NCBI RefSeq assembly: GCF_022414575.1
Contig: NZ_JADWYQ010000058.1
Location: forward strand, 1 to 36,461
From: Streptomyces sp. MUM 178J
GTDB taxonomy: Bacteria; Actinomycetota; Actinomycetes; Streptomycetales; Streptomycetaceae
DNA: 36,461 nt
Direction of reading: 5' to 3'
A program made the position numbers and the translations under genes. Of the stretch, positions 1 through 36,461 are shown piece after piece. Numbering within the stretch: position 1 is the first letter of the stretch; every line of letters starts with the position of its first letter. The notes beneath the pieces are model-generated. The model searched no databases and was not told the DNA's origin. It worked only from the letters and a program-made list of their open reading frames with translations.

Positions 1-1
1 C

Positions 2-391
2 GGCTACCCGGCCGCGAGCCCCGCCCCGCCCATGCCCGCGGCCCCGCCGCCCGGCGGACACGCCGCCGGCCGCGGCCCCGGCCCGCTGCCGGGCGCACAC
101 GCGGGTGCACCTGTACGACGCTGGATCGAGATCAACGGCACCCGCCATCAGATCTCCCGCCCGACGCTGGTGCTGGGCCGCAGCACCGACGCCGATGTGC
201 GGATCGACGACCCCGGCGTATCGCGCCGGCACTGCGAGATCCGGACCGGAACGCCCTCGACGATCCAGGATCTCGGGTCTACCAACGGCATCGTGGTAGA
301 CGGGCAGCACACCACCCGCGCTACGCTCCGCGACGGCTCGCGGATCGTCGTGGGCAGCACCACCATCGTTTACCGGCAAGCCGAAGGGTGA
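2..391 (+). CDS. fhaA: FHA-domain protein FhaA, C-terminal part (5' truncated by window)
   Basis: This is the 3' end of a gene that enters from the left edge; the reading frame is open from base 2, so the internal ATG at 32 is not a trusted start. A Pro/Gly/Ala-rich linker leads into a C-terminal FHA domain from about residue 40 to the end, with the phosphothreonine-binding signatures LGRSTDADVRI, SRRHCEI and LGSTNG. Full-length FhaA normally carries an N-terminal DUF3662 domain, which would lie outside the window. FHA domains bind phosphothreonine, and this one sits at the head of the operon ending in PknB, its likely kinase. The next gene starts 10 bases downstream. The identification as FhaA rests on gene order plus the FHA domain. 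Confidence 0.88.
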   Translation, partial: GYPAASPAPPMPAAPPPGGHAAGRGPGPLPGAHAGAPVRRWIEINGTRHQISRPTLVLGRSTDADVRIDDPGVSRRHCEIRTGTPSTIQDLGSTNGIVVDGQHTTRATLRDGSRIVVGSTTIVYRQAEG

Positions 392-401
392 AGCGGGGGC
401 A

Positions 402-914
402 ATGTCAGAGCTGACCCTGACGGTCATGCGGCTGGGTTTCCTGGCCGTTCTGTGGCTGTTCGTCATCGTGGCCGTCCAGGTCATCCGCAGTGATCTGTTC
501 GGCACACGCGTCACACAGCGCGGCTCGCGCCGGGGCGCGGAGAACCGCCCGCAGCAGCGCCAGTCCGCCACCCCGCCGCCGCAGCGACAGCAGTCGGGCG
601 GCGGCCGGCAGCGCCGTGGCGCCCCGACCAAGCTGGTCGTCTCCGAGGGCACCCTCACCGGCACCACGGTGGCGCTGCAGGGCCAGACCATCACGCTCGG
701 CCGGGCGCACGACTCGACGATCGTGCTGGACGACGACTACGCCTCCAGCAGGCATGCCAGGATCTACCCGGACCGTGACGGCCAGTGGATCGTCGAGGAC
801 CTCGGGTCCACAAACGGCACCTATCTCGACCGGGCCCGGCTTACCACCCCGACCCCGATTCCGCTGGGCGCGCCGATCCGCATCGGCAAGACCGTCATCG
901 AGCTGCGGAAGTAG
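402..914 (+). CDS. fhaB: Membrane-anchored FHA-domain protein FhaB (FipA-like)
   Basis: The 170-residue protein has one N-terminal membrane segment (about residues 8-27, LGFLAVLWLFVIVAVQVI), a basic Gln/Arg/Pro-rich linker (about 40-78) and a C-terminal FHA domain (about 80-168). The FHA domain shows LGRAHDSTIVL, SSRHARI and LGSTNGTYL. In actinobacteria FhaB links PknB-type phosphorylation to peptidoglycan synthesis and division at the membrane. The ATG at 402 follows a GGGGG purine run. It is the second gene of the operon fhaA-fhaB-pstP-ftsW-pbpA-pknB. Family and context agree, so the call is firm. Confidence 0.93.
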   Translation: MSELTLTVMRLGFLAVLWLFVIVAVQVIRSDLFGTRVTQRGSRRGAENRPQQRQSATPPPQRQQSGGGRQRRGAPTKLVVSEGTLTGTTVALQGQTITLGRAHDSTIVLDDDYASSRHARIYPDRDGQWIVEDLGSTNGTYLDRARLTTPTPIPLGAPIRIGKTVIELRK

Positions 915-1030
915 TGCTGCATCATGAATGAGCGCGAGCGGAGCGAGCGAGCCGCGGCGGCCCGTACGGCGAGCTGCGCGGCGGCCCCGGCGGACGGCCG
1001 GGGCCGGCTCCCGACCGGAGGGTGGGCAGT

Positions 1031-2632
1031 GTGGCTCGAGACCGGCTGTACCCCGAGGCGGCGTCGACAGGGCAGGTGCGCATGAGTCTGTCCCTGCGCT
1101 TCGCCGCCGGATCGCACAAGGGCATGATCCGGGAGGGCAACGAGGACTCCGGCTATGCCGGCCCCCGCCTGCTGGCCATCGCCGACGGCATGGGCGGCCA
1201 GGCCGCCGGCGAGGTCGCCTCCTCCGAGGTGATCTCCACCCTGGTCCAGCTCGACGACGACGTCCCCGGCTCCGACCTCCTCACCTCCCTCGGCACGGCC
1301 GTGCAGCGGGCCAACGATCAGCTCCGCGAGATGGTCGAGGAGGATCCGCAGCTCGAAGGCATGGGCACCACGCTGACCGCGCTGCTGTGGACCGGCCAGC
1401 GGCTCGGCCTGGTCCACGTCGGCGACTCCCGCGCCTATCTGCTGCGCGACGGCCTGCTCACCCAGATCACCCAGGACCACACCTGGGTGCAGCGGCTCGT
1501 CGACGAGGGACGGATCACCGAGGAAGAGGCCACCACCCATCCGCAGCGCTCCCTGCTGATGCGCGCGCTGGGCAGCGGCGACCATGTCGAACCCGATCTC
1601 TCGATCCGCGAGGTCCGCGCCGGCGACCGCTATCTGATCTGCTCGGACGGGCTGTCCGGAGTCGTCTCCCACGGGACGATGGAGGAGGCCCTGGCCAGCT
1701 ACCAGGGCCCGCAGGAGACCGTGCAGGCCCTGATCCAGCTCGCGCTGCGCGGCGGCGGCCCGGACAACATCACCGTGATCGTCGCCGATGTCCTCGACGT
1801 CGACGGCGGCGACACCCTGGCCGGGCAGCTGAGCGACGCCCCCGTCGTGGTCGGCGCGGTGGCGGAGAACCCTCCGCCGCTGGGCGACGGCGCGGCGATG
1901 CAGACGCCCGCGGGACGCGCCGCGGGCCTGGGCCGCCCCATGCCCCAGCAGTCCTCCGGCGGCTTCGGACCGCCCGGCAGCGGCGAGGGGTATACGGGCA
2001 TGCCGCCCGAGGACGGCGCCTTCCCCTCGTACACCGACGACGGCCAGGGCAAGCCCCGCCGCCGCGGCGGCGGCAGGTGGCTCAGGAGATCCTTGTACCT
2101 TGTGCTCGCCCTGGCGGTGCTCGGCGGCGGACTGTACGGCGGCTACCGCTGGACCCAGACCCAGTACTACGTCGGCGCCAAGGACGAACACGTCGCGCTG
2201 TACCGGGGCATCAGTCAGGATCTCGCCTGGATCTCGCTGTCGAAGGTCCACAAGGACCATCCCGACATCGAACTCAAGTACCTCCCGCCCTACCAGCGCA
2301 AGCAGGTCCAGGCGACGATCGCCGAGGACAGCCTCGGCAAGGCGCAGGCCAAGGTCCAGGAGTTGCAGGAGCAGGCGGCCGTCTGCAAGCAGGTCGAGGA
2401 GCGGCGCGAGGCCACGGAGAACGCGAGCACCCCGCCGCCCGGCGCCTCCCCGTCCCCGACCGGCTCGCCGGCCCAGGGCGAGGATGAAACCGGCGGAGCG
2501 GCCGGCGCGTCCAATGCCTCGAACGCCCAGAACGCCACATCCAAGCCGACCACCACCGCAGCCTCTCCTTCTCCCGGCCCCGGCCTGACGGAGAAGGAAC
2601 GGGACCTGGCCTCGAACTGCGGTAAGCAGTAA
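1031..2632 (+). CDS. pstP: PP2C-family Ser/Thr protein phosphatase PstP
   Basis: This protein removes phosphate from proteins modified by PknB-type kinases. The N-terminal half is a complete PP2C domain with the metal-binding motifs in order: REGNEDSGYAG, ADGMGG, GTTLTAL, HVGDSRAYL, CSDGLSG and DNITVIVAD. A Pro/Gly-rich linker follows, then one membrane segment (LYLVLALAVLGGGLYGGY) and an extracytoplasmic tail of about 150 residues rich in Ala/Ser/Pro/Thr. I chose the GTG at 1031 because GGAGGG at 1017-1022 lies 8 bases upstream. The GTG at 1022 overlaps that ribosome site, and the ATG at 1082 lacks one. The downstream ftsW follows after 26 bases. The roughly 116-base gap before this gene shows no other feature. 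Confidence 0.94.
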   Translation: MARDRLYPEAASTGQVRMSLSLRFAAGSHKGMIREGNEDSGYAGPRLLAIADGMGGQAAGEVASSEVISTLVQLDDDVPGSDLLTSLGTAVQRANDQLREMVEEDPQLEGMGTTLTALLWTGQRLGLVHVGDSRAYLLRDGLLTQITQDHTWVQRLVDEGRITEEEATTHPQRSLLMRALGSGDHVEPDLSIREVRAGDRYLICSDGLSGVVSHGTMEEALASYQGPQETVQALIQLALRGGGPDNITVIVADVLDVDGGDTLAGQLSDAPVVVGAVAENPPPLGDGAAMQTPAGRAAGLGRPMPQQSSGGFGPPGSGEGYTGMPPEDGAFPSYTDDGQGKPRRRGGGRWLRRSLYLVLALAVLGGGLYGGYRWTQTQYYVGAKDEHVALYRGISQDLAWISLSKVHKDHPDIELKYLPPYQRKQVQATIAEDSLGKAQAKVQELQEQAAVCKQVEERREATENASTPPPGASPSPTGSPAQGEDETGGAAGASNASNAQNATSKPTTTAASPSPGPGLTEKERDLASNCGKQ

Positions 2633-2658
2633 CCAGCCGTAGGGGGCCCTTCTCCACC

Positions 2659-4065
2659 ATGAGCGTTGTCACCAACACGACCACCATCGGCGCGATCGAC
2701 GCGCCGAGCCGTCGCAACACCGAACTGGCGCTGCTGGTCTTCGCCGTCGTCATCCCGGTGTTCGCCTACGCCAACGTCGGACTCGCCCTCGACGGCGAAC
2801 TGCCCCCGGGCATGCTGGGCTACGGCCTCGGGCTCGGGCTGCTCGCCGGCGTGGCCCATCTGGCGGTGCGCAGGTTCGCCAGGTACGCCGATCCGCTGCT
2901 GCTGCCGCTGGCGGCGCTGCTCAACGGCCTCGGCCTGGTGGTCATCTGGCGGCTCGACCAGTCGCCCCGGCTCATCCGGCGCTCGGAGATCCTCTTCGAC
3001 AGCTTCAGCCCCGACGCCCCCAAGCAGCTGATGTACTCCGCGATCGGCATCGCGCTGTTCGTCGCGGTGCTGATGCTGCTCAAGGACCACCGGATCCTGC
3101 AGCGCTACACGTATATCTCGATGGCCGCGGCGCTGGTGCTGCTGATCCTGCCGATGTTCTTCCCCGCCGTGAACGGCGCAAAGATCTGGATCAGCCTCGG
3201 CCCGTTCTCCATCCAGCCCGGCGAGTTCGCAAAGATCATCATCGCGGTCTTCTTCTCCGGCTACCTGATGGTGAAACGGGATGCGCTGGCCCTGGCCAGC
3301 CGCCGTTTCATGGGTCTCTATCTGCCGCGCGGCCGCGACCTCGGGCCGATCCTCGCGGTGTGGGCGATGTCCATCCTGATCCTGGTCTTCGAGACCGACC
3401 TCGGCACCTCGCTGCTGTTCTTCGGCCTCTTCGTGATCATGCTGTACGTCGCCACCGAGCGGACCAGCTGGATCGTTTTCGGTCTGCTGATGTCCGCTGC
3501 CGGCGCGGTCGGCGTCGCCAGCTTTGAGCCGCACGTCCAGCAGCGTGTGGAGTTCTGGCTGAACCCCTTCGCGGACGAGACCTGGCGGCAGAGCGAGCAG
3601 ATCGGTCAGGCCCTGATGTCCTTCGGCTCCGGCGGCACCCTGGGCACCGGCCTCGGTCAGGGCAACTCGGACCTGATCGGCTTCGCGGCCAACTCCGACT
3701 TCATCCTCTCCACCTTCGGCGAAGAGCTGGGCCTCGCCGGAATGATGGCGGTCCTGTTGATCTACGGACTGATCGTCGAGCGGGGTGTGCGCACCGCCCT
3801 GGCAGCCCGTGACCCGTTCGGCAAGCTGCTGGCCGTCGGCCTCTCCGGCGCCTTCGCCATCCAGGTGTTCGTGGTGGCCGGCGGTGTGATGGGCCTCATC
3901 CCGCTGACGGGCATGACGATGCCGTTCGTCGCCTACGGTGGCTCCTCGGTGCTCGCGAACTGGGCGTTGATCGCGATTCTGATCCGCATCAGCGACACCG
4001 CCCGCCGCCCCGCACCCGCACCCGCCTCCCCCGACGTCGAGATGACCCAGGTGGTCCGACCGTGA
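2659..4065 (+). CDS. FtsW/RodA/SpoVE-family peptidoglycan glycosyltransferase
   Basis: This is a polytopic SEDS protein of 468 residues with 10-12 hydrophobic segments. It polymerises lipid II into glycan strands and works with a class B PBP. Family landmarks are FETDLGTSLLFFG in the middle and, near the C-terminus, GLIPLTGMTMPFVAYGGSS, the highly conserved SEDS loop. It lies between pstP and pbpA, and its stop overlaps the pbpA GTG by 4 bases, so the two are probably translationally coupled and form a SEDS-PBP pair. In this operon position the gene is annotated as either rodA or ftsW in different genomes, so I leave the symbol blank. Confidence 0.95.
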   Translation: MSVVTNTTTIGAIDAPSRRNTELALLVFAVVIPVFAYANVGLALDGELPPGMLGYGLGLGLLAGVAHLAVRRFARYADPLLLPLAALLNGLGLVVIWRLDQSPRLIRRSEILFDSFSPDAPKQLMYSAIGIALFVAVLMLLKDHRILQRYTYISMAAALVLLILPMFFPAVNGAKIWISLGPFSIQPGEFAKIIIAVFFSGYLMVKRDALALASRRFMGLYLPRGRDLGPILAVWAMSILILVFETDLGTSLLFFGLFVIMLYVATERTSWIVFGLLMSAAGAVGVASFEPHVQQRVEFWLNPFADETWRQSEQIGQALMSFGSGGTLGTGLGQGNSDLIGFAANSDFILSTFGEELGLAGMMAVLLIYGLIVERGVRTALAARDPFGKLLAVGLSGAFAIQVFVVAGGVMGLIPLTGMTMPFVAYGGSSVLANWALIAILIRISDTARRPAPAPASPDVEMTQVVRP

Positions 4066-5525
4066 ACAAGCCCCTGCGCCGGATCGCGATCTTCTGCGGA
4101 CTCCTGGTCCTCGCCCTGCTCGTGCGCACCAACTGGCTGCAGTACGTGGCGGCGGACTCCCTCAACACCCACGACCGCAACCGTCGCGTCCAGATCGAGC
4201 GGTACGCGCACGAGCGCGGCAACATCATCGTCGACGGCAAGCCCATCACCGGGTCCGTCGAGACCGACGACACGGACTTCACATACAAGCGCACCTATGT
4301 CAACGGCCCCATGTGGGCGCCGGTGACCGGGTACGCCTCACAGGCCTTCGACGCCAACCAGATCGAGAAGCTCGAGGACGGCATCCTCAGCGGCAACTCG
4401 GACCAGCTGTTCTTCGACCGCACGATGGCGATGTTCACCGGCGACGAGAAGCGCGGCGGCAATGTCGTCACCACCCTCAGCGGGGCCGCGCAGAAGGCCG
4501 CGTACGAGGGGCTGGGCGACAAGAAGGGCGCGGTCGCCGCGATCGACCCGCAGACCGGGAAGATCCTGGCGCTGGCATCCACGCCGTCGTACGACCCGTC
4601 GTCCTTCGCCGGGTACGGCAACGAGGACGCCAAGGCCTGGCAGGCGCTGGAGGAGGACCCGGACAAGCCGAAGCTGAACCGCGCGCTGCGTGAGATCTAC
4701 CCGCCCGGCTCCACCTTCAAGGTGGTCACCGCCGCCGCGGCGATCGAGGAAGGCCTCGTCGACGACATCAACGCGCCGACGGACACCCCCGACCCGTACA
4801 TCCTGCCCAACACCCGCACCGAGATGGTCAACCATGCGCGGGGCTGTGAGAACGCCACCCTGAACCGCGCCATGGAGGTCTCCTGCAACTCGGTCTTCGC
4901 CAAGCTGGGCGACGAGGTGACGCGGGACAAGATGGTGGAGTACGCGGAGAAGTTCGGCTTCAACAACCCCAAGGTCGACACCCCGGTGCGCGCCGCCGCC
5001 TCCGTCTACGACAAGAAGATGGACCGGCCGGGCAACGCGCAGTCGGCGATCGGCCAGTTCAACACCGCCACCACGCCCTTGCAGATGGCCATGGTCACCG
5101 CGGCGATCGCCAACGACGGCAAGCTGATGCAGCCGTACATGATCGACAAACTGGAGGCGCCCAACCTGGACGTCATCAAGAAGAACGAGCCGCAGGAGAT
5201 GAGCCGGCCCATCTCCGCGAAGACGGCTCAGCTCGTCCAGGAGATGATGGAGAACGTCGTCACCAAGGGCACCGGCGGCAACGCGGCGATCGACGGCGTC
5301 ACCGTCGGCGGCAAGACCGGCACCGCGCAGCACGGCGTGGGCAACAAGAAGCGCCCGTACGCCTGGTTCATCTCGTACGCCAAGACCGACAGCGGTTCGC
5401 CGGTCGCGGTCGCGGTGGTCGTGGAGGACTCGCAGGGGACCGCACGCGACGACATCAGCGGCGGCGGTCTCGCCGCGCCGATCGCCAAGGCCGTGATGCA
5501 GGCGGTCCTCGACGGCAAGAAGTGA
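4062..5525 (+). CDS. pbpA: Class B penicillin-binding protein PbpA (transpeptidase)
   Basis: The protein has an N-terminal membrane anchor (about residues 7-22), a PBP dimer-type domain and a C-terminal transpeptidase domain. The penicillin-binding motifs are intact: S217-T-F-K220 (in PPGSTFKVVT), S274-C-N276 and K418-T-G (in GGKTGTAQ). It cross-links peptidoglycan outside the membrane, probably as the partner of the SEDS protein encoded immediately upstream, whose stop it overlaps (GTGA). At 487 residues it has the usual length for actinobacterial PbpA. No PASTA domains are present, unlike PBP2-type enzymes elsewhere. The next gene, pknB, is separated by a 199-base gap. Confidence 0.95.
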   Translation: MNKPLRRIAIFCGLLVLALLVRTNWLQYVAADSLNTHDRNRRVQIERYAHERGNIIVDGKPITGSVETDDTDFTYKRTYVNGPMWAPVTGYASQAFDANQIEKLEDGILSGNSDQLFFDRTMAMFTGDEKRGGNVVTTLSGAAQKAAYEGLGDKKGAVAAIDPQTGKILALASTPSYDPSSFAGYGNEDAKAWQALEEDPDKPKLNRALREIYPPGSTFKVVTAAAAIEEGLVDDINAPTDTPDPYILPNTRTEMVNHARGCENATLNRAMEVSCNSVFAKLGDEVTRDKMVEYAEKFGFNNPKVDTPVRAAASVYDKKMDRPGNAQSAIGQFNTATTPLQMAMVTAAIANDGKLMQPYMIDKLEAPNLDVIKKNEPQEMSRPISAKTAQLVQEMMENVVTKGTGGNAAIDGVTVGGKTGTAQHGVGNKKRPYAWFISYAKTDSGSPVAVAVVVEDSQGTARDDISGGGLAAPIAKAVMQAVLDGKK

Positions 5526-5593
5526 CACGGACGCAACGCCATGGCATGGCAGAGTGATGCAGATCACGCGCGGCGGCTATACCTGCGCTTTGC

Positions 5594-5610
5594 GATACCG
5601 GTCGGGTATC
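5594..5610. promoter_or_regulatory. Dyad upstream of pknB
   Basis: A perfect 6-bp inverted repeat, GATACC-(5 nt)-GGTATC, lies in the 199-base gap between pbpA and pknB, about 115 bases before the pknB start. It could be an operator or a small mRNA hairpin. No clear promoter hexamers can be assigned around it, so the function is unknown. Confidence 0.25.
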
Positions 5611-5724
5611 AGCTGACGGCCGACGGCCGATCAGAAGCGACACGCCCGGTACCGTATGCGCGAACAGCACACCGCCGGACCACACGCGGGTGCGGTCGGG
5701 ACTGACGGAGAGGGCTGGAACAGT

Positions 5725-7776
5725 ATGGAAGAGCCGCGTCGCCTCGGCGGCCGGTATGAACTGGGCTCGGTGCTCGGCCGTGGTGGCATGGCGGAGGTCT
5801 ATCTCGCCCACGACACCCGGCTCGGCCGCACCGTCGCCGTGAAGACGCTGCGGGCCGACCTGGCCCGGGACCCGTCCTTCCAGGCCCGGTTCCGCCGTGA
5901 GGCCCAGTCCGCCGCCTCGCTCAACCATCCGGCGATCGTCGCTGTCTACGACACCGGCGAGGACATGGTGTACGACAGCTCCTCCGGCGGGGGCTCCGGG
6001 GTCTCGATCCCGTACATCGTCATGGAGTACGTGGACGGCTCCACCTTGCGTGAGCTGCTGCACTCCGGGCGCAAGCTGCTGCCGGAGCGCACCCTGGAGA
6101 TGACCACCGGCATCCTCCAGGCGCTGGAGTACTCGCACCGCAACGGCATCGTGCACCGCGACATCAAGCCGGCCAACGTGATGCTGACCCGCACCGGGCA
6201 GGTCAAGGTCATGGACTTTGGCATCGCCCGCGCCATGGGCGACTCCGGCATGACCATGACGCAGACCGCGGCCGTGATCGGCACCGCCCAGTACCTCTCC
6301 CCGGAGCAGGCCAAGGGTGAGACGGTCGACGCCCGCTCGGATCTGTACTCCACCGGCTGCCTGCTGTACGAGCTGCTCACCGTGCGCCCGCCCTTCGTCG
6401 GGGACTCCCCGGTCGCGGTGGCCTACCAGCACGTCCGGGAGGAGCCGCAGCCGCCCAGCGCCTTCGACCCCGAGATCACGCCCGCCATGGACGCGATCGT
6501 GCTGAAAGCCCTGGTCAAGGACCCGGACTACCGCTATCAGTCCGCCGACGAGATGCGCGCGGACATCGAGGCGTGTCTGGACGGGCAGCCGGTCGCGGCG
6601 ACGGCCGCTCTGGGTTCGGTCGGCTACGGCGGCGGGTACGCCCCCGAGGACCAGCCGACCGCGGCGCTGCGCCAGGCCGACCCGGCGGCCGGCCAGACCT
6701 CCATGCTTCCGCCGATGAACCCGGACGACGGCGGCTTCGGCGGGTACGACGACCGTCAGGACCGCCGCAGCACGGGCGGCGGGCGGCGCAAGTCCCACAC
6801 CTCCACGGTGCTGCTGGTCCTCGCGGGCATTCTGGTGCTCGTCGGCGCGATACTGATCGGCCGGGAGGTCTTCGGCCAGGAGAAGGGCGGCGGCGAGGTC
6901 AATGTGCCGTCGCTGGTCGGCCTCACCCTCCAGGAGGCCCAGGACCGGGCGGAGAACGCCCGTGTCAACGTGGCCCAGTCCGGCACGGACCGCTGCGACC
7001 AGCCCAAGGAGACCATCTGCAGCCAGGACCCGGAGAGCGGGTCCATGCAGGAGGGCGAGACCGTCCAGGTCGTCGTCTCCGAGGGCGCGCCGCTGGTCGA
7101 GGTCCCGGACGTCGTCGACAAGGACGTGGAACGCGCGAAGGAACTCCTGGAGGGCAAGAACTTCAAGGTCGACGTCGTCCAGGTGGAGAACGGCGAAGAG
7201 GACCCGGGCACGGTCCTCAAGCAGGACCCGAAGGGCACGACGAAGGCCGAGAAGGGCACCAAGATCACGCTGACGGTGGCCAAACAGGCCAACCGCAATG
7301 TGCCCGACGTCGTGGGCAGGCAGTTCGAGGCCGCCAACGACCAGCTCACCAAGCTGCAGTTCGAGGTGGAGCGGGTCGACGTCGACTCGGACGAGCCGGC
7401 CGGCCAGGTCATCTCGCAGAACCCGACCGGCAACTCCAGCGCTCCCAAGGGCAGCAAGGTGACCCTCCAGGTCTCCAAGGGCCCGCAGACCCAGCAGGTC
7501 CCGGTCCCGCAGATCGTGGGCAAGACCGTCGACCAGGCCAAGCAGATGCTGGGCCAGGCCGGCTTCACGACCATCCAGTTCGAGCAGGGCAGCTCGCAGG
7601 ACGGCAACGCCCTGGTGGTCCGCTCGGACCCGCAGCCCGGCACTCCGGTGGACCCGGCCACCACCACGGTGAAGGTCCAGACGATCGGCGGCGCCGACGG
7701 CGGCAACGGCGGCAACGGAAACGGCGGAGGCGACGGCGGGGGCTTCATCGGAGGCTTCCGCGGCGACGACGGCTGA
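5725..7776 (+). CDS. pknB: Ser/Thr protein kinase PknB with four extracellular PASTA domains
   Basis: This transmembrane kinase senses peptidoglycan fragments or lipid II and phosphorylates division and wall proteins. The cytoplasmic kinase domain (about residues 10-275) has the glycine loop LGRGGMAEVY, catalytic K40, H144-R-D146, D164-F-G and an activation loop with several Thr (MTMTQTAAVIGTAQYLSPEQ). A Gly/Pro-rich juxtamembrane linker is followed by one membrane helix (about 359-378) and four PASTA repeats (about 390-680), ending in a Gly/Asn-rich tail. I placed the start at the ATG at 5725, which gives the family's usual N-terminus MEEPRRLGGRYEL and has GGAGAGGG at 5707-5714. The longer frame from 5656 adds 23 unconserved residues. 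It is the last gene of the operon and faces convergent sortase genes. Confidence 0.96.
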   Translation: MEEPRRLGGRYELGSVLGRGGMAEVYLAHDTRLGRTVAVKTLRADLARDPSFQARFRREAQSAASLNHPAIVAVYDTGEDMVYDSSSGGGSGVSIPYIVMEYVDGSTLRELLHSGRKLLPERTLEMTTGILQALEYSHRNGIVHRDIKPANVMLTRTGQVKVMDFGIARAMGDSGMTMTQTAAVIGTAQYLSPEQAKGETVDARSDLYSTGCLLYELLTVRPPFVGDSPVAVAYQHVREEPQPPSAFDPEITPAMDAIVLKALVKDPDYRYQSADEMRADIEACLDGQPVAATAALGSVGYGGGYAPEDQPTAALRQADPAAGQTSMLPPMNPDDGGFGGYDDRQDRRSTGGGRRKSHTSTVLLVLAGILVLVGAILIGREVFGQEKGGGEVNVPSLVGLTLQEAQDRAENARVNVAQSGTDRCDQPKETICSQDPESGSMQEGETVQVVVSEGAPLVEVPDVVDKDVERAKELLEGKNFKVDVVQVENGEEDPGTVLKQDPKGTTKAEKGTKITLTVAKQANRNVPDVVGRQFEAANDQLTKLQFEVERVDVDSDEPAGQVISQNPTGNSSAPKGSKVTLQVSKGPQTQQVPVPQIVGKTVDQAKQMLGQAGFTTIQFEQGSSQDGNALVVRSDPQPGTPVDPATTTVKVQTIGGADGGNGGNGNGGGDGGGFIGGFRGDDG

Positions 7777-7783
7777 CGAGTGG

Positions 7784-7809
7784 CGGGCGGGCCGTTCTCG
7801 GCCCGCCCG
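7784..7809 (+). terminator. Hairpin terminator after pknB
   Basis: A perfect 10-bp G+C stem, CGGGCGGGCC-(6 nt)-GGCCCGCCCG, starts 8 bases after the pknB stop. There is no T-run, which is usual in Streptomyces. It lies in the 147-base gap between convergent pknB and a sortase gene and could serve both strands. Confidence 0.7.
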
Positions 7810-7923
7810 AGGCGCTTCCGCAGGCGACACCCCCGAGGCGCCTCCGGGGGCTGCGGACGGAGTCCGGTCAGGCGGCGGGGGAGTTCCAGGACGGGGGCCC
7901 GGGGGCCCAAGGCCCCAGGGCAA

Positions 7924-8610
7924 TCAGCGCAGCTCCGCCGGCGGGGTGCGCTTCGCGTCGACCTTCTCCGTGCGGTCCAGCTCGCCCCACACGATGTAGC
8001 GGTAGTCCGAGGTGTACATCGGAGTGCAGGTCGTCAGCGTGATGTAGCGGCCCGGCCCGGTCTTGCCCGACTCCTTGGGGACCGGCTGGAGCACGTCCAC
8101 ATTGAACTTGGAGGTCTCCGGGAGAGTCTCGTAGACCTTGTAGACGTACCAGGTGTCCTTGGTCTCGAAGACGATCGGGTCGCCGTCCTTCAGCTTGTGG
8201 ATGTTGTGGAACTTCGCCCCGTGGCCGTCACGGTGTGCGGCGAGGGTGAAGTTGCCCTGCTTGTCCCAGGGGAGGGCGGACTCGACCGGGTCCGTGTAGT
8301 AGCCCGCGATGCCGTTGTTGAGCTCCTCGGGCTCCGTGCCCTCCTTCACCAGCACCTCGCCGTTGCCCATCGCCGGGACATGGAGGAAGCCGATGCCGTC
8401 CTTGGTGTCCAGCCCGATGGGCTCGTCCGGCTCAGTGCTCGCCCAGTCCTGGCGTACCTGGTCGCCCTGTTTGGCCGCTTCCCGGTCGGCGAGCACGTTC
8501 GTCCACCACAGCGAGTAGACGACGAAGAGCCCCAGCACCGTGCCGGCCGTGATCAGCAACTCTCCGAAGACGCTGATGACGCCAGCGATCCGGCTTCGTG
8601 CACGTGCCAC
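7924..8610 (-). CDS. Class E sortase (first of three)
   Basis: This is a membrane-anchored transpeptidase of 228 residues that cleaves LAXTG-type sorting signals, including those of chaplins in Streptomyces. One N-terminal helix (ELLITAGTVLGLFVVYSLWW) is followed by an extracytoplasmic sortase barrel. Catalytic residues are visible: His in LAAHRDGHG, Cys in TLTTCTP and Arg in YRYIVWGEL. The start is GTG (protein begins VARARSRIAG). The gene follows the second sortase after a 64-base gap on the same strand. By position it matches one of the adjacent SrtE1/SrtE2 pair of S. coelicolor, probably SrtE2; that assignment comes from memory of gene order. Confidence 0.9.
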   Translation of the reverse strand: MARARSRIAGVISVFGELLITAGTVLGLFVVYSLWWTNVLADREAAKQGDQVRQDWASTEPDEPIGLDTKDGIGFLHVPAMGNGEVLVKEGTEPEELNNGIAGYYTDPVESALPWDKQGNFTLAAHRDGHGAKFHNIHKLKDGDPIVFETKDTWYVYKVYETLPETSKFNVDVLQPVPKESGKTGPGRYITLTTCTPMYTSDYRYIVWGELDRTEKVDAKRTPPAELR

Positions 8611-8674
8611 TGCACCCGTTTCCCGTCTCCGTGTTGACGTTCGTTTGACGCTTGAGCTTGACGCTTGCGAGATC

Positions 8675-10126
8675 TCAGCCGACGAGCGCGTCCGGTTTGC
8701 CCTTGCTGCGCGGCCGTTCCTCGACCATCTTGCCCCACACGATCATTCGATAGGTACTCGTGAACTCGGGCGTGCAGGTGGTCAGCGTGATGTAGCGGCC
8801 CGGCCCGGTGAAGCCCGAACCCGGCGGCACCGGGCTGATCACGGCCACGTTCGCCGGTGAGGTCTGCGGAAGGATGCTGGCCATCTCATAGGTGTAGTAC
8901 GCGTCCCGCGTCTCGACGACGATCGGATCACCCGGCTTGAGACGGTTGACATAGCGGAACGGCTCCCCATGGGTGTTGCGGTGGCCCGCAACCGCGAAGT
9001 TGCCCGTCTTGTCCGAGGGCATGGCCGTCTTCAGGGCGCCCTCGGCGTAGTGGCCGACCAGCCCGCGGTCGAGCACCTTGTGCTTGTCGATTCCTTCGGC
9101 GATCGGGACGACCACGTCCAGCTTCGGGATGTACATGATCGCGAAGCCCTGGCCCGGCTCGAACTGCCCCGGGTCGCGTCCGTCGGCCCAGCTCTCCTGG
9201 ATCTTGCTGGCCTCCTTGTCGGCCTGCTGGTTGGCGAGCACATTCGTCCACCAGAGCTGATAGGTGACGAACAGCAGCATCAGCACGCCGCAGGTGATGA
9301 ACAGCTCCCCGAGGGCACGGCTCGCGATGACGGCCGGGCTGTCCTTCTGCGCCCGCGCCAGCCGCCGGGCCTCCACACGGGACAGCGGCCGACCGTCCGG
9401 GCCCCTCCCGGACGCCGAGGGCGGCGCTCCCGCCGCCGGGCCGGCCCGCCGACGGCCCCTGCCCTTGGCCGCCCTGCGCCGCTCGGCCCTCCCCGGGCCG
9501 GAGGGCCCCGGATACGCCTCCCCGGCGGCAGAGGGCGCCTCGGCGGCGCGCAGCGCCATCGTCTCGTCGTCGGACCCGCCCGATCCACCGGGCACGGCGG
9601 CGTCCGGTACGGCGTCGAGCACGGCCGTGTCGTCGGGCGCGGGGCCGGCGGCGCGCGGGCCGGGCACGCCCCGGTGCGGGCCCGGGGGCGTGGGCTGTTC
9701 CGTGTACGGCGGCGTGCTTCCGGCCGCGGGTTCGGCAGCCGCATCGGCGGTGACGCCGAAGGCCGCGTGCGTTCCGGCCCCCCGGGAGCCGTCGTATCCG
9801 CCCTGCCCCTGGTCGCCGGACGCAGGTCTCTGAGGCTGCCGCGGCTGCCCGTACCAGTCGCGCTGGAAGCCCTCGGGGTCGTACCACTCCTGCGGGGGCG
9901 GCTCCTGCTGTGCCGGGATGCTCGCCGCACGGAACCACGGCGAGCCCTGGGCGCCCTCGGCGGCGCCGTGGCCGCCCCGTCCGCTGCCCGCCGCCTCCGG
10001 TGCCGAGGGTCCCGGCACGGGGTCCGCCGGCGGGCCCGGCAGAGGGTCCGTCAACGGGTCCGCCAACGGGTCGAATTCACGCTCGCGCCCATGCTCCTGT
10101 CCGTGCCCGGGGCGCATCGCGTTCAC
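8675..10126 (-). CDS. Class E sortase with a long disordered cytoplasmic N-terminus
   Basis: The 483-residue protein has an N-terminal region of about 285 residues, rich in Pro/Gly/Asp/Arg (early repeats such as DPLADPLTDPLPGPPADP), predicted to be disordered and cytoplasmic. Then come one membrane helix (ELFITCGVLMLLFVTYQLWW) and the sortase domain with His in VAGHRNTHG, Cys in TLTTCTPEF and Arg in TYRMIVWGKM. I chose the GTG at 10126 because it overlaps the stop of the trpG-like gene (GTGA), as at the previous junction; the ATG at 10117 is a close alternative. Class E sortases usually have much shorter N-termini, so the extension is notable. It is probably the SrtE1 counterpart by position. 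Confidence 0.88.
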   Translation of the reverse strand: MNAMRPGHGQEHGREREFDPLADPLTDPLPGPPADPVPGPSAPEAAGSGRGGHGAAEGAQGSPWFRAASIPAQQEPPPQEWYDPEGFQRDWYGQPRQPQRPASGDQGQGGYDGSRGAGTHAAFGVTADAAAEPAAGSTPPYTEQPTPPGPHRGVPGPRAAGPAPDDTAVLDAVPDAAVPGGSGGSDDETMALRAAEAPSAAGEAYPGPSGPGRAERRRAAKGRGRRRAGPAAGAPPSASGRGPDGRPLSRVEARRLARAQKDSPAVIASRALGELFITCGVLMLLFVTYQLWWTNVLANQQADKEASKIQESWADGRDPGQFEPGQGFAIMYIPKLDVVVPIAEGIDKHKVLDRGLVGHYAEGALKTAMPSDKTGNFAVAGHRNTHGEPFRYVNRLKPGDPIVVETRDAYYTYEMASILPQTSPANVAVISPVPPGSGFTGPGRYITLTTCTPEFTSTYRMIVWGKMVEERPRSKGKPDALVG

Positions 10127-10761
10127 GCCACAGCCTTGCCCACCACCGGTGCCAGACCCGCCGAACGGCCGACCGCCCCGGTGTCGCCGCACTGCTCGAG
10201 CCAGTTGGCGAGCATCAGATGGCCGTGCTCGGTCAGCACCGACTCGGGGTGGAACTGCACACCCTCCACGGCCTTTTCACGGTGGCGCAGGCCCATGATT
10301 ATGCCGTCCGCGGTCCAGGCCGTGACCTCCAGCTCGGCCGGCAGGTCACCCGGCTCCGCGGCCAGCGAGTGGTAGCGGGTCGCGGTGAAGGGCGAGGGCA
10401 GCCCGGCGAACACGCCCTTGCCCTCGTGGGTGACGGACGACGTCTTGCCGTGCAGCAGTTCGGGGGCGCGGTCCACCACCCCTCCGTACGCCACGGCCAT
10501 CGACTGCATCCCCAGGCAGACCCCGAAGACGGGGACACCCGTCCCGGCGCAGTGCCGCACCATGTCGATGCAGACGCCCGCCTGCTCGGGCGCGCCCGGG
10601 CCGGGGGAGAGCAGCACACCGTCGAAGCCGTCCTGCGCATGGGCGAGGGCCACCTCGTCGTTGCGCACGACCTCGCACTCGGCGCCCAGCTGGTACAGAT
10701 ACTGGACGAGGTTGAAGACGAAGCTGTCGTAGTTGTCCACGACGAGAATGCGCGCGCTCAC
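10123..10761 (-). CDS. Class I glutamine amidotransferase, TrpG/PabA type
   Basis: This is the glutaminase subunit that supplies ammonia for anthranilate or 4-amino-4-deoxychorismate synthesis with a TrpE or PabB partner, which is not encoded in this window. The 212-residue protein starts VSARILVVDNYDSFVFNLVQYL. It has the oxyanion loop SPGPGAPE, nucleophile C82 in VFGVCLGMQS, and the His-Glu pair in VQFHPES. The GTG at 10761 overlaps the stop of the upstream small gene by 4 bases and its own stop overlaps the sortase start, so three genes are coupled. A longer open frame up to 11661 is unrelated sequence. TrpG and PabA cannot be separated by motif, and one amphibolic subunit may serve both. 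Confidence 0.9.
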   Translation of the reverse strand: MSARILVVDNYDSFVFNLVQYLYQLGAECEVVRNDEVALAHAQDGFDGVLLSPGPGAPEQAGVCIDMVRHCAGTGVPVFGVCLGMQSMAVAYGGVVDRAPELLHGKTSSVTHEGKGVFAGLPSPFTATRYHSLAAEPGDLPAELEVTAWTADGIIMGLRHREKAVEGVQFHPESVLTEHGHLMLANWLEQCGDTGAVGRSAGLAPVVGKAVA

Positions 10762-10952
10762 TTGTCCGCTCCTGCCGTTCCCGCTCCGGCGCCGTCGCCG
10801 TCCACCGTCACATCGCCGAACGGCAGCAGCGGCTCCGCCCACGGGAAGACGTACTGGAACAGCACGTAGACGACCGCGAGGAGCAGCATCAGTGAGATGA
10901 AGGCCCTCACCCATGCGTTGCCCGGCAGATGCCGCCAGATCCAGCCGTACAT
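10758..10952 (-). CDS. Small single-membrane-segment protein, function unknown
   Basis: The 64-residue protein starts MYGWIWRHLPGNAWVRAF, has one membrane helix (about residues 18-38, ISLMLLLAVVYVLFQYVFPW) and an acidic Gly/Ala tail. The ATG is preceded by a purine-rich stretch (GGAAAGGGACGGC on the coding strand). Its stop overlaps the TrpG/PabA start (GTGA). I do not recognise a named domain. Tight coupling to the glutaminase and the sortases, and preserved hydrophobic character, argue that it is a real gene. Confidence 0.75.
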   Translation of the reverse strand: MYGWIWRHLPGNAWVRAFISLMLLLAVVYVLFQYVFPWAEPLLPFGDVTVDGDGAGAGTAGADK

Positions 10953-11009
10953 GCCGTCCCTTTCCGTTCGGTACGGGCACCAGACTAAAGGGCCGCACGG
11001 GCCCGTGGG

Positions 11010-11765
11010 TCAGCTGTGGACGGCTCGCGTCCCGCCGTCCGTCACAGAGGCCTTCGCTTCCAGCCGGGCCCAGGCGACCAGCCGGTGGCTGCTGCCCCAC
11101 TCCGGGTCGCAGGTGGTGAGCGTGAGATAGCGACCGGGGCCGTCGAAGGGGGCCGCGCCGGCCCGCAGCGGGCGCGGCACCGGTTCCACGACGCCGACGT
11201 CGGACGGGACGGTCCGGTAGGGCCGGGCGACGATGCGGTACGTGTACCGGGTGGCCCCGTCGTTCAGCAGCACGGCGTCCCCGTCCCTCAGCTCTGGGAA
11301 GTCCCTGAACGGGTCCCCGTAGGTGCGGCGGTGTCCGGCGACGGCGACATTGCCTTCCTCGCCGAGGCGGGCGGTCGAGGGGTAGTGCCCGAGGCCCCTC
11401 TTGAGCACGGCCGCCCCGACGCCCTGGAGGACCGGCCACTCCCAGCCGTCCCCGAAGCGGGGGACGCGCATCACCGCGAAGGGCTTGCCGTCCTCGTACG
11501 CGTCCGCGGTGGGGGTCCGGGCAGGGGCGGGGGCGGGGGCGGGGGCGGGCGGCGTCGCCGAGGCCTCGGGCCGGGCGGGCGGCGGCGTCGACTGCGACCA
11601 GCGCTTCTCCAGCCGGTCGAGCTGGCCTTGGACGGCGCTGTCGGCCTTTACACCCGTCCAAATCAGGACGTAAGCGACGAACAGCAGCAGCACCGCGCCG
11701 ACCGTGATGCAGATCTCACTGACGATCCTGACGAGCAGCCGGGTGAAGCGCATTCCAAGCGGCAC
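11010..11765 (-). CDS. Class E sortase (third)
   Basis: The 251-residue protein has an N-terminal helix (ICITVGAVLLLFVAYVLIW), an Ala/Pro spacer (APAPAPAPA, encoded by GC-rich near-repeats near 11520-11550) and a sortase domain. Catalytic residues are His in VAGHRRTYG, Cys in TLTTCDPEW and Arg in SSHRLVAWARL. The GTG at 11765 follows AGGGGGG; an ATG at 11753 is possible. It lies 28 bases after the DUF881 gene on the same strand and 57 bases before the small membrane gene. It differs from the other two in its Pro-Ala spacer and in CDPEW versus CTP after the catalytic Cys, so substrate range may differ. Confidence 0.88.
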   Translation of the reverse strand: MPLGMRFTRLLVRIVSEICITVGAVLLLFVAYVLIWTGVKADSAVQGQLDRLEKRWSQSTPPPARPEASATPPAPAPAPAPARTPTADAYEDGKPFAVMRVPRFGDGWEWPVLQGVGAAVLKRGLGHYPSTARLGEEGNVAVAGHRRTYGDPFRDFPELRDGDAVLLNDGATRYTYRIVARPYRTVPSDVGVVEPVPRPLRAGAAPFDGPGRYLTLTTCDPEWGSSHRLVAWARLEAKASVTDGGTRAVHS

Positions 11766-11793
11766 CCCTGCCCCCCTGCTCTCCTGCCCCGGG

Positions 11794-12570
11794 CTACTCC
11801 GCGGGCTCCACGGGCTTCGCGTGGTGGAGGTCCACTGTGCCCGAGTAGCCGGGAAGAGTCACCGCCTTGTGCTCGTCGACTTTCCACCCGAGGCCGTACG
11901 CCTTCACATACAGCTGGTAGTTCTGCACCGCGGGCGACTCGGCGAGCGCCTGCTCCAGCTTCCCGCGGTCGCCGACCGCTGTGATCCTGTACGGCGGCGA
12001 GTAGACCCGGCCCTGCAGGATGAGCGTGTTGCCCACGCAGCGCACGGCGCTGGTGGAGATCAGCCGCTGGTCCATGACGCGGATGCCCTCGGCGCCGCCC
12101 TGCCACAGGGCATTGACCACGGCCTGCAGATCCTGCTGGTGGATGACCAGGTCGTTGGGCTGGGGCTCGGGGTAGCCGGGGGCGGCCTGAGCGTTCGGCG
12201 GAGCGTCTTTCAGGGTGACGGTGAGGCCCTCCCCCCTCACCTCCTGCGTGCCGGCAGCCCGCTCCAGGGCGCCGAGCCTTTCGTCCTCCGCCTTCGTGGA
12301 GCCGTCGTCACGCTCGGCGAGCGTCTCCACGTCCCGGCGCACCGCCGATGTGGACTCCTCGAACTCGCCGTTGCGGTCGCTGCGCTGCTGGATCAGGTCG
12401 GAGAGCTTCAGCAGCGAGTCGTCGGTGCGGATGTCGGTACCCTTGGCCGTGTTGAAGCTGGTCACGAAGATCAGCCCGGCCAGGGCGAAGACGCCGACGG
12501 TGAGCAGCCGGACGGGACGCCACACCGGGCGTCTGACCGGCCCTTGCGGGGAGTCGGCAGAATTGCTCAA
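11794..12570 (-). CDS. DUF881-family membrane protein
   Basis: This is a 258-residue protein of the DUF881 (YlxW-like) family, often found beside division and wall genes in actinobacteria. The function is not established. A basic N-terminus and one membrane helix (about residues 23-40, LLTVGVFALAGLIFVTSF) precede a predicted coiled-coil stretch (about 50-105, rich in Glu/Arg/Leu). The conserved globular part follows, with GEGLTVTLKDAP, LQAVVNALWQGGAEGI and NTLILQGRVYSPPYRI. The start is TTG at 12570 with AAGGAG 10 bases upstream. It is probably the first gene of a - strand run reaching the sortases and is divergent from crgA. Confidence 0.85.
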   Translation of the reverse strand: MSNSADSPQGPVRRPVWRPVRLLTVGVFALAGLIFVTSFNTAKGTDIRTDDSLLKLSDLIQQRSDRNGEFEESTSAVRRDVETLAERDDGSTKAEDERLGALERAAGTQEVRGEGLTVTLKDAPPNAQAAPGYPEPQPNDLVIHQQDLQAVVNALWQGGAEGIRVMDQRLISTSAVRCVGNTLILQGRVYSPPYRITAVGDRGKLEQALAESPAVQNYQLYVKAYGLGWKVDEHKAVTLPGYSGTVDLHHAKPVEPAE

Positions 12571-12741
12571 CGTACCCTTACTCCTTACGGCGCCATGGAA
12601 GCACTACGCTAACGGACGCCCGGGAAGCCGGGGTCCGCCCCCGTGGCCCCCAGGGCGCAGGGGGAAGTCCCCCCTCGTCCCGGTCCCGCGCCAGCCACAG
12701 TCCCCGCGCGGTCACGCAGCGCATCGACAGGAGAGTCCCTC

Positions 12742-12999
12742 GTGCCGAAGTCACGGATCCGCAAGAAGGCCGACTTCACGCCGCCGCCCTCTTCGAAGCA
12801 GGCGACCAGCATCAAGCTGACCAGCCGCAGCTGGGTGGCTCCGGTGATGCTCGCGCTGTTCCTGATCGGGCTCGCCTGGATCGTCCTCTTCTACGTGACC
12901 GAGGGCAGCCTCCCGATCGAGAGCTTCGGCAACTGGAACATCGTCGTGGGCTTCGGCTTCATCGCCGGCGGCTTCGGAGTGTCCACCCAGTGGAAGTAG
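12742..12999 (+). CDS. crgA: Cell division protein CrgA
   Basis: CrgA is a small two-helix membrane protein that coordinates growth and septation, known from Streptomyces and Mycobacterium. The 85-residue protein begins [18 protein letters not shown]. It has two membrane segments ([20 protein letters not shown] and [15 protein letters not shown]) joined by the family loop [14 protein letters not shown]. The GTG at 12742 has AGGAGAG at 12728-12734; a longer frame from 12643 adds an unconserved Pro/Arg stretch. The gene is divergent from the DUF881 gene across a 171-base gap that should hold both promoters. Confidence 0.95.
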
Positions 13000-13061
13000 C
13001 GTCGGGGCAGCAGCCGCGGCGGTAGCGGATCCGCAGCCCGCCCGTCAAGCCATCCGCAGAG

Positions 13062-13318
13062 TTATCCACAGGGCTGTCCACAGGGCAGTGGAAAGTTCAG
13101 ACGATCTGTGGATAACTTCCGGGACGTTGACGCCGGTATGACCGGCTGAAAGCCGCCGCCGGGCGGCCCGAGCCACCCTCGTCACCACCAGACGGGCACC
13201 GGCAGAGCGCAGCAAAATGCCGCAAACCATGAAAATCAGCGGGAGTACCCCGGGCCGGTGACCCGGGGTACGGGCGTTCTCCACGGCGTGCACCGGATCC
13301 GGCACACGCTGTGGACAA
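13062..13318. promoter_or_regulatory. Cluster of DnaA boxes between crgA and the rhomboid gene
   Basis: The 338-base gap after crgA contains four DnaA-box-like 9-mers: TTATCCACA at 13062-13070, CTGTCCACA at 13074-13082, its opposite-strand counterpart TGTGGATAA at 13107-13115, and TGTGGACAA at 13310-13318. A fifth, TGTGGATAA, is at 14319-14327. The first three fall within 54 bases. Streptomyces DnaA boxes follow TTGTCCACA or close variants. Binding is inferred from the motif; no coding sequence is seen in this gap. Confidence 0.65.
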
Positions 13319-13337
13319 CTTTGGGGAAAGATCCTGC

Positions 13338-14234
13338 TCAGCTGAGCGCCATGGTCCGCGCGACCACCATCACGAGGCTCGCAAGCAGCACTGCTCCACA
13401 GGTGACCGCCTGTACCAGACTGCGGTGGGCACGCGGGGCGTGGATCATGCCGTAGGCGATGATCACACCTGCGACCAGGCCGCCGACATGGGCTTCCCAG
13501 GCGATGATGTCCTGGTAGCGGAAGGTGATGAAGAGGTTCAGCGCCAGCAGGACCAGGATCGGCCGCATGTCGTAGCGGAACCGGCGCATCAGCACCACGG
13601 TCGCGCCGAGGAGCCCGAAGATCGCCCCTGATGCGCCGAGCGAGGGCTGGTTCGGCGCGTTCAGCAGATAGGTCAGCGCACCGCCGGCCAGGCCGGACAG
13701 CAGATAGAGCGACAGATAGCGCACCCTGCCGAGGGCCGCCTCCAGGGGCCGGCCGAGCCACCACAGCCCCAGCATGTTGAAGCCGATGTGCCAGAACTGC
13801 TCGTGCAGGAACATCGAGGTGATCAGCCGGTACCACTCGCCGTCGACGACGCCGACCACCTCGCCGAGGCGGGGGTCGATGGCGAATCCGATCAGCGTCA
13901 GCCGGTAGACGAGATCGTCGACGGCGAGGACGGCGATGAAGACGGCGACGTTGACCGCCAGCAGGATCTTGGTGATCAGATGCGGATCGGCCGCCACCGC
14001 TCCGCCGGCGACCGTCCGCGGCCGGTCGGCGCCCGGCGCATGGCCCGTGCCGGAACCGGTCCTGACGCACTCGGGGCACTGGAAGCCGACCGAGGCGCTG
14101 ACCATGCAGTCCGTGCAGATCGGCCGCTCGCAGCGGGTGCAGGTGATGCCGGTCTCCCGGCCCGGATGCCGGTAGCAGCTCGGCAGGCCATGCGTGCCCT
14201 GCGGCTCCTGCGGGCTGCCTGGTGCCTGGTCCAT
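13338..14234 (-). CDS. Rhomboid-family intramembrane serine protease with N-terminal zinc-finger-like region
   Basis: The 298-residue protein has an N-terminal Cys/His-rich segment, CYRHPGRETGITCTRCERPI followed by CTDCM and FQCPEC. This resembles a B-box-type zinc-binding motif. A linker and a six-helix rhomboid domain follow. The catalytic serine lies in LGASGAIFGL and the catalytic histidine in WEAHVGGLVAG. It cleaves membrane protein substrates within the bilayer; substrates here are unknown. The ATG at 14234 is the natural start. Genes on both sides run the same way (cyclophilin upstream), but an inverted repeat lies in the gap between them. Confidence 0.92.
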   Translation of the reverse strand: MDQAPGSPQEPQGTHGLPSCYRHPGRETGITCTRCERPICTDCMVSASVGFQCPECVRTGSGTGHAPGADRPRTVAGGAVAADPHLITKILLAVNVAVFIAVLAVDDLVYRLTLIGFAIDPRLGEVVGVVDGEWYRLITSMFLHEQFWHIGFNMLGLWWLGRPLEAALGRVRYLSLYLLSGLAGGALTYLLNAPNQPSLGASGAIFGLLGATVVLMRRFRYDMRPILVLLALNLFITFRYQDIIAWEAHVGGLVAGVIIAYGMIHAPRAHRSLVQAVTCGAVLLASLVMVVARTMALS

Positions 14235-14274
14235 GGTCCCCTCGATCTCCGCCGGTCTTGTGGGCTCAACACAC

Positions 14275-14310
14275 CGCCCCGTCCATCCTTACGGATGGAC
14301 GGGGCGTTTT
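14275..14310 (+). terminator. Strong hairpin with T-run between cyclophilin and rhomboid genes
   Basis: A perfect 14-bp stem, CGCCCCGTCCATCC-(TTAC)-GGATGGACGGGGCG, is followed on the + strand by TTTT. Both flanking genes are on the - strand, where the hairpin follows the cyclophilin stop without a T-run. It probably ends cyclophilin transcription as a stem-only terminator and blocks + strand read-through. Confidence 0.75.
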
Positions 14311-14318
14311 GGTTCCCC

Positions 14319-14327
14319 TGTGGATAA
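14319..14327 (-). promoter_or_regulatory. Isolated DnaA box
   Basis: TGTGGATAA is the complement of the canonical DnaA box TTATCCACA, in the gap downstream of the cyclophilin gene. It adds to the four boxes about 1 kb away beyond the rhomboid gene. Confidence 0.45.
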
Positions 14328-14376
14328 TCGGGACCCGCAGGTCAGCCCACGCCTCTCGGAGCGCAGCGCCCGGCCG

Positions 14377-14910
14377 TCAGCTCTTGCGGGTCTCCACGAC
14401 CACGGACTCGATCACGACGTCCTCGACCGGCCGCTTGGTGTGCAGGTCCGTCTCGACCCCCACGATGGCGTCCACGACCTTCCTGCCTGCGTCGGTGGAG
14501 ACCTCGCCGAAGATGGTGTGCTTGCGCGTCAGCCAGGCGGTCGGGGCCACTGTGATGAAGAACTGCGAACCGTTGGTGTTCGGGCCGGCGTTGGCCATCG
14601 CGAGCAGATACGGACGGTCGAAGGCGAGGTCCGGATGGAACTCGTCCTGGAACTCATAGCCGGGGCCGCCCGTGCCGTTGCCCAGCGGATCCCCGCCCTG
14701 GATCATGAAGCCCTTGATCACCCGGTGGAAGACGGTGCCGTCGTAGAGCGGGTCCGAGGACTTCCTGCCGGTCGCCGGGTGCGTCCATTCGCGGCCGCCC
14801 TGGGCCAGTTCCACGAAGTTCTTGACCGTCCTGGGCGCGTGGTTCGGCAGGAGCCTCAGCTCGATGTCGCCCCGGCTGGTCCTGATAGTGGCGTAAAGCT
14901 GCTCGGCCAC
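14377..14910 (-). CDS. Cyclophilin-type peptidyl-prolyl cis-trans isomerase
   Basis: This cytoplasmic proline isomerase has 177 residues. Cyclophilin signatures are FHRVIKGFMIQGGD, the NGSQFFIT core and the KHTIFGEV strand. It starts at the GTG at 14910 (VAEQLYATIRTSRGDIELRL), preceded by GGGAAGG on the coding strand. A longer frame to 15063 adds an unconserved Arg/Pro-rich stretch and is rejected. The insert GREWTHPATGRKSSDPLYDG before the FHRV motif is usual for actinobacterial PpiA-like enzymes. The 283-base gap to the divergent DUF5324 gene should hold both promoters; nothing else is visible in it. Confidence 0.93.
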   Translation of the reverse strand: MAEQLYATIRTSRGDIELRLLPNHAPRTVKNFVELAQGGREWTHPATGRKSSDPLYDGTVFHRVIKGFMIQGGDPLGNGTGGPGYEFQDEFHPDLAFDRPYLLAMANAGPNTNGSQFFITVAPTAWLTRKHTIFGEVSTDAGRKVVDAIVGVETDLHTKRPVEDVVIESVVVETRKS

Positions 14911-15193
14911 GGTCTGCCTTCCCTCGTCCCCTTGACTCCTGCGACGATCCTCGCACGGAAGGGCCCGAGAAGGGGGCATGCGCCGGCCCGCCGCGGGGAC
15001 CCGGGGGTTGCGAACGTCCCGGAGTGCGCCCCGCGTGCACAGGCCCCGCCGGCGCGGGTGCATGACCCGGATGCCCGTACCGCATGCCGAGGCCGGGGGC
15101 AGCGGGCATGATTCTCAACGGACGGACAGCCGTATTTCCACGGAAATCGGGACGAACACCAGGCCCAGCACGCCACCGAGGAGGAGGATCCCT

Positions 15194-15871
15194 GTGACCC
15201 GCAAGGACAGCGTGCGCACCGCGACGACTGCGGCGAAGGACAGTGTCCGGCACGCCGCGGAAGCGGTGGCCCCCTACGCCGGCACGGCGAAGGACCAGGC
15301 GGCGCACTATGCGCAGCTCTATGCGCACGAGGCTCGCGCCAGGTACGGGCCCAAGCTCGCCCTGGCCGCGCACGAGGCCGCCTGCCAGGCCCGTATCCAG
15401 TACGGCGCGCGTGTCGCCCCCCATGTCCCGCCCCGGATGGACGAGGCGGCGCACCGGGCCGCCGCGCAGGCCAGGAAGGCGGCACGGCAGGCGGCGGACT
15501 ACACCGTGCCGCGCATCGAGCACGCCAGGGCCGTGGCCCAGCCGGTGCGCCAGGAGGCAGCCGCCCGCTCGGCCGCCGCACTGGCGGCGCTGCGCAGCCC
15601 GGTGACCGCGCAGGAGATCCACAAGCTGGCGCGGAAGCACGAGCGCCGGTCCCGGGCCGGGCGTCTCGCCAAGGGGTTCGCGGTCTTCGGCGTGCTGTTC
15701 GGCGGGGCGGTGGCCGTCTGGAAGTGGTGGGACAAGCAGGCCAACCCCGACTGGCTGGTGGAGCCGCCCATGGCCACGGAGGTCGACGAGCGGGGCCGGG
15801 TGACCTCGGTCGACGGCAGCGAACGGGGTGCGGACGCCGAGCCGGAGTCACCCGACGAGGAACGCGGCTGA
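15194..15871 (+). CDS. DUF5324-family protein
   Basis: The 225-residue Ala/Arg-rich protein begins VTRKDSVRTATTAAKDSVRH. It has a long amphipathic helical region with Tyr/His spacing resembling apolipoprotein- or LEA-like helices (KDQAAHYAQLYAHEARARYG) and one membrane segment near residue 160 (AKGFAVFGVLFGGAVAVWKWW). An acidic tail includes PDWLVEPPMATEVDE. GAGGAGGAT at 15181-15189 supports the GTG at 15194. The family is conserved in this position in Streptomyces; its function is unknown. It is the last core gene before the inserted cluster and is convergent with the oxidoreductase. Confidence 0.82.
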   Translation: MTRKDSVRTATTAAKDSVRHAAEAVAPYAGTAKDQAAHYAQLYAHEARARYGPKLALAAHEAACQARIQYGARVAPHVPPRMDEAAHRAAAQARKAARQAADYTVPRIEHARAVAQPVRQEAAARSAAALAALRSPVTAQEIHKLARKHERRSRAGRLAKGFAVFGVLFGGAVAVWKWWDKQANPDWLVEPPMATEVDERGRVTSVDGSERGADAEPESPDEERG

Positions 15872-15946
15872 GCCTTGTTCCGGGGGCGCCGCCCCAGGAC
15901 ACCCGCGTCCCGGCCGCGGTCTCCCCCGGCTGCCGGCTGCGCCGAA

Positions 15947-16010
15947 TTCAGCCCGTCCGGCGATCGAGGACGCGGCCGAAGGCCGTACACCGGGTCTGGG
16001 GCAGAGCCCC
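15947..16010. repeat. Streptomyces-type intergenic repeat with terminal hairpin
   Basis: The sequence starting TTCAGCCCGTCCGGCG, continuing with ATCGAGGACG and ending in a GGGGC-AGA-GCCCC hairpin (15998-16010), resembles a repeat very common after genes in Streptomyces chromosomes. It lies between the convergent DUF5324 and oxidoreductase genes and probably acts as a bidirectional terminator. It marks the left junction between core genes and the cluster. Confidence 0.6.
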
Positions 16011-16030
16011 GTCGACCGCACGGCGAGCCG

Positions 16031-17092
16031 TCAGGCGAGTACCGCGTCGAGCCGGGCCGCGCGAGCCGCGAGGTCGTCCACCGCGATGGGGTCGGCCAGG
16101 TCCGGCGCGATCTCGGCGACGGCCCGGCGGGCGGCCGCGGTGAGGCGGACGGTGCCGTCGTCGTCGATGCCGTCGACCCCGTCGCCGGCGGCCATGCGCT
16201 CGTTGAAGGCGATCGCGTCGGCTTCGGAGAGTCCGGGCGGGAGATCCAGGGCGACGGAGCCGTCGGCGATGCGGACCGGGTAGCCGCCCGGCAGCCCGGC
16301 CGGCGCCGCCGTGGAGTGGCGCAGCGGACCGGCCCCGGGCAGCAGCGCCTCGAGGACCGGCAAGACCGCGGCCGCGGTGATGACGTTGTAGCGCGGTCCG
16401 GGCGCGAGCGGCGGCGCCTGGTAGGCGAGTGAGTCGTCCCGCTGCCCGTCCTCGCCGAGGTGGACCCGGCAGTGCTGCTGCGGGTCGGCGGGCCGCCGGG
16501 CCTGCATGACGTCGAACACCTGGGCGTGGTGCCCGAGCACGCGGATCAGCGGCATGGGCCGGTCCGGGTGTGCGGCGCGCAGGGCGGCGCGCACCCGCAA
16601 CTGCATCATGGCGGCGTTCCCCAGGCCGACCGCGGGCGCCAGGCCGAGTCGGGCGAGGACCGGACCGGTCACGTCCGGAAAGGACAGGTTCGCCACCGGT
16701 CCGGTGTGGCCGGCCGCGCGCACGGCCCTCATGACGTTCAGGACGAGCGGAAGCTGATAGGGCAGCCGCAGGGCGAGACCGGCGGCGGTGACGGCGCGGG
16801 CGGCGGGATCGGAGCGGCCGGACATCGCCCAGGGGCTGCGCATCGAGGCGCAGTGCACGACCAGGTCGGGACGGGTGGCGGTGAGCAGCCCGGCCACCTC
16901 GTCCAGCCGGGACGCATCGAGCGGCACCGCCTCGACACGGCAGTCCCGGGCGCTGGCCACGGTCGCCGCCACGGCGTCGGGCGCGGATGACCGGCCCGCC
17001 ACCAGCAGACGCCCGACCCGCCCGCCCGCGGCCAGTCCGTCCGCGACCCGCTCCCCCATGTCGCCTGCGCCGATGATCAGCACTGTGGTCAT
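16031..17092 (-). CDS. NAD(P)-binding oxidoreductase, saccharopine dehydrogenase/opine-reductase-like
   Basis: The 353-residue protein has an N-terminal Rossmann fold (VLIIGAGDMGERVADGL, with GxGxxG). The strand-turn LVVHCASMRSPW is typical of saccharopine-dehydrogenase-like or homoserine-dehydrogenase-like proteins. The C-terminal half shows LGNAAMMQLRVRAALRAAHP and a metal- or substrate-type segment VLGHHAQVFDV, but I recognise no specific family. Its ATG at 17092 is divergent from the ATP-grasp gene across a 183-base gap holding a promoter element shared with the right-arm operon, so it probably belongs to the cluster. A role in reducing an imine or ketone of an amino-acid intermediate is inference. 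Confidence 0.72.
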   Translation of the reverse strand: MTTVLIIGAGDMGERVADGLAAGGRVGRLLVAGRSSAPDAVAATVASARDCRVEAVPLDASRLDEVAGLLTATRPDLVVHCASMRSPWAMSGRSDPAARAVTAAGLALRLPYQLPLVLNVMRAVRAAGHTGPVANLSFPDVTGPVLARLGLAPAVGLGNAAMMQLRVRAALRAAHPDRPMPLIRVLGHHAQVFDVMQARRPADPQQHCRVHLGEDGQRDDSLAYQAPPLAPGPRYNVITAAAVLPVLEALLPGAGPLRHSTAAPAGLPGGYPVRIADGSVALDLPPGLSEADAIAFNERMAAGDGVDGIDDDGTVRLTAAARRAVAEIAPDLADPIAVDDLAARAARLDAVLA

Positions 17093-17148
17093 ACGTCGAT
17101 CGTAGTGGACGGGCCTGTCCGCGACGGGAGTTGGGGCGTCGGCCCCCG

Positions 17149-17260
17149 GTGTGCCTTTGGGGGTGACCGCATGTGACTCAAGTCGTAGACCCCGCCCGCC
17201 GCCGGGTCCTGACTTCTACGTTCGTCACTCGTCCGCAGACCGCGGCAACGCGACAGCAGG
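17149..17260 (+). promoter_or_regulatory. Duplicated cluster promoter region, copy 1
   Basis: This segment matches 23504-23611 closely. Both begin GTGTGCCTTTGGGGG. Both then carry a 31-base identical block (17171-17201 and 23526-23556) containing the inverted repeat GACT-CA-AGTC and an overlapping GTC-GTA-GAC. Exactly 15 bases later both have TACGTT, a possible -10, then GCAGACCGCG and GACAGCAGG before the ribosome site. Each copy sits in a divergent gap before the first gene of an operon. It is the probable binding site of a cluster regulator. Confidence 0.8.
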
Positions 17261-17275
17261 GATGGTGAGGACGCG

Positions 17276-18625
17276 ATGATTGAGCTGGCCGAGGACAGGC
17301 GATCTGAGCTGTGGAACCGCTCCGGGAGGGCGGCGCGCGCCGATGCCGGACGCGCGGTCGGCGTCCTGGTCGACGCGTACGGGACCGGCAACTACCTGCC
17401 GGAGGCGTTCAACCGGCTCGGGATCGACGTCGTCCATGTGCAGAGCGCGCCGGAACCGATAGCGCGCATGCAGCCGTGGGACAGGACCCGCTACCGCGAC
17501 TGGCTGGTGTACGACCCGGACGGCGGCACCGAGCGCGCGCTCAAGGAGATCGACGCGCGGTTCGTCATCCCCGGCCAGGAGCCGGGAGTGCTGCTCGCGG
17601 ACCGGCTGAGCGAGGCCCTGGCGCTGCGCAGCAACGGAACCGCGTGCTCCGAGGCGCGGCGCGACAAGTACAAGATGATCGAGGCGGTCGCCGCCGCGGG
17701 GCTGCGCACCGCGGACCAGATGGTCACCGATGACGCCGAGGAGGCCGTCGCCTGGGCCGAGGGCAGCGGGTACTGGCCGTGCGTGGCCAAGCCGCTGTCG
17801 TCCGCGTCGACCGACGGGGTCTTCATCTGCCGTGACGCCGACGCGCTGCGCGAGGCGTTCCCCGCCATCCTCGACAGCACCACGGTCTTCAACGGCGCGA
17901 ACACCCAGGTGCTGGTGCAGAGTTTCCTAGAGGGAACCGAGTACATCGTCGACACCGTGAGCGTCGACGGCCGGGCCTACGTCTGCGGTGTGTGGCAGTA
18001 CGAGAAGCAACTGCTGCCCAACGGAAAGCCGATCTACAACCGCGACATCCTGGTGTCGCCGACCGACCCGACGGCGGTCGCGCTGATCGACTACACCCGC
18101 GCCATGCTCGACGTCCTGCGCATCCGCAACGGCCCGGCGCACACCGAGCTGATGATGACCCAGGACGGTCCCGCTCTCGTGGAGGTGGGCGCCAGGGTCA
18201 ACGGCCATCTGCACCCCGCCTTCCACGACGCCTGCCTCGGCGTGAACAGCGCCGACCTGACGGCGCTGGCCTACGTACGGCCCGAGCAGTTCCTCGCCCG
18301 CTACGGCGGCGGCGTGTACGACAAGCGCCAGCCCGCAGTCGTCTACAACACGCCGACGACGCTGTCCGGCCGGGTGGTCTCCGTCAACGAGGCGGTGGTC
18401 GAAGAGATCCGCAACCGGCCGTCGGTGGCGGACCTCACGCTCAAGCGCAAGCCCGGCGACGTCATCGTGCCGACCCATGACCTGCTCACCAGCCCGGTGC
18501 GGGTGTTCCTCACCGCTGCGGACCAGGCCGTCGTGGACGAGGACTACCGGTTCATCGAGTCCGTGCGCGAAGCGATCTACGAGGTCCAGCCCCTCGGCGC
18601 GCGGACGGCGTGCGGAGTCGTGTGA
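17276..18625 (+). CDS. ATP-grasp carboxylate-amine ligase (L-amino acid ligase-like)
   Basis: The 449-residue protein has an N-terminal pre-ATP-grasp fold (AVGVLVDAYGTGNYLPEAFN) and an ATP-grasp core with a nucleotide-binding lysine near residue 171 (CVAKPLSSASTDGVFIC). The LVQSFLEGTEYIVDTVSVDG strand and the metal-binding strand ALVEVGARVNGHLHP follow (about 300-315). This arrangement is that of BacD/DdaF-type enzymes, which activate a carboxylate as acyl phosphate and join it to an amine. Substrates cannot be read from sequence. It is the first gene of the left-arm operon, with GGTGAGG just upstream. Its stop overlaps the MFS start as TGATG. Confidence 0.87.
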   Translation: MIELAEDRRSELWNRSGRAARADAGRAVGVLVDAYGTGNYLPEAFNRLGIDVVHVQSAPEPIARMQPWDRTRYRDWLVYDPDGGTERALKEIDARFVIPGQEPGVLLADRLSEALALRSNGTACSEARRDKYKMIEAVAAAGLRTADQMVTDDAEEAVAWAEGSGYWPCVAKPLSSASTDGVFICRDADALREAFPAILDSTTVFNGANTQVLVQSFLEGTEYIVDTVSVDGRAYVCGVWQYEKQLLPNGKPIYNRDILVSPTDPTAVALIDYTRAMLDVLRIRNGPAHTELMMTQDGPALVEVGARVNGHLHPAFHDACLGVNSADLTALAYVRPEQFLARYGGGVYDKRQPAVVYNTPTTLSGRVVSVNEAVVEEIRNRPSVADLTLKRKPGDVIVPTHDLLTSPVRVFLTAADQAVVDEDYRFIESVREAIYEVQPLGARTACGVV

Positions 18626-19893
18626 TGTCCGGCCCCGAACAGCTTCAGCCGACGAAACCCCGTCTGCGGGAGAACATCGCGGGGCTGCGGCCGATCAGCG
18701 GACTGCTGGCCACGGTGACCGTGTCGCGCTGCTCGGTCGTGCTGTACCCCTTCTACGCCGTGTACCTCGCCAGTGAGCGCAAAGAGCTGACCGTCGACCT
18801 GATCGGCCTGATCGTCGGCGTGTTCGGCATCGGCGCGCTGCTCGCCGGGGTGTTCAGCGGGGCGCTCGCGGCCCGCATACCGGAGAAGCGGCTCGCGGTC
18901 ATGGGCCTCGCCGCCGTGACCGGCATCGTGCTGGCCATCTCGGTCACCAGCGAGCTGTGGATGCTCGTCGGGCTGACCGCGCTCTGGGGCTTCTGCTACG
19001 AGCTGGTCAATCCGATCGCGTACACGCTGGTGGCCCGTGTGATGCCCGAGGCGCAGCGGCGGTTCGCGTTCTCGGCGGTGCGGCTGGCGATCAACGCGGG
19101 CATGGGCATCGGGCCGGTGCTGGCCGGAATCCTGTTCAGCGTCAGCCCGGCCCTGCTCCCCTGGGGTACCGCGATCGGCTATCTGGCCTCGGCGTTCATC
19201 CTGGCGCGCGCACGGATCGCCGCGGGCCGGGGCTCCGCCGACACCGGAGCTCGGGCCGCCGCCGGCGACGAGCGCGACGCGGGACGGCCCGGAGTGCGCT
19301 TCTGGAGCTTCCTCGCCGCGACCACACCGATTCATCTCGCCTACGCGCTGCCTTCCACGGTGGTCAGCGTGTATGTGATCCACACGCTTGACGAGCCGGC
19401 CGGCTGGGCGAGCGCGGTCTTCGCGGTGAACGCCTTCCTGATCATCACCTGCGAGATCGCCCTCAACCACGCCATGCTGACGCTCAGCCGTCGTGCCACC
19501 CTGCTGATCGGCTACGGCTGCGCGGTCGCCGGCTTCGCCCTCATGGGCCTCGCGGCGGACCACACCTGGCTGCTGCTCGTCGCCACCGCCGTGTGGACGC
19601 TCGGCGAGATGATCGTCTACCCGGTCATGCCCGACCACATCAGCGCGATAAGCCCGGACCGGCTCCAGGTCCGCAACATGGGCTTCTACACGGCGCACTT
19701 CAACCTCGGCGTGGTGCTCGCGCCGCTGATCTTCCTGCCGCTGATCGGCGTGCTCGGCCCGGTCGCGTCGTGGTCGCTCGTCGGCGGCGTGCTGCTGGCC
19801 GGCCTGCTGGCCACCGCCGCCATCAGCAACTCGCCCCGGACCTGGGGCGTCGAGAAGGCTCCGCCCACCCCCGCCGCGCTGGTCGAGCGGTAG
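18625..19893 (+). CDS. MFS transporter (probable product exporter)
   Basis: The 422-residue protein has about 12 hydrophobic helices in two halves separated by a charged cytoplasmic loop (about residues 205-235, RGSADTGARAAAGDERDAGR). It resembles drug/solute efflux MFS proteins, with MPEAQRRFAFSAVRLAINAG and the mirrored PDHISAISPDRLQVRNMG segments typical of that group. The ATG at 18625 overlaps the ATP-grasp stop, so translation is coupled; an upstream frame from 18610 is less likely. In context it probably exports the cluster product or confers self-protection. A second MFS gene lies in the right-arm operon. Confidence 0.88.
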   Translation: MSGPEQLQPTKPRLRENIAGLRPISGLLATVTVSRCSVVLYPFYAVYLASERKELTVDLIGLIVGVFGIGALLAGVFSGALAARIPEKRLAVMGLAAVTGIVLAISVTSELWMLVGLTALWGFCYELVNPIAYTLVARVMPEAQRRFAFSAVRLAINAGMGIGPVLAGILFSVSPALLPWGTAIGYLASAFILARARIAAGRGSADTGARAAAGDERDAGRPGVRFWSFLAATTPIHLAYALPSTVVSVYVIHTLDEPAGWASAVFAVNAFLIITCEIALNHAMLTLSRRATLLIGYGCAVAGFALMGLAADHTWLLLVATAVWTLGEMIVYPVMPDHISAISPDRLQVRNMGFYTAHFNLGVVLAPLIFLPLIGVLGPVASWSLVGGVLLAGLLATAAISNSPRTWGVEKAPPTPAALVER

Positions 19894-19956
19894 CGACGCG
19901 CCGCGGACCGCGCCGGACACCGGCAGGCACCATCAGACAGCTCTGGAAGGACCAAG

Positions 19957-20787
19957 ATGCTCACACAGGCGCCACCGCGGAAGGCGGCCGAACGGCTCGC
20001 CGTGGACATCCGCCGCATGATCATCGAGATGAGCGGCTCGCCCAACGGCGTGCACATCGGCGGCAGCATGTCGATCGCCGACCTGCTCGCCGTGCTGTAC
20101 GGCGAGGTGCTGCGGCAGCCCGCGGACGAGGGGCCGCCGGACGATCGCGACTATCTGATCCTGAGCAAGGGGCAGGCGTGCGCGGCGCTGTACGCGGCGC
20201 TCGCCGCGACCGGGACGATCTCCGAAGCGGAGTGCGCAAGCTACGCCGAGCAGGGCAGCCGGCTGGCCGGCCACCCGATGAAGCGGCTCCCCGGAGTGGA
20301 GTTCTCGACGGGTTCACTGGGGCACGGGCTGTCGCTGGGGCTAGGGGTCGCCCTCGCCGGACGGCGGTACGGGCACGACAAGCGGGCCTTTGTGATCCTG
20401 GGCGACGGCGAGTTGCAGGAGGGCTCGAACTGGGAAGCGGCGATGGCGGCGGCCCATCACGGCGCCGACAACCTGACCGCCGTCGTCGACCGCAACAGCT
20501 GGCAGATCAGCGGCAGGACCGAGGACTGCATGTCGCTGGAGCCGCTGACCGACAAGTGGGCCGGCTTCGGCTGGCGCGTGCTCACCGTCGACGGACACGA
20601 CCACAACCAGATCAGGGCGGCGTTCAACGCGCCGGTCGAGCCGGGCCGGCCGACGGCCGTCATCGCCCGCACGATCAAGGCACGTGGGGTCCCCGGCCTG
20701 CACGACACGAAGAAAAGCCATTCGGCCACCCTCGACGAGGCCGCACGACGGCTGGCCCTCGCGGCGCTGGCGGGTGAGCGGGCATGA
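19957..20787 (+). CDS. Transketolase-like N-terminal subunit (ThDP-binding)
   Basis: The 276-residue protein is the pyrophosphate-binding half of a split transketolase. It has HIGGSMSIADLLAVLYG, DYLILSKGQACAALYAAL, the STGSLGHGLSLGLGVALAG loop and the ThDP/Mg motif G149-D-G-E-L with the distal Asn in VVDRNSWQISG. Such pairs transfer a two-carbon ketol unit between sugars or onto other aldehydes; a split enzyme extends carrier-bound amino-acid semialdehydes in azinomycin/vazabitide pathways. The ATG at 19957 follows GGAAGGA. The gene overlaps the C-terminal subunit gene by 4 bases (ATGA). The 63-base gap after the MFS gene is consistent with one operon. Housekeeping transketolase is single-chain, so this is a specialised copy. 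Confidence 0.9.
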   Translation: MLTQAPPRKAAERLAVDIRRMIIEMSGSPNGVHIGGSMSIADLLAVLYGEVLRQPADEGPPDDRDYLILSKGQACAALYAALAATGTISEAECASYAEQGSRLAGHPMKRLPGVEFSTGSLGHGLSLGLGVALAGRRYGHDKRAFVILGDGELQEGSNWEAAMAAAHHGADNLTAVVDRNSWQISGRTEDCMSLEPLTDKWAGFGWRVLTVDGHDHNQIRAAFNAPVEPGRPTAVIARTIKARGVPGLHDTKKSHSATLDEAARRLALAALAGERA

Positions 20788-21773
20788 GCGCCGCACTCAC
20801 CGCACACCGCTCCGTCGCAGACGTCTTCGACCACGTCTGGGAGAACCGCTCGGCGCTCCAGAGCCGCGAAGCCCACGCCATGATGCTGCTGGCCCTGGCG
20901 CGGGAGAACCCGGACCTGGCGTGTCTGACCGTCGACATGGACTACGAGGCGTCCTTCACGGGGGCGCTGGCGCGCCAGCATGTGAACCTCGGCATCGCCG
21001 AGCAGAACATGATCAGTGTCGCGGCCGGAATGACGGTGGCCGCCCGGCCGGTGTTCGCCACCGGGATGAGCCCGTTCGTCAGCGCCCGCGCCTACGAGCA
21101 GATCAAGGTCGATGTGGCCGGCGCCAATCTGCCGGTGAAGATCGTGGGAACGCACGGGGGTCTCGCATCCGGCCACTACGGCCCCACCCATCATTCGACC
21201 GAGGACATCGGCGCGCTCCGGCTGCTGCCGAACATGACGGTGGTCGTGCCCGGTGACGCCTGGGAGGCCGTACAGGCCACGGTGGCCGTCGCGGAGGATC
21301 CCGGCCCCGCCTACCTGCGGCTGGGCAGGCAGGCCACGCCGGCGCTCTACGAGGAACGCACCGACTTCGTCCTGGGCAGGGCCCGCGTCCTGCGTGAGCC
21401 CGGCCGGGTGGTGTTCATCGCCACCGGCCCACACCCGAACCTCATCGCCGCGCAGGCGGCCCGGGAACTCGCAGAGCAGGGGGTGAGCGCCGGGCATCTC
21501 AACATGCACACGGTCAAGCCGCTCGACCGGGACGCGGTCGTCGACGCCTGCGCCCGCGCCGAGGCGGTGGTGACCATCGAGGACCACCGGGCCGTGGGCG
21601 GCCTGGGCGGGGCGGTCTGCGAGGTGGTCGCGGAGATCGGGGGTCCGCCGGTGCGGCGGATCGGTGTGCCCGACGTCCACTACGACCTGGTCGGCGGGGA
21701 GCAGTATCTGCTGCACCACGCCGGCGTCAACGCGGCCAACGCGGTCGCCCAGGCGCTCAAGGCGCTGGCGTAG
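20784..21773 (+). CDS. Transketolase-like C-terminal subunit
   Basis: The 329-residue protein is the pyrimidine-binding and C-terminal half of the split transketolase. The catalytic Glu that activates ThDP is E73 in NLGIAEQNMISVAAGM. The family segments GTHGGLASGHYGPTHHSTED, VVVPGDAWEAVQA and the C-terminal ITIEDH-like strand AVVTIEDHRAVGGLGGAV are all present. It must pair with the preceding gene, whose stop it overlaps. It ends the left-arm operon and faces a repeat-rich 883-base gap. The aldehyde acceptor is unknown; the aspartokinase in this cluster points to an aspartate-derived one (inference). Confidence 0.9.
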   Translation: MSAALTAHRSVADVFDHVWENRSALQSREAHAMMLLALARENPDLACLTVDMDYEASFTGALARQHVNLGIAEQNMISVAAGMTVAARPVFATGMSPFVSARAYEQIKVDVAGANLPVKIVGTHGGLASGHYGPTHHSTEDIGALRLLPNMTVVVPGDAWEAVQATVAVAEDPGPAYLRLGRQATPALYEERTDFVLGRARVLREPGRVVFIATGPHPNLIAAQAARELAEQGVSAGHLNMHTVKPLDRDAVVDACARAEAVVTIEDHRAVGGLGGAVCEVVAEIGGPPVRRIGVPDVHYDLVGGEQYLLHHAGVNAANAVAQALKALA

Positions 21774-21944
21774 GGCGCGCTGGGCGGCGTGACCGCCGCG
21801 GACCGCAGGACACGGCCCCTGAAGACCGAGACACGCAGACCTCGGCCGGCAGGGGCCTTGCCCGTCTCGGCCTGCGGGGCCCGCGTCGTGTGGCCCCGCT
21901 CCTGCAGTCCGTGTCGGCCCACACCGGCAGGGCCCGTGTCCGTT

Positions 21945-22270
21945 GGACCTGTCCGCAACGGGCCTTGTCCGCATGACCCCCGCCCGTACGGGCCTTGTCC
22001 GCATGGCCCCCGCCCGTACGGGGCCACGTACGGCCTGTCCGCATGGCCTGTACGCACGGAGCCGTGCCCGCATGACTTGTCCACATGCCCCTGTCCGTAC
22101 GAGCCTTGTCCGCACGGCCTCTCCGCATGACCCCCGCTCGCACGGGGCCATACCCGTACGGACAGTCCGCACGGGCCGTGCCCGTGCTCGCACGACCTGT
22201 CCGCACCGTCCCGCTCGTACGGGGCCATACCCGTACGGACAGTCCGCACGGGCCGTGCCCGTGTAGGGCC
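21945..22270. repeat. Degenerate tandem repeat array with nested palindromes
   Basis: The array is built on GTCCGCAYG and CCCGTACGGG elements. A 30-base unit starting GGCCTTGTCCGCATG occurs in tandem at 21961-21990 and 21991-22020 with one mismatch. A 45-base segment starting ACGGGGCCATACCCGTACGG is exactly repeated at 22142-22186 and 22219-22263. Each 45-base copy ends in a hairpin CACGGGC-CGT-GCCCGTG. No convincing gene is present; open frames across it only read the repeat. It fills part of the 883-base gap between two convergent genes. Confidence 0.8.
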
Positions 22271-22326
22271 GTGCTCGCATGAACTCTGTCCTTACGGACG
22301 CTGTCCGCGAGGCGGGAAAGCCGAAA

Positions 22327-22354
22327 GGACCTCCTGGAGCGCACCAGGAGGTCC
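22327..22354. terminator. Perfect hairpin in the repeat-rich gap
   Basis: An 11-bp stem, GGACCTCCTGG-(6 nt)-CCAGGAGGTCC, without T-run. It lies between the convergent transketolase and response-regulator genes and may end transcription from either side. Confidence 0.55.
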
Positions 22355-22579
22355 CGTCATCGGCTCTGCGGGCTGGGTGTACTGCCCTGTGGGGCCAGTC
22401 CGGTCGGATCTTGGTTCGTCAGCCCCCGGTACCGCCTGCCGTGGTGTCCTCGACCGCCGGAGGGACTGGACATCCAGCCCCCTGGGGACACCTCCGTGGG
22501 GTAACCCCTGAGGACACCGCCCGTCGGCGCCCCCAGAGGAGTCCGGGGGAGGCAGCTGGGGGAGAGCGAGGAGCGGGGT

Positions 22580-22634
22580 CTGGGGCGGAGCCCCAGTTCG
22601 GGAAGGGGCGGGGAGGGGAGGGGAGGGGAGGGGA
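22580..22634. terminator. GC hairpin followed by G-run tract, downstream of the cluster response regulator
   Basis: CTGGGGC-GGA-GCCCCAG (22580-22596) is the hairpin type commonly found after Streptomyces genes. Beside it, 22605-22634 carries repeated GGGG runs separated by single bases (GGGGAGGGGAGGGGAGGGG pattern), able in principle to form a G-quadruplex on the + strand. It lies 23 bases past the stop of the - strand regulator gene and probably ends its transcript. The rest of 22355-22579 shows no gene. Confidence 0.55.
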
Positions 22635-22656
22635 AAGATCCGCCGGACACCGCCTT

Positions 22657-23340
22657 CTATGCGGCGGCGAGCGGCCTGCCGGCCGTACGGGGCCGCAGCG
22701 GCGGCTGGTCCGACGAGTCGATCAGCCGCAGGGACATGGCCTTGTTGACCGCGTCCAGCCGGGAGACCGCGTCCAGCTTGGCGAAGACATTGCTCAGATG
22801 CCGCTTGACGGTTCCCTCGCTGATGCCCAGCCGCAGGGCGATCTGGCGGTTGCTGAGGGCCACCGCCACCAGGGTGAGCACCTCGGCCTCCCGCTCCGAG
22901 AGGGCGGGGCCGGACGAGGCCCGCGACCGGGCCGGGCGCATCGGGACCGCCACCGTCTGGTACGGGCCGCGGTGGGCGCGGACCGCCGCGACCAGGGCCG
23001 CGTAGCCGACGCTCTTGTGGAGGTAGCCCTGGACGCCCAGGTCCAGCAGGGACCGGACGAGGCCGGGGTGGTCCAGCATGCTCATGATCAGCACCCGGGT
23101 GGCCGGCACGCCGTGCAGCAGGCGGTTCACGATCGCCTCCCGGTCGGCGGCGGGGGCCATGTGGACGTCGAAGAGCACAAGGTCGGGCCGGGTGCCTGCG
23201 ACGAGTCCCGCAAGCTCGGCCACCTCCCCGGTCTGGGCGACGATCTCGATGTCGGGCTGCGAGTCGAGCAGCAGGCACAGGGCCTCACGCAGCAGGCTGT
23301 TTTCATCGGCGATCAGGACGCGGACTGACGTACCGGACAT
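22657..23340 (-). CDS. NarL/LuxR-type response regulator (orphan, cluster-linked)
   Basis: The 227-residue protein has an N-terminal receiver domain with acidic residues D12/E13, phospho-acceptor D58 (LVLFDVHM), S87 and K109 (GYLHKSV), and a C-terminal LuxR helix-turn-helix (LSEREAEVLTLVAVALSNRQ, then EGTVKRHLSNVFAKL). All receiver residues are present, so phosphorylation is possible, but no histidine kinase is encoded nearby. It is divergent from the desaturase gene across a gap holding copy 2 of the shared promoter element. It is therefore the best candidate regulator of both operons (inference). The ATG at 23340 fits the family N-terminus VRVLIADEN. Confidence 0.9.
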   Translation of the reverse strand: MSGTSVRVLIADENSLLREALCLLLDSQPDIEIVAQTGEVAELAGLVAGTRPDLVLFDVHMAPAADREAIVNRLLHGVPATRVLIMSMLDHPGLVRSLLDLGVQGYLHKSVGYAALVAAVRAHRGPYQTVAVPMRPARSRASSGPALSEREAEVLTLVAVALSNRQIALRLGISEGTVKRHLSNVFAKLDAVSRLDAVNKAMSLRLIDSSDQPPLRPRTAGRPLAAA

Positions 23341-23503
23341 GGCAGGGACTGCTCCTGTCTCGCAGGACGGATCCGTTCTGTCGCAGAGCAGGCTGGCCGA
23401 CGTCCCAAGGCCGTGTCACTCGCCCGCGGCGGAGTATGTCAAGTGGCTCCGACCGGACTGCCCGGGCGCCACCCGCCATGGCTTCAACGGGAGTTGGAGC
23501 AGG

Positions 23504-23611
23504 GTGTGCCTTTGGGGGCGGCCCCATGTGACTCAAGTCGTAGACCCCGCCCGCCGGTTCGTTCCGGCTCCTACGTTCCTGATCGCAGACCGCGATGACC
23601 CGACAGCAGGA
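23504..23611 (+). promoter_or_regulatory. Duplicated cluster promoter region, copy 2
   Basis: This is the counterpart of 17149-17260, with the same order of elements: GTGTGCCTTTGGGGG, the identical 31-base block with GACT-CA-AGTC (23526-23556), TACGTT at 23572-23577 after the same 15-base spacing, GCAGACCGCG and GACAGCAGG. It lies between the divergent regulator and the desaturase gene. The copies differ mainly in linker bases, as expected when the preserved blocks bind protein or polymerase. Confidence 0.8.
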
Positions 23612-23622
23612 GTGAGGGGACC

Positions 23623-24807
23623 ATGGCGACACCGGTTCACACCATCGAGAAGACAAGCGGACCCGTCGACAGCGGGCGCATCGACGGCGGGCACGTCGAC
23701 AGCGGGCACGTTGACGGCGGGCACGTCGACTACGACTTCAGCCGCATCGCCCCCGAGGTGCGCAGACGCCTGAGACCTCTGGGGAAGCTCGACAACTGGC
23801 ACGCCCCCGTCGCGATCCTCGCGGACTACGCCGTCGTGGCCGCGGCGATATGGGCCTGCCTGCAGGTTTCCTGGTGGTTCTATCCGCCGGCGCTGATCGT
23901 GATCGGCTCGACCCAGCGCGCTCTGGTGAATCTGCTGCACGAGTCGTCCCACAAGGTGCTCGCCCGCAACCAGCTCCTCAACCTGATGCTGGGGACGGTG
24001 TTCGCCGGGTACCTGGTGTTCCATCTCTACACGCCGTACCGCACCAGCCACATCGGATTCCACCACCGCTATCTCGGAGACCCCGAGAAGGATCCCGACT
24101 ACCAGTTCCACCGCGAATGCGGCCTGTACGACCCCCGGGTTTCGGACCGGCGGTTCTTCCTGGAGAACATCCTGCTGGCCGTTCTCGGACTGCGCACGGC
24201 CTCGTACATCAGGTACATCGTCCGCGACCGCATCTTCTACAAGGGCCCGAAGACCAATGTCTCCATGCCCGTCGGCCTGCCGACGGAACGCGTGGTCCTG
24301 GCCTTCCAGTGGCTGACTCTCGCCTCGGTCGTGATCGCCACCGGAACGTGGCACCTCCTGGTGCTGTTCTGGCTCGTCCCGCTGTTCACGACCGCGATCG
24401 CCGTCGGCTGGCTCTCGGAGCTGGCCGAGCACTACCCGATGCCCGAGAGCGAGCGCGCCCAGCTGCTCATGACCAGGAACCGCCATGGCTGGGCGATCGA
24501 GAACTACCTGCTCGGGCGGCACCACGACAACTACCACCTGGTGCACCACCTGAACATGAGCATCCCGTTCTGGAACATGAAGCGCGCCCACCACATCCTG
24601 CTCGACGACGTCACCTACGCCCGATGGGACGCCCTCTGGGGCGGAGTCATCACCCGCCGGCGCGGCCGGAGTGGCTCCGAGACCCTGGTCAGCTACGCCA
24701 CGAAGTACCGGGCCTGGCGCCGCGCCGGCGGAGATCCCCGGACCGCCTCGTCCACCTTCGCCGAGGTGCTCACCCTCGCCCACGCCTCCGCCGCCCGGAA
24801 CCGCTGA
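23623..24807 (+). CDS. Membrane fatty-acid-desaturase-fold non-heme diiron enzyme
   Basis: The 394-residue integral membrane protein has the three histidine boxes of the desaturase/hydroxylase superfamily: H106-ESS-H110, H143-IGF-HH148 and H305-LV-HH309 (preceded by RHHDNY). Hydrophobic segments lie between them. The N-terminus has four pentapeptide repeats of the form [VI]D[SG]G[HR] (residues 15-34), encoded by 15-base DNA repeats at 23665-23724. The superfamily inserts oxygen or double bonds using O2 and electrons. Substrates include acyl lipids but also small molecules, so a lipid substrate cannot be assumed here. GGAGTGAGGGG precedes the ATG. It is the first gene of the right-arm operon. 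Confidence 0.88.
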   Translation: MATPVHTIEKTSGPVDSGRIDGGHVDSGHVDGGHVDYDFSRIAPEVRRRLRPLGKLDNWHAPVAILADYAVVAAAIWACLQVSWWFYPPALIVIGSTQRALVNLLHESSHKVLARNQLLNLMLGTVFAGYLVFHLYTPYRTSHIGFHHRYLGDPEKDPDYQFHRECGLYDPRVSDRRFFLENILLAVLGLRTASYIRYIVRDRIFYKGPKTNVSMPVGLPTERVVLAFQWLTLASVVIATGTWHLLVLFWLVPLFTTAIAVGWLSELAEHYPMPESERAQLLMTRNRHGWAIENYLLGRHHDNYHLVHHLNMSIPFWNMKRAHHILLDDVTYARWDALWGGVITRRRGRSGSETLVSYATKYRAWRRAGGDPRTASSTFAEVLTLAHASAARNR

Positions 24808-24818
24808 AGGAGGAACCT

Positions 24819-26042
24819 GTGTCCACGGGACCCCGCACCCCCCGCAACGCCCCCCGCGCCCCTCTGTGGAACTCCTATCTGAACACCGCGGGTTCCGGGC
24901 TGCAGAGCCCGGAGACCAGACAGGCGGTGGCCGGCTTCCTCGCCCTGGAGGCCGCGGTCGGCTCGTACTTCGCCGAGCGCTCGTACACGGATGTCCTGAA
25001 CGACCGCGTGTACCAGGCCGTTTCCGAGCTGTTCCACTGCTCCGCCGACGACGTGGCGATGTCGGACTCGGCGACCCGCGCCTGGCACTCCGCCGTCGCC
25101 GCCCTGTCCCTCACAGAACGGGACACCGTGTGGACGACGCCGTACGAGTGGGCCGGCAACCTCCTCCTGCTGCGGAACGCCCAGAAGAAGGCCGGCTTCG
25201 CCATCGAGGAGGTGCCGCTCACCCCGGCCGGGGACGTCGACCTCGACTGGTGCTGCCGACATCTCACCGACGATGTGGCGCTGTTCTCGGTGACCCATGT
25301 GCCCTCGTGCACCGGGACCGTCACCCCGCTGGCGCCGCTGGCCGATCTGGTCCGCGGGCGGCGCACCCTGCTCGCCGTCGACGCCTGCCAGTCGGCCGGG
25401 CTGATCCCTCTCGACCTGACCGCGACCCCGGTGGACCTGCTGACCGCCACCGGCAAGAAGGCGCTCCTGGGCCCCCGCGGCACCGGCTTCGCCGTGATGT
25501 CGGAGCGGTTCCGGGCCGTGGCCGAGCCGGTCAGCGTCGATGTGCACACCCATGCGTTCGCCGAGGACGACGGCATCCGCCGGCTGACCGGCACGGCCCG
25601 GCGGTTCGAGCTCGGCGAGAAGGCCGTGCCCTCCTTCGTCGGTCTGGACACCGCGCTCAGGCAGGCGCGGCACAACGACTGGGGGCGCATCGCCGACCTC
25701 TCGCGGGAACTGCTGGAGCGGGTGCGGCAGATCCCGGGCGTCCGGGTGCACACCGCCGGCACGCACCACGCCGGAATCCTCTGCGTCACCCATGAGCGGC
25801 TGTCCGCCGAGGACCTGTGGTCGCAGCTGTGCTGGGCCGGGGTCGCCTGCTGGCTCATCGACGGTGCGCACACCCCGCACCATCTGCTCCGCGCAGGCAT
25901 TCCCGCGGCCGTACGGCTGGCCGTCGGACCGCGCACCACCCGCGAGGAGATCGACTACGGAGCGAGTGCGCTGGAAGGGATCAGCCGCCGCGCAACCGCC
26001 AAGGCCCCCATGCCCGCCGCGGCCACGACGGTGTCCGTCTGA
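24819..26042 (+). CDS. Class V aminotransferase-fold PLP enzyme (SufS/EgtE-like)
   Basis: The 407-residue fold-type I PLP enzyme belongs to the cysteine desulfurase/isopenicillin-N-epimerase group. The cofactor Asp lies in LAVDACQSAG and the Schiff-base lysine is probably K214 in TGKKALLGPRGTGF. LFSVTHVPSCTGTVTPLAPL forms the PLP-ring face. The desulfurase active-site Cys loop is not recognisable, so C-S lyase, epimerase, transaminase or other elimination chemistry is possible and the substrate is unknown. GTG at 24819 follows AAGGAGG at 24807-24813. It sits 11 bases after the desaturase gene and clearly in its operon. Confidence 0.85.
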   Translation: MSTGPRTPRNAPRAPLWNSYLNTAGSGLQSPETRQAVAGFLALEAAVGSYFAERSYTDVLNDRVYQAVSELFHCSADDVAMSDSATRAWHSAVAALSLTERDTVWTTPYEWAGNLLLLRNAQKKAGFAIEEVPLTPAGDVDLDWCCRHLTDDVALFSVTHVPSCTGTVTPLAPLADLVRGRRTLLAVDACQSAGLIPLDLTATPVDLLTATGKKALLGPRGTGFAVMSERFRAVAEPVSVDVHTHAFAEDDGIRRLTGTARRFELGEKAVPSFVGLDTALRQARHNDWGRIADLSRELLERVRQIPGVRVHTAGTHHAGILCVTHERLSAEDLWSQLCWAGVACWLIDGAHTPHHLLRAGIPAAVRLAVGPRTTREEIDYGASALEGISRRATAKAPMPAAATTVSV

Positions 26043-26101
26043 CGCTCACCCGCGTGACGGGTCGGCGCGGCAACTGAACGGCAACTGAAGGGAGAGCACA
26101 T

Positions 26102-27382
26102 ATGAAGAAGATCATCATCCTCGGGGTCAACGCCGTCAGTCTCAAGTACCTGCCTCAGGCGCTGCGCACCGCCGGGTACGAGCCGGTGTTCCTGCTGGAC
26201 CCGGCGGACTTCTCTGCGCAGTCCGCGGCGGCTCTGCGCGGCAGCGCCTGCTTCCCGGTCGACATCGAGGACCGCGCCGCCGTTCTCCGCCTGCTGGCGG
26301 AGCATCCGGCGATCACCGAGGACGCCTTCGCGATCACCGGCCTGTTCGACGAGAAGTTCCCGCTGATCGAGGAGTTGGCGGCGGCGTACGGCCTGTGCCG
26401 GCCCGATCCGGCCGCCGCACGTCTCGCCTCCAAGGCCGAGGTCGCCCGGATCATCCCCGAGCACTGCCCGCCGACGGCCCGCTTCACCGCCGCCGAGGCG
26501 CGGCGTTCGGCCGTCGACCCGGCCGCGGTGACCCCCGCGCCCCACGGCTACATCCTGAAGCCCGCCGAGCAGGCGGGCGGCCAGGGCGTCGTGCAACTGC
26601 CCCCGGACGCCACCTCGGGGACGGTGCGGGACGCGGTGGCGGCATCGGGCATGCCCGACGACGACGGCTATCCGTGGGTGCTGCAGGCGGACGTCCGCGG
26701 GCAGCTGATCAGCCTGGAGGGGTATGTGGAGGAGGGGCGCGTCGTCTTCATCGGCTTCTCCCTGCGCGGCCGGATCGCATGGACCGAGATCAGCAATCTG
26801 CTGCCCGCGGACGACCGGCTGTCCCCCGCGGTCAGGGACCGGTGCCGGGCCGCCGTGACGGCGCTGGCAGAACGCTCGGGCATGACGCAGGGATACTTCC
26901 ACAGCGAGTTCCTCGTGCCGGGGGACCCCACGGGTTCCGCGGGCTCCGGGGACCAGGCGTTCCTGATAGACGCCAACGCCGGGCGGCTGGGCGGGGGCGG
27001 CCATGTCGAACAGCTCGCCCTCGCCTACGCGCTGGATCCGGCGGAGATCCTCGCCCATGTGGTGACCCTGGGCCTGCCGGACGTGCCGACGAGCCCGGCG
27101 CCCGCCTACGGCTCCGCGGCAGCGCCCCGCTCCACGACGGCGTACTACTACGGCCTGGAGCGGGAAGCCGTGGTCACATCGGTGTCCGTGCCGCCAGGCG
27201 GACGCTGCCTGCACACCCAGGTCGTCCGCGACGGCGGGCGGGTCGACGCGGCGGGCACCGGCGACAGCGCCTGGGTCGGCGTGCTGACCGGTCCCACGGA
27301 GGACATCCGGCGGGAGATGGAGGGCATCGTCGTCCACACTGTCGCCGGCCCGCGCCGCCCGGCCTGGACGCCGACGTCATGA
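26102..27382 (+). CDS. Second ATP-grasp enzyme
   Basis: The 426-residue protein starts MKKIIILGVNAVSLKYLPQAL. It has the ATP-grasp nucleotide-binding strand GYILKPAEQAGGQGVVQL, a QADVRGQLISLEGYVEEGRV sheet and the metal-binding strand FLIDANAGRLGGGGHVEQ, where the usual Glu-x-Asn is Asp-Ala-Asn. It differs clearly from the first ATP-grasp enzyme, so two different ligations or activations are expected. Carbamoyl-phosphate-like or amino-acid ligase substrates cannot be chosen from sequence. AAGGGAGAG precedes the ATG. Its stop overlaps the next gene (ATGA). Confidence 0.84.
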   Translation: MKKIIILGVNAVSLKYLPQALRTAGYEPVFLLDPADFSAQSAAALRGSACFPVDIEDRAAVLRLLAEHPAITEDAFAITGLFDEKFPLIEELAAAYGLCRPDPAAARLASKAEVARIIPEHCPPTARFTAAEARRSAVDPAAVTPAPHGYILKPAEQAGGQGVVQLPPDATSGTVRDAVAASGMPDDDGYPWVLQADVRGQLISLEGYVEEGRVVFIGFSLRGRIAWTEISNLLPADDRLSPAVRDRCRAAVTALAERSGMTQGYFHSEFLVPGDPTGSAGSGDQAFLIDANAGRLGGGGHVEQLALAYALDPAEILAHVVTLGLPDVPTSPAPAYGSAAAPRSTTAYYYGLEREAVVTSVSVPPGGRCLHTQVVRDGGRVDAAGTGDSAWVGVLTGPTEDIRREMEGIVVHTVAGPRRPAWTPTS

Positions 27383-28605
27383 CCGGCCGGCCGAGAACCC
27401 CGCCGGGCGGCTGGACGCCCTACGTCCTCCGGTTCTTCAGCTACGGCGCATGGGGTGTGCTCTACCCCTTCTTCCCCGTGTGGCTGCTCGACAGCGGGCT
27501 GTTCACGGCCGGCGGCGTCGGGCTGATCGTCGGGGCGGCGGTCCTCGCCAACCGGCTCGGCTCGCTGGCCTTCGTCAAGGTCATGCGGCCGGGCAGCGAG
27601 CGGAACTTCATCATCGGCTCGCAGGCCGCGATCGCGGCGGCCGCCGCCGTCATGTGTCTGATGGGCCTGCTCTCCGTCCGCTCGCTGGCGGGCTGGCTGC
27701 TGCTCTCCACGGTGTTCGGCCTGGCCTGTTCACTCGCCACACTGGCCCAGCTGACCCTCATCGTCCATCAGTTCGACTCCACCCAGACACGCAGAGCCTT
27801 CTCCTACGAGAACATCGCGCTGAACGCCGCGGGCGGCCTGGCTCCGCTGGTCTCCTCGCTTGCCTACACGGCTTCGGAGCGGTTCTACGCGCTGGCCCCG
27901 ATCGGCTTCGCGGCGGTCGGCATCCTGCTGGCCGCCCGACTGGCCGGACGGAGCGCGCCCGCAGCCGGCGCACCGGCCGCGGCCCGGCCCGCCACACCCG
28001 GCAGAAGGACGGTGGCGATCCTGCTGGCGGCCAACTTCCTCACCACCGTGGCCTATGCACAGTTCTACGGGGTGTTCTCCGCCCATGCGACCCCGCTGCT
28101 GGGAGCCCGGAGCGTCGGGCTGCTCTTCGCCGCCGGAAGCGTGGCCATCGTCCTCCTGCAGACGCTGGTCACCAGATGGTCGCGCACCCTGGGCGAACCG
28201 GCACTCGTGGTGGTCTCCAACCTGGCCCTGGGCGCCGGAACGGCGCTGCTCGTCGCCGCCGGCGCCGGCCTGCCGGCAATGCTGCTGGCCGTGCTGGGCA
28301 TCACGCTCGGCGAAATGATCTACGGACCGGTCTACCAGACGCTCGCCGTGGGCATCTCCGGCGGCCGGCCCGCGCTGGCCATCGGCACGCTGACCTTCGT
28401 ATGGGGCCTCGCCGAATCCCTCGCCGTGGTCGCCGGCCTCGCCCTCGTCGGCGCCGGCCTCGGCCCGGTCTCCTTCCTCGGGGGCGCCGCCGCCGCGCTG
28501 GCCGTCGTCGCCCTCGTCGTCGTGTTCCGCCGCCACTTCACCGCCATGGCGGCCTTCGCCAACGTCACCTCCACAGAGCCGGCGAAAGCACCGGCGCACT
28601 CCTGA
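27379..28605 (+). CDS. Second MFS transporter
   Basis: The 408-residue protein has about 12 membrane helices, beginning MTGRPRTPPGGWTPYVLRFF. It has the efflux-type N-terminal half (SYGAWGVLYPFFPVWLLDSG), a central Pro/Ala-rich loop (about residues 193-210) and a conserved LGITLGEMIYGPVYQTLAVG in the second half. Start overlap with the ATP-grasp stop implies translational coupling. It is distinct from the left-arm MFS. Either could export the product while the other exports or imports a precursor; orientation cannot be told. Confidence 0.87.
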   Translation: MTGRPRTPPGGWTPYVLRFFSYGAWGVLYPFFPVWLLDSGLFTAGGVGLIVGAAVLANRLGSLAFVKVMRPGSERNFIIGSQAAIAAAAAVMCLMGLLSVRSLAGWLLLSTVFGLACSLATLAQLTLIVHQFDSTQTRRAFSYENIALNAAGGLAPLVSSLAYTASERFYALAPIGFAAVGILLAARLAGRSAPAAGAPAAARPATPGRRTVAILLAANFLTTVAYAQFYGVFSAHATPLLGARSVGLLFAAGSVAIVLLQTLVTRWSRTLGEPALVVVSNLALGAGTALLVAAGAGLPAMLLAVLGITLGEMIYGPVYQTLAVGISGGRPALAIGTLTFVWGLAESLAVVAGLALVGAGLGPVSFLGGAAAALAVVALVVVFRRHFTAMAAFANVTSTEPAKAPAHS

Positions 28606-28619
28606 AAGGGCATGATCCG

Positions 28620-29942
28620 ATGGAAACCGCTCGCTCCGCCGCTCGGCGTCCGTACGGCACGGCAGAGCCGATCCGTGTCCTGAAGTTCGGCGGGACGTCG
28701 ATGGGCACCACCCCCGAGCGGCTGGCCCAGACCGCGCAGAGAGTCGCCGAGGTGCGCCGAGAGGGCTACGCGACCGTGGTCGTCGTCTCCGCACGAGGAG
28801 ACTCCACCGACCGGCTCGTCGAGGAAGCGCTCACCGCCGCCGCGGCGCCTCCGCCCAGGGAACTCGACCAGCTGCTGGCAACCGGAGAGGCGCGATCGGC
28901 CGCCTTGCTGGCCATGGCACTGGACGGCATGGGCATATCCGCGCTCTCCCTGCTGGGACGCCAGGCCGGCTTCGAGGTCTCCGGAGCGCACACCGACGGG
29001 CGCATCGCGCGGATCGACGCCACGGAGGTGGCCCGGGCCCTGGCCCGCGGTCAGGTCGCCGTCGTGGCCGGTTTCCAGGGGGTGAACGGCGCGGGAGACG
29101 TCATCACCCTCGGCAGGGGCGGTTCGGACACCTCGGCCGTGGCGCTCGCCGTCGAGCTGGACGCCGCATCCTGCGAGATCTACACCGACGTCGACGGAAT
29201 CCACTCCGCCGATCCACGCCTGGTGCCCGACGCCCGGCTGATCCCCGCCGTCCGCAACAGCGTCATGGCCGAGATGGCCTACGCCGGCGCCCGCGTGCTG
29301 CACACCCGCGCGGTGGAACTGGCCGGACGCGCGGGCGTGGACATCCATGTACGCAGTGCTTTCAACCGTCGCCCGGGGACCGTGGTGGTCTCGGACTGGA
29401 AGGGAACCCAGATGCTGGAAACCGACGACCGAGTGATCGCTGTGGCACATGACCCCGACAGCGCGAGGATCACCATGGGCGCCGCCTCCCCCGACGCCCC
29501 GCCGTTCGGGGCGGAGGGCTTCTCCATGCTCGCCGACGCCGCGGTCACCGTCGATGCGGTGACCCGGTTCACCGACGGCTCGGGGCGGCACGGCTGGGAC
29601 TTCACCGTGGCCCGCAAGGACGTGGAGGCCGCGATGAACGTGCTCACCGCGTTTCCCTGCGAGGTGGTCGTCGACGCGCGCGTGGCGAAGGTCTCGGTCG
29701 TGGGCGCCGGTCTGATGAGCGATCCCCGGTGTGCGGGCCGGATGCTGACGGCGCTGCTCGCCTCCGGGATCGAGCCGCTCTCCATCGCCACCTCGCAGGC
29801 GCGGATCTCCGCGACCGTACGGGACGCGGACTGCGCGCGGGCGGTGTCCGCCCTGCACAAGGAGTTCCTGCTCGGTGCGGCGGCGCCCGGGGCGGAATCA
29901 GGGGAGAGCGGCCGACTCGACGCGCTGACTCCGGCGCCCTGA
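28620..29942 (+). CDS. Cluster-borne aspartokinase with divergent ACT region
   Basis: The 440-residue aspartate kinase phosphorylates L-aspartate to 4-phospho-aspartate, first step to aspartate semialdehyde. Kinase motifs are intact: VLKFGGTSMG, VVVSARGDSTDRL, LATGEARSAAL, LGRGGSDTSAVALA and EIYTDVDGI. The C-terminal ACT domains are recognisable (VSVVGAGLMSDP, then SQARISATVR). The allosteric QNVS motif of usual actinobacterial Ask is replaced by RFTD in VDAVTRFTDGSG, and the ISTSE strand is IATSQ. These are positions where Lys/Thr feedback is sensed, so relaxed control is likely. AAAGGG precedes the ATG at 28620. No aspartate-semialdehyde dehydrogenase gene accompanies it, unlike the housekeeping ask-asd pair. 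Confidence 0.9.
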   Translation: METARSAARRPYGTAEPIRVLKFGGTSMGTTPERLAQTAQRVAEVRREGYATVVVVSARGDSTDRLVEEALTAAAAPPPRELDQLLATGEARSAALLAMALDGMGISALSLLGRQAGFEVSGAHTDGRIARIDATEVARALARGQVAVVAGFQGVNGAGDVITLGRGGSDTSAVALAVELDAASCEIYTDVDGIHSADPRLVPDARLIPAVRNSVMAEMAYAGARVLHTRAVELAGRAGVDIHVRSAFNRRPGTVVVSDWKGTQMLETDDRVIAVAHDPDSARITMGAASPDAPPFGAEGFSMLADAAVTVDAVTRFTDGSGRHGWDFTVARKDVEAAMNVLTAFPCEVVVDARVAKVSVVGAGLMSDPRCAGRMLTALLASGIEPLSIATSQARISATVRDADCARAVSALHKEFLLGAAAPGAESGESGRLDALTPAP

Positions 29943-29983
29943 CCGCATCGCACCCCACACCAGCCCGTCGGAAAGGGCCAGTC

Positions 29984-30874
29984 ATGCCAGAACCGGAACC
30001 CCGTCGCGGCGCACGCTCCACCGTCGTGCCCTTGCTGCCTCGGGTCGCCGCATCCGACCGGGCCGAGGCCGGCGACCGGCTGCCGCATCTGACCGGGCTC
30101 GCCGACGGCGTGTTCGCGTACACCGAGCCGAACCGTGGCGGGACCCCGTACAGCGCGGGCGTCGTCGCCGGCCCCGACGGAGTGACCGTCATCGACGCCG
30201 CCGTGCCCGAAGCCCGCGCGCGGATGCTGGCCGGGGCCGTCGAGGCGCTGGACGCCGGCCCGGTCCGGACCGTCGTCGCCACCCACGACTGCGGCGGCCA
30301 CCCCTTCGGCAGCGCCGCCTTCCCCGGCGCGGCAGTCATCGCGCACACCCTGGCCCGTGCGGGGAGGGACACCGGCGCAGCCCTGCCGTCCGTGACCTTC
30401 GACGACCGGCTCACGGTGCACTGCGGTGAGCGGCGGATCGAGCTCCTGTACTGCGGCCCCGCGCACACCGCCCATGACGTCGCCGCCTGGCTCCCGGGTG
30501 ACCGACTCCTCTTCGCGGGCGGCGTCGTGTCCCACGGGACGGCGCCGTCCGCCGTGCTGGGGTCGGTCGAGGGCATGCTCCGCGCCGTCGGGACGCTGCG
30601 CGGTCTCGGGGCGCGCACCGTGGTCTGCGGCCACGGCCGGGTCTGCGGTCCCGAGGCGTTCGACGAGACCGAGGCCTATCTGCGGTGGATCCAGTCCGTC
30701 GCGTTGAAGGGCTGGTCTCAGGACCTCACGCCGCTCCAGGCGGCCCGGGCGGCGGACCCGGGCGACTTCGGACGCCTGGCGGCCGGCCCTGAACGGATCG
30801 TGGGCAACCTGCGGCGCGCCTACGCCGAGCTGGACGGCGAGGTCCTGGGGGAGCCGCTGGACGCCCGGCGCTGA
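29984..30874 (+). CDS. Metallo-beta-lactamase-fold protein with altered metal motif
   Basis: The 296-residue protein has an MBL-type hydrolase fold: YSAGVVAGPDGVTVIDAAVP, LLYCGPAHTAHDVAAWLPGD and LLFAGGVV, with a late CGHGRV strand. The first metal motif, normally HxHxDH, reads H101-D-C103-G-G105-H106, so the second His is Cys and the Asp is Gly. Downstream His residues are kept. The catalytic state is therefore uncertain; it may bind one metal, use Cys as ligand, or act on an unusual substrate. GAAAGGG precedes the ATG at 29984. It ends the right-arm operon, 41 bases after aspartokinase. Confidence 0.82.
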   Translation: MPEPEPRRGARSTVVPLLPRVAASDRAEAGDRLPHLTGLADGVFAYTEPNRGGTPYSAGVVAGPDGVTVIDAAVPEARARMLAGAVEALDAGPVRTVVATHDCGGHPFGSAAFPGAAVIAHTLARAGRDTGAALPSVTFDDRLTVHCGERRIELLYCGPAHTAHDVAAWLPGDRLLFAGGVVSHGTAPSAVLGSVEGMLRAVGTLRGLGARTVVCGHGRVCGPEAFDETEAYLRWIQSVALKGWSQDLTPLQAARAADPGDFGRLAAGPERIVGNLRRAYAELDGEVLGEPLDARR

Positions 30875-30875
30875 C

Positions 30876-31200
30876 AGGGCCCGGGGCGGCCGGGTCTGGC
30901 ACGATCCCGGCGGCGGGGTCATGGCGCTCGCCTTCGCACCGGACAGCTCCCGTGTGGCGGCCGCCCGGACGGACGGGCGCCTACGGCTGTGGCGGACCGA
31001 CGCCGGGGCGCGCCGTCGCCCACCACGCTCTCGACGGCCGGTGACAGCCCGCTGACCGCGGTGGCCTTCAGTCCGGACGGCCACACTCCGGCCGACGGGA
31101 GGGCACCGTGCGGCTGTGGCGCATGGGCGAGGCCCGGCGTCCCACGGAGCCGGCGAGGTTCCGCGGCGACGGCGACGCCTTGCGCCCGCCCTCCCTGCCG
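30876..31200 (+). pseudogene. Remnant of a WD40-repeat protein gene
   Basis: In one frame the sequence reads RVWHDPGGGVMALAFAPDSS followed by GRLRLWRTD. In another frame LTAVAFSPDG, and in a third GTVRLWRMG. These are WD40 repeat strands, broken by frameshifts and with no start. The fragment fills the gap between the MBL-fold gene and convergent arsC. It is a decayed piece of a longer beta-propeller gene and marks past rearrangement at the right edge of the cluster. Confidence 0.7.
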
Positions 31201-31236
31201 CTCCGGCTCCGCCTGCCCCTGACGGCGCGGCCGGGA

Positions 31237-31656
31237 TCACTCACCCCGCTGGGCGTCGATCTCGGCGACGAGCGCCTCGATGCGCTTCCTGATCTCGTCG
31301 CGGATCGGGCGAACGGAGTCGACGCCCTTGCCGGCCGGGTCTTCCAGGGCCCAGTCGAGGTACTTCTTGCCGGGGAAGACCGGGCAGGCGTCGCCGCAGC
31401 CCATCGTGATGACGTAGTCGGACGCCTGCACGGCCTCGACGGTCAGGACCTTCGGCTGCTGGTCCGCGATGTCGACACCGACCTCCTTCATCGCCTCGAC
31501 CGCGGCGGGGTTGACCCGGTCGGCGGGCAGGGAGCCGGCGGAACGCACCTCGATCCGGTCGCCCGCGAGATGGCCGAGGAACCCGGCGGCCATCTGGGAA
31601 CGGCCGGCATTGTGGACGCAGACGAACAGCACTGAGGCGAGCGGGGCGGCAGACAT
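31237..31656 (-). CDS. arsC: Arsenate reductase, LMW-phosphatase type (ArsC)
   Basis: The 139-residue cytosolic enzyme reduces arsenate to arsenite. The phosphatase loop is C13-VHNAG-R19-SQ, and the second part MGCGDACPVFPGKKYLDW supplies the redox Cys pair. The length is typical of thioredoxin- or mycothiol-linked ArsC. It starts at the ATG at 31656 and is divergent from arsR across a 79-base gap. Arsenite made here would leave by the aquaglyceroporin of the opposite operon. Confidence 0.93.
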   Translation of the reverse strand: MSAAPLASVLFVCVHNAGRSQMAAGFLGHLAGDRIEVRSAGSLPADRVNPAAVEAMKEVGVDIADQQPKVLTVEAVQASDYVITMGCGDACPVFPGKKYLDWALEDPAGKGVDSVRPIRDEIRKRIEALVAEIDAQRGE

Positions 31657-31666
31657 GGGTGCTTCC

Positions 31667-31734
31667 TTAGGTCAACCGGGGTCTTAGGTCACCCTGAACT
31701 GGTGTCAGCCCCGGGTGATGTGACAGTATCAGCC
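31667..31734. promoter_or_regulatory. arsC-arsR divergent control region
   Basis: The short gap has two direct repeats of TTAGGTCA (from 31667 and 31684) and a TGTCA-(13 nt)-TGACA inverted repeat, either of which may bind ArsR. No promoter hexamers can be assigned with confidence. Confidence 0.45.
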
Positions 31735-31735
31735 C

Positions 31736-32050
31736 ATGATGACGTCAGTCGACACTGAACTGATTCGGGTGCTGGCCGACCCGCTCAGGCTCCGGATCGT
31801 GACCCTCCTCGCCCGCGAGACGCTCTGCACGACGCACCTCGTCGAGGAGACGGGCGCGCGGCAGACGAATCTCTCCAACCATCTGAAGGTGCTGCGCGAG
31901 GCCGGGGTCGTGGAGACCGAGCCATGCGGCCGGTTCACCTACTACCGGCTCCGTCCGGACGTCATCGCCTCCCTCGCCGGCCAGTTCACCGATCTCGCGG
32001 AGACCGCGCGCGCCACCGCCGCGGCGAACCTGAAGCGGTCCTGCCCCTGA
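31736..32050 (+). CDS. arsR: ArsR-family arsenic-responsive repressor
   Basis: The 104-residue winged-helix repressor begins MMTSVDTELIRVLADPLRLR. The recognition helix region is ETGARQTNLSNHLKVLREAG, with the Cys in TLCTTHLVEE near the metal-sensing helix and a further CGRF Cys that may help bind As(III). The ATG at 31736 is adjacent to the next in-frame ATG (31739). It is followed by the aquaporin gene after 43 bases and should repress both this operon and arsC. Confidence 0.92.
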   Translation: MMTSVDTELIRVLADPLRLRIVTLLARETLCTTHLVEETGARQTNLSNHLKVLREAGVVETEPCGRFTYYRLRPDVIASLAGQFTDLAETARATAAANLKRSCP

Positions 32051-32093
32051 TCCCCGCGCGCCGTCGCCCGCACCCGCCACCGAGGAGACCCCT

Positions 32094-32915
32094 GTGACCG
32101 CCAGCCCCGAGACCGCGGCGGAAAACGCCATACGCCCTGCCCCGCCGCAGCCCGCCGCTGGCACGGACCCGGCCCGCGCTCCGCTGGCCGCGCGGGCCGC
32201 GGCGGAGTTCACCGGGACCGCGGCCCTGGTCGCGGTCGTGGTGGGCTCCGGCATCCAGGCCACTCGGCTCAGCCAGGACGTCGGCCTGCAACTGCTGGCC
32301 AACTCCACCGCCACCGTCTTCGGCCTGGGCGTCCTGATCGCCCTACTCGGACCGGTGTCCGGGGCGCACTTCAACCCGGCCGTCACCCTGGCCGAGTGGT
32401 GGACCTCCCGCCGCGGCGGCGCCGGAGTCACCGCCCATGAGGCCGTCGTGTACCTCCCCGCGCAGATCCTGGGCGGGATCGCGGGCGCGGTGCTGGCCGA
32501 CGCCATGTTCGGCGAGCCGCTGGTGAAGTGGTCCACACACGACCGTTCGGCCGGGCACCTGCTGCTCGGCGAGGTGGTCGCCACGGCCGGACTGATTCTG
32601 CTGATCTTCGGCCTCGCGCGCACGGACCGGCTGCGCTTCGCCCCGGTCGCCGTCGCCTCGTACATCGGCGCGGCCTACTGGTTCACCTCGTCCACGTCGT
32701 TCGCGAACCCCGCGGTGACGGTCGGCCGGGCGTTCACGGACACCTTCGCGGGCATCGCCCCCGCCTCCGTACCCGCGTTCATCGCCGCCCAACTCGTCGG
32801 CGCCGCCGCAGGCCTGGCCCTGGTCGCCGCCATCTTCGTACGCGCCAAGGCCGCGGCCCCCCGAGCGACCGCGACCGGGGCCGGGGGTCCCCTCCCCCCG
32901 CCGCCGCGGCCGTGA
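32094..32915 (+). CDS. aqpS: MIP-family aquaglyceroporin (AqpS-like arsenite channel)
   Basis: The 273-residue channel has six helices and two NPA pore loops, FN94PAVT (GAHFNPAVTLAEWW) and AN205PAVT (TSFANPAVTVGRAF). In ars operons such channels replace the ArsB/Acr3 pump: arsenate is reduced by ArsC and the arsenite flows out through the channel, as described for AqpS of Sinorhizobium meliloti. The Ala/Pro-rich N-terminus (about 30 residues) may be disordered. GTG start after GAGGAGACC. The pairing with ArsR and divergent ArsC supports this role; the symbol is by analogy. Confidence 0.85.
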   Translation: MTASPETAAENAIRPAPPQPAAGTDPARAPLAARAAAEFTGTAALVAVVVGSGIQATRLSQDVGLQLLANSTATVFGLGVLIALLGPVSGAHFNPAVTLAEWWTSRRGGAGVTAHEAVVYLPAQILGGIAGAVLADAMFGEPLVKWSTHDRSAGHLLLGEVVATAGLILLIFGLARTDRLRFAPVAVASYIGAAYWFTSSTSFANPAVTVGRAFTDTFAGIAPASVPAFIAAQLVGAAAGLALVAAIFVRAKAAAPRATATGAGGPLPPPPRP

Positions 32916-32950
32916 CCGGCGCGCCCCCTGGGCGCCTTCCGGGCGAATCC

Positions 32951-32983
32951 GCGCCCCGCCACTGGACTCCAGCGGCGGGGCGC
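32951..32983 (+). terminator. Terminator after the aquaporin gene
   Basis: A long near-perfect hairpin, GCGCCCCGCC and GGCGGGGCGC enclosing CTGGA-C-TCCAG, 36 bases after the aqpS stop. It ends the arsR-aqpS transcript. Confidence 0.75.
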
Positions 32984-33078
32984 ACTGCTGCCCGACGGAC
33001 GGCCCGCGAGCGACCGACCTGCACCGATCGTCCGTGAGTATGCTTTGACCAATCGGTGACCAACGGGGGTAGGTAGCT

Positions 33079-33762
33079 GTGATCCGCACAATTGTTGTGG
33101 ATGACGAGTCGATGACTCGTTCGGCTCTGGCCGGCATTCTGAGAGCGGAACCGGACATGGAGGTCGTCGCGGACTGCGACCGTGCAGAAGCGGTCGCCCG
33201 GATCAGAGGCTACGAACCCGATGTGGTGCTCTTCGGCTTTGTGATGCCGCCGTCGGACGGCTTCTCCGTCCTCGCCGAGATGCGCACCATTCCCAACCGG
33301 CCGGCGGTGGCGGTGCTCACAGCCTTCGACGATGAGGAGCATGTCTCGGCCGCACTGCGGCTCGGGGCCGACGGGTTCCTGCTCAAGGACATGGCCCCGG
33401 AACAACTCGTCCACTCGGTCCGGATCCTCGCGGGCGGTGGGGGAGTTCTCGCGCCCGTGGTCGGGCGCCAGGTCATCGACGGCTACTTGGCGGCCCGGGG
33501 AGGCCGGGGCGACCAGGACCTCCTCACCGCTCTGACCTCCCGGGAGCGGGACGTACTGGACTGCCTGACGGACGGCCTGTCCAATCAGGAGATCGCCGCG
33601 CGGCTGCACATGGGTGTCAGCACGGTCAAGGAGCACGTCAGCGCCATCCTGCTCAAGCTGAAGGTCAGCAACCGCGTGCAGGCGGCATTGCTCGCCCAGC
33701 GCATCGAGCTGAGCAGCGCCGGGGCCGGGGGAGCGGCCCCGGGGCGGGAAGCCGCCGGCTGA
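33079..33762 (+). CDS. LuxR-type response regulator lacking the phospho-acceptor aspartate
   Basis: The 227-residue NarL-family protein has an N-terminal receiver domain with D8/D9/E10, T81 and K103, and a C-terminal LuxR helix-turn-helix (LTSRERDVLDCLTDGLSNQE, then GVSTVKEHVSAILLKL). The phospho-acceptor position is Gly53 (PDVVLFGFVMPPSDG), encoded GGC where family members have Asp (GAC or GAT). It is therefore probably an atypical receiver active without phosphorylation. GTG start with GGGGGTAGG upstream; TTGACC at 33045-33050 could be a -35. No kinase gene is adjacent. Confidence 0.88.
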   Translation: MIRTIVVDDESMTRSALAGILRAEPDMEVVADCDRAEAVARIRGYEPDVVLFGFVMPPSDGFSVLAEMRTIPNRPAVAVLTAFDDEEHVSAALRLGADGFLLKDMAPEQLVHSVRILAGGGGVLAPVVGRQVIDGYLAARGGRGDQDLLTALTSRERDVLDCLTDGLSNQEIAARLHMGVSTVKEHVSAILLKLKVSNRVQAALLAQRIELSSAGAGGAAPGREAAG

Positions 33763-33765
33763 GGC

Positions 33766-33820
33766 CGCCCCGCCTTCCGCCCCGCCTTCCACTCCGCCTT
33801 CCACCCGCCTTCCACCCGGG
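33766..33820. repeat. CCGCCTTCC degenerate tandem repeat
   Basis: Four to five imperfect copies of CCGCCTTCC, with CAC, GC or ACT spacers, immediately follow the response-regulator stop. No gene is present; the role is unknown. Confidence 0.6.
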
Positions 33821-33849
33821 CCGTCCCGTCCCCCGCCGCGGGAAACCAC

Positions 33850-33895
33850 TTGCCGTGATGGACAGCAGTTTGCTTATACTTTCCGATATGGAAAG
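33850..33895 (+). promoter_or_regulatory. Promoter with palindromic operator overlapping the start codon
   Basis: TTGCCG (33850-33855) and TATACT (33875-33880) make a possible promoter, though the 19-base spacing is long. A perfect palindrome, CTTTCC-GATAT-GGAAAG (33879-33895), overlaps the -10 and includes the ATG at 33888. A start point some 7-8 bases after TATACT would give a leaderless message. The downstream winged-helix protein is the likely binder, giving autoregulation. Confidence 0.5.
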
Positions 33896-34367
33896 CAATT
33901 CGCCCTCATCGACCTCCTCCGGCCTGCCCGACGCCGAGGCGGCTCGTCGCGCGCTGGGCGAAGCGGCCGCCTCCAGGGCGCGCGTCGCCGACAGCGTGTC
34001 GAGCCCCTGGTGGTTCCACAGTGGCCTCGGGCTCGCCTTCACGCTCGTCTGCGCATCCATCAGCCTGCGGTGGGCGGACTGGGCGATGGGGCCGTTCGTC
34101 CTGGCGGTCCTGGGGCTCGGCTGGGCTCTCAAGCGGAGCAGCGGCGTCTCCTTCGACCGCTACACGAGCACCCCCGACGCGGCCCGGATCTTCGGGGCGT
34201 ACCTGCTGGCCTGCCTGGCGCTCGTGGCATCCGGCATGACGCTGGAGTGGGGCTTCGGCGTCCGCTGGGCCGTGGCCTGCGCGGGCCTGGTCACCGGTGT
34301 GCTCACCGTGGTGACGGGGTACCGCATCGATGCGACCACGCGTCGCGAACTGCGGGCGGGCCGGTGA
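33888..34367 (+). CDS. Four-helix membrane protein coupled to a winged-helix regulator
   Basis: The 159-residue protein has four hydrophobic segments after a Ser/Ala/Arg-rich N-terminus: GLGLAFTLVCASISL, FVLAVLGLGWAL, IFGAYLLACLALVASG and WAVACAGLVTGVLTVVTGY. No domain is recognised. I chose the ATG at 33888 because a -10-like TATACT lies just upstream; a longer frame begins at 33855. Its stop overlaps the start of the next gene (GTGA). Such pairs of small membrane protein and winged-helix regulator are common in Streptomyces; the function is unknown. Confidence 0.7.
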   Translation: MESNSPSSTSSGLPDAEAARRALGEAAASRARVADSVSSPWWFHSGLGLAFTLVCASISLRWADWAMGPFVLAVLGLGWALKRSSGVSFDRYTSTPDAARIFGAYLLACLALVASGMTLEWGFGVRWAVACAGLVTGVLTVVTGYRIDATTRRELRAGR

Positions 34368-34696
34368 ACGAACCCCACTACGACGCGGTGATCCATGCAC
34401 CGAACCGGCTCCAGATCTGCTCCATGCTGGCAGCCGTCGACAGCATGGAGTTCTCCCGGGTGCGCGAGAGCCTCGGGGTGAGCGATTCCGTCCTCAGCAA
34501 GCACCTCAAAGTGCTGGAGCGGGCCGGGTACGTGGAGATCACCAAGGCGCGGGGGGCGTCGTACCCCCGTACCTGGATAGCGCTGACCCATGACGGCCGG
34601 CGTGCCCTGGCAGGGCATATCGCGGAACTCCGCCGCATCGTCGACCTCGCGTACGCCCCCTCGATCGATGACGGGAAGGCGCCGCCGCCCGACTGA
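34364..34696 (+). CDS. Winged-helix transcriptional regulator (HTH_34/MarR-like)
   Basis: The 110-residue protein begins VNEPHYDAVIHAPNRLQICS. The DNA-binding region is VRESLGVSDSVLSKHLKVLE followed by the wing AGYVEITKARGASYPRTWIALT. It is a compact, single-domain regulator without an obvious sensor. The GTG at 34364 overlaps the membrane gene's stop. The palindrome over that gene's start suggests it represses its own operon (inference). Confidence 0.85.
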   Translation: MNEPHYDAVIHAPNRLQICSMLAAVDSMEFSRVRESLGVSDSVLSKHLKVLERAGYVEITKARGASYPRTWIALTHDGRRALAGHIAELRRIVDLAYAPSIDDGKAPPPD

Positions 34697-34768
34697 TCGC
34701 CTCCGACCGCGGACGCGCCCGTCCCGCCCACACCCGTTCTGTCCGGTCATTGCCTTGAGAGGTTTCGC

Positions 34769-35686
34769 TTGACCACCGAGACCCGGTATGCCCCGGCCGC
34801 TTCCTCGCGCCCGCTCGACAAACCATGGCTGCCATGGGCCGGAGCGCCGTCGACCAGAGACCTCGTCTGCTGGTACGGAATGTGGCTGGTGTTCGCCTAT
34901 TCGTTCGCCATGTGGCCGTTGCGGCCCTGGCTCATCGGCTCCCATCCGGTGCAGCTGGAAGTGCTGACGGGCACCCAGACGGCCATGACCGTAGCGGGCG
35001 CAGCCGCGCGAGTCGGGGACACCCCGCTGCTGCTCGCCTTCGCCGCGGGCGTCTTCGGGATGATGAAGTTCACATGGGTGTTCTGGTGGGCGGGCCGCCT
35101 CTGGGGCGGCAATGTCGTGGGGCTGCTCACCGGCCCGCCCGGCCCTGCGGCCGAAGGGGCCGGCAAGGCGCCCGCCGGGTCCACGGCGGTCGGCAAGGCA
35201 CCGGCCGGGCCCACGGCAGAGACCTCGGCAGGGACGCCCGGCGATGAGTTCGCGGCACCCGAGGCGAACAACGGGGCGCCCAGGACCGGCCAGCCGGGCG
35301 GCGGCAACGCCAGGAACCGGAAGCTCGTCGCCGCCGCGGTCGTCCTCGCTCCGCTGCCCCTCATCCCCGGGCCGCTGGCGTTCGCTTCAGCGGGCTGGGC
35401 GGGCATGGGGCTGTGGGCGTTCCTCGGCCTCAACGCCGTCGGCGCCGCGGTGTGGGCAGGCATGTTCACCCTCCTCGGGCACGCCATCGGGCAACCTGCG
35501 GTCGATCTGGCGGAGACCATCACCGACCACGCAGTCTGGGTCTCCCTCGCCGTCATCGCAGGGATGTTCCTGCTCCGTGCAATGCAGAGCCGCCGTGCCC
35601 TGGCCCGAATCCTCATCGCGGCCGCGTGGACGACACTGTTCGTATGGATCGCATCCCGCAAGTTCCGATGGGAACCCCGCACTTGA
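34769..35686 (+). CDS. DedA/VTT-like membrane protein
   Basis: The 305-residue protein has several membrane helices and a Gly/Ala/Pro-rich cytoplasmic insert (about residues 130-185). The segment PLPLIPGPLAFASAGWAGMG plus FLGLNAVGAAVWAGMFTLLG resembles the re-entrant loop and following helix of the DedA/SNARE-associated (VTT) family, whose members flip lipids or support membrane homeostasis. The TTG at 34769 has GAGAGG upstream. The insert makes it longer than typical DedA proteins (about 200-220 residues), so the family call is moderate. Confidence 0.65.
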   Translation: MTTETRYAPAASSRPLDKPWLPWAGAPSTRDLVCWYGMWLVFAYSFAMWPLRPWLIGSHPVQLEVLTGTQTAMTVAGAAARVGDTPLLLAFAAGVFGMMKFTWVFWWAGRLWGGNVVGLLTGPPGPAAEGAGKAPAGSTAVGKAPAGPTAETSAGTPGDEFAAPEANNGAPRTGQPGGGNARNRKLVAAAVVLAPLPLIPGPLAFASAGWAGMGLWAFLGLNAVGAAVWAGMFTLLGHAIGQPAVDLAETITDHAVWVSLAVIAGMFLLRAMQSRRALARILIAAAWTTLFVWIASRKFRWEPRT

Positions 35687-35700
35687 CCGGGGGCAACGAC

Positions 35701-35901
35701 GTGGAACGGGGTCAACGCGTCGAGCGTCTCGAAGACCGCCTCCTCGCGCTGGAACAGGGCCGGGCAACGGGCCATGAGGACCCCCGCCTCCTTGCCAGAA
35801 CCACCCTGCGAACTCCCGAGTCGGCAGCTGTGGCAACGCGCCTGACCGCCTTGCCCACGCAGTACGGTTGCGGTTCGGACTGGCCTGCCTGGAAGGCGTG
35901 A
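35701..35901 (+). pseudogene. Small reading frame, probably the start of a disrupted gene
   Basis: A GTG at 35701 follows CGGGGGCAACGAC and gives 66 residues, VERGQRVERLEDRLLALEQG in front, a short coiled-coil-like start, then low-complexity sequence. It lies 15 bases after the DedA-like gene and runs into transposase sequence. I do not recognise the protein. It may be a small real gene or the front of one cut by the insertion. Confidence 0.3.
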
Positions 35902-35914
35902 GCAGGTTCGCGTG

Positions 35915-36150
35915 AGGTCCTTGATCCAGATCATCGAGGCGCGAAGGCGGGGGCCGACGAGGTAGCTCCCCGAGGTCTTGTCGAAGCGGGCGACGATGCC
36001 CCGCCATGCCTTCATCCTGTTGATCGCACGTTCTACGGTGTTCCGCTCCTTGTAGAAGTCGCCATCGTGGCTGACGGGCCGGCTGCCCTTGCTGCCCTGC
36101 TTCCGGTTGGCGGCCTGGGTCCTTCTTCTACGGCCCCGGGTTCCGATGCG
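35915..36150 (-). pseudogene. C-terminal fragment of an IS5-family transposase
   Basis: Read on the - strand the sequence gives RTQAANRKQGSKGSRPVSHD, then DFYKERNTVERAINRMKAWR and GIVARFDKTSGSYLVGPRLR. This is the C-terminal end of IS5-group DDE transposases, including the catalytic Glu in the ERNTVER helix. The N-terminal catalytic part is absent upstream. The element is therefore a dead remnant. Confidence 0.82.
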
Positions 36151-36164
36151 CGCCGGCTTTCGTG

Positions 36165-36373
36165 AGCCTCCACCTCATCCATGGCGGTTCACGCAGCACC
36201 GAAGCGATCGAACTGACCGTCCCCCGAGATCCGCCACCTGCTCGGCACTCTTCTGAACCCACCAAGCGCATCTCTGCGCAGGATGCTGCACTGGTCAACC
36301 TGGCGCAGACGACACCAGGCCCCGGCCCACCGCAACCACTACCAGCGGCGACTCACCAGCCCCTCAACCGGAT
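36165..36373 (+). pseudogene. Frameshifted C-terminal fragment of a second transposase
   Basis: The + strand reads TEAIELTVP in one frame and, after one extra C in CCCCC near 36221-36225, EIRHLLGTLLNPPSASLRRM followed by LHWSTWRRRHQ and HRNHYQRR. This matches the C-terminal end of IS701-like/DDE-endonuclease transposases common in Streptomyces. Only the tail is left and it is frameshifted. Bases 36374-36461 show nothing assignable. Confidence 0.65.
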
Positions 36374-36461
36374 AGATCACGAAGTCGCACTGGAGTCAAC
36401 ACCGTTGACTTTGGCCTGTCGGTGATGTGTCAAGGGGGGTTGAACGACGCAACGGAACTCC

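Follow-up and report, generated by a model that had tools for sequence, protein, structure and literature searches.

Streptomyces sp. MUM 178J carries, at positions 16031-30874 of a 36,461-nucleotide contig (the whole of which is here called the window), a rare group of genes that is found linked in four Streptomyces genomes and that I read, with evenly balanced confidence, as an uncharacterised and horizontally acquired cluster making a short peptide built by ATP-grasp enzymes around a non-standard amino acid. The product would probably be a dipeptide antimetabolite.

Gene content and distribution of the cluster

The core common to the window strain, PR69, S. filipinensis and S. alfalfae comprises ten genes, namely an ATP-grasp L-amino-acid ligase (LAL), the N- and C-terminal halves of a split transketolase (TKN and TKC), a NarL-type regulator, a GntB/RtxC-like membrane oxidase (DES), a class V PLP enzyme (PLP), a second ATP-grasp enzyme (AGR), an MFS protein, an aspartokinase (AK) and an MBL-fold protein. 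Rather than being scattered and unlinked among relatives, the ten genes lie together in all four genomes, in two arrangements and two genomic settings; the three sister loci (L047, L048 and L068) were compared with the window. The gene families had been named in a first-pass annotation, and Pfam and NCBIfam profile matches confirm them.

The same annotation had proposed a compact, non-modular ATP-grasp cluster inserted into the conserved oriC-side core, to be checked by its presence or absence in related strains. DUF5324 precedes the cluster in both MUM 178J and PR69, the latter being filled at the same site, and the site following DUF5324 is empty in all nine relatives fetched out of eleven matching genomes other than the window's own (G001 and G008 left out; empty stretch of 15-16 kb), in agreement with an insertion. 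The further remark that modular synthases are lacking holds for the window, in whose 36-kb contig no NRPS was recognised, and for the PR69 cluster contig (C2), which has no Condensation match, but not for S. filipinensis and S. alfalfae, where NRPS and PKS genes (PKS by Pfam) adjoin the cluster. Given these neighbours in two of the four genomes, the product may serve as a building block in those two species. That no characterised cluster has this gene set was also borne out within the open-licence PMC literature, where no described pathway or cluster with the combined set was found (subscription journals and MIBiG being outside the scope); an unmatched "fatty acid desaturase" cluster is named in a Pseudomonas palleroniana strain in an excerpt of PMC11963402.

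An NADP-binding, saccharopine-dehydrogenase-like oxidoreductase (16031-17092, minus strand; Sacchrp_dh_NADP, 31 bits) had been counted as a cluster member. Its family stands, but by sequence it is probably a passenger: among the three sister loci only PR69 has one, and relatives 32-35% identical to it occur in 5 of the 198 other Streptomyces compared. The arsenic genes flanking the cluster look like unrelated passengers.

Two predicted MFS exporters are encoded, MFS1 (18610-19893, plus strand; MFS_1, 100 bits) and MFS2 (27379-28605, plus strand; MFS_1, 28 bits, below the cut-off of 33.4), the latter lacking an NCBIfam match and present at 63-92% in the three sister clusters. The MBL-fold protein (29984-30874, plus strand; PF00753, 40.5 bits) reaches the cut-off of no NCBIfam model, and its metal motif is degenerate in the alignment, both in the window and in PR69.

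A shared cis element

An element of about 110 bp precedes both cluster operons, one copy (17100-17275, plus strand; core pattern match 17150-17187) standing before the ligase/transketolase operon and the other (23460-23622, plus strand; core pattern match 23505-23542) before the DES operon. The pattern, derived from the same eight copies that were later counted, has exactly two matches in every one of the cluster genomes, both before these operons, and no match in six other Streptomyces genomes; the reversed pattern has none in any of the ten. Between the operons lies the NarL/LuxR-family response regulator (22657-23340, minus strand; GerE and Response_reg), kept in all four clusters at 64-93% in L047, L048 and L068. 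This regulator would switch both operons by binding the shared element, and the conjunction of a cluster-specific element with an adjacent regulator suggests a simple switch for production.

The split transketolase and the aspartokinase

TKN (19957-20787, plus strand; PF00456, 134.7 bits; 6yak, E 5e-60) carries the ThDP motif GDG, and TKC (20784-21773, plus strand; PF02779 and PF02780) the AEQN motif. The annotation of a split transketolase is upheld as to the split pair, and is refined to an amino-acid-semialdehyde type by tree and neighbouring genes. In the TKN tree the four rows of the aspartokinase type nest inside a seven-row set (support 99/95) and are enclosed by a 25-row set of ArgC/DegT-associated split transketolases (97/93), clade identity being set by neighbouring genes and azinomycin proteins lying outside the comparison. 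The sample consisted of 37 matches outside the window's own genome: for 17 of them a stretch of up to 20 kb was newly retrieved to give the gene context, L035, L040 and L046 also had context, eight were in the tree only, without context, and nine were left out.

Of the 17 fetched loci, 15 encode, besides the transketolase, an ArgC-like reductase (semialdehyde dehydrogenase; 13 loci) or an aminotransferase of the DegT family (12 loci); neither was matched in L047, L048 and L068, and neither figures among the families of the window. A carrier protein of the LysW type, with EEDWGE as its last residues, was found in 7 of the 17 (the other 10 have none in the fetched stretch) as well as in L030, L034, L041 and L046, and is absent from the window, L047, L048 and L068, and also from L035 and L040. 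Among the cluster's three closest neighbours in the TKN tree, L139 has a carrier protein, L138 and L140 (contig end) none; the carrier-protein contrast between the cluster and its closest transketolase kin is a weak one. A hidden carrier protein in the cluster was discarded, none occurring in the window or the sister loci. Likewise discarded was a glycolyl-loading role for the transketolase, for which no ACP or lipoyl partner exists among the window cluster families; the scleric acid/QncN-QncL set, as an excerpt of PMC6335953 describes it, joins a split transketolase to a lipoyl/acyltransferase protein and an ACP.

AK (28620-29942, plus strand; NF005155, 388 bits, cut-off 346) matches the PDB aspartokinase 3l76, has intact KFGGTS and GRGGSD motifs, and is flanked by cluster genes on both sides in each of the four loci. 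Assignment of the split transketolase to the amino-acid-semialdehyde type ties it to this aspartokinase. No semialdehyde dehydrogenase is encoded within the cluster; genes of that family are present in the genome outside the window. In azinomycin biosynthesis, according to the portion of PMC9570651 available, a chain of kinase, reductase and split transketolase extends a semialdehyde by two carbons, with N-acetylation and not an amino-group carrier protein.

The membrane oxidase and its clade

DES (23623-24807, plus strand; PF00487, 109.5 bits) has the His boxes HESSH, HIGFHH and HHDNYHLVHH. The first-pass label of a membrane desaturase-fold enzyme survives in the desaturase-family match, but the protein is reassigned to the amino-acid-oxidising GntB/RtxC family, kinship by profile and tree having led to rejection of an ordinary lipid desaturase. 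It scores 321 bits (E 9e-96) against the NCBIfam GntB model (NF041365), below the cut-off of 380. Its identity to the RtxC-type proteins from Paraburkholderia phymatum and Robbsia andropogonis is about 37-40%; I take the loci of these two to be rtx from gene context and as those of known producers, not from the annotated name. In the DES tree the window clade (100/99) is separate from the rtx-like clade (100/97). Because DES scores below the GntB cut-off and falls outside the rtx-like clade, neither the GntB nor the RtxC activity is transferable to it.

Across the 32 loci of the DES clade, which are not independent (L060 and L074 have identical DES, L061 nearly so), the fetched stretch holds a proline dehydrogenase (ProDH) gene in 19, a transketolase in 7 (in L030 and L034 only its C half), neither in 6 and both in none. 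Regions were fetched from 18 of the 19 DES genomes other than the window's own (G188 left out), and the tree leaves out L029, from the genome that also carries L069, as well as L073, a locus fetched for AGR. Four of the six loci with neither gene have instead a TauD-type oxygenase (Pfam) at varying distance, L051 and L052 lying outside the TauD check. A LAL-MFS neighbourhood is found in 11 of the 19 ProDH-type loci (L050, L054, L056, L058, L062-L067 and L069).

Ligases and the PLP enzyme

LAL (17276-18625, plus strand; NF005543, 353 bits, cut-off 302) belongs by sequence to the ATP-grasp L-amino-acid ligase family, with a match to PDB 30vh, "L-amino acid ligase" (E 7e-62); the best of the named NCBIfam ligase equivalogs is dapdiamide synthase DdaF (NF041595; 223 bits, below the cut-off of 840). 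AGR (26102-27382, plus strand) belongs to a rare family of 28 proteins in the database search, the window's own included, and its plasmid relatives are only 26-28% identical. It has no PDB match by sequence; its predicted structure (pLDDT 91.9) was placed by fold search as ATP-grasp ligase-like, and it is by predicted fold that AGR would join the ATP-grasp ligases.

PLP (24819-26042, plus strand; PF00266, 130 bits, in a frame of 23850-26042) is a class V, EgtE/cysteine-desulfurase-like enzyme which scores 101 bits against the EgtE model (cut-off 400) and retains the Lys in the alignment. Its sequence matches fall in the cysteine desulfurase superfamily. A cysteine desulfurase proper was nevertheless rejected: scores with the NCBIfam desulfurase models stay under their cut-offs, and RxGxxC, the C-terminal desulfurase-type motif, is absent from the alignment as judged by eye.

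A proposed pathway and its alternatives

The substrates, the order of steps, the product and its activity are those that I infer. AK would phosphorylate aspartate, which the strain's own semialdehyde dehydrogenase would turn into aspartate semialdehyde; TKN/TKC would then add a two-carbon ketol unit to give 2-amino-4,6-dihydroxy-5-oxohexanoate. This compound could close into a 4-hydroxy-5-hydroxymethyl-substituted pyrroline carboxylate, that is, a substituted pyrroline-5-carboxylate (P5C) equivalent to the oxidised form of bulgecinine. DES may hydroxylate or desaturate the substituted P5C, and the PLP enzyme may transaminate or rearrange the pathway amino acid, which LAL, together with AGR, would join to another amino acid; the MFS proteins would export the peptide.

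AK might just as well serve the formation of homoserine, threonine or lysine. A distinctly unlikely variant is a vinylglycine antimetabolite of the rhizobitoxine or AVG kind, in which AK raises the supply of homoserine, DES introduces the beta,gamma double bond in the manner of RtxC and the transketolase supplies the alkoxy side chain. The resemblance of DES to RtxC-type proteins would suit it, as would the split transketolases of the Streptomyces rtx-like loci L040, L041 and L046 and the O-acetylhomoserine-sulfhydrylase-like part of RtxA mentioned in an excerpt of PMC3222319; yet DES sits in a different, well-supported clade, and the Cys/Met-type PLP and GATase genes of rtx loci are unmatched in L047, L048 and L068 and absent from the window families. 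Unlikely, too, is that AK is solely a feedback-resistant or self-protective enzyme of the aspartate pathway, duplicated as a target, with the transketolase using another acceptor. The genome does have another aspartokinase (G000:C1:190302), 40% identical to AK, and clusters of this sort often carry a resistant copy of the target; against this stand the embedding of AK between cluster genes in every cluster and the amino-acid semialdehyde enzymes that adjoin the kin of the transketolase.

With NRPS and PKS genes adjoining it in S. filipinensis and S. alfalfae, the cluster could provide a free non-standard amino acid to a neighbouring NRPS, the window copy being a detached supply cassette. I regard this as quite improbable, since no NRPS was recognised in the window contig and PR69 C2 has no Condensation match, the shared element is confined to the two cluster operons with two matches per genome, and each of the four clusters retains the ligase, the second ATP-grasp enzyme and an exporter. 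As for a chance gathering of metabolic genes that form no single pathway, the passenger-like oxidoreductase and arsenic genes are what can be said for it; ten genes held together in four genomes and two settings, with a private two-copy element, make it close to negligible.

A possible wider family

The DES clade tentatively hints, though the idea is doubtful, at an undescribed modular family of pyrroline- or proline-type antimetabolites in Actinomycetota and Pseudomonadota, with a common finishing set and interchangeable front ends. The finishing set would be the GntB/RtxC-like oxidase, the class V PLP enzyme, the L-amino-acid ligase and an MFS protein. One front end would be proline dehydrogenase, yielding P5C from proline; another, the aspartokinase with a transketolase from DADH-type clusters, yielding hydroxylated P5C from aspartate; a third, perhaps, the TauD-type oxygenase. 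If the reading of the cluster given here is right, it offers a genetic handle on the proposed, unproven C2 addition to aspartate semialdehyde suggested for a bulgecinine-type route, the transketolase has moved from glutamate-semialdehyde to aspartate chemistry, and the cluster typifies a non-modular family that may escape searches for NRPS/PKS signatures.

Relation to known systems

DES-ProDH-(LAL-MFS)-PLP clusters occur in actinobacteria and in Pseudomonas, Chitinimonas and Nioella. Against the window they show identities of 49-66% for DES, 34-41% for PLP, 46-53% for LAL (L031 having a further LAL-like match at 30%) and 33-39% for MFS1; they differ in having a proline-dehydrogenase-family gene (by Pfam in 3 loci, by similarity in 19), and their fetched stretches contain neither a transketolase nor an aspartokinase.

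Guanitoxin GntB, which gamma-hydroxylates arginine according to an excerpt of PMC10367076, is of the same family as DES, whereas the window has no recognised partner of the enduracididine-cyclase type. With rhizobitoxine the likeness lies in the RtxC-family membrane oxidase, and a homoserine-derived precursor would draw on aspartate; the two rtx-type plasmid regions examined have no annotated ATP-grasp enzyme, transketolase or aspartokinase. A product of the bacilysin or dapdiamide type is plausible. The sequence of LAL and the predicted fold of AGR are ATP-grasp ligase-like, as in DdaF and BacD; the window ligase is below the equivalog cut-offs and no dapdiamide or anticapsin genes were recognised.

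Bulgecinine has been proposed to arise from hydroxypyruvate and aspartate semialdehyde by a transketolase, as stated in an excerpt of PMC5472815; the window cluster has no recognised sulfotransferase or glycosyltransferase, the bulgecin genes themselves being outside the comparison. With the azinomycin/vazabitide DADH pathway (AziC3-C4-C5/C6), as far as the available excerpt describes it, the cluster shares an amino-acid kinase and a split transketolase, and TKN nests in a clade of such neighbourhoods; it differs from the DADH pathways in that the kinase encoded within the cluster is an aspartokinase and the predicted chain is C6, not C7.

Gene content and layout

The stretch is contig C58 of a 6.63-Mb Streptomyces draft genome in 127 contigs and, as far as the open-licence literature reaches, what is new in its cluster is the combination of a DADH-type transketolase, an aspartokinase and a GntB/RtxC-like membrane oxidase. 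When the twelve genes were scanned against Pfam and NCBIfam, the gene families named in the first-pass annotation were borne out, with two exceptions: the second ATP-grasp enzyme (AGR) has no model and the second MFS exporter (MFS2) scored under the cut-off. Operon 1 (17276-21773) encodes, in this order, an L-amino-acid ligase (LAL), MFS1 and the N- and C-terminal halves of a split transketolase (TKN, TKC). It is followed on the opposite strand by a NarL-type regulator gene (22657-23340) and then by operon 2 (23623-30874), in the order oxidase (DES), class V PLP enzyme, AGR, MFS2, aspartokinase (AK) and MBL-fold protein. The pairs LAL/MFS1, TKN/TKC and AGR/MFS2 overlap. Imperfect direct repeats rich in GTACGG/TCCGCA (families D2, D4 and D5) lie between TKC and the regulator, at 21919-22263.

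LAL scores above the cut-off of the ligase family model and below that of the dapdiamide synthase model. The predicted structure of AGR (mean pLDDT 91.9) has an ATP-grasp fold matching PurT/PurK-type enzymes, L-amino-acid ligases and biotin carboxylases. The oxidoreductase gene at 16031-17092 is treated as a passenger, since it has no counterpart in the Streptomyces filipinensis or S. alfalfae loci and its homologues outside these clusters are rare and distant.

In the open-licence literature no characterised cluster with this gene set was found, and as far as that literature reaches the cluster is uncharacterised, as had been thought possible. Overall, the earlier observation of a compact cluster stood, its broad interpretation being partly supported; the chemistry discussed below is put forward as a hypothesis.

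A single unit in four genomes

Scanning the genome_contigs collection with an alignment of the oxidase (A1) returned 23 loci, three of which carry ten genes together: TKN, TKC, LAL, the regulator, DES, PLP, AGR, MFS2, AK and MBL. In Streptomyces sp. PR69 these genes are 83-95% identical to the window's, stand in the same order and likewise have DUF5324 as neighbour; in S. filipinensis and S. alfalfae they are 54-81% identical, operon 1 is inverted, and the locus contains no match to DUF5324. MFS2 is common to all four clusters, and both exporters occur in the window and PR69.

Upstream of each operon, in the window and likewise in the three sister clusters, stands an element of about 110 bp (the window's two copies are 81% identical over 90 bp). 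The pattern TGTGCCTTTGNGNGN{5,10}TGTGNCNNAAGTCGTA matches exactly twice in each of the four genomes; as it was derived from the eight copies themselves, their presence is by construction, and the finding proper is that the rest of these 6.6-9.2 Mb genomes holds no further match. Six other Streptomyces genomes gave none, and the reversed pattern, run as a control, had no match in any of the ten. TACGTT, conserved downstream, resembles a TAnnnT -10 box. Read from these data, the cluster is one unit.

The MBL metal motif reads THDCGGH/THNCGGH in the window and PR69, versus THHHGGH in S. filipinensis and S. alfalfae, and GG versus GD; given this partial loss, the protein may be dispensable or non-catalytic. 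The latter two species have an NRPS gene with four Condensation domains flanking the cluster on its transketolase side, and more NRPS and PKS genes beyond it, the order in both (L047, L048, L100-L103) being NRPS, MFS, transketolase end; the S. filipinensis flank also shows a P450 and an acyltransferase. PR69 contig C2 gave no Condensation match.

Insertion site and rarity

The rhomboid-PPIase-DUF5324 neighbourhood is kept in 9/9 fetched Streptomyces relatives, none of which has a match to the cluster genes in the following 15-16 kb, and PR69 is filled at the same site; the proposed insertion into a conserved neighbourhood is thereby supported. Similarity to PR69 stops at 30887. In three of four complete relatives dnaA is about 18 kb distant from this site; in the fourth the distance is 6.3 Mb. 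The arsenic genes and three next genes tested (31237-36461) are likewise without match downstream of DUF5324 in the nine relatives, and the non-core segment may reach the contig end.

AGR was found in one of 150 genomes, the window's own, and 28 proteins were listed by a search of 5.8 billion sequences whose sensitivity is word-limited. Among 392 Streptomyces genomes, no further one has a DES above 66% identity. Two diverged AGR homologues (P0131, P0136), both named from S. rubradiris, share one value for the longest contig (292311) and are possibly two copies on one contig. On a Pantoea stewartii plasmid (L073), an AGR-like ATP-grasp (26%) is accompanied by a short TauD, a pair of short MFS genes and an Asp/Glu racemase, a gene set that is apparently decayed.

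The oxidase and its neighbourhoods

DES scores 321 bits against the NCBI GntB model, below its 380-bit cut-off, and RtxC-type proteins from Paraburkholderia and Robbsia share about 37-40% identity with it. GntB is described as a transmembrane enzyme of arginine gamma-hydroxylation (PMC10367076), and RtxC as acting in the desaturation of dihydrorhizobitoxine (PMC3222319). Near its 5' end (23657-23731) the gene contains tandem 15-bp repeats that keep the reading frame; PR69 has them in a shorter version and the other 21 rows of A1 lack them. They have the look of a coding minisatellite lying beyond the conserved domain.

In a tree of 46 rows, the window's DES falls within a 32-row clade (100/99), apart from a mostly rtx-like clade of nine rows (100/97). 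In 26/32 loci of the window's clade (31 fetched plus the window) the same strand carries a class V PLP gene at most 3.8 kb downstream of DES. A proline dehydrogenase (ProDH) family gene comes immediately after DES in 19 loci; the stretch examined holds transketolase genes in seven, neither in six and both in none, a pattern rather than a test, the rows being related. Of the six "neither" loci, which include L051 and L052, the check for TauD covered four (L049, L053, L055, L057); each of these has a TauD-type oxygenase gene in the fetched stretch, directly upstream of DES in L053 only. ProDH converts proline to pyrroline-5-carboxylate (P5C), and the proposed transketolase product could cyclise to a substituted P5C, which suggests two possible alternative front ends feeding one common finishing set.

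Elsewhere in the family, L040, L041 and L046 (Streptomyces) combine an RtxC-family DES, a Cys/Met PLP enzyme and a GATase with a split transketolase, L041 and L046 also having a LysW-type carrier protein; they are possible hybrid vinylglycine/DADH-type clusters. Azabicycle-type clusters (L030, L034, L035) have ArgC-like and CysN genes, a transketolase and a DES that shares 56-59% identity with that of the window, plus DegT and CysD in L035 and a carrier protein in L030 and L034. DES-ProDH-PLP clusters (L058, L060-L067, L074) occur in Chitinimonas, Pseudomonas, Nioella, Alexandriicola and on a Pseudosulfitobacter plasmid, those of Chitinimonas and Pseudomonas also with LAL-MFS; no named product was found for them.

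The proposed precursor and its precedents

A TKN search of 199 Streptomyces genomes gave matches in 35, including the window's own (E up to 1e-55), and 17 loci were taken with up to 20 kb of context each. An ArgC-like semialdehyde dehydrogenase is present in 13/17, a DegT aminotransferase in 12/17, either or both in 15/17, and a LysW-type carrier protein ending EEDWGE in 7/17. In the TKN tree the four aspartokinase-type rows form a single clade (100/100). Together with L138, L139 and L140 they make up a set of seven rows (99/95), itself within a 25-row set (97/93) outside which fall the two loci lacking such gene context. Among the nearest three only L139 has the carrier protein, so that the missing ArgC and DegT genes weigh more in the window than the missing carrier.

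The window's AK is above the NCBI cut-off with motifs intact, and shares 40% identity with a further aspartokinase encoded in the same genome. Semialdehyde-dehydrogenase-family genes are present outside the window, two of them adjoining the other aspartokinase-like genes on contigs C1 and C3. The transketolase would accordingly take aspartate semialdehyde as acceptor and yield a C6 amino acid. An unproven proposal in the literature has the same reaction leading to bulgecinine (PMC5472815). The azinomycin precedent, as described, comprises kinase AziC3, reductase AziC4, split transketolase AziC5/C6 and an aminotransferase, and the vazabitide pathway employs a carrier protein (PMC9570651); the corresponding kinase of the window and its sisters is an aspartokinase.
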